DNA from: Sinohyriopsis cumingii
Lineage: Eukaryota; Mollusca; Bivalvia; Unionida; Unionidae
DNA: 64,000 nt
Assembly: GCA_028554795.2 (NCBI GenBank)
Contig: CM068828.1
Span: 19,181,936-19,245,935 of the forward strand
Direction: 5' to 3'
The notes below the pieces were generated by a model. It had not been told where the DNA came from. It searched no databases and worked only from the letters and a program-made list of their open reading frames with translations. A program made the translations under genes and the position numbers. The first letter of the stretch is position 1. Every line of letters starts with the position of its first letter. Shown here piece by piece: positions 1-64,000 of this stretch.

Positions 1-1352
1 TGACTCGTGGAAACGGTCTAACGGATAAGAGACGTAAAATAATAAACACGTGGGGAGAAATGGTTAAAGATACTGGTGCATCTATCAAAGATGTCGCTGA
101 GTTAGGAAAAAGATTAAAATTTCCAATAACCGTGGCGACGATAACAGGAGAGATTTTGTATGAATCAAAATATAGATCAAAAGGAGCTTCGATCGAAATT
201 ATTGATCATAACGCACACGCGTGGACTAACGCAGTAACAATATTTCCACGAGATCGAACTGTTAAATGTTATCCCGGAGGCATGTTTGATTTTATTAACG
301 AAATAAGTAAAAACGATCCCGTGTCAGTATGGTTATTTCAGTCTTGCGTGGAAGAAAATAATCAATTTGATCAGATTGTGAGACCAAATGGTGCTATTTA
401 TCGAACAAATCCTCTTCACGAGAAAATGAAAAATCTTGCACTGCAATACACTGATGACACCGACGAATTATTGAGCAACTGCTTTACTGTTCCGTCAGTT
501 GCGGCTCATTTTGCTAGAAAGAAAAATTCGTGGAAACCAACTCGGTTTGATTTTCTCGATGACATAGTATCCAGTTGTGTCGAATATGGACACGGCGGAC
601 TATGGAATACTAAATACGATCATAGAGATGTTATTTCAGTTGATATGGTTGCGTGTTATCCGGGAAGTTTTCTTGGATATGGAGATTGTTCTGTGTATTT
701 TGAGCGATTCGGTCATCCGACGCACGAAATGACGCGAGTATCGATAAATGGACCATTACCGGATTTTGACCTGACTGGATTTGCTCGTATCGAGTCATTC
801 GAAATGTCTAAAGGACTCCATGCAATTTGTTATGTTTGGTTTGGAAAACATTTTCCAGAAAAAATGTGGACACCAATAGTACTATTACGATATATGCTTG
901 ATTGCACGATGTTAATATCGCTGACGATCAGCGAAGCAATTATATCATATCGAAAACAAACCGAAGTTTGGTTACCACATTCGAATGAAACCGATTCGAA
1001 GGATCTTGGTAGAAAAATAATTGGCAAATTTACCCAAGGAGCAGCATATGATCACAGACAACATTGTACAAGATTGATCATGGACGACGCTGAGTTAGAT
1101 TTTATAATCGCTGATACAACGAACAAGAACACGTTTGTAAGTCGAGAAACAGCTTTCTTGTCAAATGGAAATAAACTAGGCACCATTGTGAACTACATGG
1201 ACGGTGAGTCACCTCAGTATACTCATTTAAGATCATCGATGCTCGCGTATGTTTCAATAAATCTATTATCGATGATAAATATGGTTTCTACGCATGCCGT
1301 CAGAGTTGCTACTGATTCGTTTTATATAAGTAAAAACATTCAATACAGTTAG
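1..1352 (+). pseudogene. polB: DNA polymerase B, C-terminal part (5' end outside the window)
   Basis: The reading frame is open to the left edge, so the first ATG at position 60 is probably internal. The palm domain of a divergent protein-primed-type family B polymerase is recognisable: motif A around ISVDMVACYP (about 641-661), a motif B-like segment LGRKIIGKFTQG (about 1005-1040), and motif C ATDS near the end (about 1308-1320). The exonuclease domain would lie outside the window. The frame closes at 1350-1352 shortly after motif C, while the frame +2 relative to it continues directly into the helicase with polymerase-tail-like residues from about 1349. The gene is therefore interpreted as a single polymerase-helicase reading frame broken by one frameshift near 1345-1350. 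Assignment rests on motifs only; overall similarity to well-known PolB is low. Confidence 0.7.
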
Positions 1353-2788
1353 AAAAATTAAACATAGGCACTTATGCATCGTGGGGTTCGTGGAGAATAA
1401 AAAAGGAATATACGCTCGATTATTCCGAATCCGCTGATGTTGCGGTTAAAGATATTTACTGTAAAAAATATCAAACGTTGACAACTCCGTTGTTACCATC
1501 GGTATACGATCCAATAACTAGACACAAAACGGTTTATCTAAATGGACCTGGCGGCAGTGATAAAACTACTCGAGCTATCGAACTATTTCAGAACTCGGAT
1601 ATGATCGTGCTAACACCCACACATAGACTCGCGCGAGAGATGAAACAACGCGGTGTTAATTCCTGTACTTATCACAGCTTTTTTCGATGGAAGGGTGATA
1701 CATGGACATCTTTAAGGATGGGCGAGAAATACATTCCAAGGATTATAATATGGGATGAAATATGCACTGTACCGCTAGAAACATTAAAAACATTTCTTGA
1801 TTGGTTGTTAACAAGAAATACCGCTGTGATAATGTGCGGCGATCACGGTCAACCACCACCTGTAGCTGGACCATCTCCACATGATTGGCTGAAAAATTTC
1901 GTTGATCACGCTGAAGAAATAACTGATGATCATAGAGCACTTGATGCAGCGTTGAAGGAATTTAAAAAATTAATCAGACTACAACCGAATAAAATTCAAT
2001 GTGAAATAATGCGCGAGATAATTTCAGAAACACCCAGGAAAGACTTTATGCAAACGTGGCGACCAAACGATTTGATAGTTGCAAGTAGAAAGATAGTTCG
2101 TGATACACTTCAGCGGGAGTTGTTTCAGTTACAACGAGAAAAGTTTCCAACGTTGTCAGTTCCACTATGTTATCGACCAGCAGATACGCGACGGCAAAAT
2201 ATCGACGCTGATATACCAGGAGAGTCAAAGAGGAAACAGAATCTTGTATTGAATGATATTGTTGCCGTCGACGTTGATGTTGTTGAAGATGCTCTACGTG
2301 CTGATAAATCCCCGTGGACGCTTGGATACGCGATGACGATTCATTCATCTCAGGGATTAACTATTACTGATACAGTTGTTTGGATCGTTGATGATCACAT
2401 CGAATGGTCGAACTTGGTTTATCTTGCAGTGTCTCGAGTTAGAAAAATATCTCAACTGAGACGGATCGTCATGGACTCGTCAGTGATTAGTGATGATGAT
2501 GTTGACGGTGATATAATAAGAAAAAAATTATCTGGTTATAAACAGTGTGATAAAAAAAATAAACGCAATTTTGATCCTGATGTTGATTTTATTAATGCGC
2601 TGAAACAACAACAGAATAATCATTGTGCAAGTTGTAATTGTATAATGTTATGGCGGTATCTGAAAAATGATCCAAGACAATTTACCATAGATAGAAAAAA
2701 TAACAATCTTGGTCATACACGAGAAAATATCATATTGACCTGTCTTGAATGTAATCGACGTCGTGGTGCTGGCACCAGTGCTAGTTAA
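1349..2788 (+). pseudogene. Superfamily 1 helicase with C-terminal HNH domain (polymerase fusion partner)
   Basis: Helicase motifs occur in order: Walker A region GPGGSDKT (about 1543-1566), motif Ia VLTPTHRLA, Walker B IIIWDE (about 1744-1761), motif III VIMCGDHGQPPPVAGP (about 1825-1872), motif V YAMTIHSSQG (about 2326-2355) and motif VI LAVSRVR. This order fits a RecD/Pif1-like SF1 helicase. The C-terminus has CASC, then IDRKNNNLGH, then CLECNRRRG, the pattern of an HNH nuclease. The glycine usually found before the Walker A lysine is an aspartate here, which probably impairs ATP binding. No ATG lies near the 5' end; the first residues look like the tail of PolB, supporting one fused protein disrupted by a frameshift. 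It converges on the integrase gene with a 16-bp gap. Confidence 0.78.
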
Positions 2789-2804
2789 GTGATTTTGGTG
2801 GTAA

Positions 2805-3734
2805 TTATGTATCCGTGGGGATTACTTGTAATTGTTCACGCACAAATCCGCGTTGATGAGCAGCCGAATCTAATCTGTAGATTGCGGGTCTACCCGGCGA
2901 TCTTGTCACGGTGGATATTTTGTGTGTGGTAACACTCCAAATAGGATCAGTCGCTCTTTTTTTACCGCCTTCAAGTTCGCCGGGCTCATATAAATACCTT
3001 ACAGTGATATTACCTAATAATGGTTGTGCTGGAAGATCACGTCGTTGTGTAGGTATGTGCGCGCTTGCAATTGCATTAATAGGTTTCATGTTGGTCGTTC
3101 GAGTTACTTCATTATTTAACGCTGCTATCACATTTGATAATCTTGCCACCCATTCACGAGATCTTTTATCCTGAATCAATTCCTTCGCGTATTGATATCC
3201 AAATAACCGCTCAGCGAGTGTTCGATTAAATCGCTCAACAATTGCCTGATCACGATGAATTGCAGCATGTCCTCGTCGTATTTTGGTATTATGTTGTTTC
3301 ATCAACGATGATACTGGACCAAGAAATTCCTTGCCAGGATCAACCTGTAGCAGCTGTGGCCATCGTAATGGTCCTCGTTGATAAATTCGTTTAAATGCGT
3401 CGGCTACTTCAGCAGCTGTTTTAGTCGTCAACGGTTCTGCTTCTTTATATCTACTTGCAACATCAACAACAGCTAGCGCGTATTTGTACGTTTTTCTACG
3501 TACAGTATCATATGGTAAAAATAAAATATCAGCTTGATGAACTTCATTAGGAACACTGACACTGAAATACGCGTACTGAATTTGTTTAGGACGTGGTAGA
3601 TAAATTTGCCATATTGCCTGCCTGGACAACCACGTTTTAGCGGCAGAATGTTTAACCGCTGCTGCATCAGCGAGTTTACTAATTGCTGCTTTACCCTTCC
3701 AGTATCCAACTGGTGAATAATAAATCGATTCCAT
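2805..3734 (-). CDS. Retrovirus-type integrase (rve) of element C
   Basis: 309-residue intact reading frame. The DDE catalytic core is visible: first Asp in HQADILFL, second Asp in LQVDPGKEF, Glu in AIVERFNRTL, with a helical, probably DNA-binding, N-terminal region (YWKGKAAISKLADAAAV). This is the integrase type found in Polintons/Mavericks and in transposon-derived proteins related to them; it would join element ends to host DNA with a short target duplication. Its ATG overlaps the stop of the upstream PLA2 gene by one base (TAATG), suggesting the two are translated from one transcript. No chromodomain is evident, unlike the integrase of element A. It is one of the few undamaged genes in element C. 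Confidence 0.85.
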   Translation of the reverse strand: MESIYYSPVGYWKGKAAISKLADAAAVKHSAAKTWLSRQAIWQIYLPRPKQIQYAYFSVSVPNEVHQADILFLPYDTVRRKTYKYALAVVDVASRYKEAEPLTTKTAAEVADAFKRIYQRGPLRWPQLLQVDPGKEFLGPVSSLMKQHNTKIRRGHAAIHRDQAIVERFNRTLAERLFGYQYAKELIQDKRSREWVARLSNVIAALNNEVTRTTNMKPINAIASAHIPTQRRDLPAQPLLGNITVRYLYEPGELEGGKKRATDPIWSVTTHKISTVTRSPGRPAIYRLDSAAHQRGFVREQLQVIPTDT

Positions 3735-4075
3735 TATATATTACCAGCCCCTAGCGCTAATTTACTTTTCATCGCAGATCTTACTAACCAATTAGCTAAT
3801 GATTCTCTGATATTTTTATTTTTTATGGAATTTAACGCGTGAATTAATTTCACATCTGCAATATGCCTATCTTGTAGATTTTTACTCTTATAAGCTACAT
3901 CATGAACATGACAAGCTCGATCAATAGCGTTTACTGGTTCCTCGCCTGGTTTTGGTTGATCCTGATTATCAAGCCTGATATCGAGTCGAGTACCAGGACC
4001 GCAATAATTATATCCTGGAAGATGTTTTTCTCCGCTGTATTTAGCCCATGGAGCACCTGGAAACTTTGACATCAA
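3734..4075 (-). CDS. Parvovirus-like phospholipase A2 domain protein
   Basis: A compact secreted-type PLA2 core is visible: calcium loop YNYCGPGTRLD followed by the catalytic helix ACHVHDVAY with the His-Asp pair. In parvovirus VP1 and in some adintoviruses such a domain helps the incoming particle leave the endosome; that role is inferred here. The first ATG in frame is at 4072, but the frame stays open upstream to about 4204 and encodes a CSVCG zinc-type motif plus a basic stretch with no ATG, so the real 5' end may be spliced, frameshifted or begin at a non-ATG codon. It is followed immediately by the integrase gene (TAATG overlap). Its start faces the ATPase gene across a divergent intergenic region. 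Confidence 0.75.
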   Translation of the reverse strand: MMSKFPGAPWAKYSGEKHLPGYNYCGPGTRLDIRLDNQDQPKPGEEPVNAIDRACHVHDVAYKSKNLQDRHIADVKLIHALNSIKNKNIRESLANWLVRSAMKSKLALGAGNI

Positions 4076-4248
4076 ATTAGCAATATCACCACCGCGCCTA
4101 TTAGGTAAAAACGAAAATTTCTTTCTACCGCATACAGAACATTTTCCACCATACGCTATTTTTTTATTTTTTGTTATAACCGTAGCTAATTCAGTGGTTG
4201 GAGTTTAAATTTACAGCGTAAACAATATAAATTCATGTTATAATATAT

Positions 4249-4903
4249 ATGGATATAATTGATTTCTCAGCGAGAGCCAGTTAAACACCATCCTGCGCTA
4301 CCGAATTCCATCCGAATGATTATCATGGGCCCATCTGGATCGGGTAAGACGCAATTATTACTCAATCTGATAATGAGATGGTTGAAATGGGATAAGTTGT
4401 ATTTGGTAGCACCATCCGCTGATGATCAACGATGTTATGAAGTACTTAAAGATTTTAACGAAAACGCGCGATTACTGGACGAAAATAATGATGTTATAGA
4501 GTTTATAACAGATATTGATGAAGCACCGTCTGTTGATGTTTTAAACGGATTTATTAATAATTTAGTTGTGTATGATGATGTGATGCTAGATAAACAGTCA
4601 AATCCAGCTAGGATTTTTTCCCGCGGTAGACATAAAAATACCGATGTTATTTATGTTACTCAACGATACGCACAAATACCAAAAGTGATCAGAGATAACT
4701 GTAATATTTTAGTTGTGTTTAATGGCGTAGACACACACACGTTGCGAAATATTCATCAAACCTGGTGCAGCGGTGACATGGATATAATTAAATTCAGAAA
4801 CTTCTTTTCACGAGCGCAAACTACTCCGCACGGGTTTATAACAATAAATTTGCACGATCCTAGAACAAGATATCGTATTGGACTTGATAAAATATTTGGA
4901 TAA
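4249..4903 (+). pseudogene. A32-type genome-packaging ATPase of element C (frameshifted near the start)
   Basis: The protein carries Walker A GPSGSGKT, Walker B LVVYDDVML and a sensor-like VIYVTQRY, the arrangement of the poxvirus A32 / FtsK-HerA packaging ATPases of Polintons and NCLDV. It would translocate DNA into capsids. The only suitable ATG, at 4249, opens a frame that runs about 7 codons and then needs a one-base shift around 4270-4275 to enter the long frame, which has a stop just upstream of 4259. The next in-frame ATG is residue 20 of the long frame, just before Walker A. The gene is therefore probably damaged. About 40 bp downstream the cysteine-rich gene follows in the same direction. 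Confidence 0.8.
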
Positions 4904-4941
4904 CAGGGTGATGATAAAATTAAACTGATATCATTAATATA

Positions 4942-5274
4942 ATGAACAATTGTGCGTGGCTGCGTCAAGGAACCACTAACAAATGTGATAAAAAATGTCG
5001 TGGAGAATATTGCAAAAAACATAATTATCTTATAAAGAAAAACCCTCATGCTGGTCCACGAAGATGTGTTGGATGTAACAACGGCGTTAGAGGATTATAT
5101 CAGATTTGCAAAAATTGCGGTGGAGATCGATACAGAAGTTTAATGATATATTACAGAAAAAGAAAAAACATAAATCCAAAAATAGAAAAACCACCATCAG
5201 AACTTGAATATTACTTGAAACATGGAACAAATTCCCAGGATTCAGATGAAGATTCCCCAGATTATTCAGAATAA
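4942..5274 (+). CDS. Small cysteine-rich, zinc-finger-like protein of element C
   Basis: 110 residues, intact. Cysteines form several closely spaced pairs (CDKKC, C-x2-C in RCVGCNN, C-x2-C in ICKNCGG) in a basic N-terminal two-thirds, followed by an acidic serine-rich tail (SQDSDEDSPDYSE). This suggests a zinc-binding nucleic-acid-binding or regulatory protein. No family is recognised with certainty. It is the last gene before the presumed right end of element C and follows the packaging ATPase by 38 bp in the same orientation, so the two may be co-transcribed. Confidence 0.6.
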   Translation: MNNCAWLRQGTTNKCDKKCRGEYCKKHNYLIKKNPHAGPRRCVGCNNGVRGLYQICKNCGGDRYRSLMIYYRKRKNINPKIEKPPSELEYYLKHGTNSQDSDEDSPDYSE

Positions 5275-5277
5275 CAT

Positions 5278-5428
5278 AGCAGCAGAGGGGCCTTGTCTAC
5301 AATTATTTTGGAGACAAACAATAATCGTAGACGTGGTATTGACCTCTATGAAGGGTCACTATTTTTTTTTTGGTCCAAACACAAGGGTGACAACTCCCTT
5401 AAGTGGTCTGTTCACCCTCTCTGCTGCT
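5278..5428. repeat. Inverted repeat and hairpin at the presumed right end of element C
   Basis: AGCAGCAGAGGGG at 5278-5290 is inverted at 5416-5428 (CCTCTCTGCTGCT). Inside lies a hairpin with 13-bp arms, one mismatch, between about 5295 and 5332 (GTCTACAATTATT and AATAATCGTAGAC). It could be the terminal repeat of element C or a small fold-back insertion; the partner end is not in the window. Confidence 0.4.
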
Positions 5429-5671
5429 TTAGTACCAGTGTTTAATATATTGTCATTTGTCATCCACGAACGTGTTTATTGTTTCTTTAAAACCCTGCCC
5501 GGTCTCAAAGAGTCAGCTCGACTACGTTACAACAGTCAATTGTCTTTTTACTGTTGTATTATTTTTTGAATTATTTGTCTCATATATTGCACAAATTCAC
5601 ACATGAATATGACTTTCGTTTATGGTTTTATTTCGTTCATAAGGAAGGGGCTTCCAGCTAAGTTGTAAGAA

Positions 5672-6025
5672 CATCGCTCTACTCCATTTGCTATACATAT
5701 TGCTCGACTCCAGGGGCACTTCATATAGATCGACCCCATTGACTATACCTATGGCCCAACCCCATTGACTATACATATGGCCCGACCCCATTGACTAAAC
5801 ATATAGTCTGACCCCATTGTATATACATATAGCCGTACCCCATGGGCTGCACATATAGCCCTACCTCATTGGCAATATGTATAGCTTGACACCATTGGCA
5901 GTACATATAGCCCGAACCCATTGGCAGTACATATAGCTCGATCACATTGACAGTACATATAGCTGGACCCCATTGGCAGTACGTATAGCCCGACCCCATT
6001 GCCTGTTTATATAGCTCGACACCAG
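5672..6025. repeat. 26-bp minisatellite array, left block
   Basis: About 13 imperfect copies of a 26-bp unit close to CCCGACCCCATTGGCAGTAC plus ATATAG. The same unit, in the same orientation, reappears at 6890-6950 and 41903-42030, which shows that the intervening DNA was inserted into one original array. Apparent reading frames in this block are repeat artefacts. Positions 5429-5671 hold no recognisable feature. Confidence 0.85.
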
Positions 6026-6039
6026 TTATTTATATTTGA

Positions 6040-6885
6040 TTTAATTTATATTTGATTTAATTTAATTGTTTGTTAGTGGTAATGTAACTTTACTGGATTT
6101 GACATTTTCCAGAAATTTTTTTGACCTGACTGTTTTTCGTAAACTTAATAATATAAACTTTGTATCTAATGATGACCTAGTTCGTGACCATGATTCAGAA
6201 TCAATGAGATGAAGTGAACAACTTTTTTAATATTTTTGTATTCTTTCTCAGAGTAATATCATTGGTTTTAGTCAAGGCCATACTGAGAGTACATGATCTT
6301 AGGCATGCAAAGCTTCTATGTTGCTCTAGAAACATGATCATGTGACCTTATTACGGGAATCTGTTTTGTGTCTTAAATTAGTGTATGACTATTATCTAAT
6401 GAGAATTTATTCAGTTGGGCTACAAACCATTAACACTGAAAGGTGTTTTGTTATGACCAGTTTGAGTGGAATTTGTTTTTTATGGAATCAGACTTTTCCC
6501 TGGAAATATTTAAGTACTCATACAGAATTCTTGGACAAAGACATTTTTTAAAATTGTATTCGGAATTCAAAACTGGAATATTATTTTCTGTGATTCAACA
6601 AAGAACTGTTGATACACTAGTACAACTGACCACAAGCATACCTCATTGCCTTCCATTTCGGATTTCATCGGGATTCGAGCTCAGTTTCATTAGGACATTT
6701 TATTACTAGGACTTCAATTTTTATATCTTGTAATATTCCTGGATCATTTTTTAATTTGATTCTATGTTAATTTTCTCATTTTTCCTTATTTTCAAGGGAA
6801 ATAAATTATTTATGGAATTTTACAAAGCTTGTTGTCTTCATTCTTTTCTTGTTACTGTTTTAAAGAGCGTGAAACGTAACACATC
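6040..6885 (+). repeat. Diverged approx. 0.85-kb solo-LTR-like repeat splitting the minisatellite
   Basis: Resembles, with substantial divergence, the inverse of 42400-43280 and parts of 47900-48405 and 48880-49160. The 3' end shares GGGAAATAAATTATTT and finishes in CGTAACA, directly followed by minisatellite units. Ending in CA and adjacency of another copy to Ty3/gypsy pol sequence (49182) suggest an LTR, but no clear target duplication is seen. No credible gene lies within. Confidence 0.5.
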
Positions 6886-6889
6886 ATTG

Positions 6890-6957
6890 TCAGTTTATAT
6901 CGCCCGACCTCATTGGCAGTACATAAAACCCGACCTCATTGGCAGTACAACAATAAT
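6890..6957. repeat. 26-bp minisatellite, middle block
   Basis: Two to three units (CCCGACCTCATTGGCAGTAC and variants) remain between the LTR-like repeat and the left terminal repeat of element A. Confidence 0.75.
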
Positions 6958-7005
6958 AGTATAAAGGGATGCTATAGGGTCTATGGAAATCCTAGTCAAA
7001 AAGGT
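6958..7005. repeat. Element A left terminal inverted repeat remnant
   Basis: GCTATAGGGTCTATGGAAAT and flanking bases are an inverted copy, with a few changes, of 41850-41897. The end AGTATAAAGGG resembles the AGTAGTGAAAGGGG end of element B. It abuts minisatellite DNA on its outer side and gene sequence on the inner side, so most of the repeat and the adjoining genes have been deleted. Confidence 0.65.
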
Positions 7006-7191
7006 TAATTCCGTAATTTTATCCGCCGGGGGTTTGGCAAAACAAGAGTCTAAATGTTGTTCTTGTTCTGGCCATCTGGTCTTCGTCACTATGACCTCTT
7101 AGTCTTTATCTTGGGGTTCTGTTTCCACGGTATCCTCCCATTCAGTTTCCAAAGATTCTCCACTATTCAAAGAAGGCTAACAGGCTTCCAT
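7006..7191 (-). pseudogene. Zinc-motif late protein, 5' fragment (element A)
   Basis: Starts five bases after the MCP stop, as in element B, and matches the first roughly 60 codons of the B gene at 28318, including the stretch around RWPEQE and SCFAK. It ends abruptly at the element A terminal repeat, so the rest of this gene and the protease and right-end genes are deleted. The frame is also disturbed. Confidence 0.65.
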
Positions 7192-7196
7192 AGTTT

Positions 7197-8536
7197 CTAA
7201 TAGTCTAGAACGACTTCTCTAAAATTGTTGATGTCTATGGTATTGTCGATTCGGCATACAAGATGATGTTCACCGTGTTGCTTACGGGCATTTACTTTGC
7301 ACACTGAAGTTCCACACAAGTCCGGCCGGATTTTAAAAGGGTGGAAATGTCTCCCGTCGCTGCCTTGGTCTGGAGTGAAATCAAAGACCCACAAAGTGTA
7401 ACCTTCTGCATGATCCTCGTACGTAGTGCCATGACTGGTGATGGCTGATAAATGTCCGGTGGCTTCGTACAGGGATAAATACGATCTCAAGTAATTCTTC
7501 TTCTCGTCACTAAGTCAGGTTCGAAAGGTCTGGTACACAGGGTCTTGCCATCTCGACTGACTTCGATCTTGGACGCATTGTAGTGATGAAACTCAAAATG
7601 ATTTTCATCTAGGGAGCCACTGAAGGCTTATTTCTGACGATACCAATGATCAAACGTTTGGCTAACTGTCCTTGGAACAGATGATCTTCGATCATCGATT
7701 TATGTCCAGCGGAAATGGTAAGTTTTCACTTCCACGCGTCGTATCGGATACTTGGCAGTCGTTCTGCTCAAAGTGTGACTGATGTCGTTTCCCACTTTAG
7801 GTAACACTTCCACACGTCGTACGTAGAGTCTGGGTTCTTGAATGGCTGTTTTGTAATAGGCAGACTCAGTTATCAACTGAAAAGCGGCACTGCTACGATT
7901 CAGTCTGAGGTGGACATCCACTACCATCAGCAAATACTTCTCTTGAAACCACTTTTCTAAATGCAAACGATCCATCAGCTCTAAATTGTTGTTGTGTCTT
8001 TTGATTTTGTTTCGTCGACCGTTGAATCCCACATTGTGGTTTGGTTCTTTATCTGTAATCAAATCGGTATCGTTGAATTTGCCTGTTGTGTCAGGTTTCC
8101 ATACCACACAAGCATCCAGATGGATGTTCTTGGCTTCTTTTCCGTACGTCAAGAGATTTTCCAGGTACGCTTGGTAATGATAAATGTCCATGCTGCTACC
8201 GACCAGTTTGTTATTCAAGTACGAATCCACTCCACTGAACAAGGAATGCATGAAATTGATGACGGGGTCTATTTTATCTTCGTCCTTGATATAGGGACCG
8301 TCCGCCGATGTGTCGATCACTTTCATTATCAAGTAAAAGTAACTGCTATTCAGATCAATGTAATCTTTGGGCTGTCCTTTCATTTCAAACTCGATGGAAG
8401 CTGATCATGAGTTCTTGAGAGAGGAGACCGGATTAAATTCGACCCATTGTTATTCTTGCATCGTCATCATGGTGGGTGGCATAGCAAACAGATCCAGCTC
8501 CGACTTGGAACAGGCACAAGACTCTCGGTGCATCAT
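7197..8536 (-). pseudogene. Major capsid protein (double jelly-roll hexon type), element A copy
   Basis: Homologous along its length to the MCP of element B, including the conserved N-terminal stretch QPKDYIDLNSSYFYL and the C-terminal FREVVLDY. Reading is broken by an in-frame stop near the N-terminus (after TMMTMQE, about 8450) and by several frameshifts and small deletions, leaving open segments 7700-8383 and 7197-7490. Its protein would have formed the capsid lattice. Confidence 0.85.
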
Positions 8537-8566
8537 TTTCTTTTCTTTCTTTTCTCTCTGTGATTT

Positions 8567-8969
8567 TTAATAATCAAAACCGTCTACGTCTCGGACGGTT
8601 CTTCTTTTCTTGGTCTTTCTAGCTCGAGATGGCGTGAAGGCCTCTGGAAGGGTGTCTTCGTCGTCTCTTTCTGCATTGTCCTAGTTGTGGCGTCATGGAA
8701 GCAGGAATGCCTGACTCGGTAGCGTCCAGGGCATTTATAGGAGTTGCTCGTCGGCACAACAATACATTTCTGCCTGCTCTCAAGAAAGTTTCTTTTGGGT
8801 TTAGTTTTGGAGAATTCTTTGCCGTGCGTCAATGCCGCATCTTTCAAAGCGTACAATCCTCCTGACACGATCGGTTTCAAAACCAGGGTCACCGAACAAA
8901 AGCCGATGTCAGCATATCTCTTAAATCATGTCCTTGCTGTCGAGCGACGCCTCGGTACACCGGATACAT
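8567..8969 (-). pseudogene. pVI-like minor virion protein, element A copy
   Basis: Begins MYPVYRGVARQ, matching the element B protein at 26557, and ends in the same basic region and DYxx terminus. The frame is broken early (stop about 25 codons in) and again internally. The family in Polintons is a small basic or amphipathic virion protein likened to adenovirus pVI. Confidence 0.7.
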
Positions 8970-9881
8970 GATTTACAACTCGATAGAGAATCGTTATCCT
9001 TTTCGAACATTTTTTCACCGCGACTTTCCCTTTGGAGAATGAAATATTTTGTCCCAGATCTTTTATAACAATGTTGACAGTGTCAATATTCGAATTACTG
9101 ACAAGTAAATACTGAGGATGTGCAAATTCGCAGTGAACGTGATAGGTGTTTCCACCTTCCTGGTCAATGGTCGTGGCTGAATCTACTTTGAAAGGAATGA
9201 CACGTAGTAACGGTACGGAGGTGTGACCACTACGTTGTACTCCACCACATCGGAATACACAAAGACCAAATTGAGTCCTTCGTTCAGTTCTACAAGGGAT
9301 CCAAAACCCCTGTAAAAATCCATATTACTGTTGATCTTTGGGCTCAGATTCTGTGCTACCATCTGTGGATGTCCACCCAAAATTTCAAACAAACTACCAT
9401 TAAACCTGACGAACAACATTTCGGTATCCTAAAATTTCATCAGTAGACGAAGAGCCACTTTATATTACTCAATCTTATCACTTTTTTGGCTCACTTTAGG
9501 GCTTTGACAGACGCTGCCTCGAACCTGTCAGCAATTGTGTCCACCAAACATTCACCGCTAAAATAATAGCCTGGCGGAATTTTCAACGTGTAGATGCTGA
9601 ATGATGAATTGCTTGCTAACTTTGTGTCACCTGAAAACCAGATTTTACTCATCTCTTCTTGTAATTGGACGTTCAGGATTTCGACCTGGAAAGTGTTTTG
9701 AGTTTCAGTGATGTTTTTGGTTTGTGCAGGGTAAATCATTTCCACCAAAGCCACTTCCAATGGGCTTCATGATCTAATTGGATGGTCTGAGGTAATTTGG
9801 CCGTGTAACAACACAAAGTATTGTTGGGAAACACCTCCTTGGAACTGTCACTGTTAAGTAAAATTGGTTGTTGTTGTTCAT
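8970..9881 (-). pseudogene. Penton / minor capsid protein (single jelly-roll), element A copy
   Basis: ATG at 9881 overlaps the stop of the upstream membrane-protein gene (ATGA). The N-terminal region contains FPNNTL, then TAKLPQTIQL and WEVALVEMIYP, the hallmark start of Polinton penton proteins. The C-terminal part matches the surviving penton segment in element B from LNLVFVYSDVVEYNVV onward. Several frameshifts split it into segments 9491-9760, 9183-9419 and about 8990-9180. This copy preserves the N-terminal two-thirds that element B has lost. Confidence 0.8.
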
Positions 9882-10291
9882 AATTCCAGAGATATGCTGC
9901 TGTCTGAGGGGTCACTGGAAGTCAGAGGAGTGCCTAAAAGACGATTGCTGTTGTGGTGATTGTTGGAGTGGTGACTGACGTGGGACGCAAGGCTCCCGTT
10001 GTTCCCGTTTGAGGAGTAATTCAGAGAATGATTGAGGTGAAGGTAACCGATGAAACTGCTCAGTAAAACGGTCCACAATTGTTTATCTCCTTTTTGCGAA
10101 CTCAGATTGGCAATGGCCGCACCGATGACACAATACACCACAAAGATTTGGCGGAAAAAGACGATTTGTGTTTTAGGCACACGTTCGCCACACCTCACAC
10201 ACAATGGTAGATTTTGTAGATCTTGCAGAGAGGAACTGGGTGAAGGAGTGTTCACTTTTGTGGTAGCGGTTGAGGCTGTGCTGAAGAGCAT
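9878..10291 (-). CDS. Predicted membrane protein with zinc ribbon-like motif (element A)
   Basis: 138 residues from the ATG at 10291, intact although its neighbours are broken. Contains LCVRCGERV followed by a hydrophobic stretch (IVFFRQIFVVYCVIGAAIA) and a second one (LWTVLLSSFIGYL), then a low-complexity Ser/Asn/His tail. Likely a small membrane protein with one or two transmembrane helices. It starts five bases after the integrase stop and ends overlapping the penton ATG, so the three look like a late transcription unit. The gene is missing from element B because of its deletion. Function unknown. Confidence 0.6.
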   Translation of the reverse strand: MLFSTASTATTKVNTPSPSSSLQDLQNLPLCVRCGERVPKTQIVFFRQIFVVYCVIGAAIANLSSQKGDKQLWTVLLSSFIGYLHLNHSLNYSSNGNNGSLASHVSHHSNNHHNSNRLLGTPLTSSDPSDSSISLEL

Positions 10292-10296
10292 GATAC

Positions 10297-11421
10297 TCAC
10301 TTCTTTTTATAGTCGATGACTTGAGAAGCGTTGATCCAAGAATTAAAACTGGGAGGATATCCTTTCCAACGTTCTTTGACTTCTTTGACACATCGTTTTC
10401 CCACTTTTCGGTTCTTCGTTCGAGATTGATTTTGATTTCGTACACTTCGTCTTCATTTTTTGGTCACGGGTTATAATTCGGGCAGGTAAAACGTTCCTTT
10501 TTAACACTTCCCCGTTCATGTCTTCCAATTTATAGCCAGCATGATGACGGCCACGGACTCGTCCAGTGACACCAAACAATTCGGTGGTCCAGTTGGGTAA
10601 GTAACCTTTGTAGAAAGTGCGTTTGGTTTTGCCAATGCGCACCCAATCTATTGCTGCCAACACTCCACTTTTCTTGGAGATAGCCACCGTCGGGGACGTA
10701 CCACACAGACGATCAATACCAGTCACTTCGTTATCGGGAGTCGCTTCGGGGGGGGGGGGGGGGGGCACATCCAATGCTCCGATGGTAAAATTGGTTGTAC
10801 GCTTGGACCAAGTCCGGTAAGATGTCGATGTACTTGAGTGTGTTGATAAAATATTTCCACATGCGCTCTTTCAAGGTGAGTTGAAAACGTTCCACTGATC
10901 TGGCTATGGTTTCGGGATTCTCGGTGGTGAAAAAATGAAAGTTACGTTATTTTAAATTCTGTTTGGAAAGCTTGGTTCAGAAATTCGGTGCCTTTGTCGG
11001 TTTGCCATCGAAGAGGATGACGACCACTTTGTTGCAACACTAGATGTAAGGCTCGTACTAACTCACTACTCGATTTGGAAGTCAATGGCACGATCCAGGC
11101 AAATTTGGAAAAGACCTCAATGACACAAGACAAATATTTGTAACTACGATAGTAGGTGGCCGTATGGGAGACATCGGCTAAATCTGCTTGCCATTGGTGA
11201 TTGATGCCCTTCATTCGGGTGCGACTTCGTCGAATGGGTTTGTGTAAAGTGTATGTGGCTTGTTCTTGTAACCATCGTTGCACTTGAGGTAAACGGAGAC
11301 TTTTCAGACGGGTTTTGGCAGCACGATAACATTGCTGAACTCCTCCGTATTCCGCAGGATGGGCTTGATCGTAGTAAATGTTGGTTAACACCTTCTCTAA
11401 TTGTGTTAATAAGTCACCCAC
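10297..11421 (-). pseudogene. Integrase with C-terminal chromodomain (element A)
   Basis: The DDE core is recognisable: first Asp in HQWQADLAD, second in WQTDKGTEF, and the Glu region in SVERFQLTLKERM after a frameshift near 10940. A second disruption lies in an 18-base G run around 10750, and another shift occurs before the C-terminus, which resembles a chromodomain (DEVYEI, then RWKGYPPSFNSW in another frame). Chromodomain integrases are typical of Polintons. The N-terminal 14 codons (EKVLTNIYYDQAHPA) match what is left of the integrase in element B at 26203. Confidence 0.85.
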
Positions 11422-12030
11422 TCTTCACTGATGCTACTCTTTTTTCGTTTGGTATTTTCTTTGATTGTAATGCTTTGCGTGTCAGGTGAACGATAGGTGT
11501 CGAGGAGGATGATGATCTCTGAACATGGGTAATCGGTTCTTGTTTCACTTCTGTATTAACCTTCCTTCTCTCTTATGTGGAAGAAGGGGTGACCATCATC
11601 TTTAAATCCATCCAATTCTGGTTGTAGGTAGTGTTGATAACTTGCGTACATTCGCTGTTGGTGTAGTTAACTTACGTCCTTTTTCTAGTGGAGTTTGAAA
11701 CTCTTCTTCTTTTTCTGTCTTGGTCACTGGGGTAGTGGTGGTGGTGGACTTTTCATCAGGGTCTTAAAATCTTTCAGAGTTGGTATAATTGTTTTATCTA
11801 AAGCTTTCTGGCGAAAAAAATTGCAGTCGTTGAAGCAGTTGACCGTACCTCTGCGATTTTTCTGTTTCGGACAAATCGTTGCGATCCATCAACGATTGCA
11901 ATTCGTGTTGCAACTGGGACATTTCGGTCAAATGAGGATTGGGAGCTAAATGCGGAGTCCGTTGTTATTGCCAAAGATAAAATTCCTTCCATCGTTTGTA
12001 AGGCACTAAAGTCAGTTTTCGTCCTTCCAT
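11410..12030 (-). pseudogene. Conserved Polinton late protein of unknown function (element A copy)
   Basis: Begins MEGRKLTLVPYKRW and continues through QLQHELQSLMDR, matching the element B protein at 25556. In-frame stops and frameshifts follow in the middle region, and the C-terminal part (TRKALQSKKIP) lies in another frame. Proteins with this type of start are frequent next to Polinton integrases; their role is not known to me. Confidence 0.7.
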
Positions 12031-12120
12031 CTGATTTTAATGGTCATGTCTGAGATCTTTTAATTCCAGAGGTCCCTTTCATCTTCATGGAAACATGGCT
12101 AAAAATACCTCTTTGCGTCG
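12031..12120. other. Internal deletion junction of element A
   Basis: Sequence matching the polymerase region of B near 17505 switches directly to sequence matching B near 25425-25550. About 7.9 kb of B sequence (7.4 kb without its MITE) is absent here: most of PolB, the BIR gene, the unknown block, ATPase, core protein and most of the pX-like gene. Confidence 0.7.
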
Positions 12121-13034
12121 AAACAACAGAGATCCACGCACTTCTTGAGGGTGTAATTTCAAGGTGACGCGTGGAGCCAAGATGTCTTGGAATGTTTGCA
12201 TTTCAGGAATGCCACAGGGTATGTCGTTGGATAGCCCAGCTTGCTGTAACAGGCGGTCTGCTTCACTTCGCTGTTTGGCTAAGTCCGATACTCAAATGTT
12301 CTCCCAGGCTCTTTTCCAATCTAGCGTGTCGTTTTTATCGGCATACATTCGTCCCACCAAGATGCCACGGGCTAAACACATCTTGTCTTGAGGATTGTTA
12401 ATTCGGAGAAAACTCCTTTTGGTGCTGCGACGGTTGTCTACCAATATCAGCGTTTTGCGTCCTGTCCCTTGGGTAAGAGACACGTGGGTAATGAACAGTG
12501 TCGCTTTTCCATCGATGATGTAAAACTTGTAGTTGGATTGTTGCACGTGTTTAATCTTGTCGATGACTTTGGAAGGTGTCAGTTCTGCCGGGCTGCTAAA
12601 TTCGAACCAAACGGGGGACTTCAAACTGTCGTGATGAATGGAAAGTCTCAAGCGATCGTCTTCTTTGACTTCACATTGCAATTTCAGTGTGGTTAACAAA
12701 GAATCCCACACCTCGGTGATGAAGCCCTCTGCTTTCTCCAACAGTACGTTGGACTTTAAATCTTTAAACGTCACCGTTTATGTGTAAGCTGTAGTTCTAA
12801 ATTTTCTAGAGGAGGGTTTTTCCGTCTCTTGAATGTGGTGGTACTTTTGAGGACTTAATGGTGTACTTTGGTTGGGTGTAGACTATCTAGGTTTGGATTC
12901 TGGCTCACTCATATCATCTTCAAAATCACTGGCATGAATATGAGCCAACACTTCTGCTACTGTGCGAGCGATAAATCACGTTTCTGTCTCTTACTTTATT
13001 CTCCTTTCTGCACGAAATGATGCGATCATTTCAT
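12095..13034 (-). pseudogene. polB: DNA polymerase B, N-terminal fragment (element A)
   Basis: Matches the start of the element B polymerase gene, for example KAEGFITEVWDSLLTTLK and EDDRLRLSIHHD, and continues through the position of the element B in-frame stop, where this copy has a glutamine codon. That shows the two adjoining open segments in B were once one gene. Several stops occur near its start and the gene ends at the deletion junction, before any exonuclease or polymerase motif. Confidence 0.75.
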
Positions 13035-13110
13035 CTTGACATCATAAAGTCAAATGACTACATTTTAAACGCCATTGTCCCCTATATCCATGTTAGACCA
13101 GTGTCTTCCC

Positions 13111-13121
13111 TATATAAAGGG
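13111..13121 (+). promoter_or_regulatory. TATA box of the element A zinc-knuckle gene
   Basis: TATATAAAGGG lies 60 bp upstream of the ATG at 13171. Element B has the related TATGTAAAAGGG at the equivalent site on its minus strand. Confidence 0.6.
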
Positions 13122-13170
13122 TCAGTGTCTTCCCTCTCAGTATTCATTTCACTCTCAAACCGACTAAACG

Positions 13171-13627
13171 ATGGAAGAGCCTTCACAGATCGAACTTCTG
13201 ATCAGAGCTTTGGGAGATGTCATAAGAAAGGTTTGTTAAGACACGCCGACGGACTGCTCCCCCTCCTTCTGAGAGCAAAGTCAAGATACTTACTTTATCT
13301 GTAAGAAGGGCATTGAGACACAGAGTGTCCAGATGGTCAAAAAGCAAGACAGGTGTCAGAAGAGACAAAAGTCAAGATACCTGTTATCATTGTCAAGAGA
13401 AAGGACATTGGTCTTCAGAATGCTCTAAAAACAACAGGAGCAAGAGAAAGAGAGGGGATCAGAACAGGAAGAAGAGGTAGTCTCCCAAAAGGAAGAACCC
13501 AGTCACGTCCAGAAAGAGAAAAATGAGAAGAAACGTAGACAAGGCGAAAGTGAGGAAGAAGAGGATGAAAAAGCTGTCAAAGTTAAGAAATTCAAAAATA
13601 CAGAGAGTAAACAAAGACACAGAATAA
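13171..13627 (+). pseudogene. CCHC zinc-knuckle protein, element A copy
   Basis: Starts MEEPSQIELLIRAL, like the element B protein from its inner methionine (16447). Two knuckle regions can be traced across frames, including one encoding CYHCQEKGHWSSEC around 13379-13420. Early stops and shifts destroy the frame. It lies on the opposite strand from the other element A genes, as in B. Confidence 0.7.
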
Positions 13628-13839
13628 GTCTATGAACTTTTTAAAGTGTTGTGTTGTGCTGTGAATTGAATTGTAAAATTTGTAACAGAATAGACCAGAC
13701 AGAAAATGTAAGTGTCTCTAAGTTTTGATTTTTTAGAATAAGGACCTGCACTCATGCATTCACACTCGTACATCATGGGGAAAAAAAGGGATTTTGAGTT
13801 TTAATTGATTTTGGCAAAATGAATTAGATCTCTTTGGGT
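13628..13839. other. Non-coding stretch between the zinc-knuckle and glutamine-rich genes of element A
   Basis: Corresponds to 15793-16006 of element B (ACTTTTTAAAGTG, TCACACTCGTAC and similar shared words). No gene seen. Confidence 0.5.
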
Positions 13840-13855
13840 AGCTCTGAAAAGGACC
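13840..13855 (-). terminator. Degenerate histone-type 3' stem-loop after the element A glutamine-rich gene
   Basis: On the minus strand reads GGTCCT-TTTC-AGAGCT with CCCAA before and ACCCAAAGAGA after. The stem has one mismatch and two wobble pairs. Its position relative to the gene matches the stem-loop after the homologous gene in element B. Confidence 0.5.
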
Positions 13856-13894
13856 GTTGGGTGTTGTGTTTTTTTTAAACAACAAACTCAGGAA

Positions 13895-14372
13895 TGGGAC
13901 GTAATCAGCTTTAACTGCCTTAGGGTGGGTATTTCAGGCGTAGTGACAGGGTTGGGTTGCTTGGCTCGGGAAGTTATTTTTCTCTTGGGTCGTATTAAAG
14001 AAGTATGATACATTTGTTTCAGACTCCTGAACTCTGCTAAAGTATCTAAGAGTACCGTCGCTGTTTAACAAAAATGTCACTGTCCTCCTTCTCTCGTAGA
14101 CCTTGTTTCTTCTCTGCTGCTTCTTATTCCTGTCGTTTAATTTTTGCCTCTTCTTCTTCTCGTTGTTGCTGTTGAAAGTGAAAAAATTGTTCTGCTTCTT
14201 TCTGCTGCTTTAAAAATTTCTCTAATTCTTCTTTCTGTCTCTGTTCAAAATCCTCGACGTGTGGTAAGGAAGGAGAAGGCGACGAAGGTGTTGGTACGGG
14301 AACAAATTCTTGCGCAGAAGAGAGAAAATCCACTGAATCCCAATTAAAATCCGTCTCTTCTGGAAGTAGGAC
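13895..14372 (-). pseudogene. Glutamine-rich coiled-coil protein, element A copy, cut by element B
   Basis: Homologous to the element B protein at 15158: shares FNWDSVDFL, EFVPVP, QRQKEELEKF and, after an in-frame stop at 14124, the stretch LAEFRSLKQMY. The 5' part is interrupted at 14372 by element B; a short possible continuation lies after 41104. Confidence 0.75.
14367..14372. other. Target-site duplication TAGGAC, left copy (element B)
   Basis: TAGGAC immediately precedes the element end AGTAGTGAAAGGGG and is repeated exactly at 41099-41104. Six-base target duplications are characteristic of Polintons. Confidence 0.9.
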
Positions 14373-14689
14373 AGTAGTGAAAGGGGACGATTCAGCCTGA
14401 ATGGGAATTAGCATTACAGACCACCCCCCCGGGACGGTTTAGCCTCAATGGAAATTTAACATGGAGAAAAATCGTGGGACTGTTGAGCCTCAAGAGGAAT
14501 TGAACATGGGAATATGGGACTGTATAGAGTCAAAGGAATTTAAACAGTGTGGGACTGTATAGCGTCAAGGGAAATTTAACATGGGATTTTTAAAAAAAAA
14601 AAATATAAAAATAAAAAAATGGGGTAGGCAATGGAAAGTCATTCTCTTTTCGAGACCTATGAGTGGCCCTGAAAAGGGCCTTTGGGTTT
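14373..14689. repeat. Element B left terminal inverted repeat (317 bp)
   Basis: Inverted copy of 40734-41098, differing by point changes and by lacking one internal unit of about 50 bp. It is built of sub-repeats containing GCCTCAA, GGAAATTTAACATGG and GGGACTGT, then a T/A-rich stretch, then the conserved stem-loop at 14665-14680. Confidence 0.92.
14665..14680 (-). terminator. Histone-type 3' stem-loop inside the left terminal repeat
   Basis: Minus-strand GGCCCT-TTTC-AGGGCC with CCCAAA before it and CGAAAAGAGAA after it, the inverted copy of the right-end signal at 40743. No minus-strand gene is seen upstream of it here, so at this end it is probably just part of the repeat. Confidence 0.7.
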
Positions 14690-15089
14690 ATGTTAATGTA
14701 TCCATTAACATAAGTGGCACCGCATTGGTCTTCTTCTTGTCCTTAGGCTGCGTCTCATTGTAGGACCGTAAATCAGCACTCTTTTGAGGCATCCTTGTCT
14801 TTCTACGTAGATCCTACGTATCCACAGACTGGTGTCTGTCCTGTGGACAACGGTCCACTTGGATCGGACATACATTAGCATGTCCGTCCTAAACATCATT
14901 GAAGACACAAGGGTGGATGACTCAACTGTGGTCCACATCTTGAGGCGACGAGAACAGGTGAATCAATGCAGTGAACTGCGCTTATTTATAGGTAGAGGAA
15001 GGATTGAAACGGATTGAGTTCATTCACCAATCCGAACACGCGTTACAAAATTCAGTCAGTCCGCATCCAATCCGAAGAGAACAGTCTGT
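14690..15089. other. Left subterminal non-coding region with several hairpins
   Basis: Directly inside the terminal repeat is a perfect 11-bp stem (TTATGTTAATG, loop TATC, CATTAACATAA, about 14688-14713). Further short inverted words follow (CTACGTAG, GGACAT...ATGTCC near 14866-14886). No gene is supported; the region may contain replication or promoter signals. Confidence 0.45.
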
Positions 15090-15113
15090 GACGTCACGTG
15101 GTCTATATAGATT
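15088..15113 (+). promoter_or_regulatory. Promoter of the glutamine-rich gene: CRE-like and E-box words plus TATATA
   Basis: TGACGTCACGTGG contains a CRE palindrome (TGACGTCA) overlapping an E-box (CACGTG), followed by TATATAG about 50 bp before the ATG at 15158. The spacing fits the other TATA-ATG distances in this element. Confidence 0.6.
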
Positions 15114-15157
15114 CGCTAGCGCCTGTGTGCAGTCAATCTATGCGACAGTGATTCAAC

Positions 15158-15727
15158 ATGACGGAAACTCAGAAAACGATTCATTGGGGTGCACCAGCAG
15201 TGGAGACCGCCCAAGGGAACCCGGACTTACTTTCAGAAGAGGTAAATTGGGATTTTGTGGATTTTCTTACCTCGCAAGAATTTGTTCCGGAACCTTCGTC
15301 ACCTTCTTCATTACCGCAAGTGGAGAATTTTAGACAGAGACAGAAAGAAGAATTGGAGAAATTTATACAACGACAAAAGGAAGCGGAACAAGCTTTTCTC
15401 CTACAGCAACAGCAGCAAGAAGAAGAGGTAAGAAAACAACAACAAGAAGAAGTAGCAGCAAAGAAACAAGAGGGTGAAAATCAAACGGTCACGGTACTGT
15501 TGGACATTTTAGCGGAGTTAAGAAGTCTGAAACAAATGTATCAGACTTCTTTATTACGACCGAAGAGAATACGACCTTCCCGAGCTAAACACGTCAACCC
15601 TGTGACTAAGCCTACCGTACCACCCTTAGTGATTTCAACCAAATCATCATCATCATCAACAGTACGCAGTCCAGAAGTAGGCCTCGGCCGTGGCAAAAGC
15701 TTAAGACAGTTAAAGTTGATTGCTTAA
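15158..15727 (+). CDS. Glutamine-rich coiled-coil protein (first element B gene)
   Basis: 189 residues, intact. Acidic/aromatic N-terminal segment with NWDFVDFL, a Pro/Ser linker, then a long heptad-like Glu/Gln/Lys helix (about residues 58-110) with Gln runs, a second helix (ILAELRSLKQMYQTS) and a basic Ser/Thr/Pro tail. It is homologous to the interrupted element A gene. No known family is recognised; a structural or DNA-associated protein is possible. The gene has its own TATA promoter and ends 27 bp before a histone-type stem-loop, so its mRNA may be non-polyadenylated. Confidence 0.7.
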   Translation: MTETQKTIHWGAPAVETAQGNPDLLSEEVNWDFVDFLTSQEFVPEPSSPSSLPQVENFRQRQKEELEKFIQRQKEAEQAFLLQQQQQEEEVRKQQQEEVAAKKQEGENQTVTVLLDILAELRSLKQMYQTSLLRPKRIRPSRAKHVNPVTKPTVPPLVISTKSSSSSTVRSPEVGLGRGKSLRQLKLIA

Positions 15728-15754
15728 ACTCACCCCTACACCAAAAAAACCAAA

Positions 15755-15770
15755 GCCCCTTTTCAGGGCC
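15755..15770 (+). terminator. Histone-type 3'-end signal after the glutamine-rich gene
   Basis: GCCCCT-TTTC-AGGGCC: six-base stem with one mismatch and a TTTC loop. CCAAA precedes and ACCCA follows, both as in animal histone mRNAs, and GAAAAGAAA at 15784-15792 resembles the histone downstream element at the expected distance. Confidence 0.72.
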
Positions 15771-15792
15771 ACCCACGTCTCTCGAAAAGAAA

Positions 15793-16006
15793 TACAATTT
15801 TAATGGCCAATAACTCAAAAAAAATCCCATTTTACCCCTATAGTACGTGTATATGAGTGCGTGAGTGTACGTTCTTATTTTAAAATCAAAACTCAAAGAC
15901 ACTTACCTTATATAATTAATGTATTCTTTTATCCATAGTTACAATTCAATTCACAATTCACAACAGAGCACTTTAAAAAGTTCATAAACTTATTCTGTCT
16001 CATTGT
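15793..16006. other. Non-coding region between convergent genes
   Basis: Lies between the 3' ends of the glutamine-rich gene and the minus-strand zinc-knuckle gene. AT-rich with no ORF; conserved in part in element A. Confidence 0.5.
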
Positions 16007-16447
16007 TTACAGTTTTTTAAATTTCTTCACCCTCACAGGCTTTTCCTCTTCTTCGTCCTCACTTTCTTCCCTTCTTCTTTTCTTCTCCTGTTTCTTTTTC
16101 TTTACCTGGCTGCTTTCTTCGTCTGAAGAATCCCTCTCTTCCTCTGAAGAATCCCTCTTTTCTTCTGACTCCTCTTCTTTCTTTTTTCGGCAATCTGGTG
16201 ACCAATGTCCTTTTTCTTGACAATAATAACAGGTATCTTGACTTTTGTCTTTTCTAGCCCCTTTTTTTCTTTTTTGATGGTCTGGACACTCTGAAGACCA
16301 ATGCCCTTTCTTCTGACAGATATAGCAAATATCTTGACTTTTATCTCGAAAGGAAGGAGAGTAGTCCATCGGCTGGTCTGAAGAGAATTTTCTAATGACC
16401 CCTCGCAAAGCTCTGATGAAACGTTCTATCTGGGTAGTCTCTTCCAT
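16007..16447 (-). CDS. Double CCHC zinc-knuckle protein (element B)
   Basis: From the methionine at 16447 (MEETTQIERFIRAL), chosen because element A starts at the same residue and upstream codons are not conserved. Two zinc knuckles, CYICQKKGHWSSEC and CYYCQEKGHWSPDC, are separated by a basic linker; the C-terminal third is a strongly charged Glu/Ser/Lys tail ending in KKFKK. CCHC knuckles bind single-stranded nucleic acid, as in retroviral nucleocapsid. It is the only minus-strand gene of element B and shares a bidirectional promoter region with PolB. Function in the element is unknown. Confidence 0.8.
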   Translation of the reverse strand: MEETTQIERFIRALRGVIRKFSSDQPMDYSPSFRDKSQDICYICQKKGHWSSECPDHQKRKKGARKDKSQDTCYYCQEKGHWSPDCRKKKEEESEEKRDSSEEERDSSDEESSQVKKKKQEKKRRREESEDEEEEKPVRVKKFKKL

Positions 16448-16498
16448 CGTTGTGCTCGGTTTGAGAGTGAAATGAATAGTGAAAGGACAAGACACACA

Positions 16499-16533
16499 CC
16501 CTTTTACATACGCTGGTCTGCCATGACTATAAA
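16499..16533. promoter_or_regulatory. Bidirectional promoter with two TATA boxes
   Basis: Minus strand TATGTAAAAGGG (16499-16510) lies about 55 bp before the zinc-knuckle ATG; plus strand TATAAA (16528-16533) lies 54 bp before the PolB ATG. Confidence 0.55.
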
Positions 16534-16581
16534 TTAGTTTATGGTGTTTAAACTTGAGTCATTTGACGTTTTGCACTCAAG

Positions 16582-19500
16582 ATGAAACGATCCAATTCAT
16601 TCGAGAAGAAAGAAGAAGAAGAAAGTAAGAGGCAGAAACGTGATCTATCGCCTTGTACCAGAGCTGAAGTCTTGGCACAAATTCATGCCAGTGATTTTGA
16701 AGAGGACATGAGTGAACCAGAATCCAAACCCTCTAAACAAAGTCCGCCACCCTTAGTCAACCCTGAAAAGTACTATTCCATTCGAGAGACGGAAAAGCGC
16801 TCCTCTAGAAAATTTAGAACCACGGCTTACAAATACACAGTGAAGTTTAAAGATTTCAAGGCTGAAGTACCGTTAGAGAAAGCAGAAGGGTTCATCACTG
16901 GGGTTTGGGATTCTTTGCTCACCGCACTCAAGCGACAATGTCAGCCCAAAGAAGACGATCGCTTGAGACTTTCCATACAACACGACGGTTTGAAATCCCC
17001 TGTTTGGATCGAGTTTAGCACCCCTGCAGAATTGACCGCTTCCAAAGTCATGGACAAGATTCAACACGTGCAACAATCTAATGATCAGTTTGACATCACT
17101 GATGGAAAAGCCACACTGGACATGACCCACGTCTCTCCTCCTCAAGGGACCGGACAACGCAATAAGGTGTTACTGGTGAACGACCTTCGCAGCACCAAAA
17201 AGAGTCTCGTCCAAATTCACAGTTTTTAAGACCAGATGTGTTTAGTCCGAGCCATCGTGGTGGGACGAACCTATGCCAACAAGAACGACACGACAGAATG
17301 GAAAAGAGCCTGGAAAACTATTCGACAATCGGACCGAGCCAAACAACGAAACGAAGCAGAACTCCTGTTGCCACAAGCCGGCCTGTCCAAAGACACACCC
17401 TGTGGCATTCCTGAAATGCAAAAATTGCAAGATGTCCTAGCTCCACGATACACCTTGAAAGTGCACCCTCAAGAAGTGCGCGGACCTCTGTTGTTTCGAG
17501 GGAAAGACTTTAAGGACGGAAAATACATTCATGTCTATTATCACGATGACCATTTCGATAACATTACCAGTATCACTGCATTCCTGGGATATGGTTATTA
17601 CTGTGAGAAATGTGACCATGGTTATAATAATCGAGAGCAACACAAACATTGCGGATTGAAATGCTCAGATGTTTGGCCTCTCCACCCTGTCTGAGCGAAG
17701 GACCAGTGCCTTGTTCAACTTGTCTGCGCGCGTTTGTCAGCCCTACCTGTTACCAACAACGTTTGAAGACGCAAGGTTCACAGCAGAAATGTGCTTGTCA
17801 ACTGCTGAGATTGTGCCCTACATGTGGACAAGGCCTACGTACCAATAATGCCAAGACACACGTATGTTCAGGAAAGAAAAAATGTCACATTTGTCACCAC
17901 ATCGTGGACTTGGAACACCAATGCTACGTGCAAAAATACCAACCCCCACCAGAGAAAGAGGACGGTCACAAGCAGAAAGGCAATTTCATCTTTTTTGATT
18001 TCGAATGCATGCAAGAGACCGGCATTCACATTCCTAATTTCTGCGTGGCTCATCGAGCGTGCGAGAAGTGCATTCAAGAACCTATCTTCAGTCATTCCCT
18101 CACTGCAGCAAGATTCCCGGAGGGCGTAAAAAAATCTTTCGAGGACCGAACACGTTAGCCGATTTTGCCAAATGGGTCTTAGACCCCATCGACACGACGT
18201 GGAGCCAAGAGGACATCGAACGTTACGGAGATTGTCATCGTCATGCCACAGTGATGGCTCACAATTTCTCCGGATACGATGGACAGTTTCTTTTGAGATA
18301 CTATACGGAACAAGGCACGGAGCGTCCTAAAGTCACTTTGAACGGAGCTAAAATCATTTTCATGCAAGTGGGACAAGTGCAGTTTAAAGATTCGATGAGC
18401 TATTTGGCCATGCCTTTGAGCCGAATGCCTAAAACGTTTGGAATGACACAAATGGCTAAAGGGTACTTTCCACACTTTTTCAATACGGAAGCCAATCAAC
18501 ACGCCGTTCTACCCCATTTACATGAGGCTCACTATTACGACCCCGACAACATGCGTACCGAACAACGAGAAGCTTTCTACGCTTGGTGCCAGGCTCACAC
18601 CTCCGACCCTTTCGACTTTCAGGAAGAAATGCTAAAGTATTGTCGTTCCGACGTGGACATTTTACGGCGTTGCTGTGGAAAATTTCGAGAACTGTTCATG
18701 GAACACGGAGGGGTCGATCCTTTGAAAGAAGCTTGCACCATTGCCAAAGCGTGTTCCTTAGTGTACCGGCAACAATTCATGCCTGAAAACACCGTAGCTG
18801 TCATCAGTCCTCAAACGACCCACTATGTCAAACGTCAATACTGGGTCAAAGCCTTACGCTGGTTACATTACTTGTGCGACAAGGAAGACAAGTGGATTCA
18901 GCATGCACGCAACGGAGGGGGCGAAAAGACCATCGGAACGCATTCGGTCGATGGCTGGGACTTAGAAAACCCCAAGATCGTGTACGAGTTTAACGGTTGC
19001 TTATTTCACGGATGTCCCGTCTGTTACCCTGACCGTGGCACTAAAAATCAGTTTTTACAACGAACCATGGAAGACTTGTACCAGGCCACTTGTCAGCGAC
19101 GCCTACAGTTAGAACAGGAAGGATACCAAGTGGTGGAAATGTGGGAACACGAATACGATCACCGTTTGAAAACCGATCCCGAATTTAAACGCCTCGTGGA
19201 AAGTTACCAGTTCATGGACCCGCTGAACCCGAGGGATAGTTTGTACGGAGGAAGGACCAATGCCACCTGTTTGCTGTACCAAGCCGACGAAGAGAAAGGA
19301 GAAGAAATCAAATACTTGGACGTGTGTTCGCTGTATCCCTACGTGTGCAAATATTGTCACTTTCCTATAGGGCACCCGCAATTGCTGACGGAACACATCG
19401 ACCTGAAAAACATTCGACAATACGAAGGTCTGATCAAGTGTAAAGTTTTGCCGCCCACGGACTTGTACCATCCCGTGTTACTTCACCATTGCCAAGGCAA

Positions 19501-20470
19501 ACTAATGTTTCCTTTGTGTCGTACTTGTGCCGAAACGTGCAACCAAGACCAGCCTTGCCATCACACCCAGGAAGAACGAGCCTTGACGGGGACGTGGGTC
19601 GGCGTGGAATTGTTCAAAGCTCTGGACACGGGATACCAACTGTTAGAAGTGTACGAAATTTGTCACTTTCCCAAGACACAACAATACCACAAGGGTGACC
19701 CCACGCAGAAAGGCATTTTCGCCGACTACGTGGATGCCTTTTTGAAACTGAAGCAAGAAGCCAGCGGCTATCCTTCCTGGTGTCACACTCCCGAAGACCA
19801 AATACAATTCAAAGAGAAATACTATGAACAAGAAGGCATCTCTTTAGACCACATCGAGAAAAACGAAGGCAGGCGATCGTTTGCCAAAGTGATGTTAAAT
19901 TGCTTGTGGGGTAAAATGGCACAACAACCGTGTTTACCCAAGACGGAATATTTGACCGAACCTTCCCGCTACTTCCAGATGATTCACGACAAAACCAAAT
20001 ACATGAAACACGTGGACGTCGTTCGTGAGGATTTGATCTTGGTCAATTACGAAGAAGATCTGGACTTTGTACAAGACGACCCTTTTGGAAATGTCATCAT
20101 TGCGGCTTACGTGACAGCCCATGCTCGCTTAAAATTGTACGAAGCTTTAGAACTGTTAGGGAAACGCGTCCTGTACTTTGACACGGACAGTTGCATTTAC
20201 ATCCATCACCCGAGTCAACAGCACCCTGACATCGAAGGAGACCGTTTAGGAGCCTGGACAGACGAGCATCCCGACGACAAGATTCTAAGTTTCGTCAGTG
20301 GTGGTCCCAAAAATTACGGCTACGAATACCGGGACCCACAAGGAGAAGTGCACACGACGTGCAAAGTGAAAGGACTGACTCTGAATTATCGTACCAGTCG
20401 TGTGGTCAACTTTGGGGTATTGAAAGAAGCCTTGCGTCGGTATTGGTCTGTATATAAAAAGGAACCCTAG
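16582..20470 (+). pseudogene. polB: Protein-primed-type DNA polymerase B of element B, three breaks
   Basis: Motifs in order: Exo I FIFFDFEC (about 17987-18010), Exo II AHNFSGYDGQF (about 18256), Exo III YCRSDVDIL (about 18636), motif A DVCSLYP (19319-19339), motif B KVMLNCLWGK (about 19888), motif C DTDS (20180-20191). Several CxxC pairs precede Exo I. Breaks: an in-frame stop at 17227-17229, where element A has a glutamine codon; a frameshift near 17660-17675; a frameshift near 18115-18125. From about 18130 to the stop at 20468 the frame is intact and holds the whole polymerase domain. The family replicates linear elements from a terminal protein. Introns at the shifts cannot be excluded but no clear splice sites were seen. 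Confidence 0.9.
20451..20462 (+). promoter_or_regulatory. TATA box of the BIR gene
   Basis: TATATAAAAAGG lies inside the last codons of PolB, 65 bp before the next ATG. Confidence 0.6.
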
Positions 20471-20515
20471 GCAAGATCGATAGTTCATTGGGACTACCAA
20501 GACCGAGCGAGCAAG

Positions 20516-21151
20516 ATGAATACCTTCAGAGAAACACAAAACAAGTTTAGAAAGGCACACTTCAAGTGTGGGGCTTCGGAAGTGGAATCCGATTGTGAGC
20601 CTTGCGATGGGTACGATGCTGTACGTTGTGACCTTAGCGATGCCGTAAAGCATCGTGGGAACTTTGTTCTCACTACCCCTATCATGGAAAGTGATGCTGT
20701 GCGTGTCAAACCTGAGGGATGCGAAAGCGATGCCGCTCGTCCTCTTGGACACTTTACTGGGTTTCGTTTTAAAGGGGAATGTTCACCTTCACGTCTACCC
20801 CCCTACGGATGTCATCCAGCTCTGAGCAAACTCCTGTCCATATCACCCAACCCTCATCGAAACGAACCTGTGAAAGACGAATATTCGTTTTCTGTGCGTA
20901 GGTCGGAATACTGCGACTTTGAAAATCGTCTTCAATCGTTCAAAGGAAAATGGCCTAAGTATCTGGGAGGCCCGACCCCCGAAGAATTAGCCAGAGCCGG
21001 ATTTTTCTACTTGGGCGAAGGGGATAAAGTCAGGTGCTTCAGTTACGGTGTGTCACTTCAGCACTGGGAACCGCAAGATTCGGCCTACGTAGAACATGCT
21101 CGATGGTCACCGAATTGTCATTACTTACCCTTAGTGGGAACGAGACATTAA
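20516..21151 (+). CDS. BIR-domain (IAP-like) protein
   Basis: 211 residues, intact. The C-terminal part (about 134-205) has a BIR domain pattern: NRLQSFKGKWP, LARAGFFYLGEGDKVRCF, then HW, EPQD, and EHARWSPNC. Zinc ligands Cys174, His194 and Cys201 are present, but the second cysteine of the usual C-x2-C pair is Tyr177, which should weaken zinc binding. The first 120 residues are Cys-rich and unrecognised. No RING finger is present. Viral BIR proteins (baculoviruses and other large DNA viruses) block apoptosis; that role is inferred and doubtful with the altered ligand. A TATA box sits 65 bp upstream, and the gene opens an accessory block between PolB and the ATPase. Confidence 0.78.
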   Translation: MNTFRETQNKFRKAHFKCGASEVESDCEPCDGYDAVRCDLSDAVKHRGNFVLTTPIMESDAVRVKPEGCESDAARPLGHFTGFRFKGECSPSRLPPYGCHPALSKLLSISPNPHRNEPVKDEYSFSVRRSEYCDFENRLQSFKGKWPKYLGGPTPEELARAGFFYLGEGDKVRCFSYGVSLQHWEPQDSAYVEHARWSPNCHYLPLVGTRH

Positions 21152-21162
21152 AGTAACTTACC

Positions 21163-21555
21163 ATGTCGTTGACGAAGAAGAAACCAGTTTGGCTAGGAGT
21201 CAAATGTTGGACATCACCGAGACCAGTATTTAAACTTCATTTCAAAAACGATATTGAATCATTACCTAAAGAACTGCAAGAGAAGATATACAAGGAAGTT
21301 TGGCAGGGACTTGCCAGAGTGAAATCTCAATGGGTCACTGTAGAACTTTTGTGCCGTGAAATTCACAAGAGGAAAGTGAAAAAAGTCAACCAGTGTGTTA
21401 GATTTCTTTGGGTCAAGTGTGCATTCGTCCTATTGTATTACTCTAGACCGTTTACATCAAAAGAGTTCAGTGACATTCTTGGACGTTACCCTGAATGGCA
21501 GTGGTCAGAAATTACTCACTATGTGGATTACTTTTGCTCTAGGAGAAGATTGTGA
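21163..21555 (+). CDS. Unknown element B accessory protein 1
   Basis: 130 residues starting MSLTKKKPVWLG. Contains SLPKELQEKIYKEV, a leucine/proline start faintly like an F-box helix, then a basic, aromatic helix-rich region. It shares the LPxELxExIY segment with the next gene, suggesting a duplicated family. It lies 11 bp after the BIR gene with no TATA box between, so the two may share an mRNA. No function is recognised. Confidence 0.55.
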   Translation: MSLTKKKPVWLGVKCWTSPRPVFKLHFKNDIESLPKELQEKIYKEVWQGLARVKSQWVTVELLCREIHKRKVKKVNQCVRFLWVKCAFVLLYYSRPFTSKEFSDILGRYPEWQWSEITHYVDYFCSRRRL

Positions 21556-21576
21556 ATTGTACGGACTGACCTATTC

Positions 21577-22065
21577 ATGGATACTTTACAAGAGAACGTT
21601 AGTACTTTGCCTGTGGAGTTGAGAGAAAGGATTTACCGAGAGCTGGTCAAAATACAAGTCAAACGTAAAGAACAATTGCATCCGTTACGTCACCAGATCT
21701 TTAACCACTGGTACCTGAATGGTATAAGAGGACTGATTCGTCAGAAATTGTTTCAGTGGTCAGACCTTGTTGAACACTTGCAGTTTGTGAATGAACTAAA
21801 CGTTCGTAATGTTGGTTACTTCGAGATTCACCTACTGCAACGTATTGAGGAAGACGAGTTAAAGGATTATCAACATATGTTACGTGGAATCTGCTTAGCG
21901 GAAGACGAAACATCTAGACAAACTCTGACGTTTCGGTTACAGTATGTAACATTTAAATTCCCTACTGGAGAAAGATGTCTAGTTAGAAATTACCTTTATT
22001 GCTTCCGAAACAAAGAGACTATAAAATCAGGCTGCCATGCCACGGATTATGTCACATATCATTGA
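21577..22065 (+). CDS. Unknown element B accessory protein 2 (paralogue of protein 1)
   Basis: 162 residues beginning MDTLQENVSTLPVELRERIYREL. The N-terminus matches the LPxELxExIY stretch of the preceding protein; the remainder is helical and basic with a QWSDLVEHL stretch resembling the WSEITHYVDYF region of protein 1. The gene follows by about 21 bp and overlaps the next reading frame. Function unknown; an F-box-like adaptor role is possible but weakly supported. Confidence 0.5.
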   Translation: MDTLQENVSTLPVELRERIYRELVKIQVKRKEQLHPLRHQIFNHWYLNGIRGLIRQKLFQWSDLVEHLQFVNELNVRNVGYFEIHLLQRIEEDELKDYQHMLRGICLAEDETSRQTLTFRLQYVTFKFPTGERCLVRNYLYCFRNKETIKSGCHATDYVTYH

Positions 22066-22261
22066 ACAGATTCCGTGGAAGGAACTCAATGACCATATTC
22101 AAACCGTGGATCATTACCATCGATTATTACAAGAACTGTATCCATTCAATTTGGGTCGACAAGTGGTGTGTGTCTTAGTGACTTGTTTTCTGGGATTTCG
22201 TTTACCAGCCGATTCCTTGTGGACTCTTTACGAAGAGTACTTACCACCTCAATGGCCTTAA
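22037..22261 (+). CDS. Unknown short element B protein 3
   Basis: 74-residue frame starting MPRIMSHIIEQIPWKEL, overlapping the end of the preceding gene by 29 bp. Helical, aromatic-rich, ending YEEYLPPQWP. The start IIEQIPWKELNDHI is faintly like the LPxEL starts of proteins 1 and 2. It may be a separate gene or a shifted continuation of one. Low certainty. Confidence 0.35.
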   Translation: MPRIMSHIIEQIPWKELNDHIQTVDHYHRLLQELYPFNLGRQVVCVLVTCFLGFRLPADSLWTLYEEYLPPQWP

Positions 22262-22446
22262 ATGGTCACGAAAGACTCCTTTTGCTCAAAGCCTTGCGTT
22301 TTCATCTGGATACTTCTCGACCTCAACAGGAAAAAAAGATTCGTCAACTTTTAGCTACCCAAGACGTGTATGACGATGTGTGTGTAGTTTGTGACTTACA
22401 TCCCCACTGGACAGATGTCCGTGCCTGGAAAGAATGGGATTTTTAG
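22252..22446 (+). CDS. Unknown short element B protein 4
   Basis: 64-residue frame from the ATG at 22252, overlapping the previous stop by 10 bp. Contains CVVCDLHPHW, a single C-x2-C. It could be the C-terminal continuation of protein 3 after a frameshift, making one gene of about 135 codons. No family recognised. Confidence 0.3.
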   Translation: MALNGHERLLLLKALRFHLDTSRPQQEKKIRQLLATQDVYDDVCVVCDLHPHWTDVRAWKEWDF

Positions 22447-22756
22447 GCTTGGACCCAAGAAGTGGCTCAGTATGCACGAGAGTTGTTCAAGGAAAAAAGT
22501 TACTTTTCAACCTGTGTTAGTGACGGTGCCAGAAGAACCCGTCACCCAGGACAGGACTGTCGTGGACAGGCCTGAAAGACCCTTTCGGCAGGACACTTGT
22601 GTGACCTTACCCCCTATAGAACTGGTCAGAACTTTACCCAAAACATGTTGTACAGACACTTGTTTTTATTCCACGTTGATGGTTATCATGTGCCTTGTAT
22701 TGTTGTACTTAAGCCTTTGGCTTTTATGTATTTTTGTCTTTCGTATTCATGTTTAA
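22415..22756 (+). CDS. Predicted small membrane protein of element B
   Basis: Frame open from 22391; candidate starts at 22415 or 22472. The C-terminal 25 residues (LMVIMCLVLLYLSLWLLCIF) form a clear transmembrane helix, preceded by a Pro/Thr-rich segment and a Cys pair (TCCTDTC). A C-terminal anchor suggests a tail-anchored membrane protein. A consensus AATAAA lies 8 bp downstream at 22764, so the accessory block ends with ordinary polyadenylation. Function unknown. Confidence 0.5.
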   Translation: MSVPGKNGIFRLGPKKWLSMHESCSRKKVTFQPVLVTVPEEPVTQDRTVVDRPERPFRQDTCVTLPPIELVRTLPKTCCTDTCFYSTLMVIMCLVLLYLSLWLLCIFVFRIHV

Positions 22757-22763
22757 AACATTC

Positions 22764-22769
22764 AATAAA
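22764..22769 (+). terminator. Poly(A) signal AATAAA before the ATPase gene
   Basis: Consensus hexamer just after the membrane-protein stop and 19 bp before the ATPase TATA box. Confidence 0.5.
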
Positions 22770-22787
22770 CGTGTTCTGAAAAAAAAG

Positions 22788-22795
22788 TATATAAA
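22788..22795 (+). promoter_or_regulatory. TATA box of the packaging ATPase gene
   Basis: TATATAAA, 54 bp before the ATG at 22842. Confidence 0.6.
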
Positions 22796-22841
22796 CTCTT
22801 GTCTTGTTTGTTTTCGTGTCACAAGTGACATTCCTAACACT

Positions 22842-23582
22842 ATGGCTACCTCTGCTGTCTCTGCTCCCTCTTCCTCTACTGTCAAAGTCATCGACGAACA
22901 CTTAGATCGTGCCAGTTGGGAGGCTTTGTATCTTCGCCATCCCTTTAACATGCTCATTGCCGGACCTAGCGGTCCAGGCAAAACCGAATTCGTCAAACGT
23001 TTGATCGAACATAAACATCATTTGATCGATCGGCCACCTCAGCGGATCGTGTGGTGTTACAAAGAGTGGCAATCGGCGTACAACCTCTTGCGAGAAAGTC
23101 AAGGCGATTCCATCGTGTTTGTGGAAGGCATTCCTAAAGAAGACGACGGCACAGTCTCTGACTCCCGTCAAACCCATTTGGTCATTTTCGACGACATGTT
23201 AGGAGAAGACGAAGAAGAAATTAAACTGTGGTTCACGCGCAAAGGGCATCACCGTAATGCCAGTGTCGTTTACATCACCCAAAATTTGTTTCAACAAAGT
23301 AAAGCCCATCGCACCATCAGTCTCAATGCGCATTACTTGGTCTTGTTTAAAAGCCCTCGAGATAAATCACAAGTGCAAGTCTTAGCCAAACAGTTAGGAA
23401 CGCCTTGGCTGACTCAGGCGTACGACGATGCCACTCAAACTCCACACGCCTATTTACTCGTCGATTTGAAACCTACGACCCCCGATGATTTGCGATTTCG
23501 TACACTGGTGCCAAGACGGAGGGCCTGTCCTGTACACGTCTCCGTCCTCGACTTAATTTCGCTCCACAAAAAAAATCTATAA
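22842..23582 (+). CDS. A32-type genome-packaging ATPase (element B)
   Basis: 246 residues, intact. Walker A GPSGPGKT (residues 41-48), Walker B THLVIFDDML (111-120), sensor VVYITQN (about 142-148). This is the FtsK/HerA-like packaging ATPase shared by Polintons, poxviruses (A32) and relatives, which would pump DNA into the capsid. The start at 22842 is chosen because it is the first ATG after the TATA box; the frame is open further upstream. The stop codon TAA lies inside the TATA box of the next gene. It is a diverged homologue of the element C ATPase. Confidence 0.9.
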   Translation: MATSAVSAPSSSTVKVIDEHLDRASWEALYLRHPFNMLIAGPSGPGKTEFVKRLIEHKHHLIDRPPQRIVWCYKEWQSAYNLLRESQGDSIVFVEGIPKEDDGTVSDSRQTHLVIFDDMLGEDEEEIKLWFTRKGHHRNASVVYITQNLFQQSKAHRTISLNAHYLVLFKSPRDKSQVQVLAKQLGTPWLTQAYDDATQTPHAYLLVDLKPTTPDDLRFRTLVPRRRACPVHVSVLDLISLHKKNL

Positions 23583-23585
23583 AAA
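23578..23585 (+). promoter_or_regulatory. TATA box of the H1-like core protein gene
   Basis: TATAAAAA; its first TAA is also the ATPase stop codon. 45 bp to the ATG. Confidence 0.6.
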
Positions 23586-23622
23586 CCTCAGACACTTTTC
23601 GTCTGTCTCACACAACGTCAAC

Positions 23623-24573
23623 ATGTCGTCCCTTCAGTCGCATCTTCCCGTCAAATTGATTCGTGCCTTGTATGGCATCAGTCGAGAAAAAAATCCACAA
23701 ATACGAGCTTGTGTCTTAGACGCTAGTCTCAAAGAAGTCTTACGATGGTTCACGGTGATGGCACGTCAATTACTCCAAGGAATCATTCAGATTCCTCATC
23801 AAACCAAACGCTTTTTTGATCGAAACAAAGTCGCTTTAGTCCAACTGGCCGATCCCCGCATCGACACTCAAACCAAAAAACAAATCATTTTGAAACCTGG
23901 AGGGAGCGGTACTCTAGGAGGGGTCATCATTCGCTCTCTCTTAAGATGGGATCCTACTGCCCCCAAACTTCTCCCCAAGAAAAAAGTCAAACGAAGCCCC
24001 AAGAAGAAGAAAAAGACCAGGTCCCCAATGAGAACTTCTCCAGTGGCGGGACCCTCCTCTTACCAGACACCACCCCGGAAAAAGAAAAGAAGCCCCCAGA
24101 AAAAGAAACAGAGAAAAAGTCCCCAGAAAAAGAAAAGCCCACAGAAGAAAACTAGTCGCAAGAGAGGCACTTCTTCGGCCAGGACGCAACCTTACACTCG
24201 CAAACCACGACCTGCCACGGCGGTGACTGCGTCTCCGGCAGCCTCACGTTCATCCACTTCTCCGTTGATGACACCAAGAACTGAAGAGTACTTGGAGACT
24301 TTGATCACACCAAGAACTTCTCCGTTGATGACCCCAAAAAGAACTTCCCCAGTGGCAGGACCCTCCAATTTAGTGACAGTAGCTGCTGCTCACAAAGTAC
24401 CTTCTCCCAAAATCAAAGTTCAAGAAAGATCGGGCATGTTACAAAGTTTACTGGATTTGGCCAAGCAAGAACTGGCTCGATTTAGTCCGTTGCGTACCCC
24501 TGCACGACGTGTCATGCCTGTCCTCAAATTGATACGACGTAAAGACAATCAGTGGCGACGCGTTCCAGTATAA
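23623..24573 (+). CDS. Basic core protein with pX-like N-terminal domain and SPKK-rich histone H1-like tail
   Basis: 316 residues, intact. The first 110 residues align in layout with the whole of the 25102 protein: hydrophobic helix (VLRWFTVMARQLLQGII), KKQI..KPGG, then a glycine-rich hydrophobic segment (GTLGGVIIRSLL). Residues about 120-200 are Lys-rich with repeated SPKKKK and SPQKKK motifs, like DNA-binding histone H1 tails; a Thr/Pro/Ser region follows with repeated LMTPRT and RTSPVAGPS. Probably condenses the genome inside the particle or on entry to the nucleus, by analogy with adenovirus core proteins. Flanked by TATA boxes at both ends. Confidence 0.7.
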   Translation: MSSLQSHLPVKLIRALYGISREKNPQIRACVLDASLKEVLRWFTVMARQLLQGIIQIPHQTKRFFDRNKVALVQLADPRIDTQTKKQIILKPGGSGTLGGVIIRSLLRWDPTAPKLLPKKKVKRSPKKKKKTRSPMRTSPVAGPSSYQTPPRKKKRSPQKKKQRKSPQKKKSPQKKTSRKRGTSSARTQPYTRKPRPATAVTASPAASRSSTSPLMTPRTEEYLETLITPRTSPLMTPKRTSPVAGPSNLVTVAAAHKVPSPKIKVQERSGMLQSLLDLAKQELARFSPLRTPARRVMPVLKLIRRKDNQWRRVPV

Positions 24574-24579
24574 AAAAGG
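24569..24579 (+). promoter_or_regulatory. TATA box of the pX-like gene, separated from it by a MITE
   Basis: TATAAAAAAGG; its TAA is the stop of the core gene. Without the MITE the distance to the ATG at 25102 would be about 56 bp, as for the other genes. Confidence 0.6.
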
Positions 24580-24623
24580 CCTGTGACCAAGTCGGGGTAT
24601 CAGTGTTTTTTGGTGCTCCTGAA

Positions 24624-25096
24624 GGACACACGGTACTAATTATACGGAAGAACTGTGAACCAGTCTAGAAATGGGTGAAGAAATGATAGAGCATTTACAG
24701 GTTTGGTGGTCCATAATTGGTTAATAATGAAAATTAAAATTTTAGGAAAAATATCTTTTGAGAGCGTGTCCTATATGTAAGTAAAAAAAATATTGACAAA
24801 TTTCTACTCATACAATTTTAGCATTTTTACAGGCTTGACTCAGGAGTACTCAATACTGAAAGTAGCACCTGATTCATTTGGTGCAGAATCAATAACACGT
24901 GTTTGATGCACATGTATGTAAACAAATTGCCGCGGGTCATATGGTGTTCTCCACACATAAGCTTGCACCAAGGTTAGATGTGCACGAAAAATTATAGGTG
25001 TCATTATCAGCACCCATAAATTTTAAGTTATTGAATTTTGAATATGACAGTGTTTCCATATGTTTACCATTGGAGTGGAATTAGTACCGTGAGTCC
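24624..25096. mobile_element. MITE inserted in the 5' leader of the pX-like gene
   Basis: Ends GGACACACGGTACTAATT and AATTAGTACCGTGAGTCC are inverted copies with two differences; the 4-bp word TGAA flanks both sides (24620-24623, 25097-25100), a possible target duplication. A second, diverged copy is at 53766-54239. Non-coding, about 473 bp. Confidence 0.8.
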
Positions 25097-25101
25097 TGAA
25101 G

Positions 25102-25506
25102 ATGTCACCCTCCAGAAAACATCCCTCTTCTAAACAACCCCAAGGAAAGAAAAGAAAAGGACTGCCTCCTCGTTTAGTCAAACATGGGGACATGTTATCT
25201 GTCCTGTCCAAAGCTTCTCCACCTCTACGAAAAAAACTCATTCAATCGGCCTCCAAAGAGGTCATCGATACCGTGTGCGAATGTTGTTTGAACGTCTTGA
25301 AAGGCACGATCCCTTTGTCCAAACACCAGAAACAATGCTTAAGCAAACATCGTCACGTTCTTCGCCAAATGGCTCAAAAGAAAATTCCCATTCGTCAAAA
25401 GAAGAAGATGTTGGTCCAACGTGGAGGCATTTTACCCCTCTTGTTAGGCCCCTTACTGAAAGGAGTCTTGGGAACCATGTTGGGAGGACTGGTGGGAGCA
25501 AGATAA
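25102..25506 (+). CDS. pX-like hydrophobic core protein
   Basis: 134 residues, intact. Basic N-terminus (SRKHPSSKQPQGKKRKG), a helix with VCECCLNVLKGTIPLS, a basic region (KKIPIRQKKKMLVQRGG) and a hydrophobic Gly/Leu C-terminus (LLLGPLLKGVLGTMLGGL). Proteins of this pattern are widespread in adintoviruses/Polintons and have been compared with adenovirus protein X. It is a paralogue of the N-terminal domain of the preceding core protein. The promoter TATA box at 24569 is separated by the MITE. Its stop codon is inside the next TATA-like box. Confidence 0.75.
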   Translation: MSPSRKHPSSKQPQGKKRKGLPPRLVKHGDMLSVLSKASPPLRKKLIQSASKEVIDTVCECCLNVLKGTIPLSKHQKQCLSKHRHVLRQMAQKKIPIRQKKKMLVQRGGILPLLLGPLLKGVLGTMLGGLVGAR

Positions 25507-25511
25507 AAAGG
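25502..25511 (+). promoter_or_regulatory. TATA-like box of the conserved late protein gene
   Basis: GATAAAAAGG, including the stop of the pX-like gene, 45 bp before the ATG at 25556. Confidence 0.5.
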
Positions 25512-25555
25512 CCCTCGGAAGTCCCAAGATCTCAGAATTGACCCCTGACAGCCCC

Positions 25556-26182
25556 ATGGAAGGACGAAAACTAGCTTTAGTGCCTTACAAACGATGGATG
25601 GAATACCATCGTTGGCAAGAACAACGCCCCCCGCATTTACCTCCCAATCCCAATTTGAGCGAGATGTCCCAGTTACAGCACGAATTGCAGTCCTTGATGG
25701 ATCGCCAGGATTTGTCCGAAACAAAAAAATCGCAAAAGTACGGTCAACTCTTGCAACCACTGCAACTCTTTCACCAGAAAGCTTTAGACGAAACAGCTTT
25801 ACCCACTCTGAAAGATTTTAAGACCTTGATGAAAAGTCCAGCACCATCACCAGTACCAGTACCAGTACCAGTGACCAAGACAGAAAAAGGAGAAGAAGAA
25901 GAAGGGTTTCAAACTCCACCAGACAAAGTACGGAAGTTAACAACACCACCTACCTCCAGAATTGGATGGATTAAAAAGATGATGGCCACCCCTTCTTCAT
26001 CACAAGAGAAAAAGAAAGTGAAGACAAAAGTGAAGACAGAAGTGAAACAAGAACCGATATCCCCTGTTCACACATCCTCCTCCACGACACCTATTGCCGG
26101 TCGCACTCGCAAAGCATTGCATTCCAAGAAAATACCCCAAGAGAAAAAGAGTAGCATCCTCCAAGAGTGGGTGTCTTATTAA
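25556..26182 (+). CDS. Conserved Polinton late protein of unknown function
   Basis: 208 residues from the ATG at 25556 (MEGRKLALVPYKRW), chosen for its TATA spacing and conservation in element A; the frame opens slightly upstream. A helical central segment (LSEMSQLQHELQSLMDRQDLSETKK) is typical of a protein often found beside Polinton integrases. A Pro/Val repeat, Lys-rich and Ser/Thr/Pro-rich tail follows. Directly upstream of the integrase remnant (20 bp). The role is not known to me. Confidence 0.65.
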   Translation: MEGRKLALVPYKRWMEYHRWQEQRPPHLPPNPNLSEMSQLQHELQSLMDRQDLSETKKSQKYGQLLQPLQLFHQKALDETALPTLKDFKTLMKSPAPSPVPVPVPVTKTEKGEEEEGFQTPPDKVRKLTTPPTSRIGWIKKMMATPSSSQEKKKVKTKVKTEVKQEPISPVHTSSSTTPIAGRTRKALHSKKIPQEKKSSILQEWVSY

Positions 26183-26202
26183 CACACAAACAAACACAAA
26201 AA

Positions 26203-26553
26203 ATGGAAAAAGTCTTAGCCAGCATTTACTACGATCCCTCCCATCCTGCATTGAATTTGATGTTCGTGTATTCCGATGTGGTGGAGTACAACGTGGTGGG
26301 ACACACCTCCGTGCCGTTACTGCGTGTCATTACTTTCAAAGTGGATTCTGCCACGAACGCTGACGAGGAAGGTGGAAACACTTATCACGTCCACCGCGAA
26401 TTTGTACATCCTCACTATTTGCCTGTCAGCAAGTCGTATTTGGACACGGTCAACATTACTATAAAAGGAGATTTGGGACAAAATATTCCATTCACCAAAA
26501 GAAAAGTCACGGTGAAACTCCATTTTCGAAAACGGTTCTCTCACGACTCGTAA
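26203..26553 (+). pseudogene. Deletion chimera: integrase N-terminus fused to the penton C-terminal half
   Basis: The first 14-16 codons (MEKVLASIYYDPSHPA) match the integrase start of element A; from LNLMFVYSDVVEYNVV the sequence is the C-terminal half of the penton protein, including HPHYLPVS, LDTVNI and the terminal VKLHFRK block. The join is at about 26250 and the reading frame stays open (116 codons). Compared with element A, about 2.1 kb is missing: the rest of the integrase, the membrane protein gene and the penton N-terminus. The element therefore cannot integrate itself or make a normal penton. Confidence 0.85.
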
Positions 26554-26556
26554 GTC

Positions 26557-26982
26557 ATGTATCCAGTGTACCGAGGGGTTGCTCGACAGCGAGGACACGG
26601 TTTAGGAGATATGTTAAAATCGGCCTTTCGTTCGGTGGCCCCGGTGTTGAAACCGATGGTGACACGCGGATTGCACGCCTTGAAAGATGCGACACTGACG
26701 CAAGGCAAAGAATTTCTCCAAAATGTCATCATCGACAAACAAAACCCTAAAGAAGCCTTCATCAGGGCTGGTAAAAATGTCTTGCTGCAAACGGGCAAAG
26801 ACATTTTAGGCCGACGAGACACACCTATAAATGCCCTGCACGCTACCGAGTCAGGCATTCAGCAAGCACAAGGCAGAAAGAGACGACGAAGAAAACACCC
26901 TTTCACCAGACTTCACACTTCTAAAGCGAGAAAGACAAAGAAAAGAAGAACCGTTCGAGACTTAGACGTTTTCGATTATTGA
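26557..26982 (+). CDS. pVI-like minor virion protein
   Basis: 141 residues, intact. Starts MYPVYRGVARQRGHGLGDML with an amphipathic helix (SAFRSVAPVLKPMVTRGL), a central region NPKEAFIRAGKN, and a Lys/Arg-rich C-terminus ending DLDVFDY. Polinton/adintovirus proteins of this layout are compared with adenovirus pVI, a membrane-lytic cement protein carrying a protease-cleaved tail; the analogy is inference. Only 3 bp separate it from the penton remnant and 13 bp from the MCP gene, with no TATA boxes between, suggesting one late transcription unit. Confidence 0.7.
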   Translation: MYPVYRGVARQRGHGLGDMLKSAFRSVAPVLKPMVTRGLHALKDATLTQGKEFLQNVIIDKQNPKEAFIRAGKNVLLQTGKDILGRRDTPINALHATESGIQQAQGRKRRRRKHPFTRLHTSKARKTKKRRTVRDLDVFDY

Positions 26983-26995
26983 GACACAGAGAAAA

Positions 26996-28312
26996 ATGAT
27001 GCACCGAGAATGTTGCGCTTGTTCCAAGACGGAACTGGACCCGTTTGCCATGCCCCCCACGATGATGACGATGCAAGAATCCCAATGGGTGGAATTTCAT
27101 CCCGTCTCCTCATTGGCCGATACCGCTCCCATCGAGTTTGAAATCAAAGGACAGCCCGAAGATTACATCGATCTGAATAGCAGTTACTTGTACCTGAAAG
27201 TCAAAGTTCTAGATAAGACTGGAGGTCCTGCAGACACTGAAGCAGTAGCTCCCGTCAACAATTTCATGCATTCCTTGTTCAGTGGAGTGGACTTGTACTT
27301 GAATAACAAACTAGTCAGTAGCAGCATGGATACTTACCCTTATCGTTCCTACCTGGAAAATCTCTTGACGTACGGAATAGACGCCAAGAACACCCATCTT
27401 AATGCCTGTGTGGTATGGGAAGCTGACGATGCGGGCGAGTTTGAAGAATTGGAAACTAATGCAAGCAAAACACCAAACAATGACAGATTTGTAGAACGAG
27501 GAAACAGAATCATAGGAGTCGAAAAAAGTTTAGAACTGATGGATCGTTTGCATTTGGACATGTGGTTGCAAGAAAAGTATTTGCTAAACGGGGTGGATGT
27601 CCGCTTGAGACTGAATCGTAACAGTACCGCTTTCCATTTATTGGCTGATACTGACGATTACAAAACCAAAATCCAAGAAGCCAGACTCTACGTACGACGC
27701 GTGGAAGTGTTACCCAAAGTGGGAAACGACATTAGTCAGACATTGAGCAGAACGACCGCCAAGTATCCCATACGACGCGTGGAAGTGAAAACCTTCACCA
27801 TTCCCAAGGGACATCGATCCATGATCCAAGATCATCTGTTCCAAGGACAGCTACCCAAACGTTTAATAGTTGGTATGGTCGAGAATGAAGCCTTCAACGG
27901 AGCTATCGCTAAAAATCCTTTCTACTTTCGACACTTCAACGTGTCCAAGATCGAAGTCAGTCGCGATGGCAAGACCTTGTGTACCAGACCTTTCGAACCT
28001 GACTTTGAGAAGAAGAATTACTTGAGGTCGTACTTGTCCTTGTACGAAGCTACCGGTCAGTTAGGAACCAACACCAGTCACGGCATTACGTACGAAGATT
28101 ATGCAGGAGGTTATGCTTTGTGGGCTTTCGATTTCACTCCAGACCAAGGCAGCGACGAGGGACATTTCCACCCTATAAAATCCGGCCAGATTCGTGTGGA
28201 AATTTAGTTTAAAGACCGAGACCCTGATGTAACGGTGAACGTCATCCTGTATGCAGAATTTGATAATACCATAGAAATCAACAGTTTGAGAGAAGTCATT
28301 CTAGACTATTAG
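26996..28312 (+). pseudogene. Major capsid protein (double jelly-roll), premature stop near the C-terminus
   Basis: Begins MMHRECCACSK and contains the conserved Polinton MCP words QWVEFHPVSS, QPEDYIDLNSSYLYLKV, NNFMHSLFSGVDLYLNNK and FTIPKGH. The frame stops with TAG at 28205-28207 and then continues in frame for 34 codons to the natural terminus LREVILDY (stop 28310-28312). Element A has a glutamine codon at the stop position. The truncated product would lack the last beta strands of the second jelly roll. The MCP forms the hexon-like trimers of the icosahedral capsid. Confidence 0.9.
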
Positions 28313-28317
28313 AAACC

Positions 28318-28803
28318 ATGGAAGACTGTTATCCCTCTTTACCTAGTGGAGAAACTTTAGACATGGAATGTGAGGAGATTGTGAAAGAAGAAGAAGTTAT
28401 CATGATGAAGTCAAGATGGCCAGAACAAGAAGCCCATTTAGTCTCCTGTTTTGCCAAACACTTGGTCGAAAAAATGACGGAATTGATCAAGAAAAATTGC
28501 TATGGATGTCAAAACGATCATCCCAGTCAAATTCAACACGATAAATGCCTGATGCTGAGTCAAGAAGAAAAATTGGACGAGTATCTGGACGAAGCTTGGA
28601 GTCTCATCTCGGACGAAGACGTGTTGCACCAGTGGTATAAAGACTTGCGTGAACATTCTTGTCCACCATTAACCACTCAAGAGATCGATCGTATCGAAGC
28701 TCTCCTGAATCAGAGTGAGGAGACGAAACGAAGAAACGGTTATTCGTCAGACATTTTCAAGCAAAAAGTCAGGATCGAATTGACGACTTATTATTACCTG
28801 TGA
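28318..28803 (+). CDS. Conserved Polinton protein with CYGC-H-C zinc motif
   Basis: 161 residues, intact, five bases after the MCP terminus. The motif NCYGCQNDHPSQIQHDKC is a conserved signature in Polinton/adintovirus genomes, probably a zinc site; the rest is acidic and helical (VLHQWYKDLREH). Function unknown. It lies between the MCP and protease genes without separate TATA boxes. Element A retains only its first third. Confidence 0.7.
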   Translation: MEDCYPSLPSGETLDMECEEIVKEEEVIMMKSRWPEQEAHLVSCFAKHLVEKMTELIKKNCYGCQNDHPSQIQHDKCLMLSQEEKLDEYLDEAWSLISDEDVLHQWYKDLREHSCPPLTTQEIDRIEALLNQSEETKRRNGYSSDIFKQKVRIELTTYYYL

Positions 28804-28827
28804 AGAAGAAAAAAAACCACACAAAAA

Positions 28828-29388
28828 ATGGATACCTGGGAACTTTATTACCTTTTGAACCACAGTTTGTATACGGCTTCTTGGAATCCTGTCGTCTGTG
28901 CTAAAGATGAACTCCCTCATCGCAAACCTCAAGACCATCTAGCTTATGTGATCAACACGGACGACAGTCATCTCCCAGGAACCCACTGGGTAGCCGTTTA
29001 CTTTCCTCAAGAAGGATGTGTGGTATATTTCGCTTCGTACGGATTGCCCCCTTTGGAAGACGATATCATCGACTTTATGAGAAGAAATGCTCAGACCACC
29101 CGATTCAATAATGTGAAATTACAAGGCACAGATTCCTTGGTGTGTGGACAGTACTGTGTGTATTTTCTGCATCATCGCAGCCTGGGCTATTCCTTAGAAC
29201 ATTTAGTGACTCATTTTGATCCTCGTTCTTCTTCAAGAAACGATGTGAAAGTAGATCGATGGTTTTGTGACCATTATGCTTATCTTTTGTCTCAAGCTAG
29301 CAAACGTAGTGTCCATCAATGGCCTAATGACTTCCAACAATGGAAATCACAATTTCATTCACAACGTTGCCAATCCTGTCCAAAATAA
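28828..29388 (+). CDS. Adenain-type cysteine protease lacking its catalytic acid
   Basis: 186 residues, full length. Catalytic His53 in GTHWVAVYF and Cys110 in CGQYCVYFL are present, and DSHLPGTHW and SYGLPP are typical of the C5 (adenovirus protease) family used by Polintons to mature the capsid. The acidic residue expected in the YFxSYG motif is Ala69, so the catalytic triad is incomplete and activity is doubtful. Preceded by an A-rich leader and followed by an AT-rich region with AATAAA at 29498. Confidence 0.85.
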   Translation: MDTWELYYLLNHSLYTASWNPVVCAKDELPHRKPQDHLAYVINTDDSHLPGTHWVAVYFPQEGCVVYFASYGLPPLEDDIIDFMRRNAQTTRFNNVKLQGTDSLVCGQYCVYFLHHRSLGYSLEHLVTHFDPRSSSRNDVKVDRWFCDHYAYLLSQASKRSVHQWPNDFQQWKSQFHSQRCQSCPK

Positions 29389-29630
29389 TGTGTAAATTGA
29401 AAAAAAAATGTTTGTGATTTGAAAAAAATGTTTGATGTTATATTGTTGGATTATTGTTAAAAATGTTAGAGTTGTTGGTTAGTGTTAAGTGATTTTGAAT
29501 AAAAAATGTTGTGTTTTGAAAAAAATGTCTTTGTCTTTTGTTTGGCTATAAGAATGTTGATTCATGCTCTTTGACTTCTTACTATCCCTCTCATGACACT
29601 TATTGAACGTTGTGGCTCGAAAACCGTAGA
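29389..29630 (+). terminator. AT-rich 3' region with poly(A) signal after the protease gene
   Basis: Contains AATAAA at 29498-29503 and several short TGTTTGATGTT-like repeats (AAAAAAATGTTT recurs). Probably the polyadenylation site of the late gene cluster; no gene seen. Confidence 0.5.
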
Positions 29631-29668
29631 GGGATGTTTTCCTTCACGGCCGCCCTTTGACTTTAAGA
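29631..29668 (+). promoter_or_regulatory. Promoter module of terminal gene T1
   Basis: GAGGGATGTTTTCC then TTCACGGCCGCCC and TTTAAGAACC, a diverged copy of the modules at 38041 and 40258. It lies about 55-90 bp before the ATG of T1. Confidence 0.55.
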
Positions 29669-29721
29669 ACCGGGGAAGTTTCCAGTCTAACCATCCATTG
29701 TCGACTCATCCTCCTACGAAG

Positions 29722-30090
29722 ATGTGCTCCAAACTAGCTAAGCTAAACGAAGCCTACGTGAATTTGCATAGGGTCAGACACAGTCTGATACCGAAGCCAG
29801 AAGAGATAGAGAATCTGAGAATGTTAAAAGTCACTGAAGACCTGATAGAAGAGCTCTTCAGAGAAGAAGTGAACAGGGAGAAAGAAGAATGGACAGAGAA
29901 GTACAGACTTCAGAGACAGCAGCAACAGCAGCAACAACAACAACAACAGCAGCAGCAGCAGGAACCTGAACCTGACAGAGGCTTTGTCGATTGTCGTATC
30001 GACACCAATGAGTTCTTCTTCTCTTTCCGAAGAAGCAGACCTATCGTCAGAAAGTCTATCCTCAGAGGACGACGCATTCTTAGAAACTAA
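29722..30090 (+). CDS. Terminal gene T1: coiled-coil, poly-glutamine protein
   Basis: 122 residues from the ATG at 29722 (context GAAGATG shared with T3). Helical N-terminus (LAKLNEAYVNLHRVRHSL), LKVTEDLIEELFREEV, then charged coiled coil with a run of about 15 glutamines and a basic C-terminus. The layout matches T3 (NNLRKVKDLISDVMKE followed by a charged helix). No known family. It ends 26 bp before a perfect histone-type stem-loop, so it probably gives a non-polyadenylated mRNA. Confidence 0.6.
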   Translation: MCSKLAKLNEAYVNLHRVRHSLIPKPEEIENLRMLKVTEDLIEELFREEVNREKEEWTEKYRLQRQQQQQQQQQQQQQQQEPEPDRGFVDCRIDTNEFFFSFRRSRPIVRKSILRGRRILRN

Positions 30091-30116
30091 AAGATTGCCA
30101 TTGCAAACAAAAAAAC

Positions 30117-30132
30117 AGCCCTTTTCAGGGCT
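30117..30132 (+). terminator. Histone-type 3'-end signal of gene T1
   Basis: AGCCCT-TTTC-AGGGCT, perfect six-base stem and TTTC loop, A-rich 5' flank, ACCCAAA 3' flank, and AGAAAAGAAA at 30145-30154 (12 nt downstream). Confidence 0.78.
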
Positions 30133-30154
30133 ACCCAAACCTTTAGAAAAGAAA

Positions 30155-30462
30155 TAACAATCGATTTGCCAATGTGTGTAGGTAGAGTAGTGTGAATATA
30201 AACACTAACTCTTTTTTATAGTGAGAGGGTATGTGTTTGTGTATAGGATTGTGTGTTTGTAAGTGCTCACGTACGTTGGTGTGGATAGTAGATTAAAATC
30301 ATGTCTTTTTTTTTTTTTTGCTGTTTGAGGTGTGGGAAGAGTAGATTTGGGGTTTGATTGCTTTGCGTATGTGGATAGTATATTGAAGTGATTAATGAAA
30401 ATTTTTAGAATAGTAATGGGTAGTATAAAAAAGTGAGTGAGTGTTTCTTTTAGGTCCGCGCG
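30155..30462. other. Non-coding region with CTCACGTACG repeats, before the LINE insertion
   Basis: Contains TGTGTTTGTAAGTGCTCACGTACG and GTGGATAGTAGATTA words that are repeated several times at 39930-40170. Near the end AGGTCCGCGCGTTGTTTGG is part of a promoter-like module cut by the LINE. No gene is supported. Confidence 0.5.
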
Positions 30463-30471
30463 TTGTTTGGT
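30463..30471. other. LINE target-site duplication TTGTTTGGT, left copy
   Basis: Repeated exactly at 38003-38011 on the other side of the full-length LINE. Confidence 0.85.
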
Positions 30472-30544
30472 TCGTTCGTTCGTTAGTTGGATTATAGTGG
30501 TTTTCGTTCTTTTGAACATGTACCACTTTTTTATTCACGCACTG

Positions 30545-30660
30545 CGTGATTTTTAATTACTCCTGGGGGAAGGAAAAGGAGCCTCATCCCCCAGGCTTTT
30601 ATGTACTCAAAGAGTACTTTTTAATTTAGCCACTCAGGTGTAGGACTAACTAGTCCTTAA
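30545..30660. repeat. Cluster of perfect hairpins in the LINE 3' end
   Basis: Four short palindromes in about 130 bp: CACGCACTGCGTG, a long stem CCTGGGGGA...TCCCCCAGG, GTACTCAAAGAGTAC and GGACTAACTAGTCC. All are conserved in the second copy at 39270-39400, which argues for function, perhaps recognition of the LINE RNA by its reverse transcriptase. Confidence 0.6.
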
Positions 30661-30798
30661 CAACCTGACTGAAAGGCTAATAGACATGAGTGGGAATAGT
30701 CACACCACACACTCGTGTTTCTTAGTTGGATTGAAATGCCCCAGGTGTCAAACCAAGCAGTATGTGACTCCCGCCACGATTGGTCGGCAGCGATGACG

Positions 30799-31104
30799 TC
30801 ACATTAGGACACCCGGTCTTGTGGCATTGACGAAGTGGCCCGCTTTTTTGATATCATCAATTGCCTTTCCCAGTCCCATATTCCGGTAGACAGAGCCTTC
30901 CTTTTTTCCACTCTGTTTAGGTGGTGCAGGTTCATCAGCTTCATCGCCGCTGGATGATGATACTTCCAGGGCCGCTGCCAGCGTGGAAGTTTCAAATTCT
31001 TCAGTGTCGTCTGTCAACATTGCCTGGATTTGGCTGAGTATGTTAGTAGAAATAGCTGTGGAAGCTTGATTTAAAAGTTCAGCCAGATGTTGTTTAAGAG
31101 ACAA
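30799..31104 (-). CDS. LINE 3' ORF3, 101 residues
   Basis: Begins MSLKQHLAELLNQAS, has an acidic Ser/Asp/Glu middle (SSSSGDEADEPAPP) and ends IDDIKKAGHFVNATRPGVLM. The frame is also open in the second LINE copy (from about 38829 to 39134) with only four amino-acid differences, so it may be under selection or simply recent. It lies 3' of an internal A run, an unusual place for a LINE gene. No homology recognised. Confidence 0.45.
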   Translation of the reverse strand: MSLKQHLAELLNQASTAISTNILSQIQAMLTDDTEEFETSTLAAALEVSSSSGDEADEPAPPKQSGKKEGSVYRNMGLGKAIDDIKKAGHFVNATRPGVLM

Positions 31105-31118
31105 GGAGACGGTTAGGA

Positions 31119-31152
<34 letters not shown>

Positions 31153-31289
31153 TATTCATGAATTCCTTATTTATTTTGATTCCCTATCTTATTGGTTTGG
31201 AATGAAAACTTGTTTTATGGTTGTTTGTATGTTATTATGGAGTCCTGTTTTAATTAATTCCTATTTTCCTATTTTAATTTTTTGTGGCC

Positions 31290-31500
31290 TTAATTGGTTT
31301 TTATTATTCGGGCTATGAACGGCTGTGTCAGTTTGTGAACCTACGAGACCTAGCAGGCCGTCATAATTCCCAAACAGTGATTTTGTAATATTCGTCCTTA
31401 ACTGGTTTTTATTATTCGGGCTATGAACGGCTGTGTCAGTCTGTGAACCCACGAGACCGAGCCGGCCGTCATAATTCCCAAACAGTGATTTGTTATATTT
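31290..31500. repeat. Tandem duplication of approx. 108 bp in the LINE 3' UTR
   Basis: Two adjacent units containing GGTTTTTATTATTCGGGCTA and GGCCGTCATAATTCCCAAAC. The same dimer occurs inverted in the truncated copy at 38450-38650. Small ORFs here are artefacts. Confidence 0.75.
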
Positions 31501-31524
31501 TTAACTGGTCTTTGATTTACTTTC

Positions 31525-34500
31525 TTAGATTTTTTTGAGTAGATTGGATTCGTGTATAAAACTTATGATATTTTTGAATGTTAGATTAATATTGGGGTTT
31601 GTGTTCATCAAGAATTCTGGGTATGTTGTAGGGGATCCAATTTTATGCTGTTTAACTTTAAACTTAGCCCTTTCTTTTTCAAGTGTATGGCAGTTGTTAA
31701 AAATATGCTCTATGTCTTCTGGGACCCTGCAGTGGTAGCAGTTAGGGTTATGTGGTTGTGGTCCTATGTACTGTCCGAAGCTGTTAGCCAGCTTGGTTTT
31801 GCCCGTGAGTATTCTATTTATGAATTTTTGTTCACTGCCTTTTGTTTTGGGCGGTTTCCTATTTCTACATACTTCTTTAATGATGGTTTTTAGTTTCCTG
31901 CCTTGAGTGCTTGTGTTCCATAATTCCTGCCATTTATTATCAATGAGGGTTTTAGATATGCTATTGAGTTCGCATATGCTATAATCTAGGTTGATGTGAG
32001 TGGTTTCGTTTAGTTTTTGTTTAGCTGTTATATCTGCCATATCGTTACCTGGTATGTTAATATGGGATGGTATCCACATAAATTCTACTTGTAAGTTATT
32101 ATTGTTCAGTATTTTTAACAATAAATTGGTTTGCCTAAGATAGTTTTCTCTTGATTTGGTGTTGTTATTAAGTATTGAGTTTATGACGCTTAGCGAGTCA
32201 CTTATTATTACCGCTTGGGGTATTTTGTTCTCTTTGATCCATTTGAGTGCTTCAAGTATGGCCCAGAATTCAGCTGTGTATATAGAGCAGAGGTTAGGTA
32301 GTCTTCGTCCTACTTTAATGTTAAGTTCGGGGATTACGTAAGCTGCTGCTGTTCTGGGTGGTTCTGTAATTTTGGACCCATCAGTGTAAATCTTAATGTA
32401 GTTGCAATATTTTGAGTTGATTTCTTCTGTACAGATTGTGTTTAGTTTGAGTTCCTGTTCGTTTTTATTGCCATATTTCGTAATGAGGGTGTTAACTGTG
32501 GGGTTGATATTTATCCATGGTTCTTTGTCATAGTGATTTGCAATTTCTGCTTGGAGTTTGTCTATAGGAAGTTGTTCAACTAACTGATGGACTAATTTCC
32601 CTGCTGGTATGTTTTGTGATAATTTAGTTCTAAAAGGTATGTTGCATTTATTTATAGCTAGCCGGGTGGGGTGTGTGTCGGGGTGTGTTGTTAGCCTGGC
32701 TGCATATCTGAGGGTGAGTTCTTGTCTTCTAAGGTGGAGCGGCAGTTCTCCAGTTAAGATTTGAAGTTCCACTAGTGATGTGGATGGTAGTGCACCAGTG
32801 CAAATAATTAGGGCCTTTCTTTGTATGCTATCTAGTTTTTTGAGGTTATTTTTGGGTGCCGAGTTGTAAATTTGGCATCCGTAATCTAGTTTAGATCTAA
32901 TTAACGATTTATATAATGCTAGTAAGGTTTCTTGATTGGATCCCCAGGTGGTTCCTTTAAGGGTTGTAAGGAGGTTAAGGTCTTTACTGCACCTTTTGAC
33001 TAGTTCGTTTATGTGGTGTCCCCAGTTTAGCTTGGAGTTATAATGCATTCCTAAAAATCGTGCTACATTTACGAATTTAATTTCTTGATTTTGGATGGTG
33101 AGTTTGGGAAACTGATTTTGTAATTTACGTTTGGTGGTGAATAATACTGCTATGGTTTTTTCATGGGATAATTTGAAACCCCATTTATCAGCCCATTTCC
33201 CTATTTTGTTTAAACTTGTTTGAATATCGCTGATTACTTTGTGGTTGGAGGGGTTTCCTGCTCTCCATAATCCACTAACATCAGCAAATTGTGAGAGTTC
33301 AATTAGTTTTGATGTTAAGTTGGTGTCCAAGTCATTAATCATGATGTTGAAAAGGGTTGGGCTGAGTACGCTCCCTTGTGGTGTACCGTTTTCAAGTGTG
33401 TGTGGTTCAGAGTAGGTGTCGCCGACTCTGGTTGATATTTTACGGTCAGCGAGGAAGTTTTCAATGAATTTAAACATTCGACCTGTGATGGCGTAGTGGT
33501 TGAGTTTGGCTAATAAGCCTTTGGTCCATACAAGGTCGAATGCCTTTTCGAGGTCAATAAATACTGCAATTAAATTCCTATCAGCTTTGCGTTTGGAGTT
33601 GAACGCAAATTTAATTGCGGTTTCTAATCGTATTAGTTGATCCGTGGTGGATCTTTTGTTTCTAAATCCGCATTGATTATCGGAGATTAAATTATTGCTT
33701 TCTAGGTGGTGTTTGAGTCGGTTGGTGACTATGGTTTCCATGATCTTACAAATGTTGTTTGTTAGGGAAATGGGTCTGTAGGAGCTAATATCGTTAGGGT
33801 CTTTTCCTTGCTTGGGTATTGGAATTACTATTGCGTGTTTCCATTTATCGGGTAGTTTGCCTGAGGTCCATATTTGGTTTAGTAATTTAATAATTGTTTG
33901 TTTAATGTTATTTGGGATATTTTTGTATATTGTGTATCCTATTTGATCTTCCCCTGGGCTAGTTTCGTTTTTGGTTTTCAATGCTAGGTCCCATTCGTAA
34001 GTTGTAATGTTTTTATTTAGGTTCGAGACTTTGGGACCGAGGTCTTTAAAGAGATTACTATGGGTTCTTTCTACTTTGTCCCTATGTAATTGAAATGCTG
34101 GGGTGTGGTTGGTGTTGCTACTCATATCTGAGAAATGCTGAGCTAGTCGGTCAGCCTTTTCTTTATTAGTAATGGCTCCAGCTATTTTTGGAGTGGTGTT
34201 AGTTGTCTTTCCTCTAATTGATCTAATCTTATCCCAGACTTGTTTGGTACTAGTTGTGATATTGATATTCGTGCAGTAATTATGCCAAGTTGATTCCTTT
34301 GCCTGTTTAATTATGTTTTTAAGGTTTTTCTCCTTTTGTTTATATATAGTGAAATCAATAGAGTTTTTAGTGCGTTTGAATTTATTGAGGGCTTTTTTCT
34401 TATCAGTGATGGCTTGTTTGCATTCATCATTCCACCATGGGACTCCTTGTTTATGTGGGTTACCACTAGTTTTGGGTATGTTAGTGGTGGCTGCCTTTAG

Positions 34501-35394
34501 TATGGTATCAATCAGGTCTTCGTAATATTTATTAATATTATCATTTTCTATGTTTTTGGTGTCTATTTTGCTTAGTGTTTCATTAAATGAGGTCCAATCT
34601 GCTTTTGAATATATCCATCTAGGGGTTCTTTTTAGCGAGCTGTATTGGACCGTCATATGCAGGGTGACTATTACTGGAAAGTGGTCACTGCCCAAGGGGT
34701 CAGTTTGATCCACTCTCCAGTCCGCCACCTGGGTTATTGATGGCGAGCAAATGGTGAGGTCGATGGCGGACATGAGACCGTTTTCTGGGTTAAGGCGTGT
34801 TTTTGTACCGTCATTTAAAATGGCTAAGTTAGATTCTGCGGTCCATTCTTCAATCAATTTGCCTCTTTTGTCCGTCACACCGCCCCCCCCCCCCCATAGC
34901 TCGTTATGGGCATTGAAATCTCCACAGACGACGATCTGATTTACTCGTTTGTGATCATTTATTTGTTTGTAAGTAATTAAGTTAGCTATGCCTGATGTTC
35001 CCCCTGGGTCATAAATATTGAATATTTGTATTTGACCCTTGCCTGTATGAATTATGAGGGACTGAATTTCGAATGCTTCGTTGCTACCTGGGGTTGGTGT
35101 TATGGTTATTGTTGTTACATTCGGGATGTTATCTGCTATATAGATGGCTAAACCCCCACCTCCTTGTCCCGTGGTTCGATTTTTGAAGTGACCTGGGGCA
35201 TATCCTGGGAGTTTGGGTATTTGTTTGGTTCTACTTGTTATTTTTGTTTCTTGAATGCATATAATATCTGGTTTGTGTTCTAAGCTTTGTAATTTGGCTT
35301 TGAGTTCACTGATATTACTTATTAAGCCTCTAGCATTCCATTGCCATATTATAATGTTCCGATTTGTTGTATAATCCATTATTGGGGTGGTCAT
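31525..35394 (-). CDS. LINE ORF2: endonuclease, reverse transcriptase, RNase H, zinc motif
   Basis: 1289 residues, uninterrupted. N-terminal APE endonuclease (QWNARGL, IQETKI, VVCGDFNAHN, LGSDHFPV), central reverse transcriptase (VFIDLEKAFDLVW, GTPQGSVLSPTLFNIMINDL), C-terminal RNase H (IYTDGSK, AEFWAILEAL, ISDSLSVI, PSHINIPGNDMAD) and a final CYHCRVPEDIEHIFNNC finger. The RT active site reads FADV where the family has FADD: the second catalytic aspartate is valine, so this copy is probably inactive despite its open frame. A C-run at 34883 lies within the endonuclease region. Confidence 0.9.
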   Translation of the reverse strand: MTTPIMDYTTNRNIIIWQWNARGLISNISELKAKLQSLEHKPDIICIQETKITSRTKQIPKLPGYAPGHFKNRTTGQGGGGLAIYIADNIPNVTTITITPTPGSNEAFEIQSLIIHTGKGQIQIFNIYDPGGTSGIANLITYKQINDHKRVNQIVVCGDFNAHNELWGGGGGVTDKRGKLIEEWTAESNLAILNDGTKTRLNPENGLMSAIDLTICSPSITQVADWRVDQTDPLGSDHFPVIVTLHMTVQYSSLKRTPRWIYSKADWTSFNETLSKIDTKNIENDNINKYYEDLIDTILKAATTNIPKTSGNPHKQGVPWWNDECKQAITDKKKALNKFKRTKNSIDFTIYKQKEKNLKNIIKQAKESTWHNYCTNINITTSTKQVWDKIRSIRGKTTNTTPKIAGAITNKEKADRLAQHFSDMSSNTNHTPAFQLHRDKVERTHSNLFKDLGPKVSNLNKNITTYEWDLALKTKNETSPGEDQIGYTIYKNIPNNIKQTIIKLLNQIWTSGKLPDKWKHAIVIPIPKQGKDPNDISSYRPISLTNNICKIMETIVTNRLKHHLESNNLISDNQCGFRNKRSTTDQLIRLETAIKFAFNSKRKADRNLIAVFIDLEKAFDLVWTKGLLAKLNHYAITGRMFKFIENFLADRKISTRVGDTYSEPHTLENGTPQGSVLSPTLFNIMINDLDTNLTSKLIELSQFADVSGLWRAGNPSNHKVISDIQTSLNKIGKWADKWGFKLSHEKTIAVLFTTKRKLQNQFPKLTIQNQEIKFVNVARFLGMHYNSKLNWGHHINELVKRCSKDLNLLTTLKGTTWGSNQETLLALYKSLIRSKLDYGCQIYNSAPKNNLKKLDSIQRKALIICTGALPSTSLVELQILTGELPLHLRRQELTLRYAARLTTHPDTHPTRLAINKCNIPFRTKLSQNIPAGKLVHQLVEQLPIDKLQAEIANHYDKEPWININPTVNTLITKYGNKNEQELKLNTICTEEINSKYCNYIKIYTDGSKITEPPRTAAAYVIPELNIKVGRRLPNLCSIYTAEFWAILEALKWIKENKIPQAVIISDSLSVINSILNNNTKSRENYLRQTNLLLKILNNNNLQVEFMWIPSHINIPGNDMADITAKQKLNETTHINLDYSICELNSISKTLIDNKWQELWNTSTQGRKLKTIIKEVCRNRKPPKTKGSEQKFINRILTGKTKLANSFGQYIGPQPHNPNCYHCRVPEDIEHIFNNCHTLEKERAKFKVKQHKIGSPTTYPEFLMNTNPNINLTFKNIISFIHESNLLKKI

Positions 35395-35418
35395 TTATTG
35401 ATTGTTTTGTGTTGAGGG

Positions 35419-37486
35419 TTATGATGTTAACTTCAAATTTGAATCGATTTTGCTTATTATGCTTATTATCTGTGTTATTTTATCCACGATGTAGTGGTGG
35501 TTGTTGATAAGTTCGGCTTTGATCTCTGTTAGTAACTTTTCTATTGTCGGGTTTGACAGTGATTTGTTTTTGGTGTTAGTGTTATCTGATTCTTCGGGGT
35601 GGAGTTGTGAGTCTTTGTGGGATTTGATTAAGAATGTATCTTGTTTATTTAATCTTGTTTGATCTTGTTTGACCTTGTTTGACCTTGGTAGGTTGGGTGT
35701 TTGGGCTGTGGTTGCTTCAGTTGCTGGTTTGTTTGGGGTCATGATGTGGTAATTTTTATTACTGGGGGTTAGTTTTTTCGACGCATGATACGGGATTTGC
35801 TTGTTGTTCATGATATCTATGGTTTGATATTCCTTGATAGTGTTGGGGCATTCGTGGGATTTAGGTAGGTGGGGGCCCCTGCAGTTGGTACATTTGGGTG
35901 TGGTTCTACGACATACACCTTTGTGGTTTCCCCCGCATTTGTAGCATAGTTGGGTATATCGACATCTGTTAGAGAAATGTCCCAGTGTTGGCAGTTGCTG
36001 CAGAACCTGGGTTTGTTTATGTATGTCTCAAGGCGGTGGCGTGCCCCAGAGTGATCTAGTCTTATCATGGTTGAGAGTGGAGAATTTGATTCTAGTATCG
36101 CTGGTTTCCTGTCCTAAATGATTTTTGAGTTTATACGCCCTATTTATGGGGGTACCACTGTCTTTGAGTTTGGCAGTGAGGATTTCATTGTTTATCCCTT
36201 TATTTTGTCCTGTGAGTTTTAGAACTGCTTTAAATGTGGGGGTGTTCGTGCGGGAGTATGTGGCTAAGTCATTTGTTCGTGTGTTATTGTTTATTGCCAT
36301 GAGGGTCTGGTTGCTATTGTGTGTTTTGGTTATTATGTTCTTTGTCCCTATTTGTTTGTGTCTTTCGACGTTAACCCTAATGTTGTTAATAATTTCAATT
36401 TCTAGGAATTTGGCCATTTGACTGCGAGTGCTGCAGTGTACTATTATGTATCTTGTGTTTGGCCTAAATATTTTGAATTGTCCTTGATGAACCCTAAGGA
36501 GGGCCTGTGTGAGACTGTTAACAGTTAAGTTTATCAGTTTATTGGGGTTGCTACTGATATAAAGTGTTTGTTCTATGGGGTGGTATGAAAATTTGGCCTG
36601 TTTCTTTGGTTCTTTGGGGGGTGTGAGTTTGAATTATTTTGGGGGGCAGGTTTGTTCTTGGTAAACATGGGTCCCTTCCCTTTACCCTTGCCATCCCACA
36701 CGTTAGGTTTTGATTTAGTGGTTGGGTTAGCTTGTGTTTTGTTTCGGCTGCTGAGTAATTGTTCTTCAGTTAAGGGTTTTGATGGTCCAGGGGTCTGACT
36801 GTTAGGTTTTAATTTAGTGGTTGGGTTAGCTTGTGTTTTGTTTCGGCTGCTGAGTAATTGTTCTTCAGTTAAGGGTTTTGATGGTCCAGGGGTCTGACTG
36901 TTATGATATTTCGGTTTGTTGTTACTGATATGAATGGGTGGAGTTATCGTTACAATGGGCGCCATTTTGGGTGTAGTTTTTCCTTTGTTACATGAGTTGG
37001 GCCCTATTTTCGGTGGGTTTCTTATTATCATGGCTATATGTTTTTTTCCGGGGATTGTGCAATGACCATGTATTTGGGGGTGGGTGGCTGGTCTTGTTTT
37101 TGGAGTGGCGATATTGGTGTTTCTATAGGTATTGTATCATCCAGGTCCTTGTTTGCCGATGGATCTAGTAAGTTTTTGAAACTTACAGTTGAGTTGATAC
37201 TTAAGTCGGCTGCTGATATTTGAATTAGTTCATTTCTCTCAGGGGTGGTTAGATGCGGTGTTGTTAAATCATTCCTTTCAGGAGTGGATGAGAAGTTGAG
37301 TTTCTTCTCGCAAAGTTCAAGGTGCTTGGAGTTTGCACTGAGATCCAATTTCCCCGTGATTATTTGTGGGTTTGGTGTCATAGGGGTGGGAGGTTTATGT
37401 GATTTAATTTCCTTTTCAAGCCTATTGTTTCTCAGAATTTGTTTTCTAGTGTTAAAGTTAAGTTTGTTTGTGATTGATTGAGACAT
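35419..37486 (-). pseudogene. LINE ORF1 (gag-like, CCHC zinc knuckles), frameshifted
   Basis: Four overlapping open segments form one degraded ORF1: an N-terminal low-complexity Pro/Thr region, a 33-residue tandem repeat around QTPGPSKPLTEEQLLSSRNK (two copies, about 36710-36900), a folded domain of the gag-like type (36417-36028), and zinc knuckles near 35860-36010 that read across a one-base shift (CSNCQHW, then CYKCGG, CTNCRGPH in the next frame). ORF1 proteins of this kind coat LINE RNA. The ORF2 start follows by 24 bp. Confidence 0.75.
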
Positions 37487-38002
37487 TCCTACTTTGGTTT
37501 TGAATAAGGTTTAGGTTACTTATTGTTGTTAATAGTGGTTGTGGTTATGAAGAAACAATGAGAGATGAGATTCTGTTACGCTCCGTGAATCGGAAAATCT
37601 CACAGCGGTTAGCTTGTGCTTGTAATTTGTGAGATTCTGACCAGGCGTGGTATCAGTGTGTTTCCTAGTGCCTGTTTTCGGGAACAGTGCTAACAGCTAG
37701 AGTTGTTATTATAAGAAAAAGGTAGTGGTTAGTTGTGTAATTTGTCGAATTTATTCTCTATGATTGAAAATCACACAATGATATTTGGTGCTTGTATCAT
37801 GTGTGGGTTCAATCCAGTCGGTTCTAGTATGTTTCTTAGAGACTGTTTAAGAGAATAGGCGGCAAATTGAGTAGATACGGAATTTAGTACAAGTAAGGTA
37901 AAATATATTATAGTGAGATGTAAACAGCACAGAGTTTTAATTGCCCGCAGGCTTAGTAATTTTCCTACCTTGTACTAAAGTACTTAGCTTTTATACGAGG
38001 TA
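37487..38002 (-). other. LINE 5' untranslated leader
   Basis: Non-coding. A pair of inverted words TTTAGTACAAG and CTTGTACTAAAG (about 37886 and 37970) could form a stem of about 15 bp. Internal promoter likely by analogy with other LINEs, but not demonstrable. Confidence 0.45.
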
Positions 38003-38011
38003 TTGTTTGGT
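38003..38011. other. LINE target-site duplication TTGTTTGGT, right copy
   Basis: Exact repeat of 30463-30471; element B sequence resumes after it. Confidence 0.85.
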
Positions 38012-38104
38012 CATGATTTAGGTAAGATCAATTTTGTTTTAGGGGGATGTTTTCCATCACGTCCGCGCTTTCAGTATAAATTGAAACTCGCTGGGCAGTC
38101 TAGC
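38012..38104 (+). promoter_or_regulatory. Promoter module of terminal gene T2, wedged between two LINE copies
   Basis: Element B sequence with ATGATTTAGGTAAGATCAAT, GGGGGATGTTTTCC, ATCACGTCCGCGC and TATAAA (38075-38080), nearly identical to the T3 module at 40225-40295. The last eight bases AGTCTAGC are the left target duplication of the truncated LINE. Confidence 0.7.
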
Positions 38105-38783
38105 AACAAAAATTCATAAATAGAATACTCACGGGCAAAACCAAGCTGGCTAACAGCTTCGGACAGTACATAGGACCACAACCACATAACCCTAACTGCT
38201 ACCACTGCAGGGTCCCAGAAGACATAGAGCATATTTTTAACAACTGCCATACACTTGAAAAAGAAAGGGCTAAGTTTAAAGTTAAACAGCATAAAATTGG
38301 ATCCCCTACAACATACCCAGAATTCTTGATGAACACAAACCCCAATAGTAATCTAACATTCAAAAATATCATAAGTTTTATACACGAATCCAATCTACTC
38401 AAAAAAATCTAAGAAAGTAAATCAAAGACCAGTTAAAAATATAACAAATCACTGTTTGGGAATTATGACGGCCGGCTCGGTCTCGTGGGTTCACAGACTG
38501 ACACAGCCGTTCATAGCCCGAATAATAAAAACCAGTTAAGGACGAATATTACAAAATCACTGTTTGGGAATTATGACGGCCTGCTAGGTCTCGTAGGTTC
38601 ACAAACTGACACAGCCGTTCATAGCCCGAATAATAAAAACCAATTAAGGCCACAAAAAATTAAAATAGGAAAATAGGAATTAATTAAAACAGGACTCCAT
38701 AATAACATACAAACAACCATAAAACAAGTTTTCATTCCAAACCAATAAGATAGGGAATCAAAATAAATATGGAATTCATGAAT

Positions 38784-38814
<31 letters not shown>

Positions 38815-39457
38815 TCCTAACCGTCTCCTTGTCTCTTAAACAACATCTGGCTGAACTTTCAAATCAAGCTTCCACAGCTATTTCTACTAACATACTCAGC
38901 CAAATCCAGGCAATGTTGGCAGACGACACTGAAGAATTTGAAACTTCCACGCTGGCAGCGTCCCTGGAAGTATCATCATGCAGCGGCGATGAAGCTGATG
39001 AACCTGCACCACCTAAACAGAGTGGAAAAAAGGAAGGCTCTGTCTACCGGAATATGGGACTGGGAAAGGCAATTGATGATATCAAAAAAGCGGGCCACTT
39101 CGTCAATGCCACAAGACCGGGTGTCCTAATGTGACGTCATCGCTGCCGACCAATCGTGGCGGGAGTCACATACTGCTTGGTTTGACACCTGGGGCATTTC
39201 AATCTAACTAAGAAACACGAGTGTGTGGTGTGACTATTCCCACTCATGTCTATTAGCCTTTCAGTCAGGTTGTTAAGGACTAGTTAGTCCTACACCTGAG
39301 TGGCTAAATTAAAAAGTACTCTTTGAGTACATAAAAGCCTGGGGGATGAGGCTCCTTTTCCTTCCCCCAGGAGTAATTAAAAATCACGCAGTGCGTGAAT
39401 AAAAAAGTGGTACATGTTCAAAAGAACGAAAACCACTATAATCCAACTAACGAACGA
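38105..39457 (+). mobile_element. 5'-truncated second copy of the same LINE, opposite orientation
   Basis: Inverted, roughly 98 percent identical copy of the 3' terminal 1.35 kb of the full-length LINE (ends of ORF2, tandem 108-bp repeats, A run at 38785-38811, ORF3, hairpins, GAAC tail). Flanked by AGTCTAGC at 38097-38104 and 39458-39465. It lies in the 5' leader of terminal gene T2, between its TATA box and ATG. Confidence 0.9.
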
Positions 39458-39491
39458 AGTCTAGCTACCCTGTTCATTCGTTGACAAGACA

Positions 39492-39728
39492 ATGAATACC
39501 AGAATTGTGAAACTGCTAGAACTCCAGATGCACCTGGAATATGCCAGGCGCATACTAAATGAACTGGCCGCGGAGGCCATTGTCGAAGAGGCAAGGATGA
39601 AAGAGGAGGAGGAAAGAAGAAAAAAGAAGAGGAGGAAAAGGAGAGAGGAAATTTCAGAATCCCAGAGACAGAAAATAGGGATTCTGAAGCCACTTATCCC
39701 GCCTCTGCACTCCCAAGAAGAAAGGTAA
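39492..39728 (+). CDS. Terminal gene T2: short charged coiled-coil protein
   Basis: 78 residues. Helix LLELQMHLEYARRILNELAAEA followed by a Glu/Lys/Arg-rich helix and a short tail. Similar layout to T1 and T3, so a small paralogous family. Promoter separated from the ATG by the truncated LINE (about 1.36 kb), which should reduce expression. Followed 94 bp downstream by a histone-type stem-loop identical in sequence to that of T1. No known family. Confidence 0.55.
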   Translation: MNTRIVKLLELQMHLEYARRILNELAAEAIVEEARMKEEEERRKKKRRKRREEISESQRQKIGILKPLIPPLHSQEER

Positions 39729-39822
39729 AAGGAGACTGGGGAAGAAGATGTGTGTGTGGTGCCAGGCCTGGAAGGTGCCATCATTAGATAGGTGCATCTG
39801 GAGTTAAAAAAACAAAACAAAC

Positions 39823-39838
39823 AGCCCTTTTCAGGGCT
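39823..39838 (+). terminator. Histone-type 3'-end signal of gene T2
   Basis: AGCCCT-TTTC-AGGGCT, then ACCCAAA, with AGAAAAGAAA at 39851-39860, identical to the T1 signal. Confidence 0.78.
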
Positions 39839-39860
39839 ACCCAAACCTTTAGAAAAGAAA

Positions 39861-40187
39861 TAACAATCGAGTTGCCAATGTGTGTATGTAGAGTAGTGTG
39901 AATATAAACACTGATTCTTTTTTTCCTAGTGTGAGGGTATGTGTTTGTGTTTGTGTTTGTAAGCGCTCACGTACGTTTGTGTGAATAGTAGATTATGGGT
40001 TTGTTTATTGTTTCTTAGCGTATATGGAGAGTATAGTTAGGGTTTTGTAACCGCTCACGTACGATTGTGTGGATAGTAGATTATGGATTTTGTTTTAATG
40101 ATTTGCGTGTGTAAATAGTAGGTTTGGGGTTTGTTTATTGCTGGTTCACGTATGTGGATAGTAGATCATATGAAATGAGAAAAGTAT
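39861..40187. repeat. Intergenic repeats with CTCACGTACG and GATAGTAGATTA words
   Basis: Four or five degenerate units of about 50-70 bp, each with a CACGTA-type word followed by GTGTGNATAGTAGATTATGG or similar; related copies precede the LINE at 30230-30400. Possibly transcription-factor sites or duplicated leader sequence. No gene. Confidence 0.55.
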
Positions 40188-40295
40188 GGGGATGTTTTCC
40201 TTCACGTCCGCGCGTTGTTTGGTCATGATCTAGGTAAGATCAATTTTATGTTTTTAGGGGGATGTTTTCCATCACGTCCGCGCTTTTCGTATAAG
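40188..40295 (+). promoter_or_regulatory. Double promoter module of terminal gene T3
   Basis: GGGGATGTTTTCC with TCACGTCCGCGCGTTG at 40191-40219, then a second GGGGGATGTTTTCC with TCACGTCCGCGC at 40257-40285 followed by TATAAGAACCC about 45 bp before the ATG. Matches the modules of T1 and T2. Confidence 0.7.
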
Positions 40296-40335
40296 AACCC
40301 ACAGTATTCGTCGTTCAAACCATTCTACAGAGAAG

Positions 40336-40683
40336 ATGGCTTCAAACCACCTCGATAAATTGCAAACATTGCAAGACGTCCTGGACAATTTGGGCATGAT
40401 GGAACAAATGCTAGTGAGACTAAACGAAGATCACTATTCTTATAGTCCCCATCGAGTGAAGATGGAGATTAACAACTTACGAAAAGTAAAGGACTTGATA
40501 AGTGATGTGATGAAAGAAATAAAGGAGGAGAAGGAGGATGAAGAGGAAAGGATAATGATAAGAGAATGGAATGAAAAAATTGAAAAAGAAGAAGAAAATG
40601 AGAAGAGGAAGAAAGAAGAGGAGGAGAAGAAGAAAGAAGAGAAAAAAAGGAAGAAAAGAAAGAAAAGAAGAGAAAGAGTGTAG
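40336..40683 (+). CDS. Terminal gene T3: charged coiled-coil protein
   Basis: 115 residues, intact. MASNHLDKLQTLQDVLDNLGMMEQML helix, NNLRKVKDLISDVMKEIKEE, then a very acidic/basic helix ending in a Lys/Arg block (KKRKKRKKRRERV). Paralogous in layout to T1. Perhaps a nuclear or nucleic-acid-associated factor; function unknown. The gene ends 60 bp before the stem-loop that forms the inner edge of the right terminal repeat. Confidence 0.6.
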   Translation: MASNHLDKLQTLQDVLDNLGMMEQMLVRLNEDHYSYSPHRVKMEINNLRKVKDLISDVMKEIKEEKEDEEERIMIREWNEKIEKEEENEKRKKEEEEKKKEEKKRKKRKKRRERV

Positions 40684-40733
40684 GAGAGAAAATAAGAAGT
40701 TGGTGGAGAAATAGAAGAAATTAGAAGCAGAAG

Positions 40734-41098
40734 AAACCCAAAGGCCCTTTTCAGGGCCACTCATAGGTCTCGAAAAGAGAATGACTTTCCATTGCCTACC
40801 CCATTTTTTTATTTTTTATTTTTTATTTTTAAAAAAAAAATCCCATGTTAAATTTCCCTTGACGCTATACAGTCCCACACTGTTTAAATTCCTTTGACGC
40901 TATACAGTCCCATATTCCCATGTTCAATTCCTCTTGAGGCTCAACAGTCCCACGATTTTTCGTCCATGTTAAATTTCCCTTGAGGCTAAACAATCCCACG
41001 ATTTTTCTCCATGTTAAATTTCCATTGAGGCTAAACCGTCCCGGGGGGTGTCTGTAATGCTAATTCCCATTGAGGCTGAATCGTCCCCTTTCACTACT
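40734..41098. repeat. Element B right terminal inverted repeat (365 bp)
   Basis: Inverted copy of the left repeat with one extra sub-repeat of about 50 bp (GCCTCAA or GAGGCTAAAC type units with ATTTAACATGG). Ends CCCCTTTCACTACT. Confidence 0.92.
40743..40758 (+). terminator. Canonical histone-type 3' stem-loop of gene T3, in the right terminal repeat
   Basis: GGCCCT-TTTC-AGGGCC, perfect stem; CCCAAA immediately before, ACTCA after, CGAAAAGAGAA 12 nt downstream. This is the consensus form of animal histone mRNA 3' ends. Confidence 0.82.
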
Positions 41099-41104
41099 TA
41101 GGAC
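41099..41104. other. Target-site duplication TAGGAC, right copy (element B)
   Basis: Exact match to 14367-14372. Confidence 0.9.
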
Positions 41105-41150
41105 TGTGTTGACTTTGGTAGCCGCTGCTATGCCATCGCTTCTCGTCTCT
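41105..41150 (-). pseudogene. Possible continuation of the element A glutamine-rich gene
   Basis: On the minus strand this short stretch keeps the frame of the interrupted gene for about 15 codons and resembles the corresponding 5' part of the element B gene only moderately. It is cut off by host repeat sequence from about 41155. Confidence 0.4.
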
Positions 41151-41154
41151 ACTA

Positions 41155-41345
41155 ATCACAAAATTTCGTAGAATTGACAAAAATACCAAAATCTATTCAT
41201 TCCAGATCAAACGGAAACTTGTTTCAATGCGCAATCATTCACAATATGACTCCAAATTTCAATTTTAAGTAGACACAAATGTCATTTTCTTTCGAAACTT
41301 ATGTCTAGCGCGCGACTAAGTTCAAATTTTTCTGGGCGGTTTTAT
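41155..41345 (+). repeat. Dispersed repeat shared with 60196-60375
   Basis: About 170 bp, roughly 85 percent identical to 60196-60375 in the same orientation (AAAATACCAAAATCTATTC, CACAATATGACTCCAAATTT). Unknown repeat type. Confidence 0.65.
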
Positions 41346-41507
41346 GTGCTTATTAATAATGATGTTGTTGTGTAATGATGAAACTGCGCTTGTGTATTTA
41401 GTTTGGAATTTGGAACATGGCATGCATTCATTTACTTTGTTTCTTGTAGTGTAGTTTGTTTATATAATTAAGCCTTAGGTAGAATAAGAAAATGAGCATA
41501 TAATAAA
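41346..41507. other. Non-coding stretch
   Basis: AT-rich; nothing recognised. Confidence 0.4.
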
Positions 41508-41636
41508 AAGTTTACTGGATTTGTATGGGAAAATATGAACTCGTTTTGTCGGATGGATATACTGCACTCTCAAGGTCGTGTGGTATGACGTCCGAAAAAC
41601 TCGTTCATATTTTCCCATACAAATGCAGTAACCTAT
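41508..41636. repeat. Fold-back (hairpin) element
   Basis: Inverted arms of about 34 bp containing TTTGTATGGGAAAATATGAA and its complement, separated by about 60 bp. Possibly a tiny MITE. Confidence 0.6.
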
Positions 41637-41736
41637 AAGTATTTGCCTTTTCCTAGAGTAGCGCCTATACAGGTTAGCCCTTGCTACATTGTTACTATTC
41701 TCCAGCACACTGACGTCACCCTTCCCCAATTCCTAT

Positions 41737-41897
41737 TGACCCTAAAAAGTCCCAGTCCATTGTCGCTATACATTCCCTATGTTAAATTCCCATTGACCCT
41801 AGAGTATTCCACCCATGTTAAATTCCCATTGACCCTAAACGTTCCCAAGAACTTTTTGACTGGGATTTCCATAGACCCTATAGTGTCCCACTATACT
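41737..41897. repeat. Element A right terminal inverted repeat
   Basis: Sub-repeats with TTAAATTCCCATTGACCCTA resemble the sub-repeats of the element B terminal repeat; the outer 48 bp are the inverted copy of 6958-7005. Ends TATACT beside minisatellite DNA. Confidence 0.6.
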
Positions 41898-41902
41898 ATT
41901 AG

Positions 41903-42030
41903 CATAGCCCGACCCCACTGGCAGCACATATAGCCCGACTCCGTTGGCTATACATATAGCCCCACCCCATTTGCGGTACATATAGCCCAACCCCACTGGC
42001 ATTACGTATAGCTTGACCATATTGGTTGTA
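41903..42030. repeat. 26-bp minisatellite, right block
   Basis: Four to five units (CCCGACCCCACTGGCAGCAC and variants) in the same orientation as the left blocks. Confidence 0.8.
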
Positions 42031-42399
42031 CAGCGAGTGATTATAGTCATAGTTGACGTGGCTTTCAATGAGAGATATTGGCACCCTCATATATATATGC
42101 AACTAGAATTTTTGAAACGAAAAAAATGGAAAAAAGAATATGCGACACATCGCGATTTTGATTCAACGTGACACATACATAAATTGTTGGAAATTCTAGA
42201 ATGGCTTAATTTGATTTGCGTGTCAGCCTAGAGACTCAAAATTGCATCAGGTTAAAATTTTCACCAGCCTGAATTTGATTCATATCGACACAACACTTTC
42301 CGAAGATGCAAGCTGTGTTTGGCAACACTTAATAATATTTTTTATATATTTCATAATGATACATTCAAATGTGCCAGTAGGATAAACTTAATATTGTTA
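42031..42399. other. Intergenic stretch, no gene seen
   Basis: AT-rich, no coding or repeat signal that I recognise. Confidence 0.4.
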
Positions 42400-43280
42400 C
42401 GAGTCTATGCTCTTAAAATAAGTGACTGAAAAGAGTGAAAGGCAACAAGCTTTGTAAAATTCAACAAATAATTTATATCCCTAGAATACAAAGTGAAAAT
42501 GAGAAAAAAGAACTTACGTAAAGTCCTGAATAAAATTTAGTAGAAGTCCAGAAAAAATAATAAAACTGAAGGCGATGATGTATATATGGTATCTAATAGA
42601 GTGTTGATGTGTCAGCAGTCTTTTGTTGAATCACAGTAATATAATTCCAGGTTTGAATTCCCTAAAAATTCAAGTAAATGTCTCTATCCAAAAATGTTAT
42701 CAAAGCACTTTTGTATTTCCAAGGAAAATAATCAGTTCAATTCAATAACTTGAAGAAATACAATTTCCAGCTCAAAAATTAAATACTGGACACAACATAT
42801 AATACAATTTGAAAATGGTAGATCTTAAAGCACGCTTGAAAACTCCTCTCAATTACAAGATTATATAGTTCTCTGCTTAACCTCAGATCACAATTAGCAT
42901 TTTCTGAAGAAAAAAACAACAACAAACATTACCTAATGGAAAATAACCTTCTAAAATGATCCTAATGTTTACAAAATAAAAACCAGATCCTGGATTAAGT
43001 AAAATACACTAAGGAAATTCCCAAACCTAGACCTAGACCCTAATAAACATATTTACTTCTGTTAATAATAATACTGAGTTTAAACCCATACACACAGAAA
43101 ATTTTTGATATGTATTAGTTAATTACACAGAAAAAAGTCAATTCAGGTCAAGCAGAAATGAATTCAATTTTGGACAAGGTCAAGTCAAACATACAATGTT
43201 ACATTATAATAGAAAGTAATAAAAATACATTAAAATAAAACTATCAAACACGGCAGATTAAATATACATAACAATATCAA
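42400..43280 (-). repeat. Solo-LTR-like repeat, second copy
   Basis: Inverse, diverged copy of 6040-6885; part is also repeated at 47900-48405 in the same orientation. Plus-strand left edge TGTTACGAGTC is complementary to the CGTAACA ending of the other copies. Confidence 0.5.
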
Positions 43281-45660
43281 TACAGTAGAACTATTGCAAT
43301 CCTCCCCCCCCCTCTCTCTCTCTCAGGCTGTACCGATCGATCTTAACAAAATTTAAAGACTTTACATCCTCGTTAAGTAGGTGCCGTCATAAATGCTTAA
43401 AATCCCAAAAGATAGTTTCGCAAATTATCAGTTATTGAACTTACATGAACTGTTTCTAGTCGGTTTTCGTTATTATCTATACAGTATTATATACATGTTA
43501 CTAAGACAAGCTAATTTTTTAAAGGAAATTTCTTGATTTAATATGGTAATAAAACTATTTAAGTAGTGGTTCTAACTTTTACCACAGTCATAATCTGTCT
43601 GAAAACAATGGAAAAGGCGGCAATATGAGTCTTGATTGCAAATGAAATCAAGGAAAAATAGAAATGAGGATGCGTCATCTACTAGACTCCAAGCTTGCCA
43701 AGGCCATGCGAAAATTCACGTTCAGTGCAGAAATCAACAAAATAAAGAACCATACTCACAATCATAACAATCACTTGATAATCACGTGGTTATGTATATG
43801 TAGTACCGGAATGAAGGTAACGACAGCTCTGTCGTGTTTCTACAGCACGCTATCCCAAGAACTAGTAATATGTTTACGAAAATAAAGCTCTTCAATTTCA
43901 TATGAAAACGGTGATTCATGTAACTAAATACACAATCTTAAGCATTTTTTGTACGAGTTATAATGATAAAAGTCGCTGCCCAAATGATTATACATTTTTA
44001 GAATGTTTGTTATCTTATACGGAAAATCTACTGTTTTAGTAGTAGCTGAAAGGAAATATTTTAGTCGAAAAAGAGGAACATTTGGTATTGTTACGCGTGG
44101 CGACGCCACTCGCGACAATGCAGTGTTATCAGTTCACCCGTGAACTGTTTCTTAGATGACCATGCATGATAACACAATATTGACATAGCTTGATCGACGT
44201 GCAAAATTCGAACCCAATGTGTCCAATTCAAATCTTCTTTTTGTGGTAATAGTTTTAAAAGGTTGGCTCCTTTCTCGTGGGAACTTTTATGTCCTTTTTC
44301 ATCGCTCCTAAATAAAGATTTGTGTGCCATTCTGCTGCACTTACTTTACGGGAAAACTTCGCGCTCCCACAGGACGTATTGTCTTAGAGAAGCGCATCAC
44401 GTAAATTGCTTGAAATCAAAAGTAATAAGATTAGTATTATCAGCCAAATTTCAAATTGACTGCAAACGCGGACAATGACAGTGGATTATATGATATAGGT
44501 TCCCAAGAGACATTGGGGGAATAAAATGTTGTCAATTGTCAATACCTGGTATGTTGATAGGTTGATAGTTATCAAATAAAGAACTTTTAGCCGCCGTATT
44601 TCCTCTCAGTGATATCTCGCGACATGAAATCTCAGATAAACGTCTCGAGTTCTTTAAAATACATTTTCTTACCATGTATAAACTTGTCTGACGACATAGC
44701 ACGCAAATGAAGGAAGGAAGGAATGAACAAACTAGTGGACGAGTGAATGAATGAATGATGCATATTTAGACAGCTTGTATCTTACAACTCACCTGGCAGT
44801 ACTGAATCAGATTCTTCATGCACCCAAACGTTTTTTATGCAATGGAAAAACATCTACAATCAGCTCCACAGACTTATGTTTTCTGTCAACGTTTATTAAA
44901 AAAATTTTACAAATTACCTTACCCGAAAAAAGGATATGAAACCGTCATGCCATCTTGCATAATGTACACGTAATTTGCCATAACTTTAGTAATAAAACGT
45001 GTGGATAAATAACGGCAATTACGACAGTACCATTGCTACCGAGAACAAAATGTAAGTTCCATTCTCCTAATTTATGAGCATGTACGTGTCTGTTGTAGGG
45101 GAGAGGACTCTTGTAGCATTGTCAGAATGAAAAATCGAAAAACTTTTACCCAAAAAATTATGTCAGATATTTTCAAGTATAAATCAAAGTTAAATAGATT
45201 ACGAATGAACTTCGTAATGTGATTGATTTATTCCAAAATAATGTTTAGAAGATTTAAACTTGAGAGGTCACTGAATGTCTCAAATAATAAATTAGAAATA
45301 AAAATTTTAATTCCTTTCCCAGAGAAATTTAAAGTAAAAATACAATCTTACACTTACCTCTCAAAACCAAATGAAAGAATATATATCGGACAATACTTCC
45401 TTTAAGCATAGTCATGTGAACGTTTTGTAAATTCAACGCTTTCTTTTGTATTTATTGTGTGTCTTGTCTCTATGCTGTGTTTGCCTTCAAATAGATTCAA
45501 CGGGACTTGAAATCGCTTAGGCTAGCTAAAATCTAATTTTGTACTGTTAATTGTCAGATGGTGAGAAATTAGCAGCTGTATATCATGCCAAGTAAACTGG
45601 TGTGGACAGCTGTCACGACTTATACTGGAAAAATAACCGAAGAATAACAACCAGTTCCAG
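43281..45660. other. Intergenic stretch, no gene seen
   Basis: A short CT run at 43303-43325 and several short ORFs (for example 43664-43885 and 44091-44330) with no recognisable protein features. I see no supported gene. Confidence 0.4.
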
Positions 45661-45679
45661 AAGAGTTTAAGACCGTCGG

Positions 45680-45990
45680 GTCTCTCTGACGAAATCAAAA
45701 CCAAACCATAGAGCAAACTCGAGACTCTTTTAAAAGCTCTGGTTAGAGCCCCACTTGAATTCATCTCGATTGCCTGGAGCCCACACAAAAATTGTTGAAC
45801 ATCAAAACAAATTGAACGAATTCAAAGGAAAGCAGCCTGGTGGGTCAAAACTAACTACTCGCAAACTGCTACTGTTGCTGACGATCCCTTGAAGACAGTT
45901 GCTCCATTGAATATGTTCTACAAAAAATTACAAAACCAGTCGATATTTCTTTATCATCTTATAGACTACTGAACAGAATGACCAGACACA
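45680..45990 (+). pseudogene. Degenerate LINE reverse-transcriptase C-terminal fragment
   Basis: Plus-strand translation gives LVRAPLEFISIAWSPH, an RIQRKAAWWV stretch and NMFYKKLQN, the pattern after the RT domain of CR1/L2/Jockey-like LINEs (LVRPxLEY, Q..AARF). Stop codons and a shift interrupt it. Confidence 0.65.
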
Positions 45991-46171
45991 TGCACCCTCT
46001 TTAAGTCCTCCGGATTCAGACAACAGTAAGTTATTATAAACATTCCATTTTTGTCTTCAGGCCATTTTAAAATCAGGAAATGAATCCACAGAACATTATT
46101 ATCTTCTTTCAACTAGCTTGATTGAAATGATCAGTTTGTTGGGTCATTTCATACCCTACAAGAGTTGCTTT

Positions 46172-46172
46172 T

Positions 46173-46210
<38 letters not shown>
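46172..46210. repeat. (TG)n microsatellite
   Basis: About 19 TG units; apparent ORFs across it are artefacts. Confidence 0.9.
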
Positions 46211-46212
<2 letters not shown>

Positions 46213-47324
46213 GTCTGGTTTGGGTGTTTATCCGGAGGTTTGGGATTGTTTTGTTTGGGGGTTTGGGGGGTGACGGGTATCTTAGTTTCTCATCTCTTCC
46301 CTAAATTTAACATTTTCATTCTATTGCTTTTGCAATTTTCCCTTCACTGGTTCTTCTGTTCCTAACGCTCTTAGTTGCGAAACTACACATAATTCCAGTG
46401 AATTTCTCTTTCCAAGAATCTTATTTTCACGAGAATTCCATAATTCCAAAGGAGAAAAAATTCACTCACTTAAATAAGTTAAAGACATAAATTCCTGCCC
46501 AAATGCACTTACGCACACAATATTCTGTTCTCGTCGCACGTAACCCTACACGACTAAACAGATAGTTAAAAAAGTTAAACATAGTTCCAACGAAAACATA
46601 CGAAGACAAGAATAATCATCCGAATCTAGTAGAATTTATTCAAATTGTTCATACAAAATGAACAGTCTATAGTATGATCGACTGAAAGAAGACAAAAGGA
46701 AATACAGTATCTATAACACCGACGAATACTGAAGGCATGGCTAATTACCTTTACACGTGATAAGTAGTGCGTATACAGTTAAACTTGACTATAAAATATA
46801 CAAATCAATGAGTGATGCTATATATTAACAATGACTCATTTATACTGATTTGATAAAGTTTTGGATCATCACTGCATGTCTTCAATCACGCTGTAATTAA
46901 ACATCAAATTAAACTACAAATGTTACGACAAATGCTATATGGGCTTCTGTTTTGCTGTCTGAAACACAATAACTTCACATTTAAATGGTAAACTTCACAT
47001 TTGAATTGCACACTTCACATATGACTGGAAAACTTCTTCACATTAGAATGGTTTTCACTAGAATGCGCCCTGATACACGCTAAGAAATTCTCTGATAAAA
47101 CTGCAATACACAAACTGACTATATTAGTAATCATGTATAAAGAATCTAGTGTAACCACATTAATAAGTATTCACAGATACAGTTTTCCAGGGCTGCAACG
47201 AGAGCGGATAGAAATAAAAACAAAAATGCGGCAGCTCGGCAATGAGCTCCCTATTTTACAGAAAATGGCAGACTGAACCTCGTGCTTGCCACTAGCAATC
47301 ACGTAACTTTTATTCTTAAACCCT
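46211..47324. other. Intergenic stretch, no gene seen
   Basis: No coding signal; short near-repeats such as AACTTCACAT around 46970-47040. Confidence 0.4.
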
Positions 47325-47824
47325 TCTTCGCTAGCCAAGGTTCCGATAACCCTATCTACACCTTGGCGGATCGAACATCTATATTGGTGCTTTGTCCTAG
47401 CGACATCTATCGGATTTCATTTGTTGCCTCCCTTAGTAGGTAATGCCAACTAACCATTAGCGTAGTGCACTGTACATCCGCCGAAAACGGTGGTTGCAAT
47501 TGACCTATAAAGGATACTTTTGTAAGCTTAACATCGAAAAAATGACTATGCACCAGAGGGAAGCCATTACAGGTGTATTTGAGTGAGACGTATTTGTGCA
47601 AACACGGACCGACACTGGAAAATTGTTTATTTATCAGTCCATTCAAGTTGTGTGCTCCCCTTGTCTCGATCACGTACGAACAGTGTTCTAATTTGAACAA
47701 CTTACTTTTGATTGGGTGTGGTGGCTTGCCGCCGCATCCAATGAAATTCACAGACCCGAAGCACAACAGTATCTGCTCGAATACCAAGGTGTAGATAGGG
47801 TTATCGGAACCTTGTCTAGCGAAG
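47325..47824. mobile_element. MITE with 40-bp terminal inverted repeats
   Basis: Ends TTCGCTAGCCAAGGTTCCGA plus TAACCCTATCTACACCTTGG are almost perfectly inverted at the other end. About 500 bp, non-coding; a related copy lies at 56693-57185. Internal ORFs are not credible. Confidence 0.85.
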
Positions 47825-47899
47825 ATGTCTGAAACGAGGATAGCATAATCTCGACACCAGATGGCATAACAATATAAAAATTAAAACATTGTATACAAG

Positions 47900-48405
47900 A
47901 CAGAACATACAACAATGATAGAACTTGATTCTCCTATATCTTAAAGCACGAATGAACAATTTTTCTAGTAATAAATTATACGGTCATCTACTTGACCTCA
48001 GATCACGATTAACATTTTCTAACAAAAACTTTCACCAAATGAAAAATTTCTACCAAGAAGAATCTAAATGTTTATAAGATAAAATGCTAGTTATAATTAG
48101 AAAATCTATTACTAAACTTATAATACGCCAGGGGAATCCAATTGGCCTAGACCCAGACACAAATAAACATGCTCACGTCTATTAATAATAATCTTTATAT
48201 TAAACACATACACATAGAAAATATTTTAACTACGTATTTGTTGTTTATAGCAGAAAAAAAGAATCAATAATTCAGGTCAAGTATAAAATAAACTTGATTT
48301 TGGACAAAGCTAAGTCCAACATACAGTGTTATATCAACATAGTATATAATAAAATAATTTTAAAAAAGGTAACTAACAAACAATGCAAATTAAATATGCA
48401 TAATA
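47900..48405 (-). repeat. Partial copy of the solo-LTR-like repeat
   Basis: Diverged direct match to 42800-43280 (TCTTAAAGCACG, CCTCAGATCACRATTA, CATACACA-GAAAAT words). Confidence 0.5.
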
Positions 48406-48879
48406 GTTGGCTTTATTAATGATGGTATGTTATGTATATCTGTATTTTGTGCTTGATTCTCACCAAAATCAAGTAATGGTCTTCCTGAACAGTGACATCT
48501 GAACAGTGATATTTATTTTGTAAACAACATAATACACAGATAATATTTATCTGAGTGTGGATTAAAGACACAGATCATTATCAATGGAAAATTCCGTTAA
48601 ACTGGCAGAGTATTTCCAAAAATGATAATTGTGACCTAGGTCAAGTAGAGGTGTATACAATATTTTTTTACATTTGTTTACATAAGAAATACTTAATCTT
48701 GCCTTAACATCTGAAGCTGAATTATTCTTATTGTTTTGTTCAATTTTGTATTTGGGTGGACTTATTTATTCAAATAATTATTCATTGGAATTGCACAGTG
48801 CTCAGTATTATTCTTGGGCTGGAACTTTAATTTGGAATTGTAATGAATTCAGTAAAGAAAATTTCGGATTATAATGCGA
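48406..48879. other. Intergenic stretch, no gene seen
   Basis: Nothing recognised. Confidence 0.35.
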
Positions 48880-49160
48880 TACATAAAAAGATCTTTAAGA
48901 CATCATCACGCTCCTCCAACCTACTGCAAAATAGTATATTCGAGACTGCAGGCACATCAACACATTTGATATTGGACTTTAATGGAAATAACACTGGAAT
49001 TCACTTGGAACTTCATACATTTAGACTTCTGATAGAACTTTTAGGACTCTTTGGGATTTAATTCACAGTAATGTACTTTTTAAATTTTTCATTTTTTATT
49101 CCTGGGAAATAAATTATTTGTTGAATTTTAGTTTTAGACCATAGAGTCGTAACACTGTCT
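48880..49160 (+). repeat. 3' part of the LTR-like repeat, next to gypsy pol
   Basis: Shares GGGAAATAAATTATTTGTTG and the GTCGTAACA end with the copies at 6040 and 42400. Directly followed by Ty3-type pol sequence, so it may be the remnant 5' LTR. Confidence 0.5.
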
Positions 49161-49181
49161 CAAATAGTAAGGATGTAAACG

Positions 49182-50375
49182 ATGAATACGATCTGCCTAT
49201 ATGACTTTGCTTCAACTCGTCCTAGGAAATCAAAAGTATTTAACGAACTGGACCAGGAACTTTCATTTCTAGAAGAGCAGGAACGGAATGAACTAAAACA
49301 GCTACTAAGTGAACATGAGCACTTGTTTTCTGATTTCCCAAACCGAATAAATCAAATTTATCATCGAGATTTTAGATTTTACACCACCAAAACAGCATCC
49401 TTACATGACGAATCCTCACAAGCAGGAAAAAAGTCAGTATTTGCTACATTATGATTTTTAGGACTAAATACAAGCAACTGGAGTGCACCATGTATTATTG
49501 TGCTTACAAAAGAAAATTTTAGCATTTGCAACTCTAGATGGACGTTATCAATATAGGGTGATGCCGTTTGGTACGAAAGGTTCTTAGGTAACATTCCAGC
49601 TTGTAATGAACGTGATAACAACTGGTCTAGATAATTGTGAGGCCTAATTCGACGTTGTAATTGTCTACAACGATACCTGGAAAGATCACCTAGAACCACT
49701 CGAAAACTCATTGATCGACTCCGTGATGCAAATCTGGCAATTAATTTAGGTAAAAGTGTCTTGCCACATTTTAGGACATATTGTGGGACACGGTCAAATT
49801 AAACCAGCATAAGTTAAGGTCATGGCTATCGCTGAATTCACAATGCCTGTTGGTAGAATGCAGCTGATGCGAGTTGTGGTACAGCTGGATAGTATTGGAC
49901 TTTTTTAGTACCAAGTTTGTTTAGTCTAAAAAGTGTCAGGAATCTTTGATAAATTAAAGGTCATGACTGAAGGTACAGCAGTTCTTTCAGCTCCAAAATT
50001 CAATCAGTCATATAAAATCTATGTTGATGCAAGTGACGTTGTGGTTATTGGAGTATTGATTCAAGTAAATCAAAATGATTAAGATAAACCCGTCTGCTAT
50101 ATTTGTCTGAAGAACTAAACGCTCATCAGAGAAATTACTCCACAATAAAGCAGAGTGTTTGGATTTGTTATTGGCGTCGCAACATTTAAAGTGTATGTTT
50201 GATCAGCTCTTTCTCCAATTATTTTATTCAGTGACCATAAAGTAAATAGCAAAAATTAAAGATTATTGGGATATAGTCTGTGCTGCATGAATACAGTGTT
50301 CATAGTAAACACATTAGAGGAAAAGAGAATGTGTTGGCAGATGCACTGTCATGTGCATATAAATACTATATTCCT
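49182..50375 (+). pseudogene. Degenerate Ty3/gypsy pol (reverse transcriptase - RNase H)
   Basis: Recognisable fragments in order across frames: ERNELKQLLSEHEHLFSDFPNR, a fragment of the pre-RT linker, FATLDGRYQYRVMPFGTK, the HLEPLEN region, GHIVGHGQIKP, VLSAPKFNQSYKIYVDASD (RNase H start), FSDHK and ENVLADALS. The catalytic RT core (YVDD region) reads VYND, and many stops, shifts and deletions are present. No integrase is detected downstream. Confidence 0.8.
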
Positions 50376-51197
50376 TTATTTTGTCTTTGGTCAGATATCT
50401 TTCTATGAGTTTTAGTTAATATAATATCATAATTATGTTTGACTCACATGCAAAAGAAAGCTTTATTGAATATATACCTTTTTTATGAGGATGTGCTATC
50501 TATATCTCTGGTATCTCGCTTTAAAGTATAAAATACCATCTTGGTATTTTTCACTGAAAGTTAATTCGATTTTCGAATTCACACATTGATTATTCCATTC
50601 CTTGAATAGTCTTTGATGCTGAACACAGCTTGTCAGCTAGGTTTGAATTTATGCACAGCAAAATATTAATCAAATATGAGTCAAACATTCTAGAAACGTT
50701 CAGAATATATGCAAAGTTTTAAAGTAAGTTTGAAAAACAAAAAATAGCTTTCGTCTTATTAAATGATGGGAATGGAGAAGATGTTTTAAAGTTTGATAGG
50801 GTTGCAAAATCTTCTTTTTTTACGAACTGCCCCATTCAATAAATCGTCGCATTGACTTGAAGTTTCCTACCAGTGCTTATATGTACTGCATATGTACTCT
50901 ATATGTACTGTACATGTACTCACGTATAAATCGGGTTAAACTGGAAGCAACATAGGCCCATAATGCGCTGGCAAATTATGGTCAACGTTGTTTGCTCTAC
51001 TGAATAGCCATAACAAACTAAGTAGACCCGGATCTGCCGGTACATTATACAGTTTGTTGTTGGATCCAACTTACAGGAAAACATTTACGGTACTTAATCT
51101 TCAATGTGCAAATCTTTAAAAGAAGCAACACACAGCAATAATTTTCTAGTTTCGTCTTTTTAAATGCTGCTCGTTGATGAGACGCTAAAGATTAGTT
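50376..51197. other. Intergenic stretch, no gene seen
   Basis: A few TATGTACTG-type near-repeats around 50875-50925; otherwise nothing recognised. Confidence 0.4.
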
Positions 51198-51383
51198 TTC
51201 TTAATCCAAAGACTTCAGGTAATCAAGACTCTTTCACACCATGAATATAAATGTAAAGTTCTTCTTAATCCAAAGAATTTAAGTAATCAAGACTCTTTCA
51301 CATCATGAATATAAATGTAAAGTTCTTCTTAATTCAAAGACTTCATGTAATCAAATCTCTTTGTGTCCAAGAATACAAATGAT
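51198..51383. repeat. Three-copy tandem repeat, approx. 61 bp
   Basis: Units containing TTCTTAATCCAAAGA and CATGAATATAAATGTAAAG. Confidence 0.8.
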
Positions 51384-52089
51384 AATATCAGTCATGTTTC
51401 AAACTGGTGGAGATATTGGTCATCATTAAGAAAAGTGTCAATTTTTAGCAAGAACTCATATATCATTACTTGCAAAATGGAACCAAACTGGATTTAATCA
51501 ACCACATTTCTAAAGTATAACATTCATTTTCCTTTATGTTCACCTTTATTAAATTATCAGCTATCAGAAGATGGAATTTATTTAGCGCCAAAGATCACAC
51601 TCGCCTGGGACAAGCTTAGTTGCTGATGGTACACATTTACTTTCTTTTTTTTACGGTGTGAGATTTTCAAGTTCTATACTGGATTATTAATATTGAGGCT
51701 GAATTTTACTACTTAACCTCTTAAATAACTGTAAATTATCGGGCGATAATTTGATTAAAAAAGTAGCATTGTTTATAAGCAGTTTGCCCCTTGCAGCCAA
51801 CGTGTCTTCATTTTTAACAATTATACCGCCAACTCACAGCTTGTGAGAGATAATTACAAATCAACATCAGACTCTGTATTGGCGTATTTACTGGGTGTCG
51901 AAAGAAAGCTAGCGACGTGCTAGAAGCCCGGTTAATCGAATCAACCTCTCTTTAATTGAATGTAATTTTGATGAAATAAAATTAGTAGCTAATGAAAGCC
52001 TGTCTCTCGCGGATGGCATGATCGTACTTTACATTAAAAGCCGACTGTCACCGAAAAATGGAGGCTTTCTCATGAAATATCAGCTGTTT
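51384..52089. other. Intergenic stretch, no gene seen
   Basis: No coding or repeat signal recognised. Confidence 0.35.
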
Positions 52090-52392
52090 TCGGAAAATGG
52101 TTTAGGCCCAACGTTTGGAAAATGGGATAGATCCAGTGTTCGGAAAATAGAGTAGACCTAGGGTTCGAAAAATTATGTAGACCCAGTGTTTTCGTAAAAT
52201 GGGGTAGACTCAGTGTTCGGAAAATGAGGTAGACCCCGTGTTCGGAAAATGGGATAGACCCGGTGTTCGAAAAATGTGGAAGACCCAGTGTTCGGAAAAT
52301 GAGGTAGAACCTGTGTTAGGAAAACGGCGTAGACCCATTGTTCGGAAATTGAGGTAGAACTAGCGTTCAGAAAATAATGTAGACCCGGTGAG
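52090..52392. repeat. 25-bp tandem repeat, about 12 degenerate copies
   Basis: Unit close to GTTCGGAAAATGAGGTAGAC followed by CCAGT. Confidence 0.8.
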
Positions 52393-53044
52393 TCCGTTGT
52401 ATATTTATATAATCGTCCCTCCGATGCTTAAAAGAAGGTTTCCATTCGTTACTTTATAATGTTTACTCATCCGTCATACACCAACATTTAAAAATAGCAA
52501 AGAAAATAATGTGATAGGAAAGATAACAACAATGAATTAATTGTAACGGAAGTAAACGCAATCTATATATGTTAATGTTCAATAAAATAAAATAAAAAGT
52601 CCTTCCACTGCAGTAAAACAAAATATGTGGACAGGAATCTGTTCAAAACAAACAATTATTTTCGTCGTTCATAACAAAAGTACCCAATAGACTGTGCTTT
52701 CTTCTTGCGAAGAAATGTCCCGCAACAAAATGTACGATTCTTCTGTCAATTACTGTGATTTACATCTGAGGAATATTTTGTCTTGCAGAAATAGCCAGGG
52801 TGGGCCGAGTGATAGGAAACCCAGCCCAAGTCGTAAACCGAAATTATACAGGATGGACGTTATCTGATAAACCGTTGTTCTGAATAATTTCTTTCAATTT
52901 TACATAAACGTTTAAGAGGGATAAGAGGGATATATGACATTGAAAATTATGATTTTATCTATGTCGATGAAAACTATCAAGCCCTCAAGGAGTTTTCTTA
53001 AAATACTACTTTTGTGCTCTCATATAGATTCGAACAACTCTAGA
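52393..53044. other. Intergenic stretch, no gene seen
   Basis: Nothing recognised. Confidence 0.35.
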
Positions 53045-53765
<721 letters not shown>

Positions 53766-54239
53766 AGGACACACGGTACTAATTGTATGGAAAAAATAGG
53801 AACCAGCCTGGAAATGGGTGAACATAAGATAGAATATATATGGGTCTGGCCGGCCAGGATTGGTTAATAATGTAAGTTATTTCTTAGGAAAAAGAATGTT
53901 TTGAGAGCTTATTCTAGTTGTAACTGAAACAAATAGAGACATTGTTTTACTGATGGAAGTTCAGTTCTTTAACAGTCTTGAGTTTGGAACACTCATTATT
54001 GAAATTAGTCCTTGTATATTTGGTGCGAAATTGAAAGCACATGTTTCAAACACATGTAGATCCAGAAAATGCCGCGGCTCATATCCTTTCCTCTACAAAG
54101 AAGCTGACATCCAGGTTTCATCTATACTGATAAATATAGGTTTGATAATGAGCACTCGGTAATTTAAAGTTATTGAATTTTTAATATCATGGTGTTTGCA
54201 TAGGTTTGCTATGGGAACTGAATTAGTACCGTGAGTCCT
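53766..54239. mobile_element. Second copy of the MITE found in element B
   Basis: Same ends (AGGACACACGGTACTAATT and AATTAGTACCGTGAGTCCT) and same length as 24624-25096, with diverged interior (shared GGTTAATAATG, TTTGAGAGC, GCCGCGG). No clear target duplication here. Confidence 0.8.
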
Positions 54240-54399
54240 ATATGAACAGTGAACTCGCGGGCTTTCACATACCGGCTAGCATATTTAAACGAAATAGAAA
54301 TATAAACTAAACGGAATGAGGAACCGGCAAGAGGTAATTCAAACATTTAAAGTTTTTTTTTCAGTTCATCTAAGTCATTATTATGATTTAATTGACATT

Positions 54400-54640
54400 C
54401 TTACCAACCGTGCAAGTGTTTCCATCCTCCGTTTCTAACTTTCCCCCTTGCGACTACATTTTTTTCCGCCCAAGGCACCATAAGCGACGAGCAGGGTCCC
54501 AAGCAAAAACATGTCATTGTCTGAAAGCGCGGGGCCCAAGACGGTTGCCTCGTTCGCCTTGCTCTAGAGCCGGGCCTGCTGCAAAGTTGGTAGCGGGGGT
54601 GGAGACGGGCGATACACATGTAGCATTGAATCCACCCCAC
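54400..54640. other. GC-rich patch in AT-rich DNA
   Basis: Contains GGGCCCAAGACGGTTGCCTC and CTCTAGAGCCGGGCCTGCTG. It reads like a piece of an unknown transposable element; ORFs on both strands are not convincing. Confidence 0.35.
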
Positions 54641-55207
54641 CCTATATATAACCGTGGTTTAAATGTTAACTTACAGAAGTAAATAAACTCACCTCTGTTC
54701 AGAGAAAAATGTGGACATAAACTGACAAAAGTTTATACAACCATTGCATATTTACGCGGTAAATATGTGATGCAATTCCGACTCAAAATGAAATTTGTTT
54801 GCATATACTGTAGTCTACTGTTCCAAGTCAAGTACTGCAAATATCCGGTCACAAATACATTAAAGTAAATATGGGAATTTCTGCATTCAGCAAACCTTCT
54901 TTTACATGAATATTTCATCAATGTAATGTTTAGTTGTGAAAGTGACATGCTAGGTTACGTAAACATGGATCGTCTACTGCACTCTAACGGGTAGTACATC
55001 AAACAATGCGACATCAAACGCATTGGACATTCTGTTTGAAAAATGATTTTGTCTGTGTAGAACGTTGTTTTTTTTTCTCGGAAGGACGCTTGTTCTATGG
55101 CTTATATTTTGCAAGAAAAGTATAATCTACTGAAATAAAAACTATGTAATAAAAGAATCTCAAATGCGAAGATTTTTTAATCTTAAATTTATGAACCTCA
55201 TTTACTA
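54641..55207. other. Intergenic stretch, no gene seen
   Basis: Nothing recognised. Confidence 0.35.
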
Positions 55208-55250
55208 ATGTCCAGCTTTCGCGAGCCAAGGCTCGCAAAAGCTGGACATA
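55208..55250. repeat. Short fold-back hairpin
   Basis: GTCCAGCTTTCGCGAG and CTCGCAAAAGCTGGAC form a near-perfect stem. From 55320 to 55460 lie diverged repeats with TGATGCGAGAGTGAC. Confidence 0.7.
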
Positions 55251-55616
55251 TTCAACTCGTTTCATAAATTCAATATTAAATCATTACCCATTCGAGATCC
55301 TCTATAAAGCAGGTTTCCGTCAGTCTCGCGAGACTATGGATCTGCGCCGATGGATGTTGACATCAGTTTGGCAGCATTTCAGTATGTATTGTTTCAACAA
55401 AGTCTGATGCGAGAGTGACGGTCTGTCACACTTGTCTGATGCGAGAGTGACAGTCTCTGTCACACTTGTTGCACTTATCATCTGTAGTTGGTTTATTTCC
55501 TTCGTGCTGGACCTTTCTGTAGAACCTTTTTTCTTCTGTTTTTGCCTAAGATGGTTCTAGCACTTTACAAGTGGCTGTTCTGATGCTAAGTGCCTTCAAA
55601 TCACTCTTCCGTGTAT

Positions 55617-55735
55617 ACACACATACATACATACATACATACATACATACATACATACATACATACATACATACATACATACATACATACATACATGCAT
55701 GCATACATACATATATACATACATACACACACAGT
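55617..55735. repeat. (ACAT)n microsatellite
   Basis: About 25 tetranucleotide units with a few variants; ORFs on both strands are artefacts. Confidence 0.95.
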
Positions 55736-56339
55736 GAGAGATGACAAACAATTGAATTTCAACGAAAATTTGCCTAAATTTGTCGTGCTATCTGTTTGAT
55801 AGGTGAGAAATGATAAATAGAATTTATACCATATATTGCATGACAGTAGAAGTGTTGGTTTTTGTGACCTGTTGAACTAGTAAATAAGTTGCTTATGGGT
55901 GAGAACAAATTAAATGAGCCGCTCAAAAATATGGTTATATCTTGATTAAGTTATTTTATTTCTAATTAAAACTTGAAATGTGTTAGAAATTAAAACTAAT
56001 AATAATCAAATAGAAACATCTCAAAGGTTATCATTTTTTATTAATTTTATATCTGGTACTAAAGTACTTTCTTCATTTTATCAACAATCATCAGCAATTG
56101 CCGATGGCGCTTGTAGCCGTCAATTTGCACTGGTTGGATATATTCTAACCATCCAAGAACCAAAGTTGAAGGTCAGTTTCTTCATAGGCAAAGCACAACG
56201 TTGACTTAACTTAACTTAACGTTTTAAGTACCCCAAAATAAAACAAAATTAAACCACATAATTCTGTTGAAATTGTTCAATGATTAGTATCTAATGGCAT
56301 GACAGTACTTGAAAGATTATTGCCTATCATGGCAATGTG
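55736..56339. other. Intergenic stretch, no gene seen
   Basis: A TTAACTTAACTTAAC run near 56205; no gene recognised. Confidence 0.35.
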
Positions 56340-56460
56340 CGTAAATTGCTTATCCCTGAGATAAACCACGGCAACCCGGCCTGCTCTGGGCAGGATTCCA
56401 CCCCGAACCAACTGATTATGAGTCCGGCACGGTATTCATTCAGCCACCCCGACTCCTATG
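56340..56460 (-). repeat. tRNA-derived SINE fragment
   Basis: Minus strand has GTCGGGGTGGCTGAATGAAT (A-box-like), CCGGACTCATAATC (anticodon arm-like) and GGTTCGGGGTGGAATCC (B-box-like), followed by a non-tRNA body. It is the usual layout of a Pol III SINE head. Too imperfect to be a functional tRNA. Confidence 0.55.
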
Positions 56461-56692
56461 AGTAATTGTTTTAAAGACATTTAAACATTGTTGTACAGAG
56501 AAATGACTAATAATTCGAACCATGTAAGACTTAGGCTCTACGATGTAAGTACTATTATCATATGCCTTAAAGAGTGCTTTTGTGAGTCGCATGTTCTCTG
56601 TTGCATTTTTATGAATAAGTAAACAACTCTGAACGAAAAAAGAAGACGTAAAAGAGTCGCCAGGGATGGACTGAATTAGTACAGAATCCATC

Positions 56693-57185
56693 TTCGCTAG
56701 TCAAGGTTCCGATATGTTAACCCTATCTACGCCTTGGTGGATCAAGCAGATATTTTAGTGCTTTGTCCTAGCGACAGCTAATGGATTTCATGAGTTGCCT
56801 CCCTTAGTATGTATTGTCAACTAAAGAACATCGTGTAACAGCGGTGCATTGTACATGGGCCAAAAATGGTGAAGGCAATTGACTTCAAATTTATACTTTG
56901 TAAGTTTAACATCGAAAGTATGACTACGTACCAGAGAGAAGCCATTACAAGCGTATTTGAGTGAAAGGTATTTGTACAAACATAGACCGGCAGTGGAAAC
57001 TGTTTATTTATGCGTCAATTCAAGTTGTGTGCTCCCCTTGTATCGATCATGTAGGAACAATATTCAGATTTAAACAACTTAATTTTGATTGGAGACGGTG
57101 GCTTGCCGCCGCATCCAATGAAATTCACAGACCCGAAGCAAAGAAATATCTGCTGGAGTAACATATCGGAACCTTGGCTTACGAT
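56693..57185. mobile_element. Second copy of the 0.5-kb MITE family (with 47325-47824)
   Basis: Inverted ends CAAGGTTCCGATATGTTA and TAACATATCGGAACCTTG; the interior is about 80 percent identical to the first copy (GAAGCCATTACA, GGCTTGCCGCCGCATCCAAT). Confidence 0.8.
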
Positions 57186-57766
57186 AATGGTACAAAATCA
57201 TTCTTGTTACGGACAATATTAGGACAATAGCGTGACTCCCCCTATTGTTGATATATCAAGTGTGATACAAAATCAGACTTTAATGTACGCTTCGATGCGT
57301 GCAGAATGACTATTTGAAATTATGTAGTTTGAAAATGACCAAGATATGAAAATATTATTTAAAAACAATGATTCACAACGAACAGATCGAACGAAAAGTG
57401 GTATAATTGTCACTCTCGCTCAAAATGTAGTGGACGTTAACGTACATTTCCAAAATATTGGTGTTTAGGTTTTAAAAAAAGACTTTATATATGAACTTAG
57501 CTGACAGAATCAAGTCGCATATAGCAAGAAAACGAAAAATCGAAGAAAGCGTTTGTTTGGATTTGCAACACATCTCGATAACGTCACTCGGTGTCAATCA
57601 CATGAAGAAGCACAATGTAAGTCAGCTGGGCTGTCTAGAATTTGTATTTGGTTTTCGGTCTATTTAGTGAGCTAGATTAAAGAACGTGTTTGCGGAAGTT
57701 TTACAGGAGATATTTGTCAAGAAAACAGTATACGATATGCGTCGAAAATCAGCTAATACTTAACTG
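57186..57766. other. Intergenic stretch, no gene seen
   Basis: Nothing recognised. Confidence 0.35.
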
Positions 57767-58105
57767 CTATTATAATGAAACATATATATTAAATTACATG
57801 ATATTACAATGAAAACTGAAGTTTAAATTATGTGTTTTTATAATGAAAACTGTAGTTTAAATTACTTGCTATTACAATGAAAACTAGTTTAAATCATGTG
57901 CTTTTATAATGAAAACTGTAGTTTAAATTACATGCTATTACAATGAAAACTGTAGTTTAAATTACATGCTATTACAATGAAAACTGTAGTTTAAATTACA
58001 TGCTATTACAATGAAAACTGTTGTTTAAATTACATGATACAATGAAAGCTGTAGTTTAAATTACATGCTACAATGAAAACTGCAGTTTAAATTACATGCA
58101 TATTA
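57767..58105. repeat. 34-bp tandem repeat, about 9-10 copies
   Basis: Unit close to ATTACAATGAAAACTGTAGT followed by TTAAATTACATGCT. Confidence 0.85.
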
Positions 58106-58483
58106 AAGAGCACAAACCTTTTCACCCAGCTCGTCACATGTCTCTTGTAACTCCTTGTCGCAGGCTTCTACAATTACCAAAGCACTGTCGCTATCTACTA
58201 CTGCATTCTCTTCAGGAGAAATGTCATTTTCCATGTGAAGATGTAATCTGTCCCTTCTTATGTGTATTTAAGTCAAAAGAGATCCTCTTATATATGGAAA
58301 TTCAGTTATTCCAAACCATTAGATATGAATACGTCGCTTGTATAGAATATGCGACATTCAGAGTGAGAGAGGGGGGTATAACAGTAGATGACAGAGGTAA
58401 CAGGTAACAGGTAACAGGTGTGACATGACAGAATAAGTACCTTGTTTTGAGGAGACGTAAGTCGCCATTCTACGTACTGAAAT

Positions 58484-58487
<4 letters not shown>
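58106..58487. other. Intergenic stretch, no gene seen
   Basis: A short GGTAACA triplication near 58397-58420; otherwise nothing recognised. Confidence 0.35.

Positions 58488-58536
<49 letters not shown>
58488..58536. repeat. (TC)n microsatellite
   Basis: About 24 TC units. Confidence 0.95.
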
Positions 58537-58538
<2 letters not shown>

Positions 58539-58849
58539 GCAAGATGTTAAATCTAATTTGTATTCACTAGCTGCATGTTTATCACTATAAACACATCTCC
58601 AAAAAGGATGTGTATATTGCTTCATAATTCTTTCCTTTGTTGGCAAGTGGATCAATACAAATGGAATCCGTATTAAACTTAGTCTCAGCGTTCAGAAAGA
58701 TGTCAGACAGTTTCCTATGATTGATGGCTGAAATTATCAGATATGTCAACAACGGTTTCCGATTGAGAAACAGCAAATTAATGACCGAATAAAACTGTGA
58801 TTTCATTTGAGGTCAAAATCTGAATTATATAAATAATAAGGATGCCCAT

Positions 58850-59400
58850 CCTCGTATGTCATACATAGTATGTAAGACTTTGTACGTACGTCATCATTGA
58901 TACAGGATGTATGTCATACATAGTATGTAAGACTTTGTACGTACGTCATCATTGATACAGGATGTATGTCATACATAGTATGTAAGACTTTGTACGTACG
59001 TCATCACTGATACAGGATGTATGTCATACATAGTATGTAAGACTTTGTACGTACGTCATCATTGATACAGGATGTATGTCATACATAGTATGTAAGACTT
59101 TGTACGTACGTCATCATTGATACAGGATGTATGTCATACATAGTATGTAAGACTTTGTACGTACGTCATCATTGATACAGGATGTATGTCATACATAGTA
59201 TGTAAGACTTTGTACGTACGTCATCATTGATACAGGATGTATGTCATACATAGTATGTAAGACTTTGTACGTACGTCATCACTGATACAGGATGTATGTC
59301 ATACATAGTATGTAAGACTTTCTACGTACGTCATCATTGATAAGGATGTATGTCATACATAGTATGTAATACTTTCTACGTACGTCATCAATGAGATACT
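58850..59400. repeat. 55-bp satellite, about 10 near-identical copies
   Basis: Unit contains GGATGTATGTCATACATAGT, ATGTAAGACTTTGTACGTAC and GTCATCATTGATACA. Internal copies are almost identical; the last two diverge. Units carry palindromic words (TATGTCATACATA, GTACGTAC). Confidence 0.95.
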
Positions 59401-60195
59401 ACGTAAGACTTTTTATTATATGCTCATTATTTTCCTAGTTAACTTTACATTGTCAGAATCGTTCAGTATTACCCGATACTGAACTCGCACGACAATACAC
59501 ATATAGCATTCACGTGCATAAAGCAACTACGTTCTATTGTAAACAAACAATGGACGCAGACGCCAGCACTTTTGATTTGTACACAAATCATGTACACTCG
59601 CGTAAGATGCTCTTCACGTTGTGGTTGTTTAAATTTGTTTCTGAATGAACTAAAACAGATGTTTCGTGGACAGCCACATACCAGCTGCTTTGTCACATTC
59701 CGCGTTGATATAATGTTACGGATTTAGGCTAGCTACATTATATAACAGACGCAACATAAGGTCCTTACAAATAACATACAAGTGACAAGTCATGTACTCT
59801 CTTCTTTAGCTGGTGATAAGAATGGCAAAATAAAATATACTTACAGTTTTACATCCTGAATTTCCTCAAACTGTATTTTCTTATTCTGCAAATCCGAATT
59901 ACATGAGCCATGTCATAGGTTCTCAATCTGGATTACACATTTCCAAATTGTAATGTAATTTCGATGATAAGTGCAATTACATCCTCCTTACTGCACTCAA
60001 AATGAAATAAGCATTCAATTCCATAGCGTCTTTTTCATAATTGCAATTGAAAGACTTCATATTTTTCCCACATTATGATTTCAAACATTCAATGACAGAA
60101 AGGGAAACATATTTGCAGATGTCAACACGCTTCTCCCTAGCTTATTAAATCTCATGTATTTCATATGAATCGTTACATACAAATCCAGTCCATAA
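59401..60195. other. Intergenic stretch, no gene seen
   Basis: Short ORFs only; none shows protein features. Confidence 0.35.
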
Positions 60196-60371
60196 TCACG
60201 AAATTTCCTAGAATCAAGAAAAATACCAAAATCTATTCTTTCCAGATCAAATGGAAAAGTTGTTGCAATGCACATTGATTCACAATATGACTCCAAATTT
60301 CAATTTTAACTAGACACGCCATTTTCTTTCGAAAGTTATGTGCGCAGTAATAATGTTGATTTGTGTAATGA
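60196..60371 (+). repeat. Dispersed repeat shared with 41155-41345
   Basis: Same orientation, about 85 percent identical over 170 bp. Confidence 0.65.
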
Positions 60372-60549
60372 TCATCATCATCATCATCATCTTTATTTCC
60401 TTCCATGGAAGATTACATGATATAAAAATAAATCATCTGAATACAATCAATAAATATTTTTTTAAAAAAATCTATTTTAGAATACAAATTCTTACACAAT
60501 ATCAATCAACAAAGTGTTCGTCAACTCCAAAGTTGCAAGTTTCAGTACC

Positions 60550-62820
60550 TTATTTACAGAAGATAGCTGCACACTGCATGACAAAGTATGCTGCATACAG
60601 GACGAATAGCTTGGAGTTTTCTTTGTCGATTACTCCTGATGGTAACCTTTTACCTAAAAGATATTGTAGTTGCAGCTCATCTTCTGCATTAAATAACGTA
60701 ATGTGCAGGCTCAAGAGAAATTTATCAATAAGGAAATCCCAGAAAGAATTTCGAAAGTTCGACATATAAGGACAACTAACACAACAATGAAGTATCAAGT
60801 CTGTATAAACATTCCCACATCTAATACACATATCAAGTTGTGTTTGTGGAACAGCAGCCCATAGTTTAGCTACATATGTAAATACCTTAGTGTGTTGTCT
60901 GGTTTTAGCCGACTGCCACACTGAGGCAGGTCGTAAGTATTCGTGTATCGAAGAGAATCTATCAAAATCTGCTTGATTAGACATACGAACTCTCCAGAGG
61001 CTATTTTCAAGACCAACAATTTTTGACCTTACAATTTCTTTCCAATTATGTTTATCTGGAATTTCAGAATGATGTAAATAATCAGTTAGATACCCGAGCA
61101 AGTCAAACTTCTTTGAGGTATAATATAAATTTGAAATTAACCCGCAGCTTGACATGCATCCGCTCAAAATGAAGTGAAATAACGCAACGTTAAACACACG
61201 TTTAGTATGTACATTGTTAGGCATCAAACACAATCTGTGTAAAAACATCAATTTTCTTCTATCAATTTCGGACTGCGCTGATGTCCATCCTAGCATTCCC
61301 AGGGCAATGTCTGATCTTGTATGTATTGGAAAATCTTGTAAATGTTTGGCAAAATACCTCAGAGTTTTATCCAATAAAGCGAGGTCACTTTTTGAAATGT
61401 TACACCATAATTCACTTCCATAAAACATTGAAGGGAAAATTACCTTTTTAATTACATTTGCAGCAACCAAAGGATTTAAACCATTCGGTTTAATGCCAAT
61501 ACCAAACAGACCGTGAAAAGATTTTTTCCCTTTCTTGCATGCATCGAGTATTGCGTCATGCGACGTCAGCTTTGAGTTAATCCGGTGACCCAGGTGTGTT
61601 GCCGAATCGGTAACCGGCAAACATGACGGGCCAAGATACCATTTCATATTGATAAAATTCTTGTATTGGGGTCCGAAAATGATAATGTATGACTTTGTGA
61701 CACTAAGCTCGAATCGCCACTTATTACTGTAGTCGTATGCTATATCTAACAGCTTTTGTAGATTTCTAGGATATATAGCCAAAAATGAAATATCATCAGC
61801 TAGGGTTGGATTTCCCACAGCTAAGGATTCAATCTTTGCTCCAAATCCACTATTTTCTAACTGTAGCAGCAAGTCATTTATAAATATTGTGTACATCAAG
61901 GTTGACAAAACACCCCCTTGTCTCACTCCTTAGCCAATTGAGAACCAATCTGAAAATTGCCCATTTACAAGAACTTTACTCTGTAAATTTGTATACATGT
62001 TAAAAAATATCAAAAGGGATTTACCCGTAATTCCCAGCGTGAATAATTTAAAAAGCAGTCCTTCGTGCCACACGGTATCAAATGCCTTTTTTGTATCAAG
62101 AAAAGCAGCAAAAACCCGTGAACCCATGTTTACATTATATTGTACTGATTGCAACAGCACAAAACTCGCTGTTGTGCAGCCTAAACCTTTTTGGTAACGA
62201 TGTTGTTGTGAACTGGGTATACTAGAATTAGTATCTTTGAGCCAAGTTACCAAACGTTTATGAATAATTTTCTCAAAGGTTTTGTAGATAACAGGCAGTA
62301 AAGTAACAGGCCTGTAACTTTCGAGGGAGTTCTTTGATTTTCTGTTACCTTTGTACAGTGGTATTACTAACCCTTTTTTGCAGTCTACAGGTATGTAAGA
62401 TTGATCAATCATCCGAGTAAATAAAATTGTCATACACTCGATGAGGTAGTCGCTGCCATAGATCAAATGTTCATTGCAAATTTGATCATTGCCCGATGCT
62501 TTTGATTTCTTTAGACCTTTAATGATTTCTCTTACTTCGTTTAAACTGATACTGGTCTGTAAAGCCTCGATATGGCTTACTTCGTCCTGTAGACCCCGAT
62601 TTAATTCTCTCTCTATAAATTCATAAAAGTTTCCGTGAATGTCCTCATAGTATCTGGCAAAGCCATTTGCGATGGAATCATCATCACGGACACAAACTCC
62701 ATCAGTTGATAGTTCCTGACAAAAATTTATATTGTTCCCTCTCTTAATGTTGATCATTTTCCAAAAGTGTCTTACATCGCATTCATGTGCTTTTTCAATT
62801 TCTTCATACACCTCCCCCAT
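60550..62820 (-). pseudogene. Reverse transcriptase region of the third LINE, one in-frame stop
   Basis: Two in-frame segments separated only by a TAA at 61930-61932. RT motifs: KKGLVIPLYKG, SYRPVTLLPVIYKTFEKII, FAAFLDTKKAFDTVWH, then after the stop GVRQGGVLSTLMYTIFINDL and the active site LADDISFL, and a distal CIRCGNVYTDLILHCCVSC finger. The stop lies just before the conserved RQGG segment, so full-length RT cannot be made. A frameshift near 62830 separates it from the upstream linker. Confidence 0.85.
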
Positions 62821-63221
62821 ATATTTTTCACAGCCAGTTTTTGAACGTTTCTAAAGTCTCTCTTCTTATCTTTATATTCTCTGTAAGAATTAAATTGACT
62901 ACCCCTCGGTCTTCCCTCATTTATCCAAGTATACCTAGCTTGTCTTTGAAGTTTATGTGCTTCTTTGAGTTCATTTGACCAGTATGGTTTGGCATGATAA
63001 TTGAATTTAGACTTTGGAAGCGCGATGTCGCTTGACTGCTGTATTGCAATAACAATGTGCCGGTAAAAGCTATCAACATTGTCCGAAATAGTATCTATAT
63101 CTAAAGTTTTCAGGCGAAGGTCCAGCTCAGATTGATAGTTTTTCAAGATATCAGCGTTTAATTTATTCCAGGCTATGTTGTTTCTCTTCATAGACTGTCT
63201 GAAGTCTCTCCCACAGGTCAC
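62772..63221 (-). pseudogene. Linker between endonuclease and RT of the third LINE
   Basis: Contains KPYWSNELKEAHKLQRQARYTW and YREYKDKKRDFR, typical of the endonuclease-RT linker in LINEs. Joined to the RT by a frameshift near 62815-62835. Confidence 0.7.
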
Positions 63222-63990
63222 TGTACGAAGGGAAGTAAGGATAGGATAGGGAGGTGGTCAGATATCACGTGCTCTTCGTGATCTGAAACAATGTGCACAC
63301 TTCGTAATCTACCTATGCATTGATCCGACAGTACAAAATGATCAATCATCGTTCTTGCTGGGGTGAACGTATAACGGGAACCAGTGCATAGTATTAAATG
63401 TCCAGCACTCACTAGATTATTATATCGCAAGAACTCATGAAATACTCATGAAATACTCTATTTTTGTAATCTCTGAAAGTGTCTGGTTCAGCTACTGCAT
63501 TGAAATCACCAGTAAAATACACGTCCCCCAGCTGTGAGTACTGATCATAGAGATTTTGAATGAACTCAATTTGCGCTTTATAACAATCTATGCCATATAA
63601 TAGGGTCGGCATATATACACAAAAAATATATACATTTTGCATATCGGGAAATTTGAATTCTATGCCAACAACTCTGTCACTATTAACTTCATCTATAAAG
63701 TTAGCATATCTCATGAGAGAAGTTTTGCAAAAGATTGCAACTCCTCCTTTACCACATTTTATTAACGTGCTATTAGAGGAAATATCCTCTGCCTTTGCAG
63801 TGCATTTATAATCAGAACGAATAGTATCGCAAAATGGAAGTATGTACTGTAATAGTTTATGTTCAGTTACGCAAGCTACGCCAACATTATATTTATCCAA
63901 CATTGCACTAAAGCTAAGAGCAGAGGACATACTTCCTCTAACATTCCAGGTCAGTATATTAAGATTCATATTAACTTGCAATATAGGCAT
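63218..63990 (-). pseudogene. APE-type endonuclease of the third LINE, split by an 11-bp duplication
   Basis: Motifs: NILTWNVRGS, VTEHKL, GKGGVAIFCKTS, YFTGDFNAV and, in the next frame, DHFVLSDQC and ISDHLPI. The frame changes at an 11-bp tandem duplication (TCATGAAATAC twice, 63435-63456). Confidence 0.8.
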
Positions 63991-64000
63991 ATTAATACTT

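Follow-up and report, generated by a model that had tools for sequence, protein, structure and literature searches.

Do the genes at the two ends of a virus-like mobile element finish in the 3' end signal of animal histone mRNAs, and what would this imply for their expression? This question is raised by a Polinton, element B, in the window (the whole stretch of 64,000 nucleotides of Sinohyriopsis cumingii DNA that was analysed). A first-pass annotation had claimed histone-type hairpins behind genes at 15755, 30117, 39823 and 40743, three with perfect stems and one with a mismatch. All four hairpins were present and their stems were as described: GCCCCT-TTTC-AGGGCC with one C.C mismatch at 15755, AGCCCT-TTTC-AGGGCT at both 30117 and 39823, and GGCCCT-TTTC-AGGGCC at 40743. 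The observation was confirmed by the Rfam model RF00032 (Histone3), which matched five sites of 14373-41098 with 36.5, 36.5, 31.1, 30.6 and 25.8 bits (E of 5.4e-7 to 0.0054). The curated cut-off of 34 bits was passed by two of the five copies, namely those in the terminal inverted repeats (TIRs) with 36.5 bits each, and the other three lay below it. When the window was scanned with the 21-nt pattern RRCCCTTTTCAGGGYYACYCA, allowing up to three mismatches, six matches were obtained, compared to zero in 100 shuffles. All features are summarized in Table 1.

Table 1. Features of element B and its surroundings (positions in the window; bits refer to RF00032).
Feature	Position	Strand	Evidence and remarks
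Decayed hairpin after element A's T1 homologue	13835..13855	-	2 mismatches to pattern; aligned to B's T1 3' region
Polinton element B	14373..41098		termini and flanks read; TIRs start AGTAGTGAAAGG; 6-bp target duplication TAGGAC
Left TIR	14373..14689		inner edge adjoins histone hairpin and its 5' flank
Histone-type 3' end, left TIR	14640..14685	-	hairpin 14680-14665; purine element AAAAGAGA 14650-14643; 36.5 bits
m14705, 77-aa ORF, outward facing	14705..14938	-	hairpin 24 nt past stop; no Pfam family
Divergent promoter region	14939..15157		motif scan: two CCAAT boxes, TATA motifs, one CRE motif TGACGTCA
T1 gene, 189 aa	15158..15727	+	20 homologues, alignment; coiled-coil-like by eye; no Pfam family
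Histone-type 3' end of T1	15750..15794	+	hairpin 15755-15770, C.C at pair 2; AAAAGAAA 15785-15792; 25.8 bits
Type B DNA polymerase	18059..20470	+	PF03175 1.3e-40
Major capsid protein (F54H12.2-like), 403 aa	26996..28207	+	shorter than relatives (alignment)
Upstream repeated box before G30	29633..29655	+	GATGTTTTCCTTCACGGCCGCCC
G30 gene, 122 aa	29722..30090	+	in-frame ATG 29722; no Pfam family
Histone-type 3' end of G30	30112..30156	+	hairpin 30117-30132; AAAAGAAA 30147-30154; 30.6 bits, below cut-off
LINE-containing stretch	30475..39458		Pfam RVT_1 and others; inverted arms; sequence between arms
Upstream repeated box	38046..38068	+	GATGTTTTCCATCACGTCCGCGC, then AGTATAAAT
G39 gene, 78 aa	39492..39728	+	no Pfam family
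Histone-type 3' end of G39	39818..39862	+	hairpin 39823-39838; AAAAGAAA 39853-39860; 31.1 bits, below cut-off
Upstream repeated box before G40	40261..40283	+	GATGTTTTCCATCACGTCCGCGC; second one at 40191
G40 gene, 115 aa	40336..40683	+	lysine- and glutamate-rich
Right TIR	40734..41098		layout as in left TIR
Histone-type 3' end of G40, right TIR	40738..40783	+	hairpin 40743-40758; AAAAGAGA 40773-40780; 36.5 bits

All five hairpins lie 3' of a stop codon and in sense, at distances of 24 nt (m14705), 27 nt (T1), 26 nt (G30), 94 nt (G39) and 59 nt (G40), and neither AATAAA nor ATTAAA is found between stop and hairpin in any of these cases. The ACCCA-like and AAAAGAA-like sequences that had been described downstream were found in all five copies as ACYCA and, 14 nt beyond the stem, AAAAGAR (purine element AAAAGAAA or AAAAGAGA), and the sequence before each hairpin is A-rich. 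A 6-bp stem with a G at pair 2, a pyrimidine-rich 5' arm and a U-rich tetraloop is common to four of the five element copies and to the copy in a distant Polinton discussed below. At the first pair, some copies have G-C, and G30 and G39 have A-U, both sides being changed; covariation measures over the five distinct rows showed no excess over shuffles, as their score was reached by 53 of 500. With regards to the left TIR, the reported mirror copy is present with its start at 14680 (-), but it is more than a mirror image: it follows the ORF 14938-14705 in sense. The claim that the terminal genes of a Polinton carry histone-type 3' ends, for which the signals were found together with their sense, spacing and flanks, is therefore, if anything, stronger than earlier stated, since both TIRs hold an outward-facing copy behind an ORF.

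None of the five genes encodes a histone according to Pfam (E 0.01), and T1, m14705, G30 and G39 matched no family at all. For G40, an assignment as Drc1-Sld2 was rejected (19.1 bits, with 28 bits needed), the similarity being probably one of composition. T1, with its 20 homologues, is a real protein family, and in one homologue without the usual stop the reading frame runs through a hairpin-like 3' UTR. T1 and m14705 diverge from a shared region in which each of the two start codons is preceded by a TATA motif at a distance of about 53 nt, with two CCAAT boxes and a CRE motif in between. The T1 hairpin prefers a different fold. In PMC10388802, SLBP is described as contacting the guanine of the second base pair, where G7 meets SLBP Arg181; T1 has a C for this G, and its copy may thus be impaired.

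Element B shows the Polinton features of a type B polymerase, an A32-like ATPase, a capsid protein, TIRs and a 6-bp target duplication; TIRs starting with AG and a 6-bp target duplication are hallmarks of these elements. Of the 315 bases that could be aligned between left and right TIR, 307 are identical, with a further 52 gap columns, and 783 proteins were found as capsid homologues at E <= 0.001 (120 of them listed). The insertion lies in the T1 gene of element A, which is older and inverted, as T1-like sequence on the left flank indicates. A decayed hairpin had been claimed near 13840 after the homologous gene of element A; the sequence is present on the minus strand, but it does not take up the fold of this hairpin, and it is absent from the RF00032 matches up to E 10. 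An RVE integrase was not detected in element B, neither by an rve Pfam match among the scanned ORFs nor by tblastn, and integrase pieces occur in element A at 11412-10318 (-). The ORF at 26203 begins integrase-like and continues like a minor capsid, which we read as a loss of the integrase from B through internal deletion. Apparently, the stretch from 30475 to 39458 is one minus-strand LINE (RT ORF 31525-35394) plus a 5'-truncated inverted copy (38105-39458), and the latter separates G39 from the box at 38046, which is read as the former G39 promoter. With the G39 box lost to the LINE, no integrase found and a short capsid ORF, element B would be a fossil copy.

For the further claim that internal genes use AATAAA, the signal was weak. 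AATAAA or ATTAAA was found up to 250 nt past the stop in 4 of 16 internal genes, compared to a background of 11% of the 250-nt windows on the plus strand of 16600-29500, and a separate AATAAA class was set aside as too weak. The reading as histone-mRNA-type 3' end signals is supported by the hairpin, the A-rich 5' flank, ACYCA and the purine element. One of the two poly(A) motifs also lies 201 nt past the G30 stop, and this gene may thus use a poly(A) site further downstream. In C. elegans, histone genes have both the hairpin and a poly(A) signal, as stated in PMC1924863.

The same kind of 3' end was found in a distant Polinton (L004) on a contig within a bacterial MAG, with capsid and polymerase 31% and 37% identical, respectively. 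Its hairpin reached 35.8 bits with RF00032, over the cut-off, and has a TATC loop and the purine element AAAAAAGAGA, with the purine run starting 12 nt past the stem. A C2H2 zinc-finger ORF (PF00096, 3.5e-11) has its stop 28 nt before this hairpin, whose place is thus similar to that in element B, and adjoins a TBP-like ORF and an integrase (PF00665). This zinc-finger gene had no tblastn match to the terminal genes of the window and is, as far as seen, not homologous to them. As read, the products of the terminal module are coiled-coil-like proteins here and a zinc-finger protein beside a divergent TATA-binding-protein homologue in L004. Related Polintons had been proposed as a check, and L004 agrees with the claim, but the remaining five of six loci, whose termini were not located, gave no Histone3 match up to E 5, which for this reason counts weakly against it. 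Under strict filters, none of 362 genomes from three bacterial families exceeded the RF00032 cut-off, the best score being 29.4 bits; in part of this survey only matches with E <= 1e-5 were listed, and silence there is no proof of absence. Weak matches in G001 (24.6 bits) and in bacterial families (22-29 and 26.5 bits) are below the cut-off and were treated as chance. A viral contig set yielded no confirmed relatives when searched with the polymerase, the capsid, their alignments and the T1 alignment, and zero matches when scanned with two hairpin patterns.

G30 and G39 are 95% identical over 109 nt spanning the hairpin and the TIR copies are one sequence, so the five hairpins represent at most three separate lineages in the element. 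Together with the mismatch in T1, this would suit functionless remnants derived from the 3' end of a host histone gene, captured or inherited and then spread by tandem and TIR duplication. Such a reading is unlikely, however, as the hairpin, ACYC and the purine element have persisted in L004 and in three 3' UTRs that have diverged, the first pair of G30 and G39 has changed on both sides, and every hairpin follows a stop in sense. A role simply in terminating transcription or in stabilising the RNA, without SLBP or U7 use, is also very unlikely for the hairpin. A GC-rich 6-bp stem soon after stops is a generic 3' element, and the five copies folding as the hairpin reach -9 to -15.2 kcal/mol, but a generic hairpin would need neither the TTTC or TATC loop nor the ACYC flank nor a purine element at constant distance, all of which are features of the histone signal.

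The location of two of the five copies inside the TIRs, about 290-360 bases from the element tips, could point to a role as DNA, be it as replication origin, in protein priming or as integrase site, with the position behind ORFs being incidental. This was considered and set aside as highly improbable, since the other three copies are not in the TIRs, each of the five points the same way as an ORF, and the flanks resemble an RNA signal.

Hence, we consider it very likely that the outermost genes of element B end in the signal of animal replication-dependent histone genes, with transcripts that would be processed via SLBP and U7 and linked to S phase; SLBP and U7 use, absence of poly(A) and S-phase timing are what we infer from the sequence. 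Under this histone-type processing, the transcripts would most likely be cut a few bases past the hairpin by the host U7 snRNP and CPSF73 with SLBP bound. The products would be short, poly(A)-free mRNAs that owe their stability and translation to SLBP. As the processing of histone mRNAs is coupled to S phase, the terminal genes would be expressed most strongly during host DNA copying, and this would suit an element whose own DNA is replicated by itself in the nucleus. Since the TIR signals face outward, the last gene at each end would be terminated within the element, and as part of the TIR the signal would stay alike at both ends. By a modest balance of probability, Polintons of distant animals may share such a terminal gene module, probably encoding regulatory proteins, with histone-like mRNA ends and S-phase expression via SLBP/U7 without poly(A).

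To our knowledge, histone-type 3' ends have not been reported in Polinton/Maverick elements. None appeared in the abstract starts of the open-access literature matches listed, and a term search of PMC11071308 returned no occurrence. PMC10388802 describes this 3' end as private to animal replication-dependent histone genes. If the proposed reading is true, the terminal genes would provide the first non-histone and the first virus-like mRNAs known to use SLBP/U7 without poly(A), and a mobile virus-like element that equips its terminal genes with this signal would link the expression of a DNA element directly to the host replication cycle at the sequence level. Poly(A)-selected RNA-seq would miss such transcripts, which may partly explain genes going unseen.

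Compared to the animal replication-dependent histone 3' end, the Polinton signals share the 6-bp GC hairpin, the UUUC loop (UAUC in L004), the A-rich sequence before and ACYC after, an AAAGAR purine element about 14 nt on, the closeness to the stop and small ORFs without visible intron. The purine core AAAGAG, which in the mouse H2a HDE pairs with U7 according to PMC7026596, is present in both TIR copies and in L004. Unlike histone genes, the five genes match no Pfam histone family and belong to a virus-like element. This element resembles Polinton/Maverick (adintovirus-like) elements in its type B polymerase, A32-like ATPase, F54H12.2-like capsid, TIRs and 6-bp duplication, as well as through the integrase, of which the sister element A has pieces and which also occurs in L004. 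A histone homologue, Histoid, is described for an adomavirus with adintovirus-similar capsid proteins from a clam dataset in PMC11071296. Adomaviruses are DNA viruses touching histone biology, but theirs are histone-like proteins, whereas here it is an RNA 3' end signal.

The entire window was scanned with cmscan against Rfam 15, considering matches up to E 10, and five matches to the histone 3' hairpin model Histone3 (RF00032) were obtained, every one of them inside element B, a Polinton. Three of the five copies remain under the curated Rfam cut-off. Each hairpin is located 3' of an open reading frame (ORF) and in sense, and neither AATAAA nor ATTAAA occurs between stop and hairpin in any of the five genes. 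In G30, AATAAA or ATTAAA is found 201 nt past the stop.

Element B and its Histone3 matches (window positions; cut-off 34 bits; TIR, terminal inverted repeat)
Feature	Position	Strand	Score (bits)	Cut-off	Stop to hairpin (nt)	Remarks
Element B	14373-41098					tips AGTAGTGAAAGG; flanking 6-bp duplication TAGGAC
m14705 hairpin	14640-14685	-	36.5	over	24	left TIR
T1 hairpin	15750-15794	+	25.8	under	27	
G30 hairpin	30112-30156	+	30.6	under	26	
G39 hairpin	39818-39862	+	31.1	under	94	
G40 hairpin	40738-40783	+	36.5	over	59	right TIR

In a MAFFT alignment of the five copies with the hairpin of a related Polinton (L004), an A-rich lead, the hairpin and ACYC are common to all, and a purine run with AAAAGAR follows 12-14 nt past the stem. 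Its core is AAAGAG, the core named for the mouse element (PMC7026596), in the TIR copies and L004, and AAAGAA in T1, G30, and G39. Folding yielded the hairpin for m14705, G30, G39, G40, and L004, and did not yield it for T1, where pair 2 is mismatched, or for the copy in element A, the older sister element into which B inserted. The covariation score of the five distinct rows was reached by 53 of 500 shuffles and is not clearly above them.

Little room is left for a chance origin of the hairpins, since two 36.5-bit matches occur in 64 kb, three more lie behind stops, and a 21-nt pattern allowing at most three mismatches, which recovers the five copies and the decayed one after the element A T1 gene, had no match in 100 dinucleotide shuffles. 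Three bacterial families (83 + 194 + 85 = 362 genomes) gave no Histone3 match at the cut-off (best 29.4 bits); these scans used strict filters and two of the three report E <= 1e-5 only, and silence in them is not proof of absence. The five copies do not represent five independent events, because the TIR copies share a single sequence and 95% identity across 109 nt links G30 to G39. They count as three lineages within element B, namely T1, G30/G39, and the TIR.

The left-TIR copy, described as a mirror image in the first-pass annotation, is present, but it stands in sense behind a minus-strand ORF (m14705, 14938-14705). This ORF and T1 point away from each other across a common region that contains two CCAAT boxes, one TGACGTCA motif and, approximately 53 nt ahead of each start, a TATA motif. 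The inner edge of both terminal repeats lies just ahead of the hairpin 5' flank; each TIR, read outward, thus offers a ready 3' end and then the element tip. G30, G39, and G40 have the appearance of a tandem array. Upstream boxes of the form GATGTTTTCC(A/T)TCACG(T/G)CCGC(G/C)C are found at 29633, 38046, 40191, and 40261, of which the one at 38046 is followed by AGTATAAAT and separated from G39 by a truncated LINE copy. No TATA(A/T)A motif occurs in the 400 nt scanned for G30 or G40; by eye, TATAAG in G40 and TTTAAG in G30 hold a matching place.

The terminal repeats of element B are identical in 307 of 315 aligned bases, plus 52 gap columns, and the element encodes a type B DNA polymerase, a BIR protein, an A32-like ATPase, and a capsid protein. 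The latter has 783 relatives at E <= 0.001; among the 120 matches listed, the animal-named ones are bivalves (Mercenaria 52-53%, oysters 43-47%), which makes a bivalve the probable host. ORF 28828-29388, labeled 'adenovirus-type protease' by eye, has no Pfam match; ORFs similar to it adjoin the capsid gene at L001, L003, L004, and L005, out of six related loci. Our reading of the similarity search suggests that the ORF at 26203 has an integrase-like start and then becomes minor capsid-like. Element B is a worn copy, since an integrase was not found, the capsid ORF ends short of its relatives, and 30475-39458 is mostly LINE sequence. It interrupts the T1 gene of element A, with T1-like sequence on the left flank and, by eye, the right.

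Element A itself (approximately 7000-14372 and 41099-41860) is inverted and decayed and retains integrase pieces at 11412-10318 (minus). The BIR (inhibitor of apoptosis) domain protein lies within the Polinton at 20516-21151 (PF00653, 2.3e-21), and a zinc-knuckle (CCHC) protein near its left end at 16007-16447 (minus). The LINE, on the minus strand, carries reverse transcriptase, endonuclease, and RNase H; its truncated copy is inverted and by eye has AGTCTAGC on both sides. Elsewhere, 60-4903 is perhaps a third, different element. It contains one ORF resembling a helicase, a further integrase-like one (2805-3734, minus, PF00665) and, at 4298-4852, an ATPase-like stretch that shares 26% identity with the ATPase of the Polinton. 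At 53104-53223 there is a near-perfect 120-nt palindrome with GCGCGC ends, whose two 60-nt arms are adjacent and 98% complementary.

The T1 protein is conserved, coiled-coil-like by eye, and has an acidic, aromatic N-terminal segment. Sixteen of its 20 homologues cover at least 96% of T1 and are 58-94% identical. In the homologue P0250 the usual stop is absent, and the additional C-terminal residues (...QWPISGPPTSLEKRYYVNCQ) match the in-frame translation of the window T1 3' UTR (...QSPFSGPPTSLEKKYNFNGQ), so that the stretch from hairpin to purine element persists in a diverged copy. Read back from protein rather than DNA, its TGG codon implies GG at hairpin positions 1-2, where the window T1 has GC; at position 6, A is implied against the consensus T, and the P0250 hairpin may therefore be imperfect in turn.

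When the genome_contigs collection was scanned with the capsid alignment, 65 candidate stretches emerged, of which six were confirmed, each in a MAG record; from their capsid relatives, we infer that these six contigs are animal DNA. The L004 capsid is nearest to metagenome proteins (42-48%), and its named relatives come from oyster, spider, tunicate, sea anemone, scorpion, lizard, and fish (approximately 31-38%). Of the six loci, one, L004, has a Histone3 match (549-504, minus, 35.8 bits, over the cut-off), and the other five had no match up to E 5. Inverted repeats of at least 40 nt were not found in the six loci, with the exception of one AT-rich pair in L002; with no terminal repeats to place their ends, the five matchless loci are weak evidence either way.

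A C2H2 zinc-finger ORF (842-573, minus; PF00096, 3.5e-11) has its stop 28 nt before the L004 hairpin, which is followed by the purine run AAAAAAGAGA; TGACGTCA and ATTGG likewise occur upstream of this ORF. With 31% capsid and 37% polymerase identity to the window element, L004 is distant, and because tblastn gave no match to its zinc-finger ORF within the window, the signal and not the gene is common to both. L004 also carries, inside the Polinton, a TATA-binding-protein (TBP) homologue (1129-1695, plus, PF00352 1.9e-27, two stretches), situated between the zinc-finger gene, from which it diverges, and an integrase (PF00665) likewise oriented opposite to the zinc-finger ORF. Downstream of the L002 capsid gene, a Type-P1 twister ribozyme-like match was seen (11734-11798, 28.9 bits against a cut-off of 67.2, E 0.043).

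In histone pre-mRNA, SLBP is described as binding the hairpin, U7 snRNA as pairing with the purine element, and CPSF73 as cutting between the two, which yields an mRNA that lacks poly(A) (PMC7026596, PMC1924863). The cis parts required for this processing are present in element B, and its hairpin transcripts would be processed by the host machinery. SLBP control is the basis for the S-phase timing of hairpin-ended mRNAs; by extension, the hairpin genes of element B could be expressed in the same phase. The T1 and L004 zinc-finger/TBP-like proteins might, at a guess, have regulatory roles. The first-pass annotation had set the internal genes apart as an AATAAA class; this second expression class was not established, as 4 of 16 internal genes have AATAAA/ATTAAA within 250 nt of the stop, compared with 11% of background windows.

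As judged from sequence, the histone-type 3' ends of element B are a real, well-defined feature, and the signal is most likely functional in the family of this element and not fully so in the window copy. Both the signal and the element are known, and it is their combination that is new.
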